From Burkholderiales bacterium (lineage in GTDB: Bacteria > Pseudomonadota > Gammaproteobacteria > Burkholderiales > Burkholderiaceae_C): a stretch of DNA of 58,664 nt. A model generated the notes under the pieces. The model ran no database searches. It saw only the letters and a list, made by a program, of their open reading frames with translations, and was not told the DNA's origin. Made by a program: the position numbers and the translations under genes. Of the stretch, positions 1-58,664 are shown piece after piece; positions within the stretch are counted from its first letter, which is position 1; every line of letters begins with the position of its first letter. Where the stretch lies: assembly GCA_025350145.1 (NCBI GenBank), contig JANXYH010000095.1:1-58664 (forward strand), given 5' to 3'.

Positions 1-126
1 GCCTGCCAGCCGGCCACGCAGCACCCGCGGTGCAGCGCATCCGGCCCGCCGCCCCGACCCAAGCGCTGCGACGCCACAGCAAGGCGCCGTGGGCAAGGCT
101 GCGCCGCCCAGCGCCACATCGGCCAG

Positions 127-418
127 CCTGCCCAAAACGGCATCATGCAGACTGCTCGACAGTCCGTCTACGACGCCCGTTCGGGCCCCGGCTGGCCAAA
201 CCCGGTCTTGGCACTGCACCTGCGACCGCCGCCGCCGCCCGGCAACGCCCGGCTCGGACGCAATGCGCATTGCATGGCGCAGGCGCTGACCTTACATTGC
301 CCCTTTGCCGACCTCCGCCCAGCGGCACGGCGCTTCTGTCCAACCCGGTTTACCCGCCGCCGGCAATACCGGCCCGCCTTGCCCGCTTCAGATCGGCGGC
401 GGATAAACGCTTTTGGTT
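127..418 (+). repeat. 290-bp dispersed repeat, copy A
   Basis: Read on the plus strand, this segment aligns by eye with the reverse complement of 52508-52790. Shared blocks include 'ctggccaaacccggtcttgg', 'cgcccggcaacgcccg', 'cctccgcccagcggcac' and 'ggataaacgctttt'. Small differences are scattered throughout. The shared region ends inside an attC-like palindrome in both copies. No transposase or terminal repeats are visible, so this is either a relic of a shared cassette or a non-autonomous element. Confidence 0.75.
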
Positions 419-422
419 GTCG
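338..422 (+). other. attC-like site A (degenerate)
   Basis: An imperfect inverted repeat runs from a core-like GTCCAAC at 338-344 to GTTGTCG at 416-422. The first fits the integron R'' consensus RYYYAAC, but the second departs from the R' consensus GTTRRRY. The arms 'gtttacccgccgccg' and 'cggcggcggataaac' pair. The central 72 bp are almost identical to site B at 1341-1429 and lie in the same direction. The degenerate R' suggests a site that no longer recombines well. Confidence 0.45.
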
Positions 423-442
423 GCGACATTACTTAACAATGC

Positions 443-1303
443 CTAAAGCTTGAGGAGAAAAGTGGCAAATTCAGGCGACGTGAAAAGTACCTTGCGTTTG
501 GGCCGCCAAAGATCGTCGAACGCTTTGCGCATGAACCGCTTCTCGTTGGATACCAATGCGTCAGCATGAAGCAAGTGCGTCATTATGTCCAGATCGGCTT
601 GGGCATTTAGATCTATGGCGTTTGGCCTTGTAGCAGCGTGATGGGCAATATAGAGCATGTTCTTCACAAACGTTGTGAAGTACGGGTAGAAATCTGGTGA
701 TCTCGCCCAACGATTTGCGACTTCTACAGGGTTGCGTGACTTCACGAGTGCAGGGATAAAGAGCTTACCGGCAAATTCCAAATTTGTATTGATGTATCCG
801 CGCAAATCAGCAACTCCGTGTTTCTTTGGGTCGTAGCTAACGTCCTGCTTCCACGCAGCAAACTCATCCCGAACCTCCTGTGAAGTCAGTTTTTGTGCAG
901 CCCTCTTGCGATCTTCTTCCGCTCGCGCCGCAGCCGATGCATGCCAAGCATGCCACGAACCATCAGATGGGACATTACGCCACGCGGCTACTAGTCGTTC
1001 GCGTCGACTCGGCTCCATGAAGATTCTTGCATTCGTGCCCCGTCCTTGAACGAGTTCGGAATGCCAGATGTCCAAAAAATCATTGCAGATGAAAGTTCCC
1101 GTGTCCGCCAAGAAAGGCAGGCGACGGGTAACAAGGTCCGCACGTCGCTTTTCGATCCCATATGTACGTTGTGTCTCCTCAATAAATATATGACCGTACA
1201 CAGGCGAGATCCGTCCACGCTGGCACAAATCCCGTAGCGGCCCCGACTCCAAGAGGTCAAAGTTGTCGTTGCTTAGGGCATTTGTATCAAAGACAACTCG
1301 CAT
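443..1303 (-). CDS. PIN-domain-like protein, cassette-borne
   Basis: A 286-residue protein. It opens with VVFDTNALS, which resembles the first PIN-domain strand with its metal-binding Asp. A second acidic region near the C-terminus (ADLDIMTHLLHADALVSNEK) resembles the later PIN motif. PIN domains are Mg2+-dependent ribonucleases, often toxins, but this protein is about twice the length of a VapC toxin and has no small antitoxin gene beside it. The middle is charged and unassigned. Base composition is clearly less GC-rich than the core genes, and the gene sits between attC-like sites A and B, so it looks like a captured cassette. The start ATG lies about 38 bp beyond site B, with only a weak ribosome-binding site. 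Nuclease function is inferred from motifs alone. Confidence 0.7.
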   Translation of the reverse strand: MRVVFDTNALSNDNFDLLESGPLRDLCQRGRISPVYGHIFIEETQRTYGIEKRRADLVTRRLPFLADTGTFICNDFLDIWHSELVQGRGTNARIFMEPSRRERLVAAWRNVPSDGSWHAWHASAAARAEEDRKRAAQKLTSQEVRDEFAAWKQDVSYDPKKHGVADLRGYINTNLEFAGKLFIPALVKSRNPVEVANRWARSPDFYPYFTTFVKNMLYIAHHAATRPNAIDLNAQADLDIMTHLLHADALVSNEKRFMRKAFDDLWRPKRKVLFTSPEFATFLLKL

Positions 1304-1340
1304 AATTTCTACTTTTGCCCCGGTGGACGCGTTTTTTGAC

Positions 1341-1429
1341 GCCTAACTAAAAGCGTTTACCCGCCGCCGGCAATACCGGCCCGCCTTGCCCGCGTCAGAT
1401 CGGCGGCGGATAAACGCCTTTGGTTAGGT
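1341..1429. other. attC-like recombination site B
   Basis: This 89-bp imperfect palindrome starts with GCCTAAC (1341-1347) and ends with GTTAGGT (1423-1429). These fit the integron core consensus RYYYAAC and GTTRRRY on both strands. The outer arms 'gacgcctaac' and 'gttaggtgtc' pair with one mismatch, and the inner arms 'aaagcgttta' and 'taaacgccttt' pair next, followed by a GC-rich stem. It begins five bases from the stop codon of the lipoprotein gene, the usual spacing in integron cassettes. Similarity to site A implies plus orientation, while gene placement implies minus; the near-symmetry does not let me decide. Confidence 0.65.
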
Positions 1430-1434
1430 GTCAT

Positions 1435-2127
1435 TCAACGTGCGCTCGCGCCGATAGTGAATTTGATAATGTTTCCAGATGAGTCCTGGCCGGAGCCAGT
1501 AGTAGTTCCACCTGCCGGGGGTGTTTCCAATGAACCGGTTGCCGTAACGCTGTTGGGACATGAAATAACCCACTGACCGCTCCTTGCTGCCTGCATGGTG
1601 TAACTTCCAATGCACTCGCCATCGCCAGTTGGAAGAGTCAGTCGAATTGTTCCATTGCGACCATTGTCTGCGATCACTACGTATCCTGAAAGTAGAGCCG
1701 AATAGAGTGTCCACTCGACAGCGATTGGTCGAGTGAGTGGTGACATTACATTTGTATTAGTTCTCAGGCTTTGCGTTGGCGGCGCTAAGGAACTCGGAGG
1801 CACAACTGGTGGTGCAGGTGACGCGGCGGCTCGCGTTTGATTTTCGGTTTTCAAAGCTGCGCGAATAGGCATTGATTCATTTGGGCAGCGGCTGGACGCG
1901 CCGCTCAACGACTGCACAATTGCTATCTGTCCATCAGGTAGTTTGATTCGATCACCCACCTTCGCGGTACTTCCTACGCAGTGCTCACCTTCCGCGCCAG
2001 TAATGCTGTCAGATGCCTTCTGAATAAGACTTCCAGGAATGAAGACAAACCAGCAGCCGCTAAGCGGCAGCGCTATTAGTAAAGTTGCTGCAACTCGAAC
2101 TATCGGTTGGTATGACATTTCATTCAT
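1435..2127 (-). CDS. Putative cassette-borne lipoprotein
   Basis: A 230-residue protein with a short basic N-terminus, a hydrophobic stretch and a lipobox LPLSGC, with the acylated Cys at about residue 25 counted from the first Met. Three closely spaced ATG codons (2127, 2118 and one between them out of phase) leave the exact start open; the form beginning MSYQP is also plausible. The mature part has a Pro/Ala-rich linker around residues 100-120 and four or more Cys residues that may form disulfides. I do not recognise the family. The stop TGA is five bases from attC-like site B, as in an integron cassette, and codon use is less GC-rich than in the neighbouring ugp genes. It is probably an envelope lipoprotein of unknown role. 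Confidence 0.65.
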   Translation of the reverse strand: MNEMSYQPIVRVAATLLIALPLSGCWFVFIPGSLIQKASDSITGAEGEHCVGSTAKVGDRIKLPDGQIAIVQSLSGASSRCPNESMPIRAALKTENQTRAAASPAPPVVPPSSLAPPTQSLRTNTNVMSPLTRPIAVEWTLYSALLSGYVVIADNGRNGTIRLTLPTGDGECIGSYTMQAARSGQWVISCPNSVTATGSLETPPAGGTTTGSGQDSSGNIIKFTIGASAR

Positions 2128-2532
2128 TCGCAGTTGAGCTGAGTCAATCTATGGGCAGCGTAGTTCACTTCTGTCAGTTGAGGATAAGAGGGGCGACGCC
2201 AATGACGCCCAACTTGTTGTCGATCCGCCGCCAGCAGAGCGAACGCTCCGGCTGCTGACACGGCCGGCGCTGCACCACGAAAGGGGCAAGTCCGGCAGGG
2301 CGGGCGATGGGGTGGGTTGCCGGCTGGACGTTGGCGACGTGGCTTCGCCACTTGCGCGGCATCCAGCGCGTTAGTATGCTGTATGAAAACACAGTATCGG
2401 CCATACCCATTCCTCCCACCGTTATTCTGTCTGTCCGGCCTGCCGGATATTCTGCTGGCCACTCCGGCCGGCCTGCACCGGTAAAACCCGCAGCGCTGCA
2501 TCGCGGCCGCATGACCGCGACCCTGCGCTGGA
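2128..2532. other. Gene-free stretch between cassette patch and ugpQ
   Basis: Open frames exist on both strands, but none has a recognisable product or convincing codon use. The stretch contains the LexA-box-like palindrome at 2379-2394. A GC-rich segment near 2440-2490 with repeated 'ccggcc' words could act as a terminator for ugpQ, though it has no T-run. I cannot assign a gene that the palindrome would control. Confidence 0.5.
2379..2394. promoter_or_regulatory. LexA (SOS) box-like palindrome
   Basis: The sequence CTGT-ATGAAAAC-ACAG matches the proteobacterial LexA consensus CTGT-N8-ACAG exactly in both half-sites, and the next two bases on the right (ta) also fit. No intact gene starts next to it on either strand. 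In related bacteria such boxes precede intI or imuA/imuB genes, so this may be the promoter of a lost gene. A chance match is possible because a single 8-base pattern is tested. Confidence 0.4.
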
Positions 2533-3309
2533 TCATCCTGCTGCCGGCGGCGGTGGTGGCCTGAAGCGGTCGACCGCGTCGGTGATCAGGCCGTCGATGC
2601 CGTCGGCCTGCAGGCGCTCTGCGGTGGCCGCGTCATTGACGGTGAAGACCAGGGCGCGCAGCCCGGCGGCATGGATCTGCGCGATCACGGCGCGGCTGGC
2701 CAGGCGCTGGTTCAGCACCATCGCAACGCAGCCCAATGCGAGGGCGGTGGCGAGGGCGGTGGCCAGGGCGGTGGCCAGGCTGTCGTCGACCAGCGCGTCC
2801 AGCAGCAGGGCCCGCGGGATGGCCGCTGCCGCCTGGCGTGCGGCCTGCAGGGCCTCGGGCTGGAACGAGCTGAACAGCGGCGGCTCGGCGCCGGCCGGCC
2901 ACAGCCGCAGGCAGGCCTGGGCTACGGCGATGCCGGTGGCGTGCTCGGTGCCGGGGGTGGGCTTGAGTTCGAGGTTGACGAAGTAGCCATTGGCGAGCAC
3001 AAAGCGCGCCACCGCGTCCAGGCTGGCGATGGGCTCGCCGGCATAGGCCGGGCTGTGCCAACTGCCGGCGTCCAGGCGCGAGAGATCGGACCAGCGCTGC
3101 GCGCCCGCCAGGCCCTGGCCACTGGTGGTGCGCTCCAGGCTGGCGTCGTGCAGCAGCAGCGGCACGCCGTCGGCACTGAGCTTGACGTCGCACTCAAACG
3201 CGCGGTGGCCCAGGCTGGCGCCGAGGCGAAACGCCGCCAGCGTGTTCTCCGGGGCGAGCTTGCCGGCGCCGCGGTGGGCGATCCAGGCGGGCAAAGGCCA
3301 GGCTGTCAT
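2533..3309 (-). CDS. ugpQ: Glycerophosphodiester phosphodiesterase
   Basis: Cytoplasmic GDPD enzyme that splits glycerophosphodiesters into glycerol 3-phosphate and an alcohol. It has 258 residues, the usual UgpQ length. The catalytic HRG is at residues 12-14, followed by PENT, the metal-site ECDV (39-42) and LLLHD (51-55), and NLELKP later on. The ATG at 3309 is the first in-frame ATG that avoids overlap with ugpC. It has an AAGGA ribosome-binding site that lies inside a 12-bp tandem repeat. Residues encoded around 2738-2779 form an in-frame Ala-Leu-Ala-Thr repeat. It is the last gene of the ugpBAECQ operon, so it would act on imported glycerophosphodiesters. Confidence 0.93.
   Translation of the reverse strand: MTAWPLPAWIAHRGAGKLAPENTLAAFRLGASLGHRAFECDVKLSADGVPLLLHDASLERTTSGQGLAGAQRWSDLSRLDAGSWHSPAYAGEPIASLDAVARFVLANGYFVNLELKPTPGTEHATGIAVAQACLRLWPAGAEPPLFSSFQPEALQAARQAAAAIPRALLLDALVDDSLATALATALATALALGCVAMVLNQRLASRAVIAQIHAAGLRALVFTVNDAATAERLQADGIDGLITDAVDRFRPPPPPAAG
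2738..2779 (+). repeat. 12-bp tandem repeat inside ugpQ
   Basis: About three and a half copies of a 12-bp unit (g[cg][gc]agggcggtg on the plus strand) encode a repeating Ala-Thr-Ala-Leu stretch in the phosphodiesterase. Because the unit is a multiple of three, copy-number change would lengthen or shorten a helix without shifting frame. Confidence 0.8.
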
Positions 3310-3346
3310 TTGGGCTGTTCCTTGGGCTGTTCCTTGGGCTGTGTCA
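3310..3346 (+). repeat. 12-bp tandem repeat carrying the ugpQ ribosome-binding site
   Basis: Three copies of the unit 'tgggctgttcct' lie directly upstream of the ugpQ start codon. On the coding strand each full unit contains AAGGAA, a Shine-Dalgarno-like sequence, so there are two such sites in series. The nearer one is about 9 bases from the ATG. Confidence 0.75.
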
Positions 3347-3364
3347 GCGCCCTGGGGCGACGGC

Positions 3365-4426
3365 TCACAGCCGTTGCCCGCTGGCCGGGTCGAACCAGTG
3401 CAGTTGCGGCGCGGCCACCGCCAGGCCAAGCACATCGCCGGGCCGGGGGGCGGCGCGCATCGCGTCTACCCGCAGGGTGAACGCGGCGGCGCCGAGCCGG
3501 CCGTAGACCAAGCGCTCGGCGCCGAGCATCTCGACCATTTCGACCGCCAGTGGCCAGCCGCCGTCGCCGCAGACCGTGGCGTGCTCGGGCCGAACACCGA
3601 GCAGCAACTCGCCCGGGCGCGGCGCGGCGGCGGGCAGCGGCAGGGAGATGCCGGCCAGCTTGAACTGCCCCGCCTCGGCGCTGCCCGCCAGCAGGTTCAT
3701 GGGCGGCGAGCCGATGAAGCCGGCGACGAAGGTGGTGGCCGGCCGGCCGTAGACCTGCTCGGGTGTGCCGATCTGCTCGATTCGCCCGGCGTTCATCACC
3801 ACCATGCGCTGCGCCAGGGTCATCGCCTCAACCTGATCGTGGGTGACGAACAGCGAGGTCACACCCAGTTCGGCGTGCAGCTTCTGGATCTCCAGCCGGG
3901 TCTGGGCACGAAGTTTGGCGTCCAGGTTGGACAGCGGCTCGTCGAACAGGAAGGCCTTGGGCTGGCGCACGATGGCCCGGCCCATCGCCACGCGCTGGCG
4001 TTGCCCGCCCGAGAGCTGGCGCGGGCTGCGCTCCAGCAGCGCCTCGAGCTCGAGGATGCGCGCGGCCTTGTGTACCCGGGCGTCGATCTCGGCCTGGGGC
4101 AGCTTGGCGATCTTCAGGCCATAGGCCATGTTGGCGTAGACGCTCATGTGCGGGTAGAGCGCGTAGTTCTGGAACACCATGGCGATATCGCGTTCGGACG
4201 GCTCGACATCGTTGACCAGCTTGCCGCCGATCATGATCTCGCCGCCGCTGACTTCTTCGAGCCCGGCCACCATCCTCAACAGCGTGCTTTTGCCGCAGCC
4301 CGAGGGGCCGACGATGACGATGAACTCGCCGTCGCCGATCTCGGCCGAGACGCCGTGGATGACCTGGTTGGCCGTGGCGCCGCGGCCATAGTGCTTGACG
4401 ACATTGCGGATCGAGATCGCGCTCAT
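3365..4426 (-). CDS. ugpC: sn-glycerol-3-phosphate ABC transporter, ATP-binding subunit
   Basis: The 353-residue ATPase of the UgpABCE importer, a member of the MalK/UgpC family. Walker [10 protein letters not shown] is at about 40-48, the Q-loop at Q86, the signature LSGGQ at 138-142, Walker B FLFDEP at 159-164 and the switch His in THD near 196. A C-terminal TOBE-type regulatory domain follows (GVRPEHATV onwards), as is normal in this subfamily. The start ATG overlaps the ugpE stop by three bases (ATGA), which indicates translational coupling. Specificity for glycerol 3-phosphate is inferred from the ugpQ and ugpB neighbours rather than from the ATPase itself. Confidence 0.93.
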
Positions 4427-5274
4427 TTTTCGCTGTCCACCAGGCCTTTGACGAACCATCTCTGCATCAGCAGCACGACCAGGGCCGGCGGCAGCATTGC
4501 CAGCATCGCGGTGGCCATGATCAGGCTCCATTCGGTCTGCGCCTCGCCGCCCGAGATCATCCGCTTGATGCCTATCACCACCGGGTACATCGCTTCCTCG
4601 GTGGTCACCAGCAGCGGCCAGAGGTACTGGTTCCAGCCGTAGATGAACTGGATCACGAACAGCGCGGCGACCGAGGTTGCCGACAGCGGCAGCAGCACAT
4701 CCCAGAAGAAGCGCATCGGGCTGGCGCCGTCCATCCGCGAGGCCTCGGTCAACTCCTCGGGCACGGTCAGGAAGAACTGGCGGAACAAAAAGGTGGCGGT
4801 GGCCGAGGCGATCAGCGGCACGGTCAAGCCGGCATAGCTGTTGAGCATGCCGAGGTCGGAAACGACCTTGTAGGTCGGCATGATGCGCACCTCGACCGGC
4901 AGCATCAGGGTGACGAAGATCGCCCAGAAGAAGGCCATCCTGAACGGGAAGCGGAAGTAGACGATGGCAAAGGCCGAGAGCAGCGAGATCGCGATCTTGC
5001 CCAGCGCGATCACCAGTGCCATCACCAGACTGACCCCCATCATCCGGCCGACGGCGGCGTTGGAGCCGTAGTGGTTGCCGCTGCCCTGCAAAGCGGCCAG
5101 GTAGTTCTCGACCAGGTGCGAGCCCGGCAGCATCGGCATGGGCGCGTGGATGATCGCCTCGGTGGTGTGGGTCGAGGCCACGAAGGTGATGTAGACCGGC
5201 AGCGCCACCACCGCCACGCCGAGCAGCAGCACCGCATGGGCCAGCCATTGCAGCCAGGGACTGCGCTCGACCAT
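4423..5274 (-). CDS. ugpE: sn-glycerol-3-phosphate ABC transporter, permease UgpE
   Basis: A 283-residue inner-membrane permease with six predicted hydrophobic segments. The cytoplasmic EAA loop [14 protein letters not shown] docks the ATPase, and the C-terminus [11 protein letters not shown] is typical of UgpE. Its ATG overlaps the ugpA stop by one base (TGATG), and its stop overlaps the ugpC start. It pairs with UgpA to form the channel, so its usefulness depends on whether the interrupted ugpA is functional. Confidence 0.93.
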
Positions 5275-6161
5275 CAGTAGTTGACCTTTTTCTCGACCAA
5301 GCGGAACTGCGCCACCGTCAGGCCGATGACGATCACCATCAGCACCACCGACTGCGCCGCCGAGCCGCCCAGGTCGAGCGCCTTGAAGCCGTCGTAATAG
5401 ACCTTGTAGACCAGGATCGCGGTGTCCCTGCCGGGGCCGCCCTTGGTCGCGGCGTCGACGATCGCGAAGGTGTCGAAGAAGGCGTAGACCATGTTGATGA
5501 CGAAGAGGAAAAACGCGGTCGGCGAGAGCAGCGGGAACTGGATCGTCCAGAAGCGCCGCCACGGCCGCGCGCCGTCGATCGCGGCTGCTTCGATCAGCGA
5601 CTTGGGGATCGATTGCAGGCCGGCGAGGAAGAACAGGAAGTTGTAGGAGAGTTGCTTCCAGACGGCGGCCATCACCACCAAAGCCATCGCGTGGCGGCTG
5701 TTGAGGAGGTGGTTCCACTCGAAGCCGGCTTGCGCCAGCAGGTACGAGACGATGCCTATGCTGGGCGCGAACATGAACATCCAGACCACCCCGGCGACCA
5801 CCGGCGCCACCGCATAGGGTCAGATCAGCAAGGTGCGGTAGACGGCGGCGCCATGCACTACCCGGTCGGCGAACACGGCCAGCAGCAACGACAGCGACAG
5901 CCCGAGTGCGGCCACCAGCACCGAGAAGACCGCCGTGGTGGCAAACGAGTCCAGGTAGCTCTCGTCGGCCCAGAGGTTGCTGAAGTTCTCCAGCCCGACC
6001 CACTCGACCGAGGTGCCAAAGGCGTCGGACTGCTGCAGAGATTGCAGCAGCGCCTGCGCCGCCGGCCAGAAGAAGAACAGCGTGATGATCGCCGCCTGCG
6101 GCGCGATCAGCAGCCAGGGCAGCCAGCGCGAGCGGAAGACGACCCGTTTCTCGGCAGCCAT
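5274..6161 (-). pseudogene. ugpA: sn-glycerol-3-phosphate ABC transporter, permease UgpA, interrupted by TGA
   Basis: The reading frame encodes a full-length UgpA permease of about 295 codons with the normal membrane segments, but it is broken at 5820-5822 by TGA. The context reads YRTLLI[14 protein letters not shown]. From memory of the family a Trp usually sits here, so the change is most simply TGG to TGA. Both sides remain in the same frame, with no other damage and normal codon use. This suggests a very recent nonsense mutation, a sequencing error, or read-through. The second half has a GTG at 5808-5810 but no good ribosome-binding site. The gene sits correctly between ugpB and ugpE. If the stop is real, uptake by this transporter is probably lost. 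Confidence 0.85.
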
Positions 6162-6187
6162 GGGCGCGCGCCTGCTGGGCTGCCGGC

Positions 6188-7501
6188 TCAGCCCTTGTTG
6201 GCCTTCTGGAAGCGCTCCAGCAGCTCATTGCCGCGCTTGACGATCGAGTCCAGTGCCTCCTTGGCGGTCTTCTTGCCGCCCCAGACCTGCTCGAATTCCT
6301 CGTCCTCGATGGTCCGGATCTGCACATAGTTGCCCAGGCGGATGCCGCGCGATTTGTCGGTGACCTTGCGCACCATCTGGTTGACGGCGACATCGGTGCC
6401 CGGGTTCTCCTTGTAGAAGCCCGAGGTCTCGGTCAGCTTGAAAGCGGCGGTGGTGATCGGCAGGTAGCCCGTGCGTTTGTGGCTGGCCGACTGCACCTCG
6501 GGTTTGGAGATGAAATCGAAGAACGCCGCCACGCCCTTGTAGTCGGGCGCCGACTTGCCGGCCAGCACCCACAGGCTGGCGCCGCCGATGACGGTGTTCT
6601 GCGGTGCGCCCGGCACATCCGGGTAGTAGGGCAGGGTGGCCAGGTCGAAGGCGAACTTGGCGTTTTTCTTGACGTTGCCGTAGAAGCCCGACGAGGTCGT
6701 GACCATCGCGCATTCGCCCGAGATGAAGCTGGCCTCGGGCACATTGGCGCGGCCCTTGTAGACGAACAGGCCCTGCTTGGCCATGTTGGCCAGGTTTTCG
6801 ATGTGGCGCACATGCAGCGGCGAGTTGACGACCAGGCGCGCGTCCATCCCGCCCAGGCCGTTGCGCTTGGTCGCCATCTCGACGTTGTGCCAGGTCGAGA
6901 AGCTCTCCAACTGGGTCCAGCCCTGCCAGGCAATGGTCAGCGGGCATTTGTGGCCGCTGGCCTTGAGCTTGGCCGCGGCCAGGGCCACCTCGGGCCAGGT
7001 GGTCGGCGGCCGGCTGGCGTCCAACCCGGCGGCCTTGAACGCGTCGCGGTTGATGTAGAACACCGTCGTCGAGCTGTTGAACGGGAAGCTCAGCATCTGC
7101 CCGTTGGGTGCGGTGTAGTAGCCGGCCACCGCCGGGATGTAGGCGCCGGGGTCGAACTTGTAGCCGGCGTCCTGCATCACCTTGCCGACCGGCACGACCG
7201 CGCCCTTGCTGGCCATCATGGTGGCGGTGCCGACCTCGAACACCTGCAGGATGTGCGGCGCGTTGCCGGCGCGAAATGCCGCAATCGCGGCGGTCATGGA
7301 CTCGTCGTAGCTGCCCTTGTAGGTTGGCAGGATCCGGTAGTCCTTCTGGCTGGCGTTGAACTCCCGGGCCAGGTCGGTGACCCACTCGTTGTTGACGGCG
7401 GTCATGGAGTGCCACCACTGGATGTCGGTCTGGGCCTGGGCGACCGCGACCGTGCCAAGCAAGCCGGCCAGTGCCAGGCTGCGGTAGATGTTGGAAGGCA
7501 T
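6188..7501 (-). CDS. ugpB: sn-glycerol-3-phosphate-binding periplasmic protein
   Basis: A 437-residue solute-binding protein of family 1. It has an N-terminal signal peptide ([23 protein letters not shown], cleavage probably after AQA). The mature protein begins TDIQWWHSM, characteristic of UgpB, and contains the conserved [16 protein letters not shown] and GASLWVLAG segments. It would capture glycerol 3-phosphate or its diesters in the periplasm and deliver them to UgpAE. The ATG at 7501 is preceded by CGGAG five bases upstream. It is the first gene of the operon. Its leader contains a long C-run, the complement of the G-tract at 7527-7559. Confidence 0.94.
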
Positions 7502-7526
7502 GCAAACTCCGTCGGCAAGTAGAAAA

Positions 7527-7559
7527 GGGGGGGGGAAAGGGAGAGAGGGGGAGAGGGGG
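7527..7559 (+). promoter_or_regulatory. G-rich tract in the ugpB leader (G-quadruplex motif)
   Basis: Four G-runs (7527-7535, 7539-7541, 7547-7551 and 7555-7559) separated by short purine loops satisfy the standard intramolecular G-quadruplex pattern on the plus strand, which is the template strand for ugpB. The first run is nine consecutive G, a slippage-prone homopolymer. The tract lies about 25 bases upstream of the ugpB start codon, between ugpB and the divergent oxidoreductase gene. No PhoB box or clear sigma-70 promoter could be picked out nearby. Confidence 0.5.
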
Positions 7560-7779
7560 CAGGACCGCAGTCTGGCAGCGGCGTGTGACATCTGCTGCGA
7601 CCAGGCCCCGGGTTGTGTCACGCCGGGCGATTTCGGGCAACGGGATTTACCCGTCAGCGCGATGCCCAGCGCCCCAGGGGCAAATTGTTGCAGCGCGATA
7701 AAATCGGGCCTTGTCCCCGGGCGCCTGGCGCCAACCGCCGCAGCCCCTCTCGGCTGATCCGACCGGCGCAGCAGCTCCC

Positions 7780-10700
7780 ATGAACGCACCACTATTCCTG
7801 TCCCCAGCCGCCGCCGATGAACTGGGCGGCGCAGCCGCCGCGCCGCGTCTGCGCGAGATTCCCTACAACTACACCAGCTTCTCGGACCGCGAGATCGTCA
7901 TCCGGCTGCTCGGTGCGCGGGCCTGGGAGATCCTGCTGCAACTGCGTGGCGAGCGCCGCACCGGCCGCTCCGCGCGCATGCTCTACGAGGTTCTGGGCGA
8001 CATCTGGGTGGTGCAGCGCAACCCCTACCTGGACGACGACCTGGCCGACAACCGCAAGCGCCGCGGACTCTTGATCGAGGCCCTGCGCCACCGCCTGGGC
8101 GAGGTCCAGCGGCGGCGCACGCCCGCTGCCGACCTGGGCCGCGACGCACTGGTCGGCGAGCTGCTGGCGATGGCCGGCGCGGCGGTCGGCCAGTTCGAGG
8201 CGCGGTTCGCGGCGGTGGCCGAGTTGCGCGCCCGCAGCCGCAAGCTGCTGGCCCGCCACACCGCCCGCGACAATATCAAGTTCGATCCGCTGTCGCGGGT
8301 CTCGCATGTCACCGACGCCACCGACTGGCGGGTCGAGTACCCGTTCGTGGTGCTGACGCCCGACACCGAGGCCGAGATGCCGGCCCTGGTCAAGGCCTGC
8401 ATCGCGCTGGGCCTGACGATCGTGCCGCGCGGTGGCGGCACCGGTTACACCGGCGGCGCGGTGCCACTGACCTGGCGCAGCGCGGTCATCAACACCGAGA
8501 AGCTGGAGGCCCTTGGCGAGGTCGAACTGGTCGTGCTGCCCGGCCTGGACCGGCCGGTGGCGACGATCCGCAGCGAGGCCGGCGTGGTCACTCAGCGCGT
8601 GGCCGACGCCGCCGAGCGGGCCGGCTATGTGTTCGCGGTCGACCCGACCTCGGCCGATGCGAGCTGCGTGGGCGGCAACATCGCCATGAACGCCGGCGGC
8701 AAGAAGGCCGTGCTCTGGGGCACGGCGCTGGACAACCTGGCGAGCTGGCGCATGGTCACCCCCGACGCGCAGTGGCTGGAAGTGGTGCGGCTGGACCACA
8801 ACCTCGGCAAGATCCACGACGCCGCCGTCGCCAGCTTCGAACTGCGCTGGCTCGACGCTGCTGGCAAGACGGTCGAGCGCCGCCAGCGCCTGGACATCCC
8901 GGGCAGCACCTTCCGCAAGGAGGGGCTGGGCAAGGACGTGACCGACAAGTTCCTGGCCGGGCTGCCGGGCGTGCAGAAAGAGGGCTGTGACGGCCTGATC
9001 ACCAGCGCCCGCTGGATCGTCCACCGCATGCCGGCGCATGTGCGCACCGTCTGCCTGGAATTTTTCGGCAACCCGGTGACGGCGGTGCCGTCCATCGTCG
9101 AGATCAAGGATTTCATGTTCGCCGAGCAGCGCGGCGGTGGCGCGGTGCTGGCCGGTCTGGAGCACATGGACGACCGCTACCTCAAGGCGGTCGGCTATGC
9201 CACCAAGAGCAAGCGCGGCGGCCAGACTGGCCAGGCCCTGCCCAAGATGGTGCTGATCGGCGACATCGTCGGCGACGACGACGTGGCGGTGGCGCGCGCC
9301 GCCAGCCAGGTGGTGCGGATCGCCAACAGCCGCTCTGGCGAAGGCTTCATCGCCGTCAACGCCGAGGCGCGCAAGAAGTTCTGGCTGGACCGCAAACGCA
9401 CCGCCGCGATCGCCCGCCACACCAACGCCTTCAAGGTCAACGAGGACGTGGTGATTCCGCTGCCGCGGATGGGCGAGTACACGCTGGGCATAGAGCGCAT
9501 CAACATCGAGCTGTCGCTGCGCAACAAGCTTGAGTTGAGCGACCGGCTGCTGGCACTGTTCGGCCACGGCGCGCTGCCGCTGGGCCCTGCCGGCCACGCC
9601 ATCGACAGCGCCGAGCTGCCCGGGGCCGAGCTGTTCGAGGAGCGCGTGGCGCAGGCCCTGGCGCTGCTGCGCACGGTGCGCGCGCAGTGGCAGGGCTGGC
9701 TAGCCGGCATTGACAGCCCGGCCGCAGCCGGCCAGGCCAGCCTGTTCGATCAACTGCAATCGCAGCAACTGCGGGCAAGCTGGAAGACCGAGTTGCTGGC
9801 GCCGCTGCAAGGCCTGTTCGCCGGTGCCGCCTTCGCGCCTGTCCTGGCCGAATGCCGGCGCATCCACGCCGAGGTGCTGCGCGGCCGCACCTGGGTGGCG
9901 CTGCACATGCATGCCGGCGACGGCAATGTGCACACCAACATCCCCGTCAACTCCGACAACTACGCGATGCTGCAGACCGCCCATGCGGCGGTGGCGCGGA
10001 TCATGACTTTGGCGCGCAGCCTGGGCGGGGTGATCTCGGGCGAGCATGGCATCGGCATCACCAAGCTCGAATTCATGACCGATGCCGAGCTGGCCGACTT
10101 TGCCGCCTACAAGCAGCGTGTTGACCCGCAGGGCCGCTTCAACCAGGGCAAGCTGCTGCGCGGCAAGGCACTGGCGGCGCTGGGCGTGGACGACATCCTG
10201 GCCGCCGACCTCAGCCACGCCTACACCCCCAGCTTCGGGCTGATGGGCCATGAGTCACTGATCATGCAGCAGAGCGACATCGGCGCGATCAGCGACAGCA
10301 TCAAGGATTGCCTGCGCTGCGGCAAGTGCAAGCCGGTCTGCGCCACCCATGTGCCGCGCGCCAACTTGCTCTACAGCCCGCGCAACAAGATCCTCGCCAC
10401 CTCGCTGCTGGTCGAGGCCTTCCTCTACGAAGAGCAGACCCGGCGTGGCGTCAGCATCCGCCACTGGCAGGAGTTCGAGGATGTGGCCGACCACTGCACC
10501 ATCTGCCACAAGTGCCTGAGCCCCTGCCCGGTCAAGATCGATTTCGGCGATGTCAGCATGGCGATGCGCAACCTGCTGCGCAAGATGGGCCAGAAGAGCT
10601 TCCGCCCGGGCAACGCGGCGGCGATGCTGATGCTCAACGCCACCAGCCCGCAGATCATCAAACTGGTGCGCGCCGCGATGGTCGGCATCGGCTTCAAGGC

Positions 10701-11727
10701 CCAGCGGCTGGCCAACGACCTGCTCAAGTTGGCCGCAAGGCGCCAGACCAGCGCGCCGCCGGCCACGGTCGGCAGCGCGCCGCTGCGCGAACAGGTGATC
10801 CACTTCATCAACAAGAAGCTGCCCGGCGGCCTGCCGAAGAAAACTGCCCGGGCGCTGCTGGACATCGAGGACAAGAACTACGTCCCCATCATCCGCGACC
10901 CGCGGACCGCCGACAGCGACACCGAGGCGGTGTTCTATTTCCCCGGCTGCGGCAGCGAGCGGCTGTTCAGCCAGGTCGGGCTGGCGACCCAGGCCATGCT
11001 CTGGCATGCCGGCGTGCAGACGGTCCTGCCGCCGGGCTATTTGTGCTGCGGCTACCCGCAGCGCGGCTCGGGCCAGGCCGACAAGGCCGAGGCCATCATC
11101 ACCGACAACCGGGTGCTGTTCCACCGCGTCGCCAACACCCTGAACTACCTCGACATCAAGACCGTGGTGGTGTCCTGCGGCACCTGCTACGACCAGCTCC
11201 AGGGCTACCAGTTCGAGGACATCTTCCCCGGCTGCCGGATCATTGACATCCACGAGTACCTGCTGGAAAAGGCCATCACCTTGCCGCCCGGCGACACCGG
11301 CTATCTGTACCACGACCCCTGCCACAGCCCGATGAAACTGCAGGAGCCGATCAAGACGGTCAAGGCCCTGGTCGGCCCGAATGTGCGCAAGAGCGAGCGT
11401 TGCTGCGGCGAGAGCGGCACGCTGGCAGTGACCCGGCCCGACATCGCCACCCAAGTGCGCTTTCGCAAGCAAGAGGAGCTGCAACGCGACGCCGCCGCCC
11501 TGGTCGAGCAAGGCCTGGCAGCGCCTGGCGCCAACACCAAGATCCTCACCTCCTGTCCGAGCTGCCTGCAGGGCCTGTCGCGCTACCAGGACGATCTTGG
11601 CGGCAGCGGCCTGCTGCAGGCTGACTACATCGTGGTCGAGATGGCCAGGCAGTTGCTCGGCCCGAACTGGATGGCCGAGTACGTCGCCAAGGCCAACGCT
11701 GGCGGGATCGAGCGGGTGCTGGTGTGA
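7780..11727 (+). CDS. FAD-linked oxidase / Fe-S / CCG-domain fusion oxidoreductase (DUF3683 type)
   Basis: A 1315-residue fusion protein. The N-terminal DUF3683-like region (about 1-190) is followed by a PCMH-type FAD-binding domain with [12 protein letters not shown] near residue 217, and a FAD-oxidase C-terminal domain with [12 protein letters not shown] near 708. Next comes a ferredoxin-like pair of 4Fe-4S motifs, [11 protein letters not shown] near 845 and [12 protein letters not shown] near 906. Two cysteine-rich CCG domains follow, with SCGTCYDQ near 1131 and CCGESGT near 1207. The parts match GlcD plus GlcF of glycolate oxidase or a D-lactate dehydrogenase, so it probably oxidises a 2-hydroxyacid and passes electrons to quinone; the substrate is not identifiable. 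It precedes DUF971 and ubiE, a conserved arrangement in Comamonadaceae. I chose the ATG at 7780 because upstream in-frame sequence is low-quality. Confidence 0.9.
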
Positions 11728-11818
11728 GGCCGCTGCCCAGGCGCCGCACCGGCCGCCATCGCCCGGCCTGCGCTGGCGCACAATTTCCACGCACCGTCTG
11801 CGCCGCCGCGCTGCCACC

Positions 11819-12226
11819 ATGCCCAAATCGCCCCAACCCATCGCCCTGACCCTGCACCAGGCCTCGCGCGCGCTGGAAATCAGCTTCGACGACGGCGCCA
11901 ACTTCCGCCTGCCGTTCGAGTACCTGCGGGTCAGCTCGCCCTCGGCCGAGGTGCAGGGCCACGGCCCCGGCCAGGAGGTGCTGCAGACCGGCAAACGCGA
12001 GGTCGGCATCACCGCCATCGGGGCGGTCGGGCACTATGCGGTGCAGCCCAGCTTCAGCGACGGCCATGACACCGGCATCTTCAGTTGGGACTACCTCTAC
12101 CGGCTTGGCACCGAGTTCGAGCCGCGTTGGCAACGCTACCTGCAGCGCCTGGAAGCGGCCGGCGCGAACCGCGACACCGCCACGCCTGGCGCTGCCGCCG
12201 CCGGTGCCTGCGGCCACCACCACTGA
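11819..12226 (+). CDS. DUF971 family protein
   Basis: A 135-residue protein whose body matches the DUF971 / gamma-butyrobetaine hydroxylase N-terminal-like domain. Typical segments are LRVSSPSAEVQGHG, VGHYAVQPSFSDGHDTGIF and WDYLYRLG. In this family the domain stands alone and has no hydroxylase activity; a role in Fe-S or quinone metabolism has been proposed because of its frequent link to ubiE. The C-terminus is Ala/Gly-rich and ends CGHHH, which could bind a metal. It lies six bases before ubiE and is almost certainly co-transcribed with it. Confidence 0.9.
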   Translation: MPKSPQPIALTLHQASRALEISFDDGANFRLPFEYLRVSSPSAEVQGHGPGQEVLQTGKREVGITAIGAVGHYAVQPSFSDGHDTGIFSWDYLYRLGTEFEPRWQRYLQRLEAAGANRDTATPGAAAAGACGHHH

Positions 12227-12232
12227 GCGGCC

Positions 12233-12964
12233 ATGGCCCAGACCCATTTCGGCTACCAGAACGTCGACGAGGCCGACAAGGCCGGCAAGGTGCGCGGCGT
12301 GTTCGACTCGGTCGCGCGGCGCTACGACATCATGAACGACCTGATGTCGCTGGGCCTGCACCGCGCCTGGAAGGCCTACACCGTGGCGCTGGCCCAGCTC
12401 AAGCCCGGCGACCAGGTGCTCGACATTGCCGGCGGCACCGGCGATCTGGCGCGGGCCTTCGCCCGGCAGGTGGGCGACAGCGGCTGCGTGGTCCACACCG
12501 ACATCAACTTCAGCATGCTGGCCAACGGCCGCGACCGGCTGCTCGACCAGGGCCTGGCCCTGCCCACGGCCACCTGCGACGCCGAGCAACTGCCGTTCCG
12601 CGACGCTGCCTTCGACCTGGTCAGCGTCGCCTTCGGGCTGCGCAACATGACCCGCAAGGAGGTCGCACTGGCGCAGATGTGCCGGGTGCTGCGCCCGGGC
12701 GGCCGGCTGCTGGTGCTGGAGTTCAGCCGGGTCGCCGCGCCGCTGCGCAAGCCCTACGACTGGTACAGCCTGAACGTGCTGCCCCTGCTCGGCAAACTGG
12801 TGGCCGACGACGCGCAGAGCTACCGCTACCTGGCCGAGTCGATCCGCATGCACCCGGCCCAGGCCGAGCTCAAGGCGATGATGCAGGCCGCCGGTTTCGG
12901 CCATGTCGATGTCCACAACCTCAGCGCCGGGGTGGTCGCGGTACACGCCGGGATCAAGTGCTGA
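12233..12964 (+). CDS. ubiE: Demethylmenaquinone / 2-methoxy-6-polyprenyl-1,4-benzoquinol methyltransferase
   Basis: A 243-residue class I SAM-dependent C-methyltransferase of ubiquinone synthesis. It has the UbiE N-terminal signature [20 protein letters not shown], the SAM-binding [11 protein letters not shown] near residues 64-74, and the second signature VAFGLRNM with the [15 protein letters not shown] block. Length and motifs are those of a normal UbiE. It is the last gene of the first core-gene block. In relatives ubiJ and ubiB follow closely, but here about 25 kb of polysaccharide genes separate them. Confidence 0.96.
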
Positions 12965-12980
12965 GCCCGCCGGGGCGGGC
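12965..12980 (+). terminator. Short GC hairpin after ubiE
   Basis: GCCCGC and GCGGGC form a six-base-pair stem with a four-base loop immediately after the ubiE stop. There is no T-run, so it would be a weak intrinsic terminator at best. It marks the boundary between the core genes and the polysaccharide operon. Confidence 0.35.
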
Positions 12981-13108
12981 CCTGCGGCGGCTCCAGCGAC
13001 CCGGGAATTTCACGACAGAGCCGATCGGATCAGGCCCCTACACTGCCGCCCATTCGGCGCCGGCCTGAGGCTGAATTGCCGCGCAGGCGGGGCGCCACAG
13101 CAACTTCG

Positions 13109-14056
13109 ATGAAAGCCCAGAACATGTCTCGATACCCCAGCGCCATGACCAAGATCGCGCTCCTGGCGCTTGCAGCCGCTGCCTTGCTGTTGGCCGGCTG
13201 CGGCGAGAAAAAGGCCAAGGCCGCCGGACAGGCGGTGGCCAAGGTCAACAAGGAAGAAATCACCATCCACCAGATCAACGCGATCTTGCAGCAGCGCGGG
13301 CTGCGGCCCGAGCAGGTCGATGGCGCATCGCGCCAGGTGCTGGAGCGGCTGATCGACCAGGAATTGGCGGTGGAAAAAGCCATGGACCTCAAGCTCGACC
13401 GCGAGCCGCGGGTGCTGCAACTGCTGGAGAGCGCCAAGCGCGAGATCCTCACCCGGGCCTATGTTGAAAAGATCGGCGATGGCGCCGCCAAGCCCAGCCC
13501 GGACGAGGTCTCGAAATACTACGCGGAGAAGCCCGCGCTGTACCAGGACAGGCGCATCTACAACATCCAGGAAATCAACATCGAAGTCCGCCAGGAACAG
13601 TTTCTGCAGTTGCGCGAGAAACTCGAATCGGCAAAAACCATCACCGATTTTCTGGATTACCTGAGAAAGAATGACTTCAAGTTCCAGGGAACCCAGGCGA
13701 TGCGCGCCGCCGAGCAATTGCCGGCGCAGAGTCTGGAGGCCTTCGCGAAAATGAAGGACGGGCAGGCGATGATGATCCCCGGGCAGAACAGCGCCCAGGT
13801 GGTGGTGCTGGCCGGCTCGCGGGTTCAGCCGCTGAGCCAGGCGCAGGCCCAGCCCGTGATCGAGCAAAACCTGTTGAACGAGCGCAAGCGCAAACTCGTC
13901 GATGACGACCTCAAGGTAATGCGCGCGGGCGCCAAGATCGAGTATCTCGGCAAGTTTGCCGAGCCTGCCCCCGCGGCCGCCAGCGCCGCCGCCCCGGCCC
14001 CGGCCGCCAGCAGCGGCGCCGAAGATATTGCCAAGGGCATGGGCCTGAAGAAATGA
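13109..14056 (+). CDS. epsD: EpsD-type peptidyl-prolyl cis-trans isomerase lipoprotein
   Basis: A protein of about 315 residues with an N-terminal signal ending in the lipobox LLAGC, so it is a lipoprotein. It then shows a SurA/PrsA-like layout: the N-terminal chaperone segment AVAKVNKEEITIHQINAIL, a parvulin-like middle part, and an Ala/Pro tail near residue 295. This matches the EpsD PPIase family found only in exosortase-associated EPS operons, where it is thought to help fold exported or outer-membrane components. The start is uncertain: ATG codons at 13109, 13124 and 13145 all precede the signal peptide. It is the first gene of the plus-strand eps operon and overlaps epsE by four bases. 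Confidence 0.85.
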   Translation: MKAQNMSRYPSAMTKIALLALAAAALLLAGCGEKKAKAAGQAVAKVNKEEITIHQINAILQQRGLRPEQVDGASRQVLERLIDQELAVEKAMDLKLDREPRVLQLLESAKREILTRAYVEKIGDGAAKPSPDEVSKYYAEKPALYQDRRIYNIQEINIEVRQEQFLQLREKLESAKTITDFLDYLRKNDFKFQGTQAMRAAEQLPAQSLEAFAKMKDGQAMMIPGQNSAQVVVLAGSRVQPLSQAQAQPVIEQNLLNERKRKLVDDDLKVMRAGAKIEYLGKFAEPAPAAASAAAPAPAASSGAEDIAKGMGLKK

Positions 14057-14856
14057 ATTGGCGCATCGCCCGGTACGCCATCGGGCTGGCCGTCGCGCTC
14101 GGCCTGTGGCCTGTCGGCGAGGCCGTCGCCGATGAATACCGGCTGGGGGCCGGCGATGTCCTGCGGGTGAGCGTCTACCAAAATCCCGACCTGGCGCTTG
14201 AAACCCGCTTGACCGAGGCCGGCGTCGTCAGCTACCCCTTGCTCGGCACGATCCACCTGGGGGGCCTGAGCGTCACCGCCGCCGAGCAAATGATCGGTGA
14301 TGGCCTGCGCCGCGGCAATTTCGTCAAGAACCCCCAGGTGACGGTGATGGTGCTGCAGGTGCGCGGCAACCAGGCCAGCGTGCTGGGCCAGGTCAACCGC
14401 CCCGGCCGCTACCCGATCGAGGTGGCCGACATGCGCCTGAGCGATTTGCTGGCGCTGGCCGGAGGCACCGCCAGCACCGGCGCCGACAAGGTCGTCGTGG
14501 TCGGCAGCCGCGACGGCAAGGCCTACCGCGCCGAGGTCGATCTGCCGACGCTGTTCGGGCCGGCCGGGCGTGGCCAGGACATCCCAATCGTCCACGGCGA
14601 CACCGTCTGGGTCGATCGCCAGCCGCTGGTCTACATCTACGGCGAGGTGCAACGGCCCGGGCCGATGCGGCTGGAGCGGGCAATGACCTTGATGCAGGCC
14701 CTGGCCGGCGGCGGTGGATTGACCCAGCGCGGCACCGAGAAGGGCATTCGGGTGCACCGCCGCGGTGGCGATGGCAGGGTGCAGGCGCTGACGCCCGCGC
14801 TCGACGACACGCTCCAAGACGGCGACGTGGTGTATGTCCGCGAGAGCCTGTTCTAG
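14053..14856 (+). CDS. epsE: Polysaccharide export protein EpsE (Wza-like)
   Basis: A 267-residue periplasmic or outer-membrane export protein. After a signal peptide (cleavage near VADEY) comes the poly-export domain with YRLGAGDVLRVSVYQNPDL and the GLSVTAAEQMI segment, then two SLBB-type repeats (VLGQVNRPGRYPI and IYGEVQRPGPMRL). This is the standard plan of the EpsE/Wza family that forms the exit channel for polysaccharide. There is no lipobox Cys, unlike classical Wza. Its ATG overlaps the epsD stop (ATGA), so the two are translationally coupled. Substrate is the polymer made by this locus. Confidence 0.92.
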   Translation: MNWRIARYAIGLAVALGLWPVGEAVADEYRLGAGDVLRVSVYQNPDLALETRLTEAGVVSYPLLGTIHLGGLSVTAAEQMIGDGLRRGNFVKNPQVTVMVLQVRGNQASVLGQVNRPGRYPIEVADMRLSDLLALAGGTASTGADKVVVVGSRDGKAYRAEVDLPTLFGPAGRGQDIPIVHGDTVWVDRQPLVYIYGEVQRPGPMRLERAMTLMQALAGGGGLTQRGTEKGIRVHRRGGDGRVQALTPALDDTLQDGDVVYVRESLF

Positions 14857-14900
14857 GCCCGCGCCGCCGGCGCCAGGAGCCCATCCATGAAACCCCGCGC

Positions 14901-16319
14901 ATGAGCTTCAGCCAGTTCATCCGAATCCTGCGGGCGCGCCGCTGGACCGCCTTGCTGGCGTTTCTGGCGGTGCTGGTGCTGACTGTCGCCACCAGCCTGC
15001 TGCTGCCGCCGCAATACATCGGCGCGGCCTCGCTGGTGGTCGATGTCAAACCCGACCCGCTGTCCGCCCAGGCCTATCCGGCGGCGGCCCTGCCGGGCTT
15101 CATGGCCACCCAGGTCGACATCATCGCGAGCAACCGCGTGACGCTGCGCGTGATCCGCGATCTGAAACTGCTGGACGACCCCGAGTTGCGCCGCAGTTGG
15201 CAGGAAGAGGGCGGCGCCCGGGGCAACTTTCAGGCCTGGTTGGTGGAAGCCCTGCAAAAGCAGTTGGAGGTCAAGCCTTCGCGCGAGAGCAATGTCATCC
15301 AGATCGAATACAAGGCCCGCCTGCCGGGCACCGCGGCCTTGCTCGCCAACGCCTTTGCGCAGGCTTACCTGACGACCACGCTGGAGCTGCGGGTCGATCC
15401 GGCCCGGCAGTTCGCGGCATTCTTCAGCGGCCAGGCCAAGGAGGCCCGCGAGGCCCTGGAAAAGGCCCAGACCCGGCTCTCGGCGTTCCAGCGCGAGAAG
15501 GGCATCGTGGCCAGCGAGGAGCGGCTCGACGTCGAGAACGCAAGGCTGGGCGAGTTGTCGTCGCAACTGGTCCAGATCGAGGCCATCGCGACCGAGTCCG
15601 GCAGCCGCCAGGTGCAGGCCCAGGGCGCGGCCAGCGACCGCACCCAGGAGGTGCTGGCCAATCCCCTGATCAGCAACCTGCGCGCCGACCTGAGCCGCAA
15701 CGAGGCGCGCCTGCAGGAGCTCAACGCCCGGCTCGGCGACAGCCATCCGCAACTGCTGGAGGCGCAGGCGAGCATTGCCGAGGTGCGCCGCAAGATCGAG
15801 ACCGAGGTGCGCCGGGTCAGCGGCGGCGCAGCCGTGACCAACACCATCAACCGCCAACGCGAGGCCCAGATACGCCATGAATTGGCGGCCCAGCGTGGCA
15901 AGGTGCTGCAGATGAAGGCGGTGCGCGACGCCGGTCAGGTGCTGGTGCGCGAGGTCGACAGTGCCCAGCGCACCTTTGACGCGATGATGGCGCGGTTGCA
16001 GCAGACCGCGATGGAAGCCCACAGCACCCAGAGCTACGCCAACATCCTGACCACCGCCCAGCCACCGACCGAGCCGGCCTCGCCACGCTTGCTGCTGAAC
16101 ATCCTGCTGGCGGTGTTTGGCGGCGCCCTGCTGGGCGTCGGCCTGGCGCTGTGGCGCGAAATGCTGGACCGCCGGGTGCGCAGCGCCAACGACATCGTCG
16201 CCGGCCTCGGCCTGTCGGTGCTGGGCACCCTGCCCAGGCCCGGCGCCAAGCGCTTCCGGGCCGGCACCCGGGTGGTCGCGGCGGCGGCTTCGGCCATATC
16301 ACAGGCGGCCAAGCCATGA
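14901..16319 (+). CDS. epsF: Chain-length determinant protein EpsF (Wzz/GumC-like)
   Basis: A 472-residue inner-membrane copolymerase. The N-terminal Wzz-type segment with one transmembrane helix (about 15-35) is followed by a long periplasmic region of coiled coil (about 170-370, many Leu/Glu/Arg heptads). A second transmembrane helix (LLLNILLAVFGGALLGVGLALW, near 395-415) leads to a short cytoplasmic tail carrying VLGTLPRPG. It has no kinase domain; that activity is supplied by the separate EpsG. Together they set polymer length in the Wzy-dependent pathway. A possible in-frame start lies slightly upstream near 14887, but MSFSQFIRILRARRW is the normal N-terminus. Confidence 0.92.
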   Translation: MSFSQFIRILRARRWTALLAFLAVLVLTVATSLLLPPQYIGAASLVVDVKPDPLSAQAYPAAALPGFMATQVDIIASNRVTLRVIRDLKLLDDPELRRSWQEEGGARGNFQAWLVEALQKQLEVKPSRESNVIQIEYKARLPGTAALLANAFAQAYLTTTLELRVDPARQFAAFFSGQAKEAREALEKAQTRLSAFQREKGIVASEERLDVENARLGELSSQLVQIEAIATESGSRQVQAQGAASDRTQEVLANPLISNLRADLSRNEARLQELNARLGDSHPQLLEAQASIAEVRRKIETEVRRVSGGAAVTNTINRQREAQIRHELAAQRGKVLQMKAVRDAGQVLVREVDSAQRTFDAMMARLQQTAMEAHSTQSYANILTTAQPPTEPASPRLLLNILLAVFGGALLGVGLALWREMLDRRVRSANDIVAGLGLSVLGTLPRPGAKRFRAGTRVVAAAASAISQAAKP

Positions 16320-17197
16320 GCGTCGATCCCGGCCAGGCCAGCGGCGCCAGCAGCACAGTCGACGCCAGCAGTGCGATCGGCGCGATCATCGGCCAGACCC
16401 GCCACCTCAGCGCCGAGCAGGTCGAGCGGGTGCTGGACCACCAGCGCAGCCACGGCATCCGCTTTGGCGAGGCGGCGGTGGCGCTGGGCTATGTCAGCCA
16501 CGACGACGTGCTGTTTGCCCTGGCTCAGCAGTTCCACTACCCCTATGCGGCCCAGGACCGCCGCGATGCCAACCCCGAGTTGGTGGCGCTGAACCAGCCC
16601 TTTGGCGTGCCGGCCGAGTCGATCCGGGCGATCCGCAGCCAGGTGATGATGCGGCTGTTCAACGAGGGCCAGGAGCGCCGCGCGCTGGCCGTCGTCAGCC
16701 CTGACAGCGGCGATGGCCGGACCTTCCTCTGCGCCAACCTGGCGGTGGCCCTGGCCCAGCTTGGCGGCCGCACCTTGTTGATCGACGCCGACCTGCGCGG
16801 CCCGCGCCAGCACCAGGTGTTCGGCCTGGACAACGCCGCCGGCCTGTCGGGCATCCTCAGCGGGCGGGCCGAGGCCAAGGTGATCCAGCCGGTGCCCGGT
16901 CTGCCCAGCCTGTTTGTGCTGACTGTCGGCACCACCCCGCCCAACCCGCTGGAGCTGGTCGAGCGGCCGGCCTTCGGCCTGCTGGTGCGCGATCTGCTGG
17001 CCAAGTTCGACCATGTCGTGGTCGACACCCCGGCGGCCTTGCACGGCAGCGACTACGCGGTGATCGCGGCGCGCTGTGGCGCGGCCCTGGCGCTGGCCCG
17101 CCGCGACCGCTCCAGGCTGGCCCGGCTCGAAGAAATGGTCGGCAACCTGAGCGTCACCCCCGCAGTGCTGGTGGGCGCGATCGTCAATCAATTTTGA
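16316..17197 (+). CDS. epsG: EpsG family tyrosine-kinase-like ATPase
   Basis: A 293-residue cytoplasmic protein. The N-terminal 100 residues resemble a GspE-type N-terminal fold (HGIRFGEAAVALGYVSHDDVL). The rest is a Wzc/CpsD-like P-loop ATPase with Walker A SGDGRTF near 127, Walker A' LLIDADLRGP and Walker B HVVVDTPA. The Walker A Lys is replaced by Arg, which I believe is usual in the EpsG branch, so kinase activity should not be assumed. There is no C-terminal Tyr cluster. It overlaps epsF by four bases and would control EpsF. Confidence 0.88.
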   Translation: MSVDPGQASGASSTVDASSAIGAIIGQTRHLSAEQVERVLDHQRSHGIRFGEAAVALGYVSHDDVLFALAQQFHYPYAAQDRRDANPELVALNQPFGVPAESIRAIRSQVMMRLFNEGQERRALAVVSPDSGDGRTFLCANLAVALAQLGGRTLLIDADLRGPRQHQVFGLDNAAGLSGILSGRAEAKVIQPVPGLPSLFVLTVGTTPPNPLELVERPAFGLLVRDLLAKFDHVVVDTPAALHGSDYAVIAARCGAALALARRDRSRLARLEEMVGNLSVTPAVLVGAIVNQF

Positions 17198-17198
17198 G

Positions 17199-18083
17199 AT
17201 GGCGGTGGCGGCCGACCCGGGTCCGCAACAGTCCGCGGCTGCTGGGCTGGACCGCCTCAGCGCCGGCTTTTTGCTGCTCGGCCTGGCGCTGCTCTACGCG
17301 CCGGTCTACGCCGAGCTGGCCCAGACCCTCTGGGCCAGTGAGGAGCAGCGCCACGCGCCGATCATCCTGGCCACGGCGCTGTGGCTGTTGTGGCGCCAGC
17401 GCCAGGCGCTGGCCAGTCAAGCCGCGACTGCGACGCCGCGCTGGGGCTGGCCGCTGCTGCTGCTGGCGCTCGCCGGCTATGCGCTCGGCCGCTCGCAGGA
17501 CATCATCATGTTCGCGCTCGGCTCGCAGATCGTCGTGCTGGTCGGCCTGCTGCTGATCTTCCACGGCGCCGCCGGCCTGCGCCTGCTGTGGTTCCCGCTG
17601 TGCTTCATGGCCTTCATGGTGCCGCTGCCCGAGGCACTGGTGGCGGCGGCGACCGGCCCGCTCAAGGCGGCGGTGGCGGCCCTGGCCAGTGCGGCGCTTT
17701 ACCACCTCGGCTACCCGATCGCCAGGGCCGGCGTGGTGCTCAGTGTCGGCCGCTACCAGCTCCAGGTGGCCGATGCCTGCGCCGGGCTGAACACGATGTT
17801 CACGCTTGAGGCGCTGGGCCTGCTCTACCTGAACTTGCGGCGCTACCGGGCGCTGGCGCGCAAGCTCGCCCTGGCCGTGCTGCTGGTGCCCATCGCGCTG
17901 CTCGCCAACGTGGCGCGGGTGATGCTGCTGGTGCTGGTGACCTACCACTTCGGCGACGCCGCCGGCCAGGGTTTCCTGCATGGCTTTGCCGGCATCGCAC
18001 TGCTCTTGATCGCGCTCGGCCTGATGCTGTCGCTGGACCGCCTGCTCGGCTTGTGCTGGCCCGAGCCGACGGGGTTGCGGTGA
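17199..18083 (+). CDS. xrtB: Exosortase B
   Basis: A 294-residue polytopic membrane protein with about eight hydrophobic segments. The three exosortase catalytic residues are present: Cys194 in ADACAGLNTMF, Arg240 in ANVARVMLL and His261 in FLHGFAG. Exosortases recognise a C-terminal PEP-CTERM sorting signal and cleave or transfer the protein during export, in a way analogous to sortase. The B subtype is recognised by its place between EpsG and EpsI in an eps operon. No PEP-CTERM substrate is visible in this window, so its targets must be encoded elsewhere. Confidence 0.93.
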   Translation: MAVAADPGPQQSAAAGLDRLSAGFLLLGLALLYAPVYAELAQTLWASEEQRHAPIILATALWLLWRQRQALASQAATATPRWGWPLLLLALAGYALGRSQDIIMFALGSQIVVLVGLLLIFHGAAGLRLLWFPLCFMAFMVPLPEALVAAATGPLKAAVAALASAALYHLGYPIARAGVVLSVGRYQLQVADACAGLNTMFTLEALGLLYLNLRRYRALARKLALAVLLVPIALLANVARVMLLVLVTYHFGDAAGQGFLHGFAGIALLLIALGLMLSLDRLLGLCWPEPTGLR

Positions 18084-18808
18084 GGGCGGGGACGCTGCTG
18101 TCAAAGCGCCTGCCGGCGCTGGTGTCGAAGCGCCTGCCGGCGCTGGGGGCCCTGATGCTGATGCTGCTGGCCCTGGCCGCAGCGCATCTGGGGCGGCCGC
18201 ATGACCGCCTGGCCGACCAGCATGCCGCGGTCGATCTGGCGCAGATGTTTCCGACCGCGTTCGCTGGCTGGGCGCTGGACACTGCGGCGCCGCTGCAACT
18301 GGTGTCGGCCGATGTTCAGGCCGGCCTGGACGCGGTCTACCACCAGACCTTGGGCCGCATTTACATCGACCGGCAGGGGCAGCGCGTCATGCTCTCGGTG
18401 GCCTACGGTGGCGACCAGTCCGACGCCACCCGGGCGCACCGGCCCGAGGTCTGCTATCCGGCCCAGGGCTTCGAGATCGTCTCCCGACAGGACGGCGAGA
18501 TCGCACTCGGCCAGCGCCGCCTGCGGCTGCGGCGCCTGCTCACCCGCCAGGGCGGCCGGGTCGAGCCGCTGAGCTACTGGAGCACGGTCGGCCAACACGT
18601 CGCCCTCAGCGGCACCGAGCAGAAACTGGCGCAACTCTCGTACAGCCTGCGCGGTGTGATCGCCGACGGCATGCTGGTGCGGGTGTCGAGCATCGACCGC
18701 GACGCCGAGCATGCCTATGCCGTCCAGGCGGGATTCATCGCCGCGCTGCTGGCAGCGATCCCGGCCGACCGACAATCGCTGGTCATAGGCCTGCCGGCCG
18801 CGTTTTGA
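18080..18808 (+). CDS. epsI: Exosortase-associated protein EpsI
   Basis: A 242-residue protein of the EpsI (DUF3485) family. An N-terminal membrane anchor lies near residues 20-40, followed by a periplasmic domain with the conserved [21 protein letters not shown] block and [20 protein letters not shown]. It always accompanies exosortases and in some systems is fused to them; its biochemical role is unproven. The GTG at 18080 overlaps the xrtB stop (GTGA). Residues near 8-22 contain a perfect in-frame duplication of SKRLPAL caused by a 24-bp DNA repeat. Confidence 0.9.
18100..18147 (+). repeat. 24-bp tandem duplication in epsI
   Basis: Two adjacent copies of a 24-bp unit (starting gtcaaagcgcctgcc and gtcgaagcgcctgcc, one base different) encode the repeated heptad SKRLPAL plus one residue at the cytoplasmic N-terminus of EpsI. 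Confidence 0.85.
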
Positions 18809-18860
18809 ACCGTTTTAACCGCTGGAGCGCGCTTGGATCGCCCCACAGTCCGGAGACCCC

Positions 18861-18884
18861 GCACTTGAGCCCGCACTTGAGCCC
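18861..18884 (+). repeat. 12-bp tandem repeat containing two possible gmd starts
   Basis: Two copies of 'gcacttgagccc' lie at the start of gmd, each carrying an in-frame TTG (18865 and 18877). The sequence CGGAGA at 18851-18856 is spaced properly for the first TTG. Confidence 0.7.
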
Positions 18885-20007
18885 GCCCAAGACCGCCCTG
18901 ATCACCGGCATCACCGGCCAGGACGGCGCCTGCCTGGCCGAACTGCTGCTGGCCAAGGGCTACCGGGTGCATGGCATCAAGCGGCGGACCTCGCTGCTCA
19001 ACACCGACCGCATCGACCACCTCTACCAGGATCCGCAGGTCGCGCAGCCGCAACTGAGCCTGCACTACGGCGACATGGCCGACGCCGCCAACCTGATCCG
19101 CATCGTCGCCGAGGTCCAGCCCGACGAGGTCTACAACCTGGCGGCGATGAGCCATGTCGCGGTCAGCTTCGAGACCCCCGAGTACAGCGCCAATGTCGAC
19201 GGCCTGGGCACCTTGCGCCTGCTGGAGGCGATCCGCATCCTCGGGCTGGTCGGCAAGACCCGCTTCTACCAGGCCAGCAGCTCCGAGCTGTACGGCCTGG
19301 CGCAGCAGTCGCCACAGAACGAGCAGACGCCGTTCTACCCGCGCAGCCCGTATGCGGTGGCCAAGCTCTACGCCCACTGGATCACCGTCAACTACCGCGA
19401 GGCCTATGGCCTGTTCGCCTGTAACGGCATCCTCTTCAACCACGAGAGCCCACTGCGCGGCGAGACCTTCGTCACCCGCAAGATCACCCGGGCGCTGGCG
19501 CGGATCGCCCTGGGCCAGCAGGACTGCCTGTTCCTGGGCAACCTCGCGGCGCGGCGCGACTGGGGCCATGCCCGCGACAGCGTCCGGGCGCAGTGGCTGA
19601 TGCTGCAGCAGGCGCAGCCCGACGATTACGTCATCGCCACCGGGGTGCAGCACAGCGTGCGCGATTTCGTGCGCCAGGCCGGGCTCGAACTCGGCATCAC
19701 GATCGGCTTTGAGGGCCAGGCCGAGGCCGAGGTCGGCATCGTCACCGCAGTGCAGGGCGAGCGCGCGCGTTGCCGCGTCGGCGAGGTGGTGGTGCGTGTC
19801 GATCCGCGCTACTTTCGGCCGACCGAGGTGCAGAACCTGCTCGGCGACGCCAGCAAGGCCCGCGCCCGGCTGGGCTGGGCACCGACGGTGGGCTTCGAAG
19901 AACTGGTGCGGGAAATGGTCGAGAGCGATTACGCCAGTGCCCAATTGGCAATGGCCGCGCAGGCGGCGCAGCGGCCCGCCGGCCCTGGCCAGGCGCATGG
20001 CGGCTGA
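18865..20007 (+). CDS. gmd: GDP-mannose 4,6-dehydratase
   Basis: An extended short-chain dehydrogenase of about 380 residues that converts GDP-mannose to GDP-4-keto-6-deoxymannose. It has the NAD(P) motif [15 protein letters not shown], the active-site region SSSELYG, the [12 protein letters not shown] catalytic Tyr/Lys pair, [10 protein letters not shown], and [10 protein letters not shown] near the end. The N-terminus has no ATG; I chose the TTG at 18865, which has a CGGAGA ribosome-binding site and leaves only about ten residues before the fold. An in-frame TTG at 18805, overlapping epsI, is the longer alternative. Ser replaces Thr before SELYG, a mild variation. It works with fcl to give GDP-L-fucose. 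Confidence 0.92.
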
Positions 20008-20941
20008 AGCCATCGACCGCGACGCCCCGGTCTACGTCGCCGGTGACAGCGGCATGGTCGGCGGCGCCCTGGTGCGCCGGCTGCGCGCCGCCGGCCACCG
20101 CCAGATCGTCACCTGCAGCCACGCCGCGCTGGAGCTGCGCGACCCGGCGGCGGTCCAGGCCTTCATGCTGGCGCAGCGGCCGGCGGCCGTCTTCGTCGCC
20201 GCCGCCCGGGTCGGCGGCATCCTGGCCAACCAGCGCTACCCGGCCGATTTCATCCACGACAACCTGATGATCGCGGCCAACCTGATCCACGCTGCCCATC
20301 TGGCCGGGGTGCAGTGGCTGATGATGTTGGGCTCAAGCTGCATCTACCCGCGCGACGCGCCGCAGCCGATCCGCGAAGAGCAGTTGCTGGCCGGCCCGCT
20401 GGAGCCCAGCAACGCCGCCTACGCGGTCGCCAAGATCGCCGCGCTCGAGCTCTGCGCCAGCTACACCCGCCAGCACGGCCGGCAGTACCTCGGCGTTCTG
20501 CCCTGCAACCTCTACGGCCCGGGCGACAACTACGACCTCGAGCGCGGCCATGTGCTGCCGGCCCTGCTGCGCAAGGCCCACTTGGCCAAGCAGGACGGCG
20601 CAGAGGCGCTGGTGGTCTGGGGCAGCGGCCGGCCGAGGCGCGAATTCCTCTACGTCGATGACCTGGCCGACGCCTGCGTCCACCTGATGGGCAGCGGCTA
20701 TGCCGGGCCGCACCTGAACATCGGCAGCGGCCAAGACCTGAGCATCGGCGAATTGGCCGAGACCGTGATGCGGGTGGTCGGCTTCGACGGCCGCATCGCT
20801 TTCGACACCAGCAAGCCCGACGGCACGCCGCGCAAGCTGCTCGATGTATCGCGGCTGACGGCGCTGGGCTGGCGCGCCACCACCCCGCTGGCCCAGGGCA
20901 TCGCCCTGGCCTACCAGGACATGCGCTCGCGCATGGCCTGA
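19997..20941 (+). CDS. fcl: GDP-L-fucose synthase
   Basis: A 314-residue epimerase/reductase that converts GDP-4-keto-6-deoxymannose to GDP-L-fucose. It has the N-terminal dinucleotide motif [14 protein letters not shown] (a variant of the usual GHRGMVGSA), [11 protein letters not shown], the catalytic SSCIYP and [12 protein letters not shown] (Tyr-xxx-Lys), and the [10 protein letters not shown] and [15 protein letters not shown] segments. The ATG at 19997 overlaps the end of gmd by 11 bases, consistent with coupled translation. GDP-L-fucose is the expected sugar donor for one of the glycosyltransferases of the locus. Confidence 0.93.
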
Positions 20942-20959
20942 GGCGCTGGCGGGCCAGGC

Positions 20960-22450
20960 GTGCACGACCAGGCCCCGGGCGAGCTGGCCGCGCGCAGCCT
21001 GCAGGCGCTGGCCTGGGGCGCGGGCGGCGCGCTGCTGCGGCTGCTGCTGCAACTCGGCGCGCAGATCGTGCTCGCCCGGCTGCTCGGGCCGCAGCAGTAC
21101 GGCCTGTTCGCGATCGGCGCGATCGTGGTCGGCTTCGCCGGCTTCTTTGCCGACATCGGCTTGGCCTATGGCCTGATCCAGAAGGCCAGTCTCAGCGCCG
21201 CCGATCTGCGCTTCGTCGTCACCTGGCAGGCGCTGCTGGGCACGGCGGTGACGGCGGCGCTGTACGGCGGCGCGGGCGCGCTGGCGGCGTTCTTTGGCGA
21301 ACCGGGCGCGGCGCCGGTGCTGCAATGGCTGGCGCCGCTGTGCCTGCTCAATGCCCTGGCCGCGCCCTCGCTCAACCTGCTCAGGCGCGGGCTGGACTTC
21401 AGGCGCATCCAGCTCGCCCAGACGCTGAGCTACGCGCTGGGCTATGGCCTGCTGGGCCTCCCGCTGGCGCTGCTGGGCGCGCAGGTCTGGGCACTGGTGG
21501 CCGCCTGGACGGCGCAGGCCGGGATCAACCTGGTCCTGCTCTACCGCGCCACCGGCCACCCCTTGAGGCCGCTGTTCTGGCACCCGGCGGCCCGCGCACA
21601 ATGGACTTTTGGCCTGGCCGTGCTGGGCAGCAACCTGGTGAACTGGGTGATCAACAACATCGACCGGGTGATCGTCGGGCAGGGCTTCGGCAGCCGCGAG
21701 GTCGGCCTCTACGCCAGCGCCGCCAACCTGGTCTACAGCCCCAGCGCCGCTGCCCTGGGCGTGGTCCAGCCGGTGTTCCTCGCGGCCGCCTCGCGCTTGG
21801 CCGATGACGCCGCCCGGATCGCCCGCGCCTACCAGGCCATGCTCGGCCTGCTCGCGGCGCTGCTGCTGCCGCTGGCACTGGTGGTGGCCATCGCCGCCGA
21901 GCCGCTGCTGCTGCTGCTTTTCGGCCCGGCCTGGCAGGCGGCGGCGGCGGTCTGCACGCCACTGGCGCTGGCGATGCCGCTGTTCATGCTCTGGGGCCTG
22001 AGCACGCCCTTGCTCTGGGCCGCCGGCAAGCCGACCCACGAGTTCAGGCTGCAATTGCCGCTGGCCCTGCTCTGGGCCGGGGTTTGCGTGCTGGCCGCGC
22101 GCGTCTCGGTGCCGGCCGTGGCCTGGTGCGTGCTCGGCCTGAGCGGCCTGCGCTGCGCCCTGGTGGTGGTTGCGGCGCTGCGCTTGCAGCGTCTGAGGCT
22201 GGCCGAGCTCTGGGCCGGGCTGGCGGGCGGCCTGGCGCTGAGCTTGGCGGTGGCGGCGGTGCTGCTGCCGGTGGCGCTGGCCAGCCAGGCGCATTCGCCG
22301 GGCTGGCGCTGCGCGGCCCTGGCCGGCAGCGCCATCGCCACCTGGGCGGCGCTGGTGCGGCTCTGGCCGGCGCTGCTGTCGCCGGCCCTGAGGCTGTGGC
22401 TGGCGCGGGCGCTGGCCGGCCGCTGGCCAACGGCCCGCCGCCGGCCATGA
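20960..22450 (+). CDS. wzx: Wzx-type polysaccharide flippase
   Basis: A 496-residue integral membrane protein with about 12-14 hydrophobic segments and the MOP/MATE-family features of PST transporters (ARLLGPQQYGLFAIGAI near the N-terminus, IDRVIVGQGFGSREVGLYASA in the middle). It would move the undecaprenyl-linked repeat unit across the inner membrane. The start is a GTG at 20960, 18 bases after fcl. Its stop overlaps the start of the polymerase gene by four bases. The name rests on family and context; substrate is unknown. Confidence 0.88.
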   Translation: MHDQAPGELAARSLQALAWGAGGALLRLLLQLGAQIVLARLLGPQQYGLFAIGAIVVGFAGFFADIGLAYGLIQKASLSAADLRFVVTWQALLGTAVTAALYGGAGALAAFFGEPGAAPVLQWLAPLCLLNALAAPSLNLLRRGLDFRRIQLAQTLSYALGYGLLGLPLALLGAQVWALVAAWTAQAGINLVLLYRATGHPLRPLFWHPAARAQWTFGLAVLGSNLVNWVINNIDRVIVGQGFGSREVGLYASAANLVYSPSAAALGVVQPVFLAAASRLADDAARIARAYQAMLGLLAALLLPLALVVAIAAEPLLLLLFGPAWQAAAAVCTPLALAMPLFMLWGLSTPLLWAAGKPTHEFRLQLPLALLWAGVCVLAARVSVPAVAWCVLGLSGLRCALVVVAALRLQRLRLAELWAGLAGGLALSLAVAAVLLPVALASQAHSPGWRCAALAGSAIATWAALVRLWPALLSPALRLWLARALAGRWPTARRRP

Positions 22451-23898
22451 CCGATGCCGAACTGCTGTCGCTGGGCCTGGGCGCAGCCGCCGCGCTGCTC
22501 GCTGCCGGGCTGGTCATCGTTGGCCTGGGCGTCCTGCTCCAGCTCGACCGTGTCGTCGGCCGGCGGGTGGCGCTGGCGGTGGTCCCGCTGATGGCACTGG
22601 GCATGGCCGCCAGCAGCCTGTTGTCGGGCCGCGACCTGCGGCTGGCGCGCTACAACCTGCAGGGCCTGAGCGGCGGCGGCGGTGAGGGCGGCATTAACCT
22701 GCTCAGGCTGCTGACCCTGGTGCTGGTTGGCGCTTGCGCGGCGACGCTGATCGCCCGTGCCTTTGCCTGGCGCCGGGCCGGGCCGCAGGCACCCGGCTGG
22801 ACCGGCGACCGGCCGCATGCACCTGGCCGGGTGCTGCTGCTGGCGTTCTTGCTGTACTTCGGCTGCGCCGCCTGGCTCAACGCCTGGTTCGGCAGTGTCC
22901 CGACCTGGAGCCACCACAGCCTGTATGTGCCGCTGGCCTTTGCCGCCGTCTTCGCCTGGCGCGAGCAGCCGATCCGGCCGCTGCTGGTGGCGGCCAAATG
23001 GAGTTTGCTGGCGGTCATGCTGCTGAGCCTGCTGGCGGCCGTGCTGCAACCCAAGCTGGCGCTGCAGCCGGACTACCGGGGCTGGATTCCGGGCCTGCGG
23101 CTGCGGCTCTGGGGCGTCGGCAGCAACCCCAACAGCATCGGCCCCTTGGGGCTGGTGCTGCTGCTGCTGGAGCTGATGGCGCCGTCGCGACAGCGCGGTA
23201 TCCGCCTGCTCGCCTTTGGCCTGGGGGCGGCGGTGTTGCTGCTGGCCCAATCCAAGACCGCCTGGGCCGCCGCCTTGCTGATCGCACCGCTGCTGCTGTG
23301 GCACCGACTGGGCCGGGCGCCGCAGGGCGGGACGCGGATCGGCTTTGTGCTGGGCGGGATCGCCGCCGCGCTGCTGGCCTTGCTGGTGCTGGCCTGGCTG
23401 GACCCCGGCCGGGTCTGGGACAGGCTGGCCGCTGGCCAGGCCGGCGCCGATCTCGCCACGCTGAGCGGGCGCTGGCGGATCTGGCAGGCGGCGCTGCAGG
23501 TGTGGCATGACAACCCGGTGTTCGGCTATGGCCCTGCCGCCTGGGGGCCGGCGCACCGCGCGGCGCTGGGCCTGCCCTATGCCTTCAGCGCCCACAACCA
23601 GTTCCTGCAGTCGCTCAGCAGCGCCGGGGCCTTGGGCTTGCTGAGTCTGCTGGTCTACCAGGGGCTGCTGCTGGGCTGCTGTTGGCGCGCTGCCGCAGCC
23701 ACCCGCGGCCTGTCGCTGGCCTGGTGGCTGATGGTCATGCTGCGCTGCCTGACCGAGGCGCCGTTCTCCTCGGTCACGCTGTTCAACGGCGACATGCTGA
23801 CCCAGTTGCTGCTGTTCCGCATCGCCTTGCTCGGCGCCAGGCCAGGGCCAGTGCCGGCGCCCAGGCACCTGGCCATGCAGGGGGCCTGGGCCAGGTGA
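22447..23898 (+). CDS. wzy: Wzy-type polysaccharide polymerase / O-antigen ligase family
   Basis: A 483-residue integral membrane protein with about 11-12 transmembrane segments. It carries the Wzy_C/O-antigen-ligase signature: a large periplasmic loop ending in SGRWRIWQAALQVW, followed by NPVFGYGPAAW and the conserved His of SAHNQFLQSLSSAG. It would join flipped repeat units into polymer. The ligase and polymerase subfamilies cannot be separated by eye; the single copy beside wzx in an EPS locus favours a polymerase. Confidence 0.85.
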   Translation: MTDAELLSLGLGAAAALLAAGLVIVGLGVLLQLDRVVGRRVALAVVPLMALGMAASSLLSGRDLRLARYNLQGLSGGGGEGGINLLRLLTLVLVGACAATLIARAFAWRRAGPQAPGWTGDRPHAPGRVLLLAFLLYFGCAAWLNAWFGSVPTWSHHSLYVPLAFAAVFAWREQPIRPLLVAAKWSLLAVMLLSLLAAVLQPKLALQPDYRGWIPGLRLRLWGVGSNPNSIGPLGLVLLLLELMAPSRQRGIRLLAFGLGAAVLLLAQSKTAWAAALLIAPLLLWHRLGRAPQGGTRIGFVLGGIAAALLALLVLAWLDPGRVWDRLAAGQAGADLATLSGRWRIWQAALQVWHDNPVFGYGPAAWGPAHRAALGLPYAFSAHNQFLQSLSSAGALGLLSLLVYQGLLLGCCWRAAAATRGLSLAWWLMVMLRCLTEAPFSSVTLFNGDMLTQLLLFRIALLGARPGPVPAPRHLAMQGAWAR

Positions 23899-23909
23899 GC
23901 GGCGCGCCG

Positions 23910-24830
23910 ATGTCGGTTTCGCTGGTCGTGCCGCTCTACAACAAGGGCCGGTATGTCGCCGCCTGCCTGCGCTCGGCGCTGGCGCAGACCGAGCCGGCGC
24001 TGGAGTTGCTGGTGGTCGACGACGGCTCGACCGACGACGGCCCGGCCCAGGTGCTGGCGCTGCAGGCGCCAGGTCTGCGGCTGCTGAGGCAGGCCAACGC
24101 CGGGGTGTCGCAGGCGCGCAACCGCGCAATCGCCCTGGCGCGGGGCGATGTGGTCGCCTTTCTTGACGCCGACGACCTGCTGGCGCCCACCCATCTGGCC
24201 ACGCTGCGGCGGCTGTGGCAGGCGCATCCAATGGCCGGCATGGCCTGCACCGCCTACCGCCGGATCGACGCCGCCGGGCGCACCACGCCGATGCTCCACC
24301 CGCGCATGGCGGCGGGCGCCAGCGGCCTGGTCGACGACTTCCACGGCGATTGGTCGCGCCGCAGTTTCACCTGCACCAGTGCGATGGCGGTGCGCCGCGA
24401 GCTGCTGCTGCGCCAGCCCGGCCCGTTCGCGGCTGGCCAGCGCCGGGGCGAGGACCAGGACCTGTGGCTGCGCTTGGCCGAGCAGGCGCCGCTGGCCTAC
24501 TGCAACACGCCGACGGTGGACTACCGGGTGGGCCTGGCGGGCAGCGCCAGCCAGGGGGCTGACGCCGCGCCGGACCTGCTGCCCTGCTACTGCCGGCTCG
24601 GGGAGCGCCTGCAGGCCGGGCAAGTGCCGGCGCGGCTGCGCCCGGGTGCGCGTCGGCTGCTGGCCTCGCACGTGATCAACACCGCCCGGGCCCGCGCCAG
24701 CCTGGGCGACCGGCCTGGCGCGCTGGCCTTGCTCTGGGCCGACCGCCGCGCCCGCCACAGCCCGGCCTATTGGCTGCGCAGCCTGGTCGGTTTGCTCGCC
24801 GGCCGGCTGGGCCCGGGGGCGCGGCCATGA
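23910..24830 (+). CDS. Glycosyltransferase family 2
   Basis: A 306-residue cytoplasmic GT-A enzyme. The N-terminal VSLVVPLYNKGRYVAACL nucleotide-binding strand, VVDDGSTDDG and the metal-binding DADD motif (FLDADDLLAP near residue 85) are clear. The acceptor-side GEDQDLWLRL near 185 is typical of GT2. It adds one sugar to the lipid-linked repeat; donor and linkage cannot be read from sequence. The ATG at 23910 has AGGTGA upstream; a GTG at 23895 overlapping the wzy stop is an equally reasonable start. Confidence 0.88.
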   Translation: MSVSLVVPLYNKGRYVAACLRSALAQTEPALELLVVDDGSTDDGPAQVLALQAPGLRLLRQANAGVSQARNRAIALARGDVVAFLDADDLLAPTHLATLRRLWQAHPMAGMACTAYRRIDAAGRTTPMLHPRMAAGASGLVDDFHGDWSRRSFTCTSAMAVRRELLLRQPGPFAAGQRRGEDQDLWLRLAEQAPLAYCNTPTVDYRVGLAGSASQGADAAPDLLPCYCRLGERLQAGQVPARLRPGARRLLASHVINTARARASLGDRPGALALLWADRRARHSPAYWLRSLVGLLAGRLGPGARP

Positions 24831-25720
24831 TGCTCACGCTGGTGCTGGCCAGTGTCGGCCGCAGCCAGGAGGTGCAGCGCCTGGTGGCCTCCTTGGTGGC
24901 GCAGAGCTGCCGCGACTTCGAGCTGCTGGTGATCGACCAGAACCCGGACGACCGGCTGCTGCCGGCGGTCGCAGCGGCCTTTGCCGCCGGGCTGGCGGTG
25001 TCGCATTTGCGCCTGAGCCCGCCCAGCCTGTCGGCGGCACGCAACCTCGGCATCCGCATGGCGGTGGGCGAGGTGCTGGCCTTTCCCGACGACGATTGCT
25101 GGTACGAGCCCGACACCGTCGCCAGCGCGCTGCAGGCCTTTGCCCAGCAGCCGCACTACAGCGGGCTGGTGGCGCAATGGGTTGAGCAGTCTGCGGCTGA
25201 CCCCCAACCGCCGGCCGCCGGCCCGCTGCAGGCGGCGCAGTGGCGCCGCTTTCGCGACGGCCAGGCCAGCAGCATCTGCCTGTTCCTGCGCGCCGAACTG
25301 GTCCGCGATCTGGGCGGCTTCGACCCGCGCCTGGGCCTGGGCTGCTGGTACGGCGCCGGCGAAGAGACCGATTTCGTGCTGCGCGCCCTGGCCGCCCACG
25401 CCGCGCTGGGGCGCTGCCCGCAGGTACAGGTACACCATGCGTTCTGGCCCGACGCCGTGACCCGGCCCGGGCTGGATTTCCAGGCCCAGCGTTCGCGCGC
25501 GCGCGGCACCGGCGCGCTCTACTGCAAGCACCGCCTGGGCTGGGTGGTGGCTGTGCGCGGCCTGGTCGCGCCACCGCTCAAGGCCCTGCTCAAGGCCCTG
25601 CTCAAGGCGCGGCTCAGGGCTTTGTCGACGCGGCGCGGCTGGCAGGGCATCAGCCTGGGCCTGGCGACCAGCCTGGGGCGGCTAGAAGGGGCACTGCGGT
25701 GGGCCTGGTGCGAGCGCTGA
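24827..25720 (+). CDS. Glycosyltransferase family 2 (second)
   Basis: A 297-residue GT-A protein. It begins MMLTLVLASVGRSQEVQRL and carries VIDQNPDD, the metal-site FPDDDCWYEPDT near 85, and the late GAGEETDFVLRAL. The C-terminal region (about 240-290) is basic, with an in-frame Leu-Lys-Ala-Leu repeat from a 12-bp DNA repeat, and may sit on the membrane. It overlaps the previous glycosyltransferase by four bases. Donor sugar unknown. Confidence 0.87.
   Translation: MMLTLVLASVGRSQEVQRLVASLVAQSCRDFELLVIDQNPDDRLLPAVAAAFAAGLAVSHLRLSPPSLSAARNLGIRMAVGEVLAFPDDDCWYEPDTVASALQAFAQQPHYSGLVAQWVEQSAADPQPPAAGPLQAAQWRRFRDGQASSICLFLRAELVRDLGGFDPRLGLGCWYGAGEETDFVLRALAAHAALGRCPQVQVHHAFWPDAVTRPGLDFQAQRSRARGTGALYCKHRLGWVVAVRGLVAPPLKALLKALLKARLRALSTRRGWQGISLGLATSLGRLEGALRWAWCER
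25576..25610 (+). repeat. 12-bp tandem repeat in the second GT2 gene
   Basis: Nearly three copies of 'gctcaaggccct' encode repeated Leu-Lys-Ala-Leu, giving a basic amphipathic segment in the C-terminal part of the glycosyltransferase. Confidence 0.8.
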
Positions 25721-26970
25721 AGGGCTGCGGTGGCCTCGCTTGGCTGGCTGGCCTGCTCTGCGCGCTGGTCTGCCAGGCGCAGACGTCAGCCTTGGGGCCG
25801 GCCTTGGGGCCGGTCTTGGGTCCGGTCTTGGGTCCGGTCTTGGGTCCGGCCTTGGGTCCGGTGGGCCTGGACTATTTCGGCCTGGTGCTCAGCCGCCCCG
25901 ACCCGGCCATGCCCTGGCCCAGCGTGCCGTTCGGCAGTTGGCGGCTGTGGGACGCGCAGGTCAGTTGGCCGCAGCTCGAACCTGTTCCCGGCCGCTGGAA
26001 TTTCGCCCTGCTGGACCGGCTGGTCGACGAGGCCACGGCGCACCGCAGCAAGCTGCTGCTGGTGCTGGCGCATTCGCCGCCCTGGGCCTCGTCCCGGCCA
26101 GACGAGGCCAGCGCCTACCGGCCGGGCTACGCCGCGCCGCCGCTGCGGATCGAGGACTGGCGCCGCTATGTGCGCAGCGTGGCCGAGCGCTACCGCGGCC
26201 GGATCGAGGCCTACCAGGTCTGGAACGAACCCAGCGACAGCAGCCATTACAGCGGCAGCGTCGCCCAACTGGTCGAGTTGAGCTGTGAGGCGCGGCGGGT
26301 GATCGCGGCGGTCGACCCGGCGGCAAAGCTCGTCTCGGCCGGCTCGGCCGGCGGCGGCCGCCACATCCAGTACCTCGACGACTTCCTCGCCCAGGGCGGC
26401 GACCGCTGCATCGACGTCGTCGCCCACCACTTCTACGTGCCGCGCTTCGGCCCCGAGCAGATGCTGCCGCTGATCCGCCAGGTGCGCGAGGTGATGCGTC
26501 GCCGCGGGGTCGATCATCTGCCGCTGTGGAACACCGAGACCGGCTGGTGGATCGCCAACACCGACGGCACGCCCGACCACCCCCTGGTCGCCAACGGCGG
26601 CTGGCGCAAGCTCGACGCCGATGCCGAGGCCGGCGCGACCCTGCAACGCGCCTTCCTGCTCGCCCGCGGCGCCGGTGTCGAGCGCCTGTACTGGTATGCC
26701 TGGGCGAATGCCGCTTGGGGTTTGAGCCAGGCCAGCGGCAAGCCCAAATCGGCCGCCAATTACTGGACTGCCTTGGTCGAGCAAATGCTCGGTCGCAGGC
26801 TCGCCAACTGCCAGCGCGACGGCCAGCGCATGGCCTGCCGGCTGATCAGCGCGGACGGCCGGTCGAACGATCTGCAATGGGATATCGGCGACGCCCTGCA
26901 GGCCCGTGAAGGCCCGGCCGGTCAGCCGCAGCAGGCCGCCGCGATACCCTATGCGCCGGTGCCGCGTTGA
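25699..26970 (+). CDS. Secreted glycoside hydrolase of clan A (GH39 / PslG-like)
   Basis: A 423-residue protein with a signal peptide (hydrophobic GLAWLAGLLCALVCQA). Next comes a low-complexity linker of six Ala/Val-Leu-Gly-Pro repeats encoded at 25789-25860, then a (beta/alpha)8 hydrolase domain. The likely acid/base is Glu177 in QVWNEPSDSSH and the likely nucleophile Glu280 in LWNTETGWW, the pair expected of clan GH-A retaining enzymes such as GH39. In the Pseudomonas Psl locus the similar enzyme PslG trims or releases polymer; an equivalent role here is inferred. The GTG at 25699 is preceded by AGAAGGGG at good spacing. It is the last gene of the plus-strand eps operon. Confidence 0.82.
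   Translation: MGLVRALKGCGGLAWLAGLLCALVCQAQTSALGPALGPVLGPVLGPVLGPALGPVGLDYFGLVLSRPDPAMPWPSVPFGSWRLWDAQVSWPQLEPVPGRWNFALLDRLVDEATAHRSKLLLVLAHSPPWASSRPDEASAYRPGYAAPPLRIEDWRRYVRSVAERYRGRIEAYQVWNEPSDSSHYSGSVAQLVELSCEARRVIAAVDPAAKLVSAGSAGGGRHIQYLDDFLAQGGDRCIDVVAHHFYVPRFGPEQMLPLIRQVREVMRRRGVDHLPLWNTETGWWIANTDGTPDHPLVANGGWRKLDADAEAGATLQRAFLLARGAGVERLYWYAWANAAWGLSQASGKPKSAANYWTALVEQMLGRRLANCQRDGQRMACRLISADGRSNDLQWDIGDALQAREGPAGQPQQAAAIPYAPVPR
25789..25860 (+). repeat. Six-copy 12-bp tandem repeat in the glycosidase gene
   Basis: Six uninterrupted 12-bp units alternate between 'gccttggggccg', 'gtcttgggtccg' and 'gccttgggtccg'. They encode Leu-Gly-Pro-Ala/Val tetrapeptides directly after the signal peptide. 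Copy number can change without a frameshift, altering the length of the linker. Confidence 0.9.
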
Positions 26971-26973
26971 TCC

Positions 26974-27021
26974 GCCGGCCGCGACCGAGCAAGACCGGGT
27001 CCACGAGCTTCAGCGGCCGGC
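26974..27021. terminator. Possible bidirectional terminator between convergent genes
   Basis: GCCGGCCGC (26974-26982) and GCGGCCGGC (27013-27021) are perfect inverted repeats separated by 30 bases. They lie at the junction where the plus-strand glycosidase and the minus-strand glycosyltransferase converge. The right arm lies just inside the end of the GT4 gene. There is no T-run. Confidence 0.35.
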
Positions 27022-28146
27022 CAGCGCCAGGCACTGTGCGATGCCCTGGCAGAAGCGCTGCGCCATGCCCTCGACCGAATAGCCGGCGGCCGAGCGTCTG
27101 GCGCCGGCTTGCAGCCTGGCCAAGGCGACTCGGTCTTGCAGCAGGCCGATGACGCTGTTGGCGTAGTCGGCGGGGCTGTCGGCGCTGATCAGGCAGTTCT
27201 CGCCGGGCTGCAGGTAGGCGAACTCGGGCGAGCGCAGGCGGCAGAAATCGGTGCCCAGCAACGGCAAGCCGGCGACAAATGCGTCCAGCACGCCCAGGCC
27301 GACCAGGCCGGGGTTGAGCAGCAGATCGGCGCAGGCCAACAACTGCGCCTTGCGCTGGCCGTAGGCAGTGCCGAGGTAGCGGACATGGCCCTGTGCCGCA
27401 GCGGCGGCCTGGACCAGGGGTCGGTCAGGGCCGTCGCCGGCAATCGCCAGGGTGAAGCCAGGCAGGCGCTGGGCGATGGCTGCTGCGGCCTGCAACAGCC
27501 AGGCGATGCGCTTGTCGCCATAGAGCGAGCCCAGGTACAGGCCGACCGGCCCTTGAGTCGGCAGCCCGATCACCTGGCGCAAGTCCTGGCGCGGTGCCTG
27601 CTTGGCCTGCGCCACCGCCTGGCCGAGTGCTACGGTGTCGATGCTGTTGCGCAACACGCTGATGCGCCAGCCGGGAAAGCCGTCTTCCTGCAGCAGGCTG
27701 GCGCCGTGCTCGGTATAGGCGAACCACCAGTCCACGCGCCCGCTGCTCCAGCGTTTGAGCCGCTCGCGCAGGCCCTCGGGATCGCGGGCGTTGAGGTTGC
27801 GGCCATGGCCCCAGAAGGCGATCCGGGTGTCCCGCCGTGGCCGGACCAGGGCCGGCAGGTTGAGCAGCAATTTGTTCTCCTGCGTCAGGATGAGCATGGC
27901 GCTGCCCCGGGCCTGGCGCATGAACGGCTGCCAGCAGATCCGGCCACCCAGCCAGTAGCGCGTGGCCAGCGGCTCAGCCCAGGGCAGGTGGCCGGCGTCG
28001 CCCTTGCGCTGCTCGGCCACCGTGCCCTGACCATGCAGCAGGCGCAATTCGATCGCCTGCGCACCCAGCAACTCGCGCATGCGCTCGAACAGCGGCACGC
28101 GGTAGTGGGTCAGACGGCGCTGGACCAGGGTGACCGTGCTGGCCAT
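27010..28146 (-). CDS. Glycosyltransferase family 4 (first)
   Basis: A 378-residue GT-B protein. The N-terminus (STVTLVQRRLTHYRVPLFERM) is that of enzymes acting on lipid-linked acceptors. The C-terminal half has GLYLGSLYGDKRIAWLLQAA, LAIAGDGPDRP and NPGLVGLGVLDAFVAGLPL, the donor-binding region. I chose the ATG at 28146 because upstream in-frame sequence lies inside the preceding gene. It ends the three-gene minus-strand operon wecG-GT4-GT4. Donor and linkage unknown. Confidence 0.87.
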   Translation of the reverse strand: MASTVTLVQRRLTHYRVPLFERMRELLGAQAIELRLLHGQGTVAEQRKGDAGHLPWAEPLATRYWLGGRICWQPFMRQARGSAMLILTQENKLLLNLPALVRPRRDTRIAFWGHGRNLNARDPEGLRERLKRWSSGRVDWWFAYTEHGASLLQEDGFPGWRISVLRNSIDTVALGQAVAQAKQAPRQDLRQVIGLPTQGPVGLYLGSLYGDKRIAWLLQAAAAIAQRLPGFTLAIAGDGPDRPLVQAAAAAQGHVRYLGTAYGQRKAQLLACADLLLNPGLVGLGVLDAFVAGLPLLGTDFCRLRSPEFAYLQPGENCLISADSPADYANSVIGLLQDRVALARLQAGARRSAAGYSVEGMAQRFCQGIAQCLALAGR

Positions 28147-28156
28147 CTTGCCCAAC

Positions 28157-29458
28157 TCAGCCGCCGAAGTGCAGCGGCTGCGCCGCCCCACCGCTGATCG
28201 CCCGGGCATAGATCGCCTGCAACTGGCGGTAGTTGCACTGCGCCGTCAGGTGTATGGCGTGGTAAGCCTGGGCGCGCGCGCCGGCGGCGCGCAGCGCCTG
28301 CGGGTGGGCCATCGCCCAGCGCAGTCGCTGTGCCAGTGCGCCGCTGTCACCGGGCTCGAACAACCAGCCGGTCTGGCCATCCTCGACCAATGAGGGCAGG
28401 GCGCCGACGCGGCTGCAGATCACCGGCGTGCCGCAGGCAAAGGCCTCGGCCACGACCAAGCCGAAGGATTCCGGCACGATGCTGGGCACGACCAGGGCCA
28501 GCGCCCCGGCCATCTCGGCCATGGCCTGGCTGCGCGGCAGCGCACCCAGCGGCTGCAGCCCGGCCGGTAGCTGCGACAAATCGGCCAGCCGCCAACGCTC
28601 GGGGCCGTCGCCGACCACCCGCAGTGGGCAGGGCTGCCCGGCCTGGCCCGCCAGGACTGCGGCCTGCAGCAGCGTGGCCAGGCCTTTCTCGGGCGACAGG
28701 CGGCCGACGAAGACAAAGCCTTGGCGCTGCCCGGCCAGGGTGGCGGCCGCTGGCGTCGGCACAAAGTGCGGCTTGATGTCGATGCGCTCGGCCGGCAGAC
28801 CGCCGGCGATGAAGCGGTCGCGGCAGAAGTCATTGGCTGCGATGTAGCGGCTGACTTTGTGCTGCCAACTGCCCAGCCAGCGGTGGCCTTGCAGCAGCAG
28901 CGCGACCGCCGCACTCTGGACGTGCGAACCGCGATAGCAGGCATGCCGCACTGCCCGCCAGGGCGGATGGCCCAAGCAGTCCTGGCAAGGCTGGTTGTCG
29001 CGCCAGAACATGGCCTGCGGGCAGACCAAGCGAAAGTTGTGCAAGGTCTGGACCACCGGAACCTCGGCCCGCGCCGCCGCCCAATAGACCGCCGGAGAGA
29101 TCAGCGGGAAGCTGTTGTGGACATGGATGATCGCCGGCCGGTGGCGCTGGACCAGCGCCGCCACCTCGCCAGCGCTGCGCCTGGACCACAGGGTCTGCAG
29201 CGCCAGGCTGGCGGCCGGCATCGCCGCGATTTCGTCATTGCTGCGGCGGTAGACCGCGACGGCGTGACCGCGTTCGCGCAGCAGGTCGATTTCGGACTCG
29301 ACCACAGCGTCCTCGCCGCCGGGCTGCTGGTAGGCGTTGTGCACTACCAGCACCGGCAGCGGCCTGCCTGGGTCGGCCTGCAGCGGCGGCGTGCCCAGAT
29401 CGGCCTGCAGCAACGGCCGGGGGCTCACGCCGGTGGGCGCCGACGCATCCGCCACCAT
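28157..29458 (-). CDS. Glycosyltransferase family 4 (second)
   Basis: A 433-residue GT-B enzyme. The N-terminal domain has VLVVHNAYQQPGGEDAVVE and a Cys-rich FRLVCPQAMFWRDNQPCQDC segment seen in a subgroup of GT4 enzymes. The C-terminal domain has FVFVGRLSPEKGLATLL and the EX7E motif PESFGLVVAEAFACGTPVI. The ATG at 29458 overlaps the wecG stop by about 34 bases. The first 30 residues are a variable leader with a short PLLQADLGTPPLQADPG duplication. It probably adds one sugar of the repeat unit. Confidence 0.88.
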   Translation of the reverse strand: MVADASAPTGVSPRPLLQADLGTPPLQADPGRPLPVLVVHNAYQQPGGEDAVVESEIDLLRERGHAVAVYRRSNDEIAAMPAASLALQTLWSRRSAGEVAALVQRHRPAIIHVHNSFPLISPAVYWAAARAEVPVVQTLHNFRLVCPQAMFWRDNQPCQDCLGHPPWRAVRHACYRGSHVQSAAVALLLQGHRWLGSWQHKVSRYIAANDFCRDRFIAGGLPAERIDIKPHFVPTPAAATLAGQRQGFVFVGRLSPEKGLATLLQAAVLAGQAGQPCPLRVVGDGPERWRLADLSQLPAGLQPLGALPRSQAMAEMAGALALVVPSIVPESFGLVVAEAFACGTPVICSRVGALPSLVEDGQTGWLFEPGDSGALAQRLRWAMAHPQALRAAGARAQAYHAIHLTAQCNYRQLQAIYARAISGGAAQPLHFGG

Positions 29459-30219
29459 TGGCGAATCGCCAGCAGCACGAAGGCGCTGTTGCCGCAGGCA
29501 TAGCGCGCGCTCAGCCGACGCGGCTCCTGGGCCCAGCGGTACAGCCACTCCAGGCCGTTGCGGCGCATCCAGGCCGGCGCCCGGGCGAGCCTGCCGGCAT
29601 GGAAGTCGAAGGCCGCGCCGACGCCGACCATCACCGCCCGAACGGCGCCACGGTGGGCGTCGATCCAGCGCTCCTGCTTGGGGCAGCCCAGGCCTACCCA
29701 GACGGTGGCCGCGCCTGAGGCGTTGATGCAGTCCACGATCTGCCGGTCCTCGGCCGCCGTCAGGCGGCGAAACGGCGGCGAGACCGCACCGGCGATGCGC
29801 AGGCCTGGCCAGCGTTCAAGCAACTTCTGCCGCAGCAGGTCCAGGGTGGCCGGGGTGCTGCCGAGCAAGAACAGCGCCTCGCCACGGCCGGCGGCCAGAG
29901 CGCAGTAGTCCTCCATCAAATCCGGGCCGGCGACCCGAGCCTGGGCGATGGCGCCGCCTAGGCGCAGCATCCAGGCGACCGGCGCGCCGTCGGGCAGGGC
30001 CAGGTCGGCACGCCTCAGCGCGGCCATGAAGCCGGGGTTGCGGGCTGCGGTCACCAGCGAATGGGTGTTGCAGGCCACCACCGTGCGGCTCTGCCGCGCC
30101 TGCGCCCAAGCGGAAATCCGCTCGACGGCCTGTTGCTGGCTGAGCGTGGCGATCGGCACGCCCAGCACCATGGCCAGGGGGATTGGCCGGAGCAAAGGGC
30201 TGGTGTCCGCAGCGGGCAT
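29425..30219 (-). CDS. WecG/TagA/CpsF family glycosyltransferase
   Basis: A 264-residue GT26 enzyme. Typical blocks are VVACNTHSLVTAARNPGF, LPDGAPVAWMLRLGG, FLLGSTPATLDLL and the signature VGLGCPKQERWIDAH near residue 175, then GVGAAFDFHAG. Members transfer ManNAc, ManNAcA or glucosyl units to a lipid-linked sugar. The neighbouring wecB makes UDP-ManNAc, so a ManNAc-type donor is a reasonable guess. It is the first gene of the minus-strand operon and diverges from wecB. Confidence 0.9.
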   Translation of the reverse strand: MPAADTSPLLRPIPLAMVLGVPIATLSQQQAVERISAWAQARQSRTVVACNTHSLVTAARNPGFMAALRRADLALPDGAPVAWMLRLGGAIAQARVAGPDLMEDYCALAAGRGEALFLLGSTPATLDLLRQKLLERWPGLRIAGAVSPPFRRLTAAEDRQIVDCINASGAATVWVGLGCPKQERWIDAHRGAVRAVMVGVGAAFDFHAGRLARAPAWMRRNGLEWLYRWAQEPRRLSARYACGNSAFVLLAIRQWWRMRRRPPA

Positions 30220-30330
30220 GGTGTTGCGCCGATTCTCGCCGCACGCTCAGGTCGCAGGCCGGCCGATGCAGCGCCAGGGGTACAGTGGCGCCGGCCCGAA
30301 AATTTACCGTTCACAGCGATCCTTGATGCG
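30220..30330. promoter_or_regulatory. Divergent promoter region wecG/wecB
   Basis: The 111-bp gap between two outward-facing genes must hold promoters for both unless they are read through. The segment 'gaaaatttaccgtt' near 30299-30312 is the only AT-rich part and could include a -10 element for wecB. I cannot identify exact boxes. Confidence 0.35.
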
Positions 30331-31452
30331 ATGACACCCACGGTCTACCTCGTCGCCGGCGCCCGGCCGAACTTCATGAAGCTGGCACCGCTGGTGCGCG
30401 CCTTCGAAGCCCGCAGCGACGCCGTGGCCTACCAGATCGTGCACACCGGCCAGCATTACGACCGCGACATGAGCGATGTCTTCTTCGACGAGTTGGGCAT
30501 CCCCAAGCCGCACCACCACCTCGGCGCCGGCGGCGGCTCGCACGCCACCCAGACGGCGCGGATCATGCTGGGCTTCGAGGCGCTGTGCCTGGCGCAGCGG
30601 CCGGCGGCGGTGCTGGTGGTCGGCGATGTCAACTCGACCCTGGCCTGCTCGATCGTGGCCAAGAAGCTGTGCATCCCGGTGGCCCATGTCGAGGCCGGCC
30701 TGCGCAGCGGCGACCGGGCCATGCCCGAGGAGATCAACCGCCTGGTCACGGATGCAATCTCGGACTGGTTCTTCGTCACCGAGCCCAGCGGCCTGGCCCA
30801 TCTGCTGCGCGAGGGCCATGACCCGGCGGTGGTGTTCCATGTCGGCCATGTGATGGCCGACAACGTGCTCTACCAGCGCGCCCTGATCGAGCGCTCACCG
30901 CCGACCCGCGGCGACGTGGTCGACTACAAGGCCGCCCACCCGCGCTATGGCGTGGTGACGATGCATCGGCCATCGAACGTCGACGACGCGGCGGTGTTTG
31001 GCCGCATCGCCGGCGCGCTGCGCACGCTCTCGCAGGAGTTGCCGCTGGTCTTCCCGGTGCACCCGCGCAGCCGCGCCAACCTCGAGCGCTTCGGCATCGA
31101 TCTGGGCCCCAACGTGAGCCTGATGACGCCGCAATCCTTCATGCCCTTCCTGCACCTGTGGAAGGACGCGGCCGTGGTGCTGACCGATTCCGGCGGCCTG
31201 CAGGAGGAGACCACCGCGCTGGGCGTGGCCTGCCTGACGCTGCGCGAGAACACCGAGCGCCCGGTGACGGCAGATGAAGGCACCAACACCGTCGTCGGCA
31301 CCGATCCGACGAAGATCCTTGAGGCCGCCCGCAAGGTGCTGGCCGGCGGCGGCAAACAGGGCCGGCGCCCGGCGCTGTGGGATGGCCGCGCAGCCGAGCG
31401 CACGGTCGATATCCTGATCCGGCTGCTGGCGGCTTTGCCTGGTGGCGCCTAG
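30331..31452 (+). CDS. wecB: UDP-N-acetylglucosamine 2-epimerase (non-hydrolysing)
   Basis: A 373-residue GT-B-fold epimerase that interconverts UDP-GlcNAc and UDP-ManNAc. It has the N-terminal [12 protein letters not shown], the [15 protein letters not shown] block, [29 protein letters not shown] and the active-site TDSGGLQEE. Family length is normal. It is a single plus-strand gene facing rfbA, and the two stop codons overlap (TAG on one strand is CTA on the other). Confidence 0.94.
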
Positions 31453-32333
31453 AAGGCCCGCTCCTGCAGCAGCCCGAGCAGGTACTGGCCGTAGTTGTTC
31501 TTGCGCAGCGGCTCGGCCAATGCGCGCAATTGCCCGGCGTCGATCCAGCCGGCGCGGTAGGCGATCTCCTCCGGGCAGGCCACCTTCAGGCCCTGGCGCC
31601 GCTCGAGTGTGGCGATGAACTGGCTGGCCTCCAGCAGGCTGTCGTGGGTGCCGGTGTCGAGCCATGCGTAGCCCCGGCCCATGATCTCGACCGCCAGTTC
31701 GGACTGCGCCAGGTACTGCGCGTTGACGCTGGTGATCTCGAGCTCGCCGCGGGCTGAGGGCCGGATGCCGGCGGCGATGTCGCAGACCTGGGCGTCGTAG
31801 AAATACAGCCCGGTGACGGCGTAGTTGCTCTTCGGGGCGAGCGGCTTTTCCTCGATGCTGATGGCCCGGCGCTGGGCGTCGAACTCGACCACGCCGTATC
31901 GCTCAGGGTCGGTGACGTGGTAGGCGAACACGGTCGCGCCGTGCTCGCGCTGCGATGCCCGCTGCAGCAAGCTGCCGAAGTCGTGGCCGTAGAAGATGTT
32001 GTCGCCCAGCACCAGGGCGCTGGGCGCACCGGCGAGAAAATCCCGGCCGAGGATGAAGGCCTGCGCCAGCCCGTCGGGGCTGGGCTGCACGCAGTACTGC
32101 AGTTGCAGCCCCCAGCGGCTGCCGTCGCCCAGCAGTGCCTGGTAGCGCGGCGTGTCCTGCGGCGTGCTGATGACCAGGATCTCGCGGATCCCGGCCAGCA
32201 TCAGCGCCGCCAGCGGGTAGTACACCATCGGCTTGTCGTAGACCGGCAGCAGTTGCTTGCTGATCGCCAGGGTGGCCGGGTGCAGCCGGGTGCCTGAGCC
32301 ACCGGCCAGGATGATGCCTTTGCGTTGCAGCAT
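31449..32333 (-). CDS. rfbA: Glucose-1-phosphate thymidylyltransferase
   Basis: A 294-residue nucleotidyltransferase that makes dTDP-glucose from dTTP and glucose 1-phosphate. It has [17 protein letters not shown] with the nucleotide-binding Gly loop and catalytic Arg, [30 protein letters not shown] and [20 protein letters not shown]. Length and motifs are canonical. It follows rfbB by 48 bases and ends the minus-strand operon. RfbC and RfbD are not in the window, so the end product past dTDP-4-keto-6-deoxyglucose is open. Confidence 0.95.
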
Positions 32334-32381
32334 GGCGCTGTCCTTGTCTGGGCTTGCGAGGGGATTGAACCGCGGGTTTGC

Positions 32382-33449
32382 TCAACCGGCGGGCGTGCCG
32401 TACTGCTTGCCCAACCAGTCACGGTAGGCGCCGCTGCGCACGCTGGCGATCCAGTCGGGGTTGTCCAGGTACCAGCGCACGGTCTTGCGGATGCCGCTGG
32501 CAAAGGTCTCGGCCGGGCGCCAGCCGAGCTCGCGCTCGATCTTGCGGGCGTCGATGGCGTAGCGCCGGTCATGGCCGGGCCGGTCGGCCACGAAGCGGAT
32601 CAACCGGGCATAGGGGCCCAGCGGGTCCGGGCGCAGCTCGTCGAGCAGGGCGCAGACCTGGTGCACGATCTCCAGGTTGGCGATCTCGTTGCAGCCGCCG
32701 ATGTTGTAGGTCTGGCCCGGCCGGCCACCGGCCAGCACCGCGCGAATGGCGCTGCAATGGTCGGCGACGTAGAGCCAGTCGCGGATCTGCTGGCCGTCGC
32801 CATAAACCGGCAGCGGTTTGCCGTCCAGGGCGTTGACGATCATCAGCGGGATCAGCTTCTCCGGGAAGTGCAGCGGCCCGTAGTTGTTGCTGCAATGGCT
32901 GGTCAGCACCGGCAGGCCATAGGTGTGGTGCCAGGCCCGCACCAGGTGGTCGCTGGCGGCCTTGCTGGCCGAGTAGGGGCTGTTGGGCGCGTAGCCGTGG
33001 TCCTCGGTGAAGGCCGGGTCGGCCGGCGCCAGACTGCCAAAGACTTCGTCGGTGCTGACATGGTGGAAGCGAAACGCCGCCTTGGCATCGGCATCCAGGC
33101 CAGACCAATGCGCCCGCACCGCCTCCAGCAGGCTGAAGCTGCCCTGCACATTGGTGCGCATGAATTCGCCCGGGCCGTGGATGCTGCGGTCCACATGGCT
33201 CTCCGCCGCGAAGTGAACCAGCGCGCGCGGCCGGTGCTGGCTGAGCAACTGCTCGAGCAAGCTGCGGTCGGCGATGTCGCCGTGGACGAAGACATGGCGC
33301 GGGTCGCCCGCCAGGCTGGCCAGATTGGCCGGGTTGCCGGCGTAGGTCAGGGCGTCGAGGTTGATGACGGTTTCGTCGCTGCCGTGCAGCCAGTCCAACA
33401 CGAAATGGCTGCCGATGAAGCCGGCGCCGCCGGTGACGAGGATGCTCAT
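32382..33449 (-). CDS. rfbB: dTDP-glucose 4,6-dehydratase
   Basis: A 355-residue extended SDR enzyme. It has the NAD motif [20 protein letters not shown], the active-site [11 protein letters not shown], the [15 protein letters not shown] Tyr/Lys pair and [16 protein letters not shown]. It converts dTDP-glucose to dTDP-4-keto-6-deoxyglucose. It sits between manC and rfbA and is probably co-transcribed with them, with a 15-bp gap to manC. Confidence 0.95.
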
Positions 33450-33464
33450 GGGGGGTTTGCTCGG

Positions 33465-34949
33465 TTATGGCCGGCCATAGCTGTCCTCGAAGCGGACGAT
33501 GTCGTCCTCGCCGAGGTAGCTGCCCGACTGGACTTCGATGATTTCCAGCGGGACCTTGCCGGGGTTGGCCAGGCGGTGGGTCTGGCCCAGCGGGATGTAG
33601 GTGCTTTGGTTCTCGCCCAGCAGGATGGTCTTGTCGCCGACCGTGACCTCGGCCGTGCCGCTGACGACGATCCAGTGCTCGGCCCGGTGGTGGTGCATTT
33701 GCAGGCTCAGCGCCGCCCCCGGCTTGACCATGATGCGCTTGACCTGAAAGCGCGGCCCGCTGTCAACGCTGTCGTACCAGCCCCAGGGCCGGTGGACCTT
33801 GCGGTGCAGGTTGTGCTCGCCACGGCCATCGCTGCCGAGTTGCTGGACGATCTGCTTGACCTCCTGGCTGCGCCGCCGGTCAGTCACCAGCACCGCGTCG
33901 GCGGTCTCGACCACCACCACGTCCGACAGCCCGACCACGCTGACCAGGCGGCTGCTGGCCTGGACCAGGGTGTTGCGGCTGTCGCGGATGATCGCGTCGC
34001 CGACCGCCGCATTGCCCTGCGCGTCCTTGGCCGCGACCTGCCAGACCGCCTCCCAGCCGCCCAGGTCGTTCCAGCCGGCGTCGAGTTCGACCACGCGGAT
34101 GTCGAAGCCGCTGCCGGGACAGCGCTCCATCACCGCGTAGTCGATCGATTCGGCCGGCACGGCGGCAAATTCGGCCTGGCCGGGGCGGACGAACTTCAGG
34201 TCCAGCGTGCGCGCATCCCAGGCCAGGCGCACGGCGGCCGCGATGTCGGGCCGGAAATCCTGGATCGCCGCCAGCCAGACCGAGGCGCGCAGCACGAACA
34301 TGCCGCCGTTCCAGAGGTAGCCGCCCTCGGCCAGGTAGCGCTTGGCGGTGGCCAGATCGGGCTTCTCGACGAACTGGCTGACCCGCCTGGCGTCGCCGTC
34401 GGGCAGGCTGCGGACATAGCCGTAGCCGGTCTCGGGCCGGTCCGGGGTGATGCCGACGATGGCGATGGCGCCCGCCTGGGCCAGCGCCACGGCCTGGCCC
34501 AGCGCCAGCGCGAAGGCCGCCTCGTCGGCCACGGTCTGATCGGCCGGTGTCACCACCAGCACCGGATCGGCGCCATGCTGGACTGCCGCCAAAGCGGCCA
34601 GCGTCAACGCCGGCGCGGTGTTGCGGCCGATCGGTTCCAGCAGCAGGGCTTGGGGATCGATGCCCTGTTCGCGCAACTGCTCCAGCAGCAAGAAGCGGTG
34701 CTCCTCGTTGCCGACCACCAGCGGCGCGGCCAGGCTGGCCGCATTGCCCTTGGCCAGGCCCTGCAGCCGCAACACCGCCTGCTGGAACAGGCTGGTCTTG
34801 CCACCGACCAGCGCCAGGAACTGCTTGGGATAGCCGGCCCGCGACAGCGGCCACAGCCGCGTGCCCGAACCGCCCGCCATGATGACCGGCTGGACCGTGG
34901 GCCCGGGCGCAGGGCCGGCGCCAGGGCGCTGGGGCAGGGTCTGGCTCAT
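33465..34949 (-). CDS. manC: Mannose-1-phosphate guanylyltransferase / mannose-6-phosphate isomerase
   Basis: A 494-residue bifunctional enzyme. The N-terminal nucleotidyltransferase has [26 protein letters not shown] and VEKPDLATAKRYL. The C-terminal cupin domain has RPWGWYDSVDSG, the metal-site QMHHHRAEHWIVVSGTAEVT and YIPLGQTHRLANPGK. It makes GDP-mannose for Gmd/Fcl and possibly for a mannosyltransferase. The ATG at 34949 overlaps the galE stop (ATGA), which is preferred over an in-frame start at 34988 inside galE. Confidence 0.95.
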   Translation of the reverse strand: MSQTLPQRPGAGPAPGPTVQPVIMAGGSGTRLWPLSRAGYPKQFLALVGGKTSLFQQAVLRLQGLAKGNAASLAAPLVVGNEEHRFLLLEQLREQGIDPQALLLEPIGRNTAPALTLAALAAVQHGADPVLVVTPADQTVADEAAFALALGQAVALAQAGAIAIVGITPDRPETGYGYVRSLPDGDARRVSQFVEKPDLATAKRYLAEGGYLWNGGMFVLRASVWLAAIQDFRPDIAAAVRLAWDARTLDLKFVRPGQAEFAAVPAESIDYAVMERCPGSGFDIRVVELDAGWNDLGGWEAVWQVAAKDAQGNAAVGDAIIRDSRNTLVQASSRLVSVVGLSDVVVVETADAVLVTDRRRSQEVKQIVQQLGSDGRGEHNLHRKVHRPWGWYDSVDSGPRFQVKRIMVKPGAALSLQMHHHRAEHWIVVSGTAEVTVGDKTILLGENQSTYIPLGQTHRLANPGKVPLEIIEVQSGSYLGEDDIVRFEDSYGRP

Positions 34950-35971
34950 GGCGCAAATCCGCGCGGATTGGCCGACTGCCAGCGCCAACTGTCAAGGCAC
35001 ATCCGTGCCAAGTCGTGTTCGGCGCTCCAGCCCAGCAGGCTGCGCGCCAGGCCGGGGTCGGCGTAGCAGGCCGCGACATCACCGGGGCGCCGGGCAACGA
35101 CCTGGGTGGCGATCTCGCGGCCGCTGACCGCAGTGTAGGCGGCCACCAGTTCAAGCACGCTGTGGCCGCGGCCGGTGCCCAGGTTGACGGTCAGCGAGCC
35201 GGCGCTGTCGAGCAAGCGGCGCAGCGCCGCAACATGGCCCTGGGCCAGGTCCGCGACGTGGATGTAGTCGCGCACACCCGTGCCGTCGGGCGTAGCGTAG
35301 TCGTTGCCGAACACCGACAGCCGTGGCCTGTGGCCGATTGCCACCTGGGCGACATAGGGCATCAGGTTGTTGGGCGTGCCGCGCGGGTCTTCGCCGATCA
35401 GGCCGCTGACGTCAGCGCCTACCGGGTTGAAGTAGCGCAGGCAGGCGGTCTGCCAGGCCGGGTCCGACGCGCCCAGGTCACGCAGGATCGTTTCGCCCAT
35501 CAGCTTGGTCTGGCCATAGGGGTTGGTCGCCGACAGCGCCGCGTCCTCGCGGATTGGCAACTGCTGCGGCTCGCCATAGACCGTGGCGCTGCTGGAATAG
35601 ACCATCCGCAGGCAGCCCTGCGCGCGCATCGCCCGACAGACGCCGAGCAGGCCGCCGAGGTTGTTCTGGTAGTAGTCCAGCGGCCGGGCGGCCGATTCAC
35701 CCACCGCCTTGAAGGCCGCGAAGTGGAGCACCGCATCAACCCGGTGGCGGGCAAAGATGGACGCCATCGCCGCAGCGTCGCCGACGTCGGCGCGCTCGAA
35801 CTGCGGCGCTTGCGCGCAGAGGCGGGCGAGCCGGTTCAGGACCTCGGGCGAGCTGTTCGAGAAATCATCCACCCCGAGCACCGAAAAGCCCGCCGCCTGC
35901 AGCGCCAGCCAAGTGTGCGAGCCAATATAGCCGGTGGCCCCGGTGAGCAGAATCTGGGCGGCGCGGGTCAT
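34946..35971 (-). CDS. galE: UDP-glucose 4-epimerase
   Basis: A 341-residue SDR epimerase with LLTGATGYIGSHTWLAL, HFAAFKAVGES, the catalytic SSSATVYGEP and NPYGQTKLMGE (Tyr-xxx-Lys), RYFNPVGA and DYIHVADLAQGH. This pattern is diagnostic of GalE, which interconverts UDP-glucose and UDP-galactose. It overlaps epsL and manC by four bases on each side and so belongs to the epsB-epsL-galE-manC-rfbB-rfbA operon. Confidence 0.94.
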   Translation of the reverse strand: MTRAAQILLTGATGYIGSHTWLALQAAGFSVLGVDDFSNSSPEVLNRLARLCAQAPQFERADVGDAAAMASIFARHRVDAVLHFAAFKAVGESAARPLDYYQNNLGGLLGVCRAMRAQGCLRMVYSSSATVYGEPQQLPIREDAALSATNPYGQTKLMGETILRDLGASDPAWQTACLRYFNPVGADVSGLIGEDPRGTPNNLMPYVAQVAIGHRPRLSVFGNDYATPDGTGVRDYIHVADLAQGHVAALRRLLDSAGSLTVNLGTGRGHSVLELVAAYTAVSGREIATQVVARRPGDVAACYADPGLARSLLGWSAEHDLARMCLDSWRWQSANPRGFAP

Positions 35972-37260
35972 GGCATGGTCAGTTGGCCCTGGCAGCCCCA
36001 GGAATGTGATCGCAAAGGCGTCGAAAGGCTGGCATCGCTGCTCTGCCGACGTTCACTCGAGAGATTGCACCGCGCCTCGAACTGGCGCCAGGGCTGCCAT
36101 TTTGCGCCCACTTCCAGCAGCCCCGTGCGGTCCACCGCCGTGGCGCTTGACACGGCGCTGCGGCCGGCCAACAGGTTATCGACGAGATCGCGCCGCAGCC
36201 AGCCCAGCGACAGGTTCAGGGATATTTTCTCGGAACCTCGCCAATCGACCTTGTTGCGCCAGCCGGTGGTGATTCTGCTGCGGTCGACCAAGCCAGCCCC
36301 GAGCAGACCCAAATCGACCGCCCGGGCGCTCTGCCAGGAATCCCGGTTGAGCACGCTTTGAATTTTGACATGGCCACCCGGCAGCCAAGTCCAGGCGGCC
36401 GATCCGGTCAAACCCGAAAATTCATGGGCTGAACTCTGGCTGGCACGGCTGTGGGTCGGGCTGAGGCGGCCATTGAAATAACTGGCGGCGCTGCTCTGAA
36501 AAAATCCACTGAAATCCAACTGGTAGCGCTGCACAGTATTTGGCGTAAAGCCGCCGGCAGGCGCTGGGCTGAACCATGGGTAGAGTTCACGCTGCTCGCG
36601 CAGGCCGATCCCAAGATTCAGCCGGGTCCCCGGTTGGTAGGTGATGGCAAGGCTGGCGCTGGACTGGTCAAAAGCCAGCGGCGCATAGGCAGCCGCAGAA
36701 AATCGCCGCTGGCGCAGGCCCAGGCTGGCGTCCAGCCGCCAACTGGCCACTGCGCCCAGGGCAATCTCGGCGTCGAACTGGTTCAGGCTTTGCACATTCT
36801 TCTCGGTCTCGATCTGGCGGAGGCTGCTGTTGAACTGGGCCAGACTGCGTTCGGCGCTGGCCTGCACGCGCCCGGAGAGGTGCCCAGGGCTGGCCCAGTC
36901 CCAAGCCAAGCCGAGCTCGGAGCCGCTGTGGTCAAGCCCGGGGTTGTGCTGGAAGCGGTTGCTGCGCAGGTTCAGTTTGGCGCTCAGATGCTGCCGGCCA
37001 ATACCCAGATCGAGGCCGCCTGCGAGCGCGCTGCCGAGTAGGGTGTCGTCGCGGGTGAGGTTTGCGGGCAAAACTTGTTGGTCGCCGAGGCGGTAGACGT
37101 TGGACTGGTAGAGGACAGCCTGCTGGAAACCTAAATAATAGGGCGAATGGGCTCCATTGGGGTTGATTTGGGAAATTTCAGCGCAAACCCCAGAAGATGC
37201 CAGGGCAGCACTTGCAAGCAGCGCGCTGAGCCGATAAATATATACTTTTCGCCGGCCCAT
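35968..37260 (-). CDS. epsL: EpsL-type outer-membrane beta-barrel
   Basis: A protein of about 430 residues with an N-terminal signal peptide (KVYIYRLSALLASAALASSGVCA). The rest is made of alternating short amphipathic beta strands rich in Gly, Ser, Leu and aromatic residues (for example SAKLNLRSNRFQHN, LDASLGLRQRRFSA), ending in an aliphatic strand. This fits the EpsL family of exosortase-linked EPS operons, likely an outer-membrane porin aiding polymer exit. I chose the ATG at 37260, which has AGGCAGG upstream; an ATG at 37284 overlapping epsB is the alternative. Low GC at its 5' end is normal for the family. Confidence 0.82.
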   Translation of the reverse strand: MGRRKVYIYRLSALLASAALASSGVCAEISQINPNGAHSPYYLGFQQAVLYQSNVYRLGDQQVLPANLTRDDTLLGSALAGGLDLGIGRQHLSAKLNLRSNRFQHNPGLDHSGSELGLAWDWASPGHLSGRVQASAERSLAQFNSSLRQIETEKNVQSLNQFDAEIALGAVASWRLDASLGLRQRRFSAAAYAPLAFDQSSASLAITYQPGTRLNLGIGLREQRELYPWFSPAPAGGFTPNTVQRYQLDFSGFFQSSAASYFNGRLSPTHSRASQSSAHEFSGLTGSAAWTWLPGGHVKIQSVLNRDSWQSARAVDLGLLGAGLVDRSRITTGWRNKVDWRGSEKISLNLSLGWLRRDLVDNLLAGRSAVSSATAVDRTGLLEVGAKWQPWRQFEARCNLSSERRQSSDASLSTPLRSHSWGCQGQLTMP

Positions 37261-37273
37261 CTGGCGGCCTGCC

Positions 37274-37912
37274 TCAGTAGGCATGGCGGTCGACCAGCAT
37301 CACCTTAAACGTCTTGCGCATGATCTCCAGGTCGCGCCAGATCGTCCAGTCCAGCAGGTATTCAAGATCATGGTCGACGCGGGCCTGCATCTTTTCCAGC
37401 GTCTCGGTCTCGCCGCGGCAACCATCGATCTGGGCCCAACCCGTGATGCCGGGGCGAACTTGGTGCCGCAGGTCGTAGCCGGGTATCTGGCGGCGATAGG
37501 CTTCATCTTGTGCCGGGGCCAATGGTCGGGGGCCGACGATGCTCATATCGCCGCGCAAGACATTGACAAACTGCGGCAATTCATCGAACGACCATTTCCG
37601 CAGAAACCTGCCAAAGCCGGTGACGCGCGGGTCGTTGCGGGTGGCCTGGTGGTTGGGCATGGCCGCAGGGCTGTGCTGCATCGAGCGAAACTTGAAGATC
37701 GTGAAAGCTTCGCCGCGCCAACCGACGCGCCTTTGCTTGTACAGGACAGGCCCGGGCGAACTGAGCTTGACGGCGACGGCCAGCAGCAGCAAGAGCGGGG
37801 CGATCAAGGTCAGAGCGGCCAGGGCAATCAGCAGGTCGCAGCCGCGCTTGATCCGCAGGTTGGCAGGGCTCAAGGGCGCGGCGCGGTCGTCAAGTCGTCG
37901 GGTGGCGTTCAC
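37274..37912 (-). CDS. epsB: Undecaprenyl-phosphate sugar-1-phosphate transferase (priming enzyme)
   Basis: A 212-residue bacterial sugar transferase of the WcaJ/PglC type without the extra N-terminal membrane domain. One membrane segment ([24 protein letters not shown], near 28-50) is followed by [25 protein letters not shown], the catalytic [26 protein letters not shown] and [10 protein letters not shown]. It starts the repeat unit by loading a sugar phosphate onto undecaprenyl phosphate. It is the first gene of its operon and diverges from ubiJ. Sugar specificity (glucose or galactose) is not visible. Confidence 0.92.
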
Positions 37913-38052
37913 GGCAGTTCATCATCGGCTGAAGTGGGTCTGCGCAAGGCCCGCCCCGGCGACCGCGCCAGCACCGCCAAGGCGCTGGTCCAGTGCCCGG
38001 CATTCTGTGCCAAAGGGCAGCGGCAAAGCCACTGCTGCCTACAATCCGCAGC
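37913..38052. promoter_or_regulatory. Divergent promoter region epsB/ubiJ
   Basis: This 140-bp gap lies between the minus-strand eps operon and the plus-strand ubiJ-ubiB unit and should hold promoters for both. It is GC-rich, and no confident -35/-10 pair or operator was found. The segment 'gcctacaatccgca' just before ubiJ is the best candidate for a -10 region. Confidence 0.35.
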
Positions 38053-38583
38053 ATGTTGCCCGACCTCAAAGCGCTGTTGGCGCCCGTGCTGGTGGACCCG
38101 GTCGTGGACCGCTTGGTGCTGCTGCTCAACCATGTGCTGGGGGCCGAAGCCGAGGCCGTGCGCCACCTCCTGCCACACGCCGGCCGGGTGATGCAACTGG
38201 AGTTGGTTTCGCTGCCGCGCCTGCTCCAGCCGCCGCAGCAACTCGCGCTGGTCGTCACCCCGGCCGGGCTGGTGGCGCGCTGCGAACAAGAGCCTGGCCG
38301 CAGGCCCGACCTGAAGGTGACCGTGGGGGCGGGCAATCCGGCGCTGCTGGTCTGGCGCGCGCTGCAAGGCGATTTGCCCGGGGTCGATATCCAGGGCGAC
38401 GCCCAGTTCGCGGCCGATGTGGATTGGTTGCTGCGCAACCTGCGCTGGGACATCGAGCGCGACCTCGAACAGTTGTTCGGCCCGGCTGCGGCGCACGAGC
38501 TGCACAAGTTCGGCCGCGCCGGCGCCCAGGCCCTGCGCCGCGCTGCCGCTGGCGCATCGTCGGCGCTGGCCGGTCGCGGCTGA
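38053..38583 (+). CDS. ubiJ: Ubiquinone biosynthesis accessory factor (SCP2 domain)
   Basis: A 176-residue protein that begins with a Leu-rich lipid-binding segment ([19 protein letters not shown]). It then has the SCP2-like core ([46 protein letters not shown]) and the C-terminal helix [21 protein letters not shown]. This matches UbiJ, which holds hydrophobic ubiquinone intermediates in the Ubi complex. It overlaps ubiB by one base (TGATG). In relatives it follows ubiE, which supports the view that the eps genes were inserted here. Confidence 0.9.
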
Positions 38584-40133
38584 TGGGCCAGTACCTGCGC
38601 TTGGTGTTCATCGCGGTCACGGCCCTGCGCTTCGGCCTGGACGAGGTGCTGCTGTCGCGCTTCGCCCAGGGTTGGGTCAGAGCGCTGCTGCGGGTGGTGA
38701 CGCTGGGCCGGCGCTGGGACATGTCGCGGGGCGTCAGGCTGCGCCTGGCACTGGAGCGGCTGGGACCGATCTTCGTCAAGTTCGGGCAGATGCTGAGTAC
38801 CCGCCGCGACCTGTTGCCGGTGGATGTCGCAAATGAATTGGCCAAACTCCAGGATCGGGTTCCGCCATTTCCCGGTGAAGAAGCCATCAGGCTGGTCGAG
38901 AAGGCCTTCGGCAAACGCTTGGGCGAAATATTTTCGCAATTCGACCCGGTGCCGGTCGCGAGCGCCTCGATTGCCCAGGTTCATTTTGCGACGCTGGGCA
39001 ATGGCCGCGAGGTCGCGGTCAAGGTATTGCGGCCGGGCATGCTCCACATCATCGACCACGACCTGGCCCTGATGCACACCCTGGCCGGCTGGATCGAGCG
39101 GATTTCGAGCGACGGCCGCCGCCTCAAACCGCGTGAGGTTGTTTCCGAGTTTGACACCTACCTCCACGACGAGCTTGATCTGGTGCGCGAGGCGGCCAAT
39201 GCGGCGCAATTGCGGCGCAACATGCAGGGGCTGGACCTGGTGCTGATTCCGGAAATGGTCTGGGACTATTGCACGCCGTCGGTCCTGGTAATGGAGCGGA
39301 TGAACGGCGTGCCGATCAGCCAGAGCGAGCGCCTGCGGGCCGCCGGGATTGACATCAAGAAACTTGCGCGGGACGGTGTCACGATTTTCTTCACGCAGGT
39401 CTTTCGGGATGGATTTTTCCATGCCGACATGCACCCCGGAAATATCCAGGTGAGTCTCGCCAAGGAGAGTTTCGGGCGCTACATCGCGCTCGACTTCGGC
39501 ATCATCGGCACGCTCACCGAATCCGACAAAGAGTATCTCGCGCAGAATTTTATGGCATTTTTCAGGCGCGACTACAAGCGCGTCGCCGAGCTCCACCTAG
39601 AGAGTGGCTGGGTGCCCGCCAACACCCGCATCGAGGCGCTCGAAGGGGCGATTCGGGCGGTCTGCGAGCCGCATTTCGACCGGCCCCTCAAGGATATTTC
39701 ACTGGGCCAGGTTTTGATGCGTTTGTTCCAGACCTCGCGGCGCTTCAATGTGGAGATACAGCCGCAACTGGTGCTGCTGCAAAAGACCCTGCTGAACATC
39801 GAAGGGCTGGGCCGCCAGCTCGATCCCGAGCTGGACCTGTGGAGCACCGCCCGGCCCTTCCTGGAGACCTGGATGGCGCGCCAGCTCGGCTGGGATGGCT
39901 TGGTCGAGCGGCTCAAGCAAGAGGCGCCGCGGTATGCGCAATTGCTGCCGGAGCTGCCGCGTCTGGTCCACCAGGCCCTGCGCCAGCGCCGCGCGCCAGA
40001 CCCTGCGCTGCTGGCCTTGCTGGAGGAGCAGCGCCGCACCAACCGCCTGATCCGCGGCCTGATCTACACCGCCATCGGCTTTGTGTTCGGGGTGCTGGTC
40101 AGCGGCCCTGGGCTGCGCTGGTGGCAGGCTTGA
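38583..40133 (+). CDS. ubiB: Ubiquinone biosynthesis protein kinase-like ATPase
   Basis: A 516-residue ABC1/ADCK/UbiB protein. It has the KxGQ motif [14 protein letters not shown], the Ala-rich nucleotide loop [13 protein letters not shown], the invariant Lys in VAVKVLRPG, the HADMHPGN catalytic loop and the DFG motif LDFGIIG. Two transmembrane helices near the C-terminus ([20 protein letters not shown]) anchor it. UbiB is needed for ubiquinone synthesis, probably extracting precursors from the membrane. Confidence 0.96.
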
Positions 40134-40146
40134 AAGCGCCCCCAGA

Positions 40147-40212
40147 CCTGCCGCTTCGCGTCAGGCCCCCCGAGGGGGACGAGGAAACTTCGGAGCGGCC
40201 GTGCGTTTCCTC
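40147..40212 (+). repeat. Palindromic intergenic element after ubiB
   Basis: Three stem-loops follow each other: cctg...cagg (40147-40165), ccccc-cgag-ggggg (40166-40178) and GAGGAAAC...GTTTCCTC (40181-40188 with 40205-40212). The pattern resembles the short palindromic repeats scattered between genes in Comamonadaceae genomes, recalled from memory. It may also terminate ubiB transcription. Confidence 0.55.
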
Positions 40213-40250
40213 ATGAGACTGCCGCCGACCACTTCCAGGAGATTTGCGCC

Positions 40251-41699
40251 ATGCTGTTGACGCTTGTCATCTTTTACCTGCTGATCACCATCGCGATCGG
40301 CCTGTGGGCCGCCAAGCGGGTCAAGACCACCGCCGATTTTGCGATTGCCGGGCGCCATTTGCCGCTGGCCATGATCATCACCACGACCTTTGCCACCTGG
40401 TTCGGCTCGGAAACCGTTCTGGGTATCCCGGCGAAGTTTGTCGGGGGCGGCCTGAACAGTGTTGTAGAGGACCCATTCGGCGCTGGCACCTGTTTGATTC
40501 TGGTCGGCCTGTTCTTTGCCGGCAAGCTCTACAAAATGACCTTGCTGACGATCAGCGACTACTACCGCGAGCGCTATGGCCGGGGTGTCGAGGTGGCCTG
40601 CTCGCTGATCATCATCCTGAGCTATCTGGGCTGGGTCTCGGCCCAGGTCACGGCCCTCGGCCTGGTGTTCAACCTGCTGTCTGACGGCGCCATCGCGCCC
40701 TGGCTGGGGATGATTATCGGCACGGTTTCGATCCTCGCCTATACCCTTTTTGGCGGGATGTGGTCGGTCGCCGTCACCGATTTCATGCAGATGATCATCC
40801 TGGTCAGCGGTTTGTTCATCCTGGCGGTATTTGCCGGGAATCAGGCGGGTGGCGTCGACAAGGTGCTGGCGCTGGCCGTCAGCCAGGACATGTTCAGGTT
40901 TCTGCCGGAACCTAAATTCAAGGACGTGCTGTTCTTCATCGCTGCCAGCATCACCATGATGCTCGGCTCGATCCCGCAGCAGGATGTGTTCCAGCGGGTG
41001 ATGTCGGCCAAGAATGTGCAGGCCGCCACCCGCGGCCCGGTGATCGGCGGGCTGTGCTATATCGTGTTTGCCTTCGTGCCGATGTTCCTGGTCGTCAGTG
41101 CAATGCTGATCATGCCCGAGCAAACCGCCGCCCTGCTCAAGGATGATCCGCAGAAGATACTGCCGACGCTGGTTTTGGAGAAGATGCCGTTCGTGATGCA
41201 GGTACTGTTCTTCGGCGCGCTTTTGTCGGCCATCAAGTCGACCGCTTCGGCCACCCTGCTGGCGCCTTCGGTGACCTTTGTCGAGAATATCTGGCGGCAA
41301 TTCAAGCCGCGTCAGAGCGACCGTCACGAACTGCAGACGATGCGCATCACGGTGCTGATCTTCTCGGCCTGCGTCTGTGCCTACGCGATCGGCCTGCAGG
41401 GCAAGCCGATCTATGAAATGGTCTCGGGCGCCTACCAGGTCACCCTGGTCGGGGCGATCGTGCCCCTGGCGGCCGGCCTGTACTGGCCGCGCGCCACCAC
41501 GCAGGGGGCGGTGTTCTCGATCGTGCTCGGTCTGCTGGCCTGGGGGCTGCTGCTGGCCACACCCGCCGGTGAGGTTTTTCCTGCGCCGCTGGCGGGCATC
41601 CTGATGAGCCTGGTCGGGATGGTGGTCGGCTCGCTTGGCCCACAGGCGCTGGCCAACCGGCAGGGTTCGCACCACCGGATGGCAGGGTTAGGCGGCTGA
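40251..41699 (+). CDS. Sodium:solute symporter family protein
   Basis: A 482-residue SSS-family transporter with about 13 transmembrane segments. It has the N-terminal TTADFAIAGRHLPLAM, the WFGSETVLGIPAKF sodium-site region, ISDYYRERYGRGVE and GSIPQQDVFQRVMSAKN, which are typical of this family. It imports a small solute driven by Na+; the substrate is not predictable. AGGAG lies 9 bases before the ATG. It is flanked by the palindromic element and by fmdB, so it probably has its own promoter. Confidence 0.9.
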   Translation: MLLTLVIFYLLITIAIGLWAAKRVKTTADFAIAGRHLPLAMIITTTFATWFGSETVLGIPAKFVGGGLNSVVEDPFGAGTCLILVGLFFAGKLYKMTLLTISDYYRERYGRGVEVACSLIIILSYLGWVSAQVTALGLVFNLLSDGAIAPWLGMIIGTVSILAYTLFGGMWSVAVTDFMQMIILVSGLFILAVFAGNQAGGVDKVLALAVSQDMFRFLPEPKFKDVLFFIAASITMMLGSIPQQDVFQRVMSAKNVQAATRGPVIGGLCYIVFAFVPMFLVVSAMLIMPEQTAALLKDDPQKILPTLVLEKMPFVMQVLFFGALLSAIKSTASATLLAPSVTFVENIWRQFKPRQSDRHELQTMRITVLIFSACVCAYAIGLQGKPIYEMVSGAYQVTLVGAIVPLAAGLYWPRATTQGAVFSIVLGLLAWGLLLATPAGEVFPAPLAGILMSLVGMVVGSLGPQALANRQGSHHRMAGLGG

Positions 41700-41750
41700 G
41701 TCAGCGCGCCGTACAATCAACGGTTTTGCGCCAAAAACGCCGATTCAGCC

Positions 41751-42155
41751 ATGCCGATCTACGCCTACCGATGTGCCGACTGCGGCCATGCCAAGGACGT
41801 GCTGCAAAAGCTGTCCGACCCGCTGCTGCACACCTGCCCGGCCTGCGGCGCCGAGGCCTTTGCCAAACAGGTCACGGCGGCGGGCTTCCAACTCAAAGGT
41901 TCGGGCTGGTACGCGACCGATTTCAAGAGCAGCGGTGCGGCGCCGGCCAAGCCCGATGCGCAGCCCGACAAGGCTGATGGCGCCAAGTCGGATCCGGCCA
42001 AGGCCGACGGCGCGAAATCTGACGGCGCCAAGTCCGACGGCGCCAAATCTGACGCCGCCAAGGCCGACGGTGCCAAAGCTGACAGCGCCAAGTCCGATTC
42101 CAAAGCAGTGTCGGCTGCGCCGGCCGCCGCAGCGCCGGCCGCCCCTGCGGCCTGA
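41751..42155 (+). CDS. FmdB family zinc-ribbon protein with repeat tail
   Basis: A 134-residue protein. The first 60 residues are the FmdB zinc ribbon: MPIYAYRCADCGHAKDVLQK with Cys pairs CADC and CPAC, ending GSGWYATDF. The second half is unusual: a Lys/Asp/Ala/Ser-rich tail built from ADGAKSD-type repeats (about residues 70-115) and an Ala/Pro end. The family normally ends soon after the ribbon with a short low-complexity tail. Function of FmdB proteins is unknown; a regulatory role was suggested for the founding member. It is followed by DUF502 and aspS, a conserved order. Confidence 0.9.
   Translation: MPIYAYRCADCGHAKDVLQKLSDPLLHTCPACGAEAFAKQVTAAGFQLKGSGWYATDFKSSGAAPAKPDAQPDKADGAKSDPAKADGAKSDGAKSDGAKSDAAKADGAKADSAKSDSKAVSAAPAAAAPAAPAA
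41970..42102 (+). repeat. Degenerate 15/21-bp repeats in the fmdB tail
   Basis: Units such as 'gacggcgccaagtcc' and 'gccaaggccgacggc' are repeated about eight times with small changes. They encode alternating Lys and Asp separated by Ala, Gly or Ser. Unit length is always a multiple of three. Confidence 0.75.
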
Positions 42156-42194
42156 TCAGCCCGCTTGGCCAGCCAGCTCGGACCGGGTGCTCGC

Positions 42195-42857
42195 GTGAGA
42201 AAGTACATCATCGCTGGCCTGCTGGTCTGGATGCCGCTGGCCATCACGATCTGGGTGCTGGGCTGGCTGTTGGGCCTGGTCGACGGCGTGTTCTTCTGGC
42301 TGTTGACGCTGAGCCAGCCGCTGTTCGGCGCGGGTGGCGGTGCGCTGGTCGAGCGGCTGCGCCAGGTCACCGGCCTGGGCGCCTTGGTGATGGTGGCGCT
42401 GATGCTGCTGACCGGCGTGTTCGTGACCAACATCTTTGGCCAATGGTGGGTCCGCCAATGGGACAAGATGATGGGCCGCATCCCCATCGTCAAATCGATC
42501 TACAGCTCGGTCAAGCAGGTCTCGGACACGCTGTTCTCGTCCAGCGGCAATGCCTTTCGCGAGGCGGTGCTGGTGCAGTATCCGCATGCTGGCGCGTGGA
42601 CGATTGCCTTCGTCACCGGCGCGCCCAGCGGCGAGGTCGCGGCGCATCTGACGGGCGAGCATGTCAGCATCTATGTGCCGACCACGCCCAACCCGACCTC
42701 GGGCTTCTTTCTGATCATGCCGCGTACGGCGGTGCAGGCCTTGAACATGAGCGTCGACGAGGCCCTGAAGTACATCATCTCGATGGGCGTGGTCGCGCCC
42801 CAGGTCCATGCGCCGCCTGTGCTTGCGGCGCGGACCTTGGGGGCCGACCCCAATTGA
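42195..42857 (+). CDS. DUF502 family membrane protein
   Basis: A 220-residue protein with two transmembrane helices ([21 protein letters not shown] and [21 protein letters not shown]). The conserved soluble part has [38 protein letters not shown] and [18 protein letters not shown]. All are signatures of DUF502, whose function is unknown. I chose the GTG at 42195 because the family usually starts with M-[RK]-K-Y; a TTG at 42165 is the other option. It is co-oriented with fmdB and aspS. Confidence 0.9.
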
Positions 42858-42893
42858 CGGGGCCGGGCGCCGACGCCAGGCGCCTGGTCCTGA

Positions 42894-42910
42894 GGGCCCG
42901 CAGCGGGCCC
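42894..42910 (+). terminator. GC hairpin between DUF502 gene and aspS
   Basis: GGGCCCG and CGGGCCC form a perfect seven-base-pair stem with a three-base loop in the 133-bp gap before aspS. There is no T-run, so it may slow rather than stop transcription. Confidence 0.4.
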
Positions 42911-42990
42911 CGCAAGCGGCACCCACCATTGCAGCTTCATGCGCCGGCCGGCTCGGTCGGCCACCACCATCCTGGATTGGACAAAGCACC

Positions 42991-44784
42991 ATGAGAACCA
43001 CCTACTGCGGCCTGGTCAGCGAAGCGCTGATGGGCCAGAGCGTCACTTTGATGGGCTGGGCGCACCGCCGCCGCGACCATGGCGGCGTGATCTTCATCGA
43101 CCTGCGTGACCGCGAGGGCCTGGTCCAGATCGTCTGCGACCCGGACCGCGCCGAGGCCTTCAAGATCGCCGACGGCGTGCGCAACGAGTTCTGCCTGAAG
43201 ATCGTCGGCGTGGTCCGTGCCCGCCCGGCCGGCACCGACAACAGCGGCCTGACCAGCGGCAAGGTCGAGGTCTTGGCCCACCACCTGGAGGTGCTCAACA
43301 CCAGCGTTACGCCGCCCTTCCAGATCGACGACGAGAACCTCTCCGAGACCACCCGGCTGACCCACCGTGTGCTCGACCTGCGCCGCCCGGCAATGCAGAA
43401 GAACATGATGCTGCGCTACCGCGTCGCCATCGAGGTGCGCAAGTTCCTTGACGAGCAGGGCTTTGTCGACATCGAGACGCCGATGCTGACCAAGAGCACG
43501 CCCGAGGGCGCGCGCGACTACCTGGTCCCCAGCCGGGTCCACGATGGCGCCTTCTTCGCCCTGCCGCAGAGCCCGCAGTTGTTCAAACAGTTGCTGATGG
43601 TGGCCGGCTTTGACCGCTACTACCAGATCACCAAGTGCTTCCGCGACGAAGACCTGCGCGCCGACCGCCAGCCCGAGTTCACCCAGATCGACATCGAGAC
43701 CTCGTTCCTCGACGAGGCCGAGATCCGCGCCATCACCGAGGCGATGATCCGCACCGTGTTCCGCAAGACCCTGGGGGTGGAGCTGCCGGTCTATGTCGAG
43801 ATGACTTATGCCCAGGCGATGCACCGCTTCGGCTCGGACAAGCCCGATCTGCGCGTCATGCTTGAATTTACCGAGCTGACCGAGCTGATGCGCGATGTCG
43901 ATTTCAAGGTCTTCTCCGGCCCGGCCACCACCCCGGGCGGCCGGGTGGCGGCGCTGCGCGTTCCCGGCGGCAGCGAGATCAGCCGTGGCGAGATCGACGC
44001 CTATACCGAGTTCGTGAAGATCTACGGTGCCCGCGGCCTGGCCTGGATCAAGGTCAATGACGTCAGCCGCGGCCGCGAGGGCCTGCAGTCGCCGGTGGTC
44101 AAGAACCTGCACGATGCGGCAATCGCCGAGATCATCGCCCGCACCGGCGCCGGCAATGGCGACCTGATCTTCTTCGGTGCCGACCGGGCCAAGGTCGTCA
44201 ACGACGCGCTGGGGGCCTTGCGGGTCAAGATCGGCCACAGCGAGTTCGGCCGCAGCCATGGCCTGTTCGAGGACCGCTGGGCGCCGCTGTGGGTGGTGGA
44301 CTTTCCGATGTTCGAGCACGACGAAGGCAACGACCGCTGGGCGGCGGTGCACCACCCCTTCACCGCGCCCAAGGACGGCCACGAAGACCTGATGACCACC
44401 GACCCCGGCGCCTGCATCTCCAAGGCCTACGACATGGTGCTCAACGGCTGGGAGATCGGCGGCGGCTCGGTGCGTATCCACCGCGCCGAGGTCCAGGCCA
44501 AGGTCTTCGACGCGCTCAAGATCAATGCCGATGAGCAGCGCCTGAAGTTCGGCTTCTTGCTCGACGCCCTGCAGTACGGCGCGCCGCCGCACGGTGGCCT
44601 GGCGTTCGGCCTGGACCGCATCGCCACCCTGATGACCGGGGCCGAGTCGATCCGCGACGTGATCGCCTTCCCCAAGACCCAGCGCGCGCAATGCCTGCTG
44701 ACCGGTGCGCCCAGCCTGGTGGACGAAAAGCAGTTGCGCGAGCTGCACATCCGGCTGCGCAACACCGCCGCCGCCCCGCCTTGA
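42991..44784 (+). CDS. aspS: Aspartyl-tRNA synthetase
   Basis: A 597-residue class II synthetase of the bacterial type. The N-terminal OB-fold anticodon domain has [22 protein letters not shown]. Class II motif 1 lies around [31 protein letters not shown], motif 2 at [20 protein letters not shown], and motif 3 at [13 protein letters not shown]. The bacterial GAD insertion domain lies between motifs 2 and 3. It charges tRNA-Asp, and possibly also tRNA-Asn if asparaginyl-tRNA synthetase is missing, which cannot be judged here. Confidence 0.97.
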
Positions 44785-44834
44785 TGGCTGCCGGGCAAGG
44801 CCCTGGCGGTGGCAACATCCGGCCTACGCCCGTT

Positions 44835-44868
44835 GCCTGAGCGCGTGGCCTGAGCGCGTGGCCTGAGC
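44835..44868 (+). repeat. 13-bp tandem repeat upstream of the DAHP synthase gene
   Basis: Two and a half copies of 'gcctgagcgcgtg' lie in the 148-bp gap between aspS and aroG. Unlike the repeats inside genes, this unit is not a multiple of three. Confidence 0.75.
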
Positions 44869-44932
44869 CGGGCCCATGCCGGTCCAGGCCCGGCGCGCCG
44901 GCACCGACGCGGGCCCAACCCGAGGAGCCGTG

Positions 44933-46063
44933 ATGACCGATACGCCCGCCGACCTGACCGCCGTCGCCCACACCGCCGTCGCCCAAGCTGCTGCCGCCGC
45001 CACCCAGGACACCACCCGCATCGACGACACCCGCATCGCGGCGGTGCGGGCCCTGGTATCGCCGGCGGTGCTGCTCGAAGAGCTGCCGGTGACACCGGCG
45101 ATCGAGTTGCTGGTCGAGACCACCCGCCAATCGATCAGCGCGGTGCTGCAGGGCCGCGACGACCGGCTGGTGGTGGTGGTCGGCCCGTGCTCGATCCACG
45201 ACCATTCCCAGGCGATGCACTACGCCCAACTGCTCAAGCCGCTGGCCGATGAGTTGGTCGGCGAGTTGATCGTGGTGATGCGGGTGTACTTCGAGAAGCC
45301 GCGCACCACCGTCGGCTGGAAGGGCTTCATCAACGACCCCAGGCTGGACGGCAGCTTCCGCATCAACGAGGGCCTGCGCCTGGCGCGCCAGTTGTTGCTG
45401 CAGATCAACGCCCTGGGCCTGCCGGCGGGCAGCGAGTTCCTCGACCTGCTCAGCCCGCAGTACATCAGCGACCTGATCGCCTGGGGGGCGATAGGCGCGC
45501 GCACCACCGAGAGCCAGAGCCATCGCCAGCTTGCCTCGGGCATGAGCTGCCCGGTCGGCTTCAAGAACGGCACCGACGGCGGCGTGCAGGTGGCCGCCGA
45601 CGCGATCGTCTCGGCCGCCGCCGCGCATTCGTTCATGGGCATGACCAAGATGGGCGTGGCGGCGATCTTCGAGACCCGCGGCAACACCGACGGCCATGTC
45701 ATCCTGCGCGGCGGCAAGGCGCCCAACTACGACGCCGCCCATGTCGAGGCCTGCTGCGCGGCCCTGCGCAAGGCCGGCCAGCGCGAGCAAGTGATGGTCG
45801 ATTGCTCGCACGCCAACTCGGCCAAGCAGCACCGCCGCCAGATCGAGGTCGCGGCCGATGTGGCGGCGCAGATGGCCGGCGGCGAGCGGCGGATCATTGG
45901 CGTGATGGTCGAGAGCCATCTCCACGAGGGCCGCCAGGATCTGCTGGCCGGGCGCGCGCTGACGCCCGGGGTCTCGATCACCGACGCCTGCATCGGCTGG
46001 CACGACACCGTGCCGCTGCTGCGCGCGCTGGCCCAAGCGGTGCAGCAACGCCGGGGGCGCTGA
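44933..46063 (+). CDS. aroG: 3-deoxy-7-phosphoheptulonate (DAHP) synthase
   Basis: A 376-residue class I (AroFGH-type) DAHP synthase that joins phosphoenolpyruvate and erythrose 4-phosphate in the first step of aromatic synthesis. It has VVVVGPCSIHDHSQAMHYA, MRVYFEKPRTTVGWKG, GARTTESQSHRQLASG, GFKNGTDG, ILRGG, the metal-binding DCSHANS and ESHLHEGRQ. The ATG at 44933 has a strong GAGGAG site; an ATG at 44876 is less likely. Which aromatic amino acid inhibits it cannot be told. It overlaps nudB by one base. Confidence 0.94.
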   Translation: MTDTPADLTAVAHTAVAQAAAAATQDTTRIDDTRIAAVRALVSPAVLLEELPVTPAIELLVETTRQSISAVLQGRDDRLVVVVGPCSIHDHSQAMHYAQLLKPLADELVGELIVVMRVYFEKPRTTVGWKGFINDPRLDGSFRINEGLRLARQLLLQINALGLPAGSEFLDLLSPQYISDLIAWGAIGARTTESQSHRQLASGMSCPVGFKNGTDGGVQVAADAIVSAAAAHSFMGMTKMGVAAIFETRGNTDGHVILRGGKAPNYDAAHVEACCAALRKAGQREQVMVDCSHANSAKQHRRQIEVAADVAAQMAGGERRIIGVMVESHLHEGRQDLLAGRALTPGVSITDACIGWHDTVPLLRALAQAVQQRRGR

Positions 46064-46551
46064 TGGCGCTGGCCCCGGCACGACCGTTCAAGATCCCCGA
46101 GAGCGTGCTGGTGGTGATCCACACCCCGGCGCTGGAGGTGCTGCTGATCGAGCGCGCCGACCAGCCCGGTTTCTGGCAGAGCGTCACCGGCGCCAAGGAT
46201 GCGGTCGACGAGCCGCTGCTGCGCACCTGCATCCGCGAGGTGGCTGAGGAGACCGGCATCGCCATCGGCAGCCCGGCCGTGCCGCTGGCAGCGCTGCGCG
46301 ACTGGGCGCTGGCCAACGTCTACGCCCTGTACCCGGTCTGGCGCCACCGCTACGCGCCAGCGGTTACCCACAACACCGAGCATGTGTTCGGCCTGACCGT
46401 GCCCGCCGACACAGCCGTGCGGCTGGCGCCGCGCGAACACCTGCGCCACCAGTGGCTGCCCTGGCGCGAGGCCGCCGACCGCTGCTTCTCGCCGTCCAAC
46501 GCCGAGGCCATCAGCCACCTGCCGCGGCTGGGCGGAACGGCCCCGGGCTGA
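46063..46551 (+). CDS. nudB: Dihydroneopterin triphosphate diphosphatase
   Basis: A 162-residue Nudix hydrolase. The Nudix box runs from GAKDAVDE to REVAEETGI with the canonical G-x5-E-x7-REx2EExGI spacing (near 45-67). The N-terminal FKIPESVLVVIHTPALEVLLIERAD and WQSVTGAKD are typical of NudB, which removes pyrophosphate from dihydroneopterin triphosphate in folate synthesis. Its position after aspS in related genomes supports the name. Confidence 0.9.
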   Translation: MALAPARPFKIPESVLVVIHTPALEVLLIERADQPGFWQSVTGAKDAVDEPLLRTCIREVAEETGIAIGSPAVPLAALRDWALANVYALYPVWRHRYAPAVTHNTEHVFGLTVPADTAVRLAPREHLRHQWLPWREAADRCFSPSNAEAISHLPRLGGTAPG

Positions 46552-46556
46552 GCAGC

Positions 46557-47369
46557 ATGGTGCGCCGCGCTACCAGTCTTGCGTCCTCGCGTCCGGCGCT
46601 GCCCAACCGGCAGGCCCGCCAGGTGCTGCGCGTGGCCACCTACAACATCCACAAGGGGGTGCGCGGCCTGGGGCCAGCAAAGCGGCTGGAGATCCACAAC
46701 CTCGGGCTGGGGATAGAGGCGCTGGACGCCGACCTGGTGGCGCTGCAGGAGGTGCGCCTGTACCACCAGCGCGACGCGCTGCGCTTCGAGCGCACCTTGC
46801 TGGGCTGGCCCGAGCAGGGCCAGGCCGAGTTCCTGGCGCCCGAGGGCTATGCCGTGGCCTACCGCAGCAACGCGGTGACGCGCGGCGGCGAGCATGGCAA
46901 CGCGCTGCTGGCGCGCTGGCCGATGGGCGACATCGGGCACCACGATGTCAGCGACCACCGCTTCGAGCAGCGCGGCCTGCTGCATGTGCCGGTGCTGTGG
47001 CACGGCCACACTGTGCACGCCGTGGTCGTGCACTTTGGCCTGATCCATGCCAGCCGGGTGCGCCAGGTCGAGCGCCTGGCCGAGTTCATCGCCGCCACGG
47101 TGCCGGCCGACGCGCCGCTGCTGGTGGCGGGTGATTTCAACGACTGGGGCGAGCGGCTGGACGAGCCCATGGCCGCGATCGGCCTGAGCCGCGCCCGCCA
47201 TGGCGGCCCGCTGGCGCAGCGCACCTTCCCCTCGCGCGTGCCGCTGTTCGCCCTGGACCGGGTCTACCTGCGCGGCCTGCGTTGCGTCGGCTCCAGCGTG
47301 CCGCGCGGCGCCGCCTGGGCGCGCATGTCCGACCACCTGCCGCTGCTGGTCGACCTGGCGCTGGCCTGA
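46557..47369 (+). CDS. Endonuclease/exonuclease/phosphatase family protein
   Basis: A 270-residue EEP-superfamily protein. It has LRVATYNIHKGVRG with the metal-site Asn, LVALQEVRL with the catalytic Glu, the VVHFGLIHASR His, AGDFNDWGE and MSDHLPLLVDL with the final Asp-His pair. Substrate may be a phospholipid or a nucleic acid. It directly precedes clsB by a few bases, an arrangement common in Proteobacteria that suggests a role in phospholipid turnover. Confidence 0.88.
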   Translation: MVRRATSLASSRPALPNRQARQVLRVATYNIHKGVRGLGPAKRLEIHNLGLGIEALDADLVALQEVRLYHQRDALRFERTLLGWPEQGQAEFLAPEGYAVAYRSNAVTRGGEHGNALLARWPMGDIGHHDVSDHRFEQRGLLHVPVLWHGHTVHAVVVHFGLIHASRVRQVERLAEFIAATVPADAPLLVAGDFNDWGERLDEPMAAIGLSRARHGGPLAQRTFPSRVPLFALDRVYLRGLRCVGSSVPRGAAWARMSDHLPLLVDLALA

Positions 47370-47373
47370 CGCC

Positions 47374-48717
47374 GTGCCCGGCCACGCCAGCCGCCCGGCT
47401 CAGCAGCGGCGCTCGCGCGCCGAGCGTCGCCGCCCGCCGCTGACCGGTGGCAACCAGGTGCAGTTGCTGCAAGGCGGCGAGGAGTTGTTCGAGGCCATGG
47501 TCCAGGCCATCGGCCAGGCCCGCAGCCGGGTCTGGCTGGCGACCTACCTGTTCCACGACGACCCGGCGGCGCAGCGCATCGCCAAGGCGCTGGTGGTCGC
47601 GGCCGAGCGCGGCGTGCAGGTCGCGGTGGTGGTCGACGGCTTCGGCGCCAAGGCCACGCTGGCCAGCCTGCGCGGCTGGTTCGAGCCGGCGGGCGTCGAG
47701 TTCGCGGTCTTCCGCCCGGCCCAGCGCTGGTGGCAGGTCGCCCAGCCCGGCCAGTTGCGCCGCCTGCACCAGAAGCTGTGCGTGGTCGACGACGAGGTCG
47801 GCTTTGTCGGTGGTATCAACCTCATCGACGACCGCAACGACCTGCGCCACGGCTGGTCCGACCGGCCACGGCTGGACTTTGCGGTCAGCCTGCGCGGCCC
47901 GGTGGTGGCCTATGTCGCGCAGACCGCCCAGGCGATGTTCATGCGCGCCCGTCTGGGCACGGCCTGGCGCGACGAGATCGGCCAGTTGCTGCGCGGCGCC
48001 GAACCCCTGGCCGCTGCCCGGCAGATGCTCGCGCGGCTGCGGATCGTGCCGCTGGCCGCAGGCAGCCCGTCGACGCGGCGATCGGCAGATGCCTCGGCCG
48101 AGGACGCCTGCGAGGCCGCGACTTCGGCCGCCGCGCTGGCGCCGGTGCGCGCCAGCTTCGTGGTTCGCGACAACCTGCGCCAGCGCCGGGCGATTGAGCA
48201 GGCCTATGTCCAGGCGATAGACGCTGCCAGCACCCGGGTCGACATCGTCTGCCCCTACTTCTACCCCGGCCAGACCTTCCGCACCAGCCTGTGCCGCGCT
48301 GCCCGACGCGGCGTCGCGGTACGGCTGCTGCTGCAGGGCAAGGCCGACTACCATTTCGCCGCGCTCGCCGCCCAGGTGCTGTACCAGGAACTGCTGGGCG
48401 CAGGCGTGCGGGTGTTCGAGTACACGCCCGCCTTCCTCCACGCCAAGGTGGCCCTGGTCGATGACGACTGGGCGACGGTCGGCAGCTCCAACATCGACCC
48501 ACTGTCGCTGCTGCTGAACCTGGAGGCCAACGTGATCGTCCGCGATACCGAATTCAGCGCCACCCTGGCCAGCCGGATCGAGCTGGCCTTCGCCGACTGC
48601 CGCGAGGTCATTCTGCCGGGCCTGGGCGTAGGCTGGCTGGCGGCCCTGCGCCGCAGCCTGGTCGCCTGGACCGCCTACTGGTTCCTGCGCCTGGCGGGGA
48701 TCAGCGGGCGGTATTGA
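47374..48717 (+). CDS. clsB: Cardiolipin synthase B
   Basis: A 447-residue phospholipase-D-type protein with two HKD motifs: HQKLCVVDD in the first half and HAKVALVDD near residue 355. YLFHDDPAA, GGINLIDDRND and GSSNIDPLSLLLNLEANV are typical of ClsB, which makes cardiolipin without N-terminal transmembrane helices. The start is a GTG at 47374; no ATG is available in the right place. A low-complexity Ala/Ser-rich linker (about residues 230-260) separates the halves. Confidence 0.92.
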   Translation: MPGHASRPAQQRRSRAERRRPPLTGGNQVQLLQGGEELFEAMVQAIGQARSRVWLATYLFHDDPAAQRIAKALVVAAERGVQVAVVVDGFGAKATLASLRGWFEPAGVEFAVFRPAQRWWQVAQPGQLRRLHQKLCVVDDEVGFVGGINLIDDRNDLRHGWSDRPRLDFAVSLRGPVVAYVAQTAQAMFMRARLGTAWRDEIGQLLRGAEPLAAARQMLARLRIVPLAAGSPSTRRSADASAEDACEAATSAAALAPVRASFVVRDNLRQRRAIEQAYVQAIDAASTRVDIVCPYFYPGQTFRTSLCRAARRGVAVRLLLQGKADYHFAALAAQVLYQELLGAGVRVFEYTPAFLHAKVALVDDDWATVGSSNIDPLSLLLNLEANVIVRDTEFSATLASRIELAFADCREVILPGLGVGWLAALRRSLVAWTAYWFLRLAGISGRY

Positions 48718-48825
48718 GGACAAGTGTCAGATATTTCAATGCCCAGGAATATTGTGAATAAAGTTAAACCTATCGTAAGACTTCTCTACTTAATTCTGGC
48801 AATATTTTAGGTCTTTGAGTTTTGA

Positions 48826-49026
48826 TTGTACGTTGATGGATTTGAAATAAACGGTAAAGAGGTTTCTCAAGTGGACTTGTGGACAGGTATCATTTCTGCG
48901 TACTCTAGACGAACGCAAGGCCGAAGTGGCTTGGTAGGGTTCGGGCTCGGAATTTTGACCGGAATTGTTTTAATATCTATAGGAGCAATGGCCCTTCAAG
49001 GTTTGCATGCGGCTGCCCACCCGTAA
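48826..49026 (+). CDS. Small membrane protein, possibly truncated
   Basis: A 66-residue open frame in notably AT-rich DNA. It ends in one hydrophobic helix (LVGFGLGILTGIVLISIGAMAL). The only usable start is TTG at 48826, directly after an in-frame stop, with no good ribosome-binding site. It may be the 3' end of a longer broken gene. I do not recognise the family. It lies between clsB and the cassette genes and has base composition unlike either. Confidence 0.35.
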   Translation: MYVDGFEINGKEVSQVDLWTGIISAYSRRTQGRSGLVGFGLGILTGIVLISIGAMALQGLHAAAHP

Positions 49027-49040
49027 ATGAGACTTAGGCC

Positions 49041-49769
49041 TCAAATGTCCTGTTTCAGTCGAGCAAGGTCTTGATTGATTCCCAGGATTGCGAATCGCTC
49101 GGGCAGAATACGTTCGAATAGGGAGAGAGTACATACACCTACCTGTGCGGCAGTCTTTAGCGCACATTGTAGCGGTTGACCAATGCCCTGAAGATAGCTA
49201 ACGGAAAACTGCACATGTGTCGGCTGCCTGGCAAGTTTTAGCGTCTGCATCAGGGCCAACTCATTGGGATGCGCCCCAAGATCGATTGTCCGATCATAAA
49301 GTGCCCTAGCAACTTTCCCTTCCCCTGGGGCAACTTGGGTGGCTAGCTTGAGAAGCGAGCCGATTTTGAATTCATCCTTCACCTTCTTTTTAGAATGTGC
49401 GCTGTCTTCCCTATGTAGCCAAGTTTTCTGGGAACTTGGATTCTTTGAGAGATAAAGGCCATATAGAGCGTTCTCCAGTGCTGAGCGCAGCAACGCATAG
49501 CTTTCCGGAAGCTGACCGCTCCAAGTCAGACGGCATGCGCCAAGAAGGTTTGAATGTGTGCGCAAGATGAATAGGCCGGCGAACCAATTCTTTGAATTGT
49601 CAAAGGCGCGAATTGTTTGGCGAAAGGCGCGATCGATCTCAATCAACCTGCCAACCTCTCGCGGAAGATTTGCAAAGGTGGCGAACTCATTGGTGCGGGA
49701 AGCATCAAGGAACCTGGTGATCTCGTTCGATGACCAATTTGGAGGTGGTTGGGTTTGTGCTGATGTCAT
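49041..49769 (-). CDS. Hypothetical cassette-borne protein
   Basis: A 242-residue, mostly helical soluble protein of unknown family. The segment ESYALLRSALENALYGLYLSKNP resembles a motif in uncharacterised DUF5677-like proteins, but I am not sure of this. No signal peptide or membrane segment is present. Its ATG lies nine bases beyond the R' core of attC-like site C, a spacing typical of integron cassettes, and GC content is low compared with the core genes. The stop is followed by 'ggcctaag', a weak match to an attC start. Confidence 0.6.
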   Translation of the reverse strand: MTSAQTQPPPNWSSNEITRFLDASRTNEFATFANLPREVGRLIEIDRAFRQTIRAFDNSKNWFAGLFILRTHSNLLGACRLTWSGQLPESYALLRSALENALYGLYLSKNPSSQKTWLHREDSAHSKKKVKDEFKIGSLLKLATQVAPGEGKVARALYDRTIDLGAHPNELALMQTLKLARQPTHVQFSVSYLQGIGQPLQCALKTAAQVGVCTLSLFERILPERFAILGINQDLARLKQDI

Positions 49770-49777
49770 TTGGTGAG

Positions 49778-49862
49778 ATCCAACCAGAAGCGTTCATCTG
49801 TCGCTTATCCGACGTTGATAAGTCAGGCCGTTATTGCCGGCGGCGCGTAAACCACGTTGAAC
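49778..49862 (-). other. attC-like recombination site C
   Basis: On the minus strand this 85-bp palindrome starts with GTTCAAC (49862-49856) and ends with GTTGGAT (49784-49778), both exact fits to the integron core consensus RYYYAAC and GTTRRRY. The inner arms contain 'gtttacgcgccgccgg' on one side and a weaker partner on the other. About 20 bp next to GTTCAAC are shared with site D. The gene at 49041-49769 begins directly after it, and a truncated hipA ends directly before it. Confidence 0.6.
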
Positions 49863-49991
49863 TGAAGCCAGCGAGCTTGGCCCGTAGCGCAGAGAAACCC
49901 AGTTGCTTGAGGCGACCAGCTTCAATGCGCCGACGAACTTCGGTGTTTGGGGGTCGCCCAGATACCAGAGGTGGATATCGTTCAGCCTCAT
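49794..49991 (-). pseudogene. hipA: Truncated HipA toxin fragment
   Basis: The frame starts one base after hipB and encodes about 45 residues resembling the N-terminus of HipA kinases (LNDIHLWYLGDPQTPKFVGALKL, then NWVSLRYGPSSLAS). It then runs into attC-like site C and stops about 20 residues later with unrelated sequence. Full HipA proteins have about 400 residues, so the kinase domain is missing and the toxin cannot be active. The break coincides with the GTTCAAC core. Confidence 0.6.
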
Positions 49992-49992
49992 C

Positions 49993-50406
49993 TCAACCCC
50001 GCTTCGACCGTTTCGGTCCGGTCGGGACTGCGGGCGTGCGCGCTTGTGTTGGGACGGCGCGCGCCCGCGCTTCTGCGGCGTTGCGTGTCCGCGCGCGGCC
50101 GAGCGCGATAGCCGCGCGCACATCCATCTCTATGGCGCCGCGGTCGTGTTCTGGCGCAGCCAGATTCCCCAGCTCGCCATCACGCTGGATGAGCCAAAGC
50201 GCACTGGCGACAATCCCTATGCCCACCCCAGGGTCGCCTGCCTCCAAGCGCTGCAACGTGGACACCGTCACCCCCAGCCGTTGCGCCCAGGACCGCAGCG
50301 ACTCCTTGCGCCGCAGGCGCGCAACGGCCAAGTCGGCGCCGAGCTTTTCGATGGCGCCGGATGTCGCGGGAGACAGTTGCAGCAATGCGCGCGCGGTCTT
50401 TGGCAT
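49993..50406 (-). CDS. hipB: HipB-like XRE family antitoxin/regulator
   Basis: A 137-residue protein with an N-terminal Cro/C1-type helix-turn-helix (about 18-75, containing SLRSWAQRLGVTVSTLQRLEAGD). The C-terminal tail is Arg/Ala-rich and basic. HipB proteins bind operator DNA and neutralise HipA. Here the downstream hipA is truncated, so this is an orphan antitoxin or regulator. The ATG at 50406 is preferred to the longer frame. An AT-rich region with a TATATT-like -10 lies directly upstream, and an imperfect inverted repeat at 50431-50463 may be its operator. Confidence 0.75.
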   Translation of the reverse strand: MPKTARALLQLSPATSGAIEKLGADLAVARLRRKESLRSWAQRLGVTVSTLQRLEAGDPGVGIGIVASALWLIQRDGELGNLAAPEHDRGAIEMDVRAAIALGRARTRNAAEARARAVPTQARTPAVPTGPKRSKRG

Positions 50407-50430
50407 ACCGATAGAATATAACAATACGGC

Positions 50431-50463
50431 GCTCAACTACTGATTGATCGGTAGATGTTGAAC
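50431..50463. promoter_or_regulatory. Inverted repeat upstream of hipB
   Basis: GCTCAACTAC (50431-50440) and GTAGATGTTGAAC (50451-50463) form an imperfect palindrome with a ten-base centre. It lies 25 bases above the hipB start, where an autoregulatory operator would be expected. Its ends also resemble attC core boxes, but the 33-bp length is too short for an attC. Confidence 0.4.
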
Positions 50464-50571
50464 TGATCCGCCATTGCTCGACCCCATTGAGCCGGTCAAC
50501 TCGGTCGCCCTGAACGGCGCTGTCCACGGACACATGACTGAACAAGCCCAGGACTGCGGCGACCGCTGTTG

Positions 50572-50600
50572 TTGACAAAGCCTTCCATAAGGTTGATAAT
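50572..50600 (+). promoter_or_regulatory. Sigma-70 promoter for the HTH-ATPase-STAS gene
   Basis: A perfect -35 box TTGACA (50572-50577) and a -10 box GATAAT (50595-50600, one mismatch from TATAAT) are separated by the ideal 17 bases. The start codon follows 24 bases downstream. GTTGACA occurs at 50571-50577 and again at 50614-50620, overlapping the leader, and may be a direct-repeat operator. Confidence 0.7.
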
Positions 50601-50624
50601 AAAGGGTGCAGAAGTTGACAATCT

Positions 50625-51683
50625 ATGACCAAAGTTCGACCCGGCGGGGAGGCTGTTCGCAGGTTCATCATCGACAGCCTGGGGGCGCATCCGCGAGACA
50701 TTGTTCGGGTCACGGCGGAGAAGTTCGGCTGCTCGCGGCAAGCGGTACACAAGCACCTGCAGCGACTGATCGCGGACGGCTCAGCCACCGACGACGGGCA
50801 GACCAGGAGCAAGACCTATCGGCTCGCGCCCTTGGTGCAGTGGCGCAAGCAGTATGAACTGGCTACTGGTCTGGCGGAGGATGTGGTCTGGCGCACCGAC
50901 ATATCAGAATTGCTCGGCAAGTTGCCAGAAAATGTACTGAGCATCTGGCACTACGGATTCACCGAGATGTTCAACAACGTGATTGATCACTCCGAGGCTA
51001 GGCTGGTCTCGATCTCCCTGCAGAAGACCGCTGCAGCGACCACGATCAATATCTACGACGATGGCGTCGGAATCTTCAAGAAGATCCAGGCGGCCCTTGT
51101 CCTGATGGACGAACGGCATGCGGTGCTTGAACTCGCAAAGGGTAAGTTCACAACCGACCCTCGCCACCATTCTGGAGAAGGGATATTCTTCACTTCAAGA
51201 GTGTTGGACGAGTTCATCATCTCGTCGGGCGAAGTGTTCTTCTCACATCAGTTTGACGAGCGCGAAGACTGGATACTGCACTCGAGCTCTGGCAGTGGTG
51301 GCACCCTGGTGAAGATGGTGCTACACAACCATACCGCTCGGACGATCAAGAAGGTTTTTGACAATTTTACCTCTGGTGATGACTATGGCTTCACCAAGAC
51401 CGTGGTGCCGGTCAAGCTGATGCGCTACGGCGATGATAATTTAGTCTCTCGATCACAGGCCAAGCGTCTGCTGACCCGTGTCGATAGATTTAAGACGGTT
51501 GTGCTTGACTTCGCAGGCGTTGCCGGTATCGGTCAGGCTTTCGCGGACGAAGTATTTCGGGTGTTCAGGTCCAAGCATCCGAGTGTAAAAGTGGCCGCTG
51601 TCAATACCTCATCCGAGGTGAAGCGGATGATCACCCGCGCAGAGTCGCTCGGCGCGCAGGGTGATGCTAGTGATGCCACCTAA
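50625..51683 (+). CDS. Winged-helix / GHKL ATPase / STAS-like (DUF4325) fusion protein
   Basis: A 352-residue protein with three modules. Residues 1-70 form a winged helix-turn-helix (DIVRVTAEKFGCSRQAVHKHLQRL). Residues about 85-220 form a GHKL-type ATPase like anti-sigma kinases, with an N-box FTEMFNNVIDHSEA, G1 box YDDGVGIF and G2-like HHSGEGIF. Residues about 255-345 match the STAS-like DUF4325 domain (TVVLDFAGVAGIGQAFADEVFRVF). SpoIIAB and SpoIIAA carry the last two functions as separate proteins, so this looks like a self-contained phosphorylation switch with its own DNA-binding head. Targets are unknown. It diverges from hipB, lies in accessory DNA and has a near-consensus promoter. Confidence 0.8.
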   Translation: MTKVRPGGEAVRRFIIDSLGAHPRDIVRVTAEKFGCSRQAVHKHLQRLIADGSATDDGQTRSKTYRLAPLVQWRKQYELATGLAEDVVWRTDISELLGKLPENVLSIWHYGFTEMFNNVIDHSEARLVSISLQKTAAATTINIYDDGVGIFKKIQAALVLMDERHAVLELAKGKFTTDPRHHSGEGIFFTSRVLDEFIISSGEVFFSHQFDEREDWILHSSSGSGGTLVKMVLHNHTARTIKKVFDNFTSGDDYGFTKTVVPVKLMRYGDDNLVSRSQAKRLLTRVDRFKTVVLDFAGVAGIGQAFADEVFRVFRSKHPSVKVAAVNTSSEVKRMITRAESLGAQGDASDAT

Positions 51684-51689
51684 ATGGGG

Positions 51690-52403
51690 TCAGGCCTTCG
51701 TGTACAGGAGGTGAACCGTGCTCGTCGTGCTGTACTGAACATCAATTGTAAAAATGGTCAATGTTCCGTCGCTGGCGATTCGATATTTGGATTGGCTGGT
51801 AAACAAGAGTTGATTAGCGGTATTGTAGCTTCTGGTTATGAGTATGACGAATGCGGTGCTAGCCGAGTCGGCCTCAACGACGTAGCTTAGCTGACGCTGG
51901 CCAGTTAAAGTTGCCTTCGTGCTGTCGGTATAAACCGTAACGGTTGCGTAAACAGCAGTATCACCGACTTTGACAGTTGTTGGCAAAGGCGGTGGTGCAG
52001 TCTGGAACTTGGTGTAATCAACACCAGGGAATGATGAACCTAGGAGTGTATAACTTGCGTCGTGGTAAAGGGTGCCAGTAACAGCATTCGATGCCGGAGT
52101 GCAGTTAGTGAAGTTAATCGTTGCTGTCTGACCTGAAGAATATCCACTTACACCCTCAAATGTGGCCGGCGATGTCGCGCTGGTCGTGATCGTCGCCGTG
52201 CCGCTACAAGTACCTGAGATCGTGAAACTGTCTGCTGAACCGGCTGCTACACGAGTTCTATAGCCTGCCTGCAAGGGAAATGAGGTTATTGGAGTTGCAC
52301 CTGTACTTTCGCTGCCCCCTCCTCCGCCGCCGCCGCCGCATGCGGTGAAGGTGAAGGCAATGCAGATGAAAACAGAGGCAAGTGCTGGCTTCGGAAATGA
52401 CAT
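51690..52403 (-). CDS. Polyglycine lipoprotein, unknown function
   Basis: A 237-residue protein with a signal peptide and lipobox (FTFTAC), giving an acylated Cys followed by a run of eight Gly, a pattern common in Comamonadaceae lipoproteins. The rest is rich in Thr, Ser and Val with beta-strand character and one Cys pair (GTCSG and NFTNCTP). AAGGGAG lies close upstream of the ATG. The family is not recognised. It converges with the HTH-ATPase-STAS gene with six bases between them. Attachment to the outer-membrane inner leaflet is likely. Confidence 0.75.
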   Translation of the reverse strand: MSFPKPALASVFICIAFTFTACGGGGGGGGSESTGATPITSFPLQAGYRTRVAAGSADSFTISGTCSGTATITTSATSPATFEGVSGYSSGQTATINFTNCTPASNAVTGTLYHDASYTLLGSSFPGVDYTKFQTAPPPLPTTVKVGDTAVYATVTVYTDSTKATLTGQRQLSYVVEADSASTAFVILITRSYNTANQLLFTSQSKYRIASDGTLTIFTIDVQYSTTSTVHLLYTKA

Positions 52404-52500
52404 GTGGACTCCCTTTTGTAGATGGCCGCTTCGGTGAAGCGGTTCGTATAGTGTTACATAAACTCCGGCGGAGTAGCGGTACGTTGGATCCGGGCTCGAA

Positions 52501-52586
52501 GTCCCACTGAAAAGCGTTTATCCGCCACCCATCCGACGCCGGCAAAGCAAGCCGGAATAACCAGCGGCGGATAAACCACGTTGAAC
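52501..52586 (-). other. attC-like site D (degenerate)
   Basis: Read on the minus strand, an 86-bp imperfect palindrome starts with GTTCAAC (52586-52580) and ends with GTGGGAC (52507-52501), one base from GTTRRRY. The arms 'ggtttatccgccg' and 'ggcggataaacg' pair. It is shared in part with site A (inverted) and with site C near GTTCAAC. The lipoprotein gene follows about 100 bases downstream. Confidence 0.45.
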
Positions 52587-52790
52587 TGAAGCGCGGTGCC
52601 GCTGGGCGGAGGTAGGTGTAGGGGCAAGGTAGGGTCGGCGCTCGCCCCGCGCAATGCGCGTTGCGCCCGAAGCGGGCGTTGCCGGGCGGCGACGGCGGCC
52701 GCTGGCGTCGGACCAAGACCGGGTTTGGCCAGTCGGGGCTTGATCGGGCGTCGTATACGGACAGTCGGGCAGGCTGGACGCCGTTGTGGT
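52508..52790 (-). repeat. 290-bp dispersed repeat, copy B
   Basis: The reverse complement aligns with 127-418 by eye over almost its whole length, including the outer part 'gtccgtatacgacgcccg' and the attC-like inner end. The two copies face each other across about 52 kb. Divergence looks moderate, so the copies are not recent duplicates. Confidence 0.75.
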
Positions 52791-52845
52791 CAGGCCGACC
52801 GACCGCGCTTGGAGCGGCTGCGCAGGGAGGGCGCCAGCACCGCCC

Positions 52846-54231
52846 TTAACCGTGGCGCAAATGCCAAGCCTTGGTCCGGCTGAAGGTTTGGATGCCGTAG
52901 GTCGACAAGGTCAGGCCCATGCCTGAATCGCCGACGCCCGACCAGGGCAGGCGCGGGCTGACGCGGTCGCAGCAGTTCCAGTAGACGCTGCCGGCGCGCA
53001 CCTGGGCCAGCAGGGCGCGGGCGGCGGCCTCGTCGGCGCTGTAGACGCTGGCGGTCAGGCCGTAGCGGCTGTCGTTCATCAGGGCCAGGGCGGTGGCGTC
53101 GTCGGCCACCTTCTGGATGCCGATGATCGGGCCGAAGCTCTCCTCGCGCATCAGGTCCATGCGGTGGTCGACCTCGGTCAGCACGGTCGGCGCAAACCAG
53201 TTGCCCTGGCCGTCGAAGGGGCCCGGCACGGCCGCGCCGCCGCAGCGCAGCGTTGCGCCTTTGGCCAGCGCGTCGGCGACTTGGGCCTGCAGCACGGCGA
53301 TCTGCGGGGCGCGGGTGATGGCGCCGAGGGTGCTGGCGTCGTCCATCGGGTTGCCCATCCGCAGGGCGGCGACGGCGGCCAGGAAATGGCCGACAAAGGC
53401 GTCGTGGATGGCCTCGTGGACGTAGATGCGCTCGACCGCGCAGCAGCTCTGGCCGGTGTTGTACATCGCGCCATCGGCCAGGCTTTCAGCGGCGGTTTTG
53501 GGGTCGGCGTCGGCGCGGACATAGCTTGGGTCCTTGCCGCCGAGTTCGAGCTGCAGCTTGACCAGGCGGCCGGCCATGGCGCTGGCGATGCGCAGCCCGG
53601 TGGCATGGCTGCCGGTGAAGCACAGCGCGTCGATGTCTTGCAGGGCCAGGGCCGCGCCGACCTCGCCGCCGCCGACCAGGCATTGCAGCAGCGTGGCCGG
53701 CACGCCCGATTGGTGCAGCAGCCGGGTCAGGTGGTGGCCGCTCAGGGTGGCGTGTTCGCTGGGCTTGTAGAGCACCGCGTTGCCGGCCAGCAGGGCCGGC
53801 AGGATCACGTTGCAGCCGACGAACCAGGGGTAGTTCCAGGCCGAGATGCAGGCCACCACGCCCAGCGGCTCGTGGCCGATCTGCTCGTGTACGCCGCCGC
53901 CGTCGAAGACATGCTCGTCGCGCAGGCTGCTTTCGCTGCGTTCGAGGAAGAAGTCGATCCGCGGCAGCAGGCCCATGAGTTCGTTGCGCGCCTGGCTGAT
54001 CGGTTTGCCGACCTCGGCGGTGAGGGTCGCGGCCAGGCTGTCGATGTTGGCCGCCACCGCGTCGCGAAAGCGCTGGACCAGCCCCAAGCGCTCGCTGATC
54101 GGCTGCCGTGCCCAGGCCGGCTGGGCGGCGCGCGCTGCCTGCGCCTTGGCCGCTACGGCGGCGGCGTCGAGGGCGGCCAGGCGTGTGATCAGCGCGCCGG
54201 TGGCGGGGTTGTGGATGTCCAGCGTCGGCAT
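52846..54231 (-). CDS. Aldehyde dehydrogenase family protein
   Basis: A 461-residue NAD(P)-dependent aldehyde dehydrogenase. It has the catalytic Glu in LQLELGGKDPSYV, the catalytic Cys in NTGQSCCAVERIYV, the WNYPWFVGCNVILPALLAGNAV cofactor region and PWSGVGDSGMG near the end. The residue before the catalytic Cys is Ser. The likely substrate is a short omega-amino or semialdehyde compound made by neighbouring enzymes. The ATG at 54231 matches the family N-terminus; the longer frame does not. It is the last gene of the minus-strand phnW-puuA operon. Confidence 0.9.
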   Translation of the reverse strand: MPTLDIHNPATGALITRLAALDAAAVAAKAQAARAAQPAWARQPISERLGLVQRFRDAVAANIDSLAATLTAEVGKPISQARNELMGLLPRIDFFLERSESSLRDEHVFDGGGVHEQIGHEPLGVVACISAWNYPWFVGCNVILPALLAGNAVLYKPSEHATLSGHHLTRLLHQSGVPATLLQCLVGGGEVGAALALQDIDALCFTGSHATGLRIASAMAGRLVKLQLELGGKDPSYVRADADPKTAAESLADGAMYNTGQSCCAVERIYVHEAIHDAFVGHFLAAVAALRMGNPMDDASTLGAITRAPQIAVLQAQVADALAKGATLRCGGAAVPGPFDGQGNWFAPTVLTEVDHRMDLMREESFGPIIGIQKVADDATALALMNDSRYGLTASVYSADEAAARALLAQVRAGSVYWNCCDRVSPRLPWSGVGDSGMGLTLSTYGIQTFSRTKAWHLRHG

Positions 54232-54260
54232 GGCGCGCCTTTGCGTTCGGGTGGGCAGAT

Positions 54261-55064
54261 TCAGGCCGAGCGTGCCAGGCGGGCTGCGGCCAGAAAGTCC
54301 AGCAGCAATGGCGTGTCGTCGAAGGTGCAATCGTCGGCCGGGTCGTGGAACTCGGGATGCCATTGCACGGCGGCGACGAAGCCCGGGCCGGGGCGGCGGA
54401 TCGCCTCGATCATGCCGTCGTCGGGGCAGCGCGCCTCGACCACGAAGCCCGGCGCCAGGTCCTTGATGGCCTGGTGGTGGATGCTGTTGACGGTGGCCCG
54501 GGTCTGGCCCGGGTACAGCCCGCTCAGGCGCGAGCCGGGCTCGAACGCGACGGCGTGGAAGTTCTGCTCGTACTTGCCGCTGTCGCGGTGCTGGAGCGCG
54601 TCGGGATGCTGCCGGTCTATGTCCTGCAGCAGGGTACCGCCGAAGCAGACGTTGAGCAGTTGCAAGCCCCGGCAGACGCCGAACACCGGCTTGCCGGCGG
54701 CGACGAAGGCGTTGATCAGCTCGGTCTCGTAGATGTCGCGCACCCGGTCGCCGGCCCAGGCCGGGTGCAGCGGGGTTTCGCCATAGCTTTGCGGCGCCAC
54801 GTCGTTGCCGCCCTGCAGCACCAGCCCGTCCAGCGCCTGGGCGTAGTGGCTGAGGTTCAAGTCGGGGTGGGTTGCCGGACCGGTCGAGTCGACCGCCGGA
54901 ATCATCACCGCGCAGGCGCCGCCCCGGATGATCCAGTGCGCCACCGACTGCTCCAGGTAGTGAACCGACTTGCTCCAGACCCCGCGCGGCTCTATGCCCG
55001 GTGTGCCGGGGGTGTAGATGCGGGCCGAGGTGCCGATCAGCAGGGGGCGCTCAGGTTGGGGCAT
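54261..55064 (-). CDS. puuD: Gamma-glutamyl-gamma-aminobutyrate hydrolase-like protein
   Basis: A 267-residue class I glutamine-amidotransferase-type hydrolase of the PuuD family. The nucleophile elbow is GVCRGLQLLNV (Cys near residue 125), with VQWHPEFH providing His and Glu near 235. LVLQGGNDVAPQSYGE and NSIHHQAIK are also characteristic. PuuD removes the gamma-glutamyl group from glutamylated amines after oxidation. Its ATG shares one base with the stop of the upstream iron-dehydrogenase gene. The real substrate is inferred from the puuA-like neighbour. Confidence 0.9.
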   Translation of the reverse strand: MPQPERPLLIGTSARIYTPGTPGIEPRGVWSKSVHYLEQSVAHWIIRGGACAVMIPAVDSTGPATHPDLNLSHYAQALDGLVLQGGNDVAPQSYGETPLHPAWAGDRVRDIYETELINAFVAAGKPVFGVCRGLQLLNVCFGGTLLQDIDRQHPDALQHRDSGKYEQNFHAVAFEPGSRLSGLYPGQTRATVNSIHHQAIKDLAPGFVVEARCPDDGMIEAIRRPGPGFVAAVQWHPEFHDPADDCTFDDTPLLLDFLAAARLARSA

Positions 55065-56206
55065 CACATCGCCGCCTGGAACAGGCGCTGGTAGTCGGCC
55101 TCGGCGGCCGGGCGGGGGTTGGTCCGGCCGGTGAAATCTATCGCCGCCAGCGCCACCAGGCGCGGCAGCATGGCCGGCGTGACGCCATGCGCGGCCAGGC
55201 CACCGTGGATGCCGATCTCGGCCTTCAGGGCGCGCAGCCAGGGCACCAGGGCCGGGCCGCCGCCGGCCAGCCCGGCGGCCTGGGCCAGGTCGGCGAACTT
55301 GTCCGGCACGCTGGCCTGGTTCCAGTCCAGCACGGAGTCGATCATCAGCGCGTTGGCCAGGCCATGGTGCAGGTCGGCGACCGTGCCCAGGGCATGGGCG
55401 CAGGCATGGACCGAGCCCAGGTCTTTCTGGAAGGCGATCGCGCCCAGCATCGAGCACATCAACATGTCGGCGCGGGCGGCGATGTTGGCTGGCTCACGCA
55501 CCGCCAGCGCCAGCGCCCGGGCGCCGATGCGCAGGCCCTGCAGCGCGATGCCGTCGCACAGCGGGTGGTAGGCCGGGCTGAGGTAGCTCTCGATGTTGTG
55601 GGTCAGCGCGTCCATGCCGGTCGCGGCGGTGATCGGCGGCGGCAGGCCGAGGGTCAATTCCGGGTCGGCGAACACCGCTTTGGCCAGGATCGCGGCGCTG
55701 AAGACGGTCCGCTTGACATGGCTGTCGTTCTCGCTGACGACCGCCGAGCGGCCGACCTCGCTGCCGGTGCCGGCGGTCGTCGGCAGGGCCACGAAGTAGG
55801 GCAGGGGTTTGATGATGGGCCGCACTTGCGGGTGGTCCCAGACGTATTCGAGGATGTCGCCGGGGTGGGTCGCGGCCAGGCCGACGAGCTTGGCCACGTC
55901 CAGCGCCGCGCCGCCGCCCAGGCCGATCACGCAGTCGGCTTGGTGGGCGACAAAGGCCGCCGCCCCGGCCATCACCTGGGCGCAGCTCGGGTTGCCGAAC
56001 ACGCCCGAAAACACCGCGCTGTCCAGCCCCGCCAGGCTTAAGCCGAATTCGGCCAGCAGCGGCAACTGCGCCAGGCCCCGGTCGGTGACGATCAGCGGCC
56101 GCCGGCAGCCCTGCTCGCGCAGGTGCGCGGCCACCAGCCTGCGGGCGCCAGCGCCGAAGTGGATGGGGGTGGGGAAGGCGAAGCGGGTGATGCTGTCGTT
56201 GGCCAT
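55064..56206 (-). CDS. Iron-containing alcohol dehydrogenase
   Basis: A 380-residue group III alcohol dehydrogenase. It has VIGLGGGAALDVAK, the nucleotide-binding LPTTAGTGSEVGRSAVV, and metal ligands in TGMDALTHNIESYLSPAYHP and HACAHALGTVADLHHGLANALM. It would interconvert an alcohol and an aldehyde with NAD(H). Some relatives act on phosphonoacetaldehyde or on C3/C4 hydroxy compounds, and the phnW neighbour makes the former possible. It lies ten bases after puuA. Confidence 0.9.
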   Translation of the reverse strand: MANDSITRFAFPTPIHFGAGARRLVAAHLREQGCRRPLIVTDRGLAQLPLLAEFGLSLAGLDSAVFSGVFGNPSCAQVMAGAAAFVAHQADCVIGLGGGAALDVAKLVGLAATHPGDILEYVWDHPQVRPIIKPLPYFVALPTTAGTGSEVGRSAVVSENDSHVKRTVFSAAILAKAVFADPELTLGLPPPITAATGMDALTHNIESYLSPAYHPLCDGIALQGLRIGARALALAVREPANIAARADMLMCSMLGAIAFQKDLGSVHACAHALGTVADLHHGLANALMIDSVLDWNQASVPDKFADLAQAAGLAGGGPALVPWLRALKAEIGIHGGLAAHGVTPAMLPRLVALAAIDFTGRTNPRPAAEADYQRLFQAAM

Positions 56207-56216
56207 GGCGCCCTGC

Positions 56217-57599
56217 TCAGATGATCTCGAAATAGCGCTTCAATTCCCAGTCCGTGACCGCGTCCTGCCACTGCCTGTGCTCCCAGTCGCGGGTGGCGGC
56301 GAAATGCTCGACGAAGGTGTCGCCGAGGAAATCGCGGGCGATCTCGCTGGCGTGGAAGTTGCGCGTCGTCGCCAGCAGTGAGCGCGGCGCACGTGGCACG
56401 TCTTCGGCGCCCTGGTTGGTGCCGGTGATCGGCGGCGTGCTCAGCTTCAGGCCCTGCTCGACGCCGTGCAGGCCGGCCGCGATCACCGCCGCCATCGCCA
56501 GGTAGGGGTTGACATCGGCGCCCGGGCAGCGCGTCTCCAGGCGGGTGGCCTTGGGGCTGCCGGCGATGACGCGGAAGCTGGCGGTGCGGTTGTCCAGCCC
56601 CCAGGTCGGCTTGGTCGGCGCCCAGAAGCCATCGACCAAGCGCTTGTAGCTGTTGATGGTCGGCCAGAACATCGGCGCGAAGTCCATCAGGCAATGGATC
56701 TGGCCAGCCAGGTAGCTCTCGAACAGCGGGCTCATCCGGCGCTCGGACTTGGCGCCGTAGAAGAGGTTGTTCTTGCCATCCGACAGGCTCTGGTGGATGT
56801 GCCCCGAGCAGCCCGGCAGCGCCTGGCTCCACTTGGCCATGAAGCTGGGCATGATGCCAAAGCGCTTGCCGATCTCCTTGGCGCCGGTCTTGAACAGGAT
56901 CGCCCGGTCGGCCTGCTCCAGGGCGCTGGAAAAGGCGATTGCCGCCTCGTAGACGCCCGGTCCGGTCTCGGTGTGCAGGCCCTCGATCGGCACCTTGAAG
57001 CGCGCCATCTCGTCCATCAGCGCATTGAAGAAACCGCGCTGGTCGCCCATGCGCAGCAGCGAGTAGCCGAACATCCCCGGGGTGATGGTCTGCGGGCCGA
57101 CGCCGCGCTTGTCGGCCCAGCTCTGTGGCGTCTCGGCGAAGTTGAACCACTCGAACTCCATCCCGGTCATGACCTGCAAACCGAGCTTCTCCGCGCGCCG
57201 CAGCACCCGCTTGAGGGTCTGGCGCGGGCAGACGGCGTGCGCCGAGCCGTCGGCATTGACAAACTCGCCGAGGAAGAACGGCACATCGCCGTCCCAGGGC
57301 ACGCGCCGGGCGGTGTCCGGGTCCAGCCTGGCCAGCGCGTCGGGGAAGCCGTGCTGCCAGCCGGTGACCTGGGCGTTGTCATAGCACTGGTCGCCCGAGT
57401 CCCAGCCCAAGACCACATCGCAGAAGCCGAAGCCGCCGCCCGGGTGCGGCTGGGCCGCGGCCAGGAACTTGTCGACATGCAGGAGCTTGCCGCGCAGCAC
57501 GCCGTCGATGTCGCTGACGGCGACCTTGACCTTGCTCGCGCCACTGGCGCGGATGGCGGCGATCTCAGGGTGTTCGGCGGCAGCTTTTTGGCGTGGCAT
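56217..57599 (-). CDS. puuA: Glutamine synthetase-like gamma-glutamyl ligase (PuuA type)
   Basis: A 460-residue class I GS-fold ligase. It has VAVSDIDGVLRGKLL, the metal-site MTGMEFEWFNFAE, GLHTETGPGVYEAAI, PGCSGHIHQSL, the ATP-site NSYKRLVDGFWAP, and CPGADVNPYLAMAAVIAAGL. The last two and the length mark the PuuA/GlnA3 branch, which joins glutamate to polyamines or other amines rather than to ammonia. The ten-residue gap to the previous gene and the GGH-type puuD suggest a gamma-glutamylation route. Substrate amine unknown. Confidence 0.88.
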   Translation of the reverse strand: MPRQKAAAEHPEIAAIRASGASKVKVAVSDIDGVLRGKLLHVDKFLAAAQPHPGGGFGFCDVVLGWDSGDQCYDNAQVTGWQHGFPDALARLDPDTARRVPWDGDVPFFLGEFVNADGSAHAVCPRQTLKRVLRRAEKLGLQVMTGMEFEWFNFAETPQSWADKRGVGPQTITPGMFGYSLLRMGDQRGFFNALMDEMARFKVPIEGLHTETGPGVYEAAIAFSSALEQADRAILFKTGAKEIGKRFGIMPSFMAKWSQALPGCSGHIHQSLSDGKNNLFYGAKSERRMSPLFESYLAGQIHCLMDFAPMFWPTINSYKRLVDGFWAPTKPTWGLDNRTASFRVIAGSPKATRLETRCPGADVNPYLAMAAVIAAGLHGVEQGLKLSTPPITGTNQGAEDVPRAPRSLLATTRNFHASEIARDFLGDTFVEHFAATRDWEHRQWQDAVTDWELKRYFEII

Positions 57600-57608
57600 G
57601 GTGGCCTT

Positions 57609-58664
57609 TCAATCGGCGGGGCGGCCGCTGGCGATGCCCAACTCGGCCAGGGCCGCGGCCACCGCCGCGACCGCTGCCCGCAGGTGCTGGGGCGTGATCG
57701 CACCGATGCAGCCGACCCTGAAGGTCTCGACCTCGGTCAGCTTGCCGGGGTAGAGGATGAAGCCGCGGGCCTTGACGGCGGCGTAGAAGCGCGCGAAGTC
57801 GTAGCCCGGGTCGGCCGGGGCGTGGAAGGTGACGATCACCGGCGCCTGGACCTCGGGCGCCAGGAAGGGCTTGAAGCCCAGCGCCGCCATGCCCTCGATC
57901 AAGGCCTGGCAGTTGGCCTGGTAGCGCGCCAGCCGCGCCGGCTGGCCGCCCTGCTCGATGTGCTGGGCGATGGCCTCGTCGAGCGCGACCAGGACATGGG
58001 TCGGCGGGGTGAAGCGCCATTGGCCGGTCCGCGCCATGTAGACCTGCTGGTCGTGCAGATCCATCGCCAGGCTCTGGCTGTGGCCGGCGCAGCCGTCCAG
58101 CACCGCCTGGCGCAGGACCACGAAACCCATGCCGGGCACGCCTTCCAGGCATTTGCCGCTGGCCGCCACCAGGGCGTCGAAGCGGACCTCTCGGGCGTCT
58201 ATGGGCAGGGCGCCGAAGCTCGACATGGCGTCAACGATCAGCCCCCTGGCGTGCCGCTGGCAGACCGCCGCGACCTCGGCCAGCGGGTTGAGCACGCCGG
58301 TGCCGGTCTCGCAATGGATCAGCACCACATGGCTGATGCTGGCGTCCTCGGCCAGGCGTTGGGCCAGCGCAGCGGCCGAGACCGGCTCCTGCTCGCCGAA
58401 GGCCAGCACGCTGGCGCGCCGGCCCATCATCGCCGTGAGCCTGGCGGCGCGCTTGCAGTAGGCGCCGTTGTCGAGCACCAGCACGTGGCCGTCCCGGGGC
58501 ACCAGGCTGGCCACGGCGGCCTCGACGCTGAAGGTGCCACTGCCCTGCAGCGGCACCACACAGTGCGTGCCCTGGCCATGGACGATGTCCAGCAGCCGGC
58601 TGCGCACCCGGGCGGTGACGGCGATGAAATCCGTATCCCAGGAGCCCCAATCGCGCAGCATCGC
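57609..58664 (-). CDS. phnW: 2-aminoethylphosphonate-pyruvate aminotransferase, 5' end beyond the window
   Basis: A class V PLP aminotransferase of at least 352 residues. The visible N-terminus [12 protein letters not shown] is internal in PhnW proteins, so about 20-25 residues lie beyond the edge. [35 protein letters not shown], the PLP-lysine region [14 protein letters not shown] and [20 protein letters not shown] match PhnW closely. It moves the amino group of 2-aminoethylphosphonate to pyruvate, giving phosphonoacetaldehyde and alanine. Related class V enzymes use other amines, so phosphonate specificity is likely but unproven. It is the first visible gene of the right-end operon. Confidence 0.85.

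Follow-up and report, generated by a model that had tools for sequence, protein, structure and literature searches.

Four palindromes in a Burkholderiales contig with an integron remnant are probable end relics of an IS91-family element that may act like a cassette

The window, by which we mean the whole stretch of 58,664 nucleotides analysed here (contig JANXYH010000095.1, Burkholderiales bacterium), carries four palindromes, at 338-422, 1341-1429, 49778-49862 and 52501-52586, all of which were located on checking the sequence. They had been described in a first-pass annotation as attC sites of an integron without integrase, close to low-GC orphan genes. The two loci that hold them are set out below, where P is the hairpin end, F the flank attached to it, and R1 and R2 are covariance models of attC and of P, respectively.

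Left locus (1-2.4 kb):
110..333, + strand: flank F, preceding P, a putative relic of the 3' part of the element (11 matches in the genome including this query)
334..428, + strand: hairpin end P (site 338-422; R2 54.1 bits, E 6e-10), target side GTTGTCG pointing towards the cassettes
443..1303, - strand: ORF b, cassette-like, 286 aa, GC 0.51 (Pfam matches below cut-off only)
1341..1429, no strand assigned: symmetric hairpin without F (R2 38.7 bits on + and 37.5 on -, model positions 15-94 only)
1435..2127, - strand: ORF a, cassette-like, 230 aa, GC 0.52 (no Pfam match)
2207..2220, - strand: attI core ACAACAAG|TTGGGC, inside a 17-nt exact match to the attI region of a genus mate
2379..2394, no strand assigned: LexA-type operator CTGT-N8-ACAG of a putative lost intI promoter, inside an 18-nt exact match to the intI promoter region of a genus mate

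Right locus (48.8-52.8 kb):
49041..49769, - strand: ORF d, cassette-like, 242 aa (weak DUF5677 match below cut-off), starting 8 nt from the hairpin core
49772..49866, - strand: eroded hairpin end P (site 49778-49862; R2 42.3 bits, E 3e-7), core GTTGGAT pointing to ORF d
49993..50436, - strand: HTH-like ORF, 147 aa, GC 0.67, host-like (Pfam HTH matches below cut-off)
50625..51683, + strand: DUF4325 protein (E 1.7e-14) with an HATPase-like match, 352 aa, GC 0.56
51690..52403, - strand: ORF c, cassette-like, 237 aa, GC 0.51 (no Pfam match)
52496..52590, - strand: hairpin end P (site 52501-52586; R2 66.7 bits, E 1e-12), core decayed to AGTGGGA
52591..52802, - strand: flank F belonging to the right hairpin, in inverted orientation to the left copy (81% identity)

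At the left locus, the symmetric hairpin lies where an attC would stand, between ORFs a and b, with outer boxes ACCTAAC and GTTAGGC on the minus strand, and cassette b lacks an attC of its own, its end not being complementary to its start. An attI core and a predicted LexA-controlled promoter, as looked for in a chromosomal integron, are both found at 1-2.4 kb. By our estimate, chance alone would supply the eight specified bases of CTGT-N8-ACAG roughly once in a sequence as long as the window; for the 17- and 18-nt matches to genus mates, none of 200 control stretches has a common word of at least 16 nt. There is no match to intI anywhere in the window, as had been noted before, and the left group is, judging by its sequence, an integron remnant which has lost intI but retains the operator, the attI core and a pair of cassette-like ORFs. 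The earlier suggestion that the sites are linked to integrons is upheld; the remnant has its attI core and operator in common with genus mates. Both features, at 2.2-2.4 kb, had gone undetected, as had the flanks of about 200 bp beside the outer palindromes. At the right locus lie further orphan ORFs, forming a second set, and two P relics. As for the orphan genes, low GC holds for four of the six ORFs near the sites (0.50-0.52, against 0.678 for the window), which are also the cassette-like ones, but not for the remaining two (0.56 and 0.67).

Read from the sequence, both end boxes are exact in 1341-1429 (GCCTAAC/GTTAGGT) and in 49778-49862 (ATCCAAC/GTTGAAC), as had been claimed for these two as the best sites; the fit is one-sided in 338-422, where GTCCAAC fits and GTTGTCG does not, and in 52501-52586 (GTTGAAC). 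When folded with DNA parameters on two strands per site, 1341-1429 gave a strong fold (z -4.7 and -5.3), 338-422 (z -1.4 and -2.9) and 52501-52586 (z -2.7 and -2.4) gave moderate ones, and 49778-49862 gave no stable paired-arm fold (z -0.3 and +0.4), so one of the two sites named as best does not fold. The spacers of P are 7/7 or 3/7 nt, compared with about 5 and 6 in attC, and no extrahelical base was seen in its inner arms. The outer sites carry the conserved flanks, and positions 148-414 and 52510-52776 are 81% complementary across 267 nt. A search of the window against Rfam gave nothing at gathering scores, and a strict hand-made attC scan of the window matched 1341-1429 only.

Two models separate P from ordinary attC sites. 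R1, which differs from the IntegronFinder model, was made from 12 local attCs of relatives and gave no site-length match at 338-422, 49778-49862 or 52501-52586; 1341-1429 was its top match in a 2.6-kb search, with a weak 13.4 bits (E 0.014). Under the same model, full-length attCs matched on the array strand at intI loci scored 31.9-127.4 bits, and held-out attCs scored 68 bits (L101) and 49 bits (L098:9001-9057). R2 was made from 17 right ends of the element in other genomes, none from the genome of the window, and it scored all four window sites (38.7 to 66.7 bits) and had 0 matches in 47 intI loci (284 kb), a control set that leaves out intI locus L095, which contains a P and served to train the model. 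At the thresholds used the two classes do not overlap in either direction, save for the 13.4 bits of 1341-1429. The attC covariance search proposed in the first-pass annotation therefore returned background for three sites and nearly background for the fourth, and the identification of the four as attC sites was not borne out. Instead, they are probably what is left of the right (3') end of an element of the IS91 family, and we hold the whole of this reading, cassette behaviour included, with reasonable confidence. The apparent kinship of the four sites goes beyond chance, because the two outer ones are complementary over so long a stretch and a model from foreign genomes finds all of them. 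Covariation in the P stem is carried by 2 of 13 pairs, and two of five measures (double-change pairs and further pair types) were not above shuffles. A pattern search for P found the hairpin end in 32 of 399 family genomes; at least one place of the first pattern (L115 in genome G228), having no palindrome, was rejected as a chance match.

In other genomes the element is complete, about 2.5 kb long, and joins an IntI-related tyrosine recombinase and a Y2 (HUH) IS91 transposase to the hairpin P. Its ends could be defined because a 2,570-bp element is present three times in one single-contig genome, G180, the copies being 99.8-99.9% identical to the first; these near-identical copies lie dispersed. 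Flank F at the left of the window ends TTCTGTCCAAC, like the TTCAGTYCAAC conserved in complete elements. Among 20 two-ended copies from other genomes the recombinase ORF is open in 17 loci. The three copies scanned have the transposase domains PF04986 and PF14319 (Y2 HUH and zinc-binding) over cut-off, and the recombinase carries PF00589/PF13495. This recombinase scores about 98-116 bits per matched piece on the IntI model, against a cut-off of 265, does not have the IntI-specific extra stretch, and branches separately from the 21 IntI proteins of a tree whose outgroup branches are long. Of 323 matching plasmid records, 2 had an element-type transposase at 60% identity or above. When the copy carried on a plasmid was compared by megablast with 72,556 records, two were hit, that same plasmid and, weakly, a plasmid of Polaromonas; the E. 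coli genomes gave no hit.

The left end of the element is GTTGAAC, itself a GTTRRRY core. The bases that follow P begin with GTT at 57 of 64 sites in the contig set and at 45 of 52 in the family set (GTT is absent at seven sites in each), and read GTTRRRY at 32/64 and 20/52, respectively. Among the 20 two-ended copies, eight have a divergent intI or an N-terminal intI relic next to them and so occupy the attI position, and three abut an attC (L137, L217, L284); nine are at neither a recognised attI nor a recognised attC, the left flank being short in some. In a class 1 integron on a plasmid (L347), the element lies between the attC of aac(6')-IIa and aadA4, and both joints are G|TT. The complete element fits a cassette slot between the G|TT joints of an array, allowing for those nine copies. 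In many loci P is followed by canonically oriented cassettes with attCs. In two sets of sites that partly overlap in genomes, 35/38 and 23/28 of the attC-model matches (E 0.1) lie 3' of P on the same strand, and 2/38 and 5/28 lie upstream of it; the downstream matches reach down to 20 bits, so some may be false. In 14/37 cases the core at P has its exact reverse complement in the R'' of the first attC, and in 2/37 the next core does; the mean matches, 5.3 and 5.1 of 7, differ little. G180, in which no IntI exceeds the cut-off, has P at seven scattered places, and at three of these an attC-model match comes next. A search of its genus for the uninterrupted target turned up instead homologous stretches that combine an IntI-like ORF with a G|TT core, and these showed the left flanks of two copies to be attI-like.

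In the genome of the window itself R2 found P at 12 places (E 0.001), plus one truncated by a contig end, not the hundreds that the first-pass annotation would have counted against its claim. Contigs C18, C50 and C21 end inside P or F. Of every copy found in this genome, P is all that is left, in some cases accompanied by F. Relics of the transposase occur only on contigs C108, beside F, and C98; the window itself yielded no relic of either transposase or recombinase. Elsewhere in the genome, fragments of intI lie on C141 and C111, and on C141 an intI fragment, F, P and an ORF follow one another. That order suggested F as the attI of this genome's integron, an assignment that we rejected, as we did P as a mark of 'reverse' integrons; complete elements share the end in question.

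We consider it fairly likely that an IS91-type element acting as an integron cassette left these palindromes behind as relics, and we infer that the element moves as a cassette, with P serving as a variant attC. The folded strand of P would recombine at G|TT with an attI or attC, through a resident IntI or perhaps the element's own recombinase, while the transposase would spread copies to new places. At the left locus an integron would have lost intI, and its internal attC may have been replaced by a symmetric P. Features canonical for attC are absent from P and the attC model is at background, which we counted against a cassette. A further possibility, to which we give limited credence, is that the element is self-sufficient, both as a cassette and as a platform for capture, its own recombinase using P as an analogue of attC or attI to gather and spread cassettes; arrays could then form in genomes without IntI, such as G180.

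Several simpler explanations have to be weighed against movement as a cassette. The element might be a plain IS91-type rolling-circle transposon, P being its oriIS hairpin and integron cores supplying a GTTR target, and never a cassette. IS91 itself targets GAAC/CAAG, and a short GTT target would suit that habit, as would the presence of the transposase, the dispersed near-identical copies of G180 and the copies found away from any recognised attI or attC. Transposition with a GTTR target would also yield many of the same junctions. Such a transposon does not readily account for RRRY after GTT in 32/57 and 20/45 sites, where chance would give about 1/16, for an attI or attC site in 11 of 20 copies and a left end that is a GTTRRRY core, or for attC matches that are rare before P and common after it, as with a first-position cassette. 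We regard it as doubtful. True attC sites of scattered cassettes without an integrase (CALIN) would account for the box fit of two sites, the low-GC orphan ORFs, the nearby attI core and operator and the alternation of ORF and site in the left group; this reading is largely refuted by the model scores, with one weak attC match as opposed to four by the element-end model, as well as by the occurrence of the hairpin across the family, and it is very improbable. Least credible of all is a REP- or MITE-like repeat family unlinked to integrons. The repeat part of this alternative, raised in the first-pass annotation, stands, with 12 dispersed places and transposase relics at only two, but complete copies encode two recombinases and often lie at attI or attC, and cassettes with attCs come after P. 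The complete copies rule the alternative out: what repeats is a mobile-element end tied to integrons.

Our searches of the open-licence literature found no description of the hairpin end; a cassette-like IS91 element has been partly anticipated in print. ISShvi3, of the IS91 family, carries a tyrosine recombinase. It was reported to adjoin an attC in one Shewanella integron (PMC9229058), a single case whose ends are not analysed in the parts of that article consulted, and the likeness is one of description only. The present element differs in its hairpin end with an anatomy of its own, its G|TT joints, its occurrence in many betaproteobacterial genomes and the arrays headed by P. For the IS91-like ISCR28 of sul4 modules, passive shuffling as a cassette has been discussed (PMC12772301); there the modules are those of drug resistance, and in the portion of that source consulted neither a hairpin anatomy nor a companion recombinase is mentioned, the comparison again being by description only. 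With attC sites and gene cassettes P shares the RYYYAAC/GTTRRRY boxes, a single-strand hairpin, the G|TT joint and the position in arrays; it departs from them in its 3/7 spacers, the want of a visible extrahelical base, its being missed by the attC model and its place in a 2.5-kb element with two recombinases. IS1111-attC elements and group IIC-attC introns are mobile elements drawn to integron recombination sites, and insert into attC. Both are mentioned in the consulted part of PMC9229058; the element described here instead has an end resembling attC and stands in for a cassette. Relative to the sedentary chromosomal integrons of the genus, the attI core and operator at the left of the window match exactly over 17 and 18 nt, but the window is without intI and the internal attC would have been replaced by the element's hairpin.

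The matter bears on how cassettes originate and on why cassette arrays occur far from any integrase. The element has entered a class 1 integron at least once. If our reading is true, an IS end with the function of an attC would bring rolling-circle transposition and integron recombination together in one element, and dispersed arrays and some odd attC-like sites would be explained.

The four palindromes that a first-pass annotation had read as attC-like sites are all present at 338-422, 1341-1429, 49778-49862 and 52501-52586 of C106, a complete 58,664-bp contig in a draft genome of 4.56 Mb and 211 contigs. The attributes ascribed to them were only partly borne out: both core boxes were found at 1341-1429 and 49778-49862 and a box on one side only at 338-422 and 52501-52586, while the arms, folded as single-stranded DNA, paired strongly at 1341-1429, moderately at 338-422 and 52501-52586 and not at all at 49778-49862. 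A covariance model from 12 attCs in arrays of relatives at genus, family and order level (R1, built from few sequences and different from the IntegronFinder model) gave full-length matches of 31.9-127.4 bits on the strand of the array in intI loci, among them held-out attCs such as L101 (68 bits) and L098:9001-9057 (49 bits). For 1341-1429 it gave 13.4 bits (the top match of an unfiltered 2.6-kb search, E 0.014), and for the other three no site-length match. Direct reading shows 5- and 6-nt spacers in the relatives' attCs, together with a base left unpaired in the inner box, whereas at the window sites the spacers are 7/7 or 3/7 and that base is missing.

The palindrome is instead the end of a mobile element. 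The stretches 148-414 and 52510-52776 repeat each other in inverted orientation (81% complementarity over 267 nt), so the likeness of the outer sites extends far past the palindrome, into a preceding flank (F). A 20-nt pattern spanning the join of palindrome and F was present in 11 of 200 family genomes and its reverse in none; a match in G228 lacks the palindrome. A looser pattern occurred at 63 places in 32 of 399 family genomes (reversed, 2), and sampling one genome per species gave at least 118 stretches, with betaproteobacteria named in most of the 80 listed titles. A 2,570-bp element is present three times in genome G180; copies two and three match the first at 99.9 and 99.8% identity, and the right-hand flanks differ among the three. 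The element begins with GTTGAACTAAACCGC, carries genes for a tyrosine recombinase (PF00589, PF13495; two copies scanned) and an IS91 Y2 transposase (PF04986, PF14319; three copies scanned), and ends in F, a hairpin (P) and then GTT, the consensus of P being TTCAGTYCAAC-NNG-GTTTATCYGCCGC-(about 34)-GCGGCRGATAAAC-GCTATTC-GTTRRRY.

Across 17 P ends, none from the window's genome, 93.7% of stem cells were paired vs 32-49% when slid. Double changes numbered 10 vs 4.2 in shuffles but were confined to 2 of 13 pairs, and neither the number of pairs with double changes nor further pair types exceeded the shuffles. A covariance model of these ends (R2) scored all four window sites, at 66.7 (52501-52586), 54.1 (338-422), 42.3 (49778-49862) and 38.7 bits (1341-1429), and had no match in 47 intI loci (284 kb; L095, with intI and P and in the training set, excluded). 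It placed the palindrome at 12 genome positions (13 matches, 1341-1429 being hit on either strand), and a further piece is truncated by the end of C50; an F search gave 11 matches, query counted. Three contigs stop within the repeat, C18 and C50 in the palindrome and C21 in F, so that it breaks the assembly. At 1341-1429, R2 positions 15-94 matched on both strands and F is lacking: this is a symmetric P copy carrying the target-side end twice.

Other repeats lie in the window: one at 1-110, beyond F at the left edge and, by eye, also on C84 (L023, about 3870-3975) beside an oppositely oriented P-F unit without cassettes, and tandem arrays at 41966-42100 and 25779-25862 (15-bp and 12-bp units). 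Group IIC introns target attC hairpins; at about 5013 in the element direction of L205 (G380:C691), the P stem appears by eye to be broken by a group II intron 5' end.

The left locus reads, in minus-strand order, operator, attI core, ORF a, symmetric P, ORF b, P and F. Features at and just beyond its outer end are:

2379-2394, LexA-type operator CTGT-N8-ACAG, in a region with 18 nt common to a genus mate's intI promoter
2207-2220, minus strand, attI core, with 17 nt common to another genus mate's intI region
2533-3435, GDPD enzyme gene, directly beyond the operator

The comparison covered 18 intI regions, and 0 of 200 control stretches shared 16 nt or more; taken by itself the operator motif says little, since a window of such size should hold about one (by estimate). 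The window has no intI, as the annotation stated: the left locus has lost it, and the next gene is that of the GDPD enzyme. The integron-integrase family TIGR02249 exceeded its cut-off in 15 of 20 genus mates and 54 of the 100 genomes searched overall, the window's own genome, one of the 100, giving no such match; the search for intI that the annotation had advised found fragments only, N-terminal on C141 and C-terminal at the edge of C111. After this fragment C141 has, in a row, F, P and GTTAGGC, then an ORF that looks by eye like a protease gene. The symmetric P is bordered by an R'' box (ACCTAAC) and an R' box (GTTAGGC) and therefore took an attC's place; this P would have arisen by two opposite insertions, then deletion between palindromic arms. 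The right locus, again on the minus strand, runs F, P, ORF c, other genes, an eroded P, GTTGGAT and ORF d, which starts 8 nt past GTTGGAT. Transposase relics occur on C108 (beside F) and C98. In the window, where only relics of the element's end are present, a search for remains of its recombinase or transposase found none.

P heads cassettes in many loci. Directly 3' of it, GTT stood in 57/64 and GTTRRRY in 32/64 sites of the genome_contigs collection (11 duplicates, 6 sites without a recognisable second arm and 1 at a contig end left out), and in 45/52 and 20/52 of a family collection (3 without arm left out); the two are not to be added because they have some genomes in common. Matches to the attC model (E <=0.1, 20-74 bits, the weakest possibly false), present in 25/80 and 14/52 loci, lay downstream of the first P per locus on the same strand in 35/38 and 23/28 cases, with similar amounts of sequence compared upstream and downstream (232 vs 280 kb and 210 vs 175 kb). 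The core at P was the exact reverse complement of the first attC's R'' in 14 of 37 different loci, the next core in 2 (mean match 5.3 vs 5.1 of 7; observed total reached by 1 of 2,000 shuffles). Since R'' complements the core at P oftener than the next core, cassettes start at P in these loci. At L262, P is joined straight to the element's first bases, as expected of a tandem or circle junction. A further gene annotated as a tyrosine-type recombinase lies directly 3' of P in Polaromonas plasmid pA29BJ2 (L327, 7446-8533). As read from sequence, an apparent antitoxin/PIN-type toxin gene pair follows a symmetric, F-less P on C108 (L025, 5126-5915), and a similar pair lies beside P on C158.

Among 20 non-redundant two-ended copies, 17 with an open recombinase ORF, eight have a divergent intI or N-terminal intI match on the left, seven of them at 123-206 nt; at L235, the remaining one, the ORF call extends as far as the element. 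Three more (L137, L217, L284; flanks by eye) adjoin an attC, and nine have neither intI at left nor attC, the left flanks of some being short. In sister genomes, the regions homologous to L130 and L131 have the same core and an ORF resembling IntI. In the attI-sited copies L130, L131, L139, L225 and L271 the intI match is often N-terminal only (36 to 96 aa or fewer), as though one-ended transposition took along an intI piece; L278, with just 246 bp of left flank, is uninformative on intI extent. On pM216_AC2, a plasmid of E. coli, the element is flanked by the attC of aac(6')-IIa on one side and aadA4 on the other. At its left joint that attC (R1, 30.1 bits) has an R', G|TTGAAC, identical to the element's first bases, and at its right joint P (R2, 77.3 bits) precedes G|TTAGGC, so that the element occupies exactly a cassette slot. 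This copy is L347 (NZ_AP018145.1, 2976-5556), placed as a cassette in a class 1 integron of a clinical plasmid; megablast against 72,556 plasmids and the E. coli genomes gave no second such record.

IS91-like elements beside attC are already in print: ISShvi3 adjoins attC in one Shewanella integron, as a 'new gene cassette structure' (PMC9229058), and attC is mentioned at or after ISCR28 genes, with data not shown there (PMC12772301). The general pattern, hairpin anatomy and P-headed arrays were not met in the literature searched, mainly open-licence papers.

As to the enzyme, matched pieces of the element's recombinase reach about 98-116 bits each on the IntI family, below its cut-off of 265, and the protein is without the extra stretch of IntI. 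In a tree with long outgroup branches and no firm root, 16 such recombinases branch separately from 21 IntI proteins. IntI exceeded the cut-off in 14 of 33 genomes (32 with P, the window's included, plus G016). G180, a single contig with three P-headed cassettes, has no IntI over cut-off, and the element's own recombinase might therefore act on P; these cassettes may instead date from a lost IntI, since G180 has intI relics. The main rival for the element's own movement is insertion before GTTR by IS91-type transposition. Because both ends are integron cores, first position is frequent and one copy lies in a class 1 array, we favour the reading that the element moves as an integron cassette.
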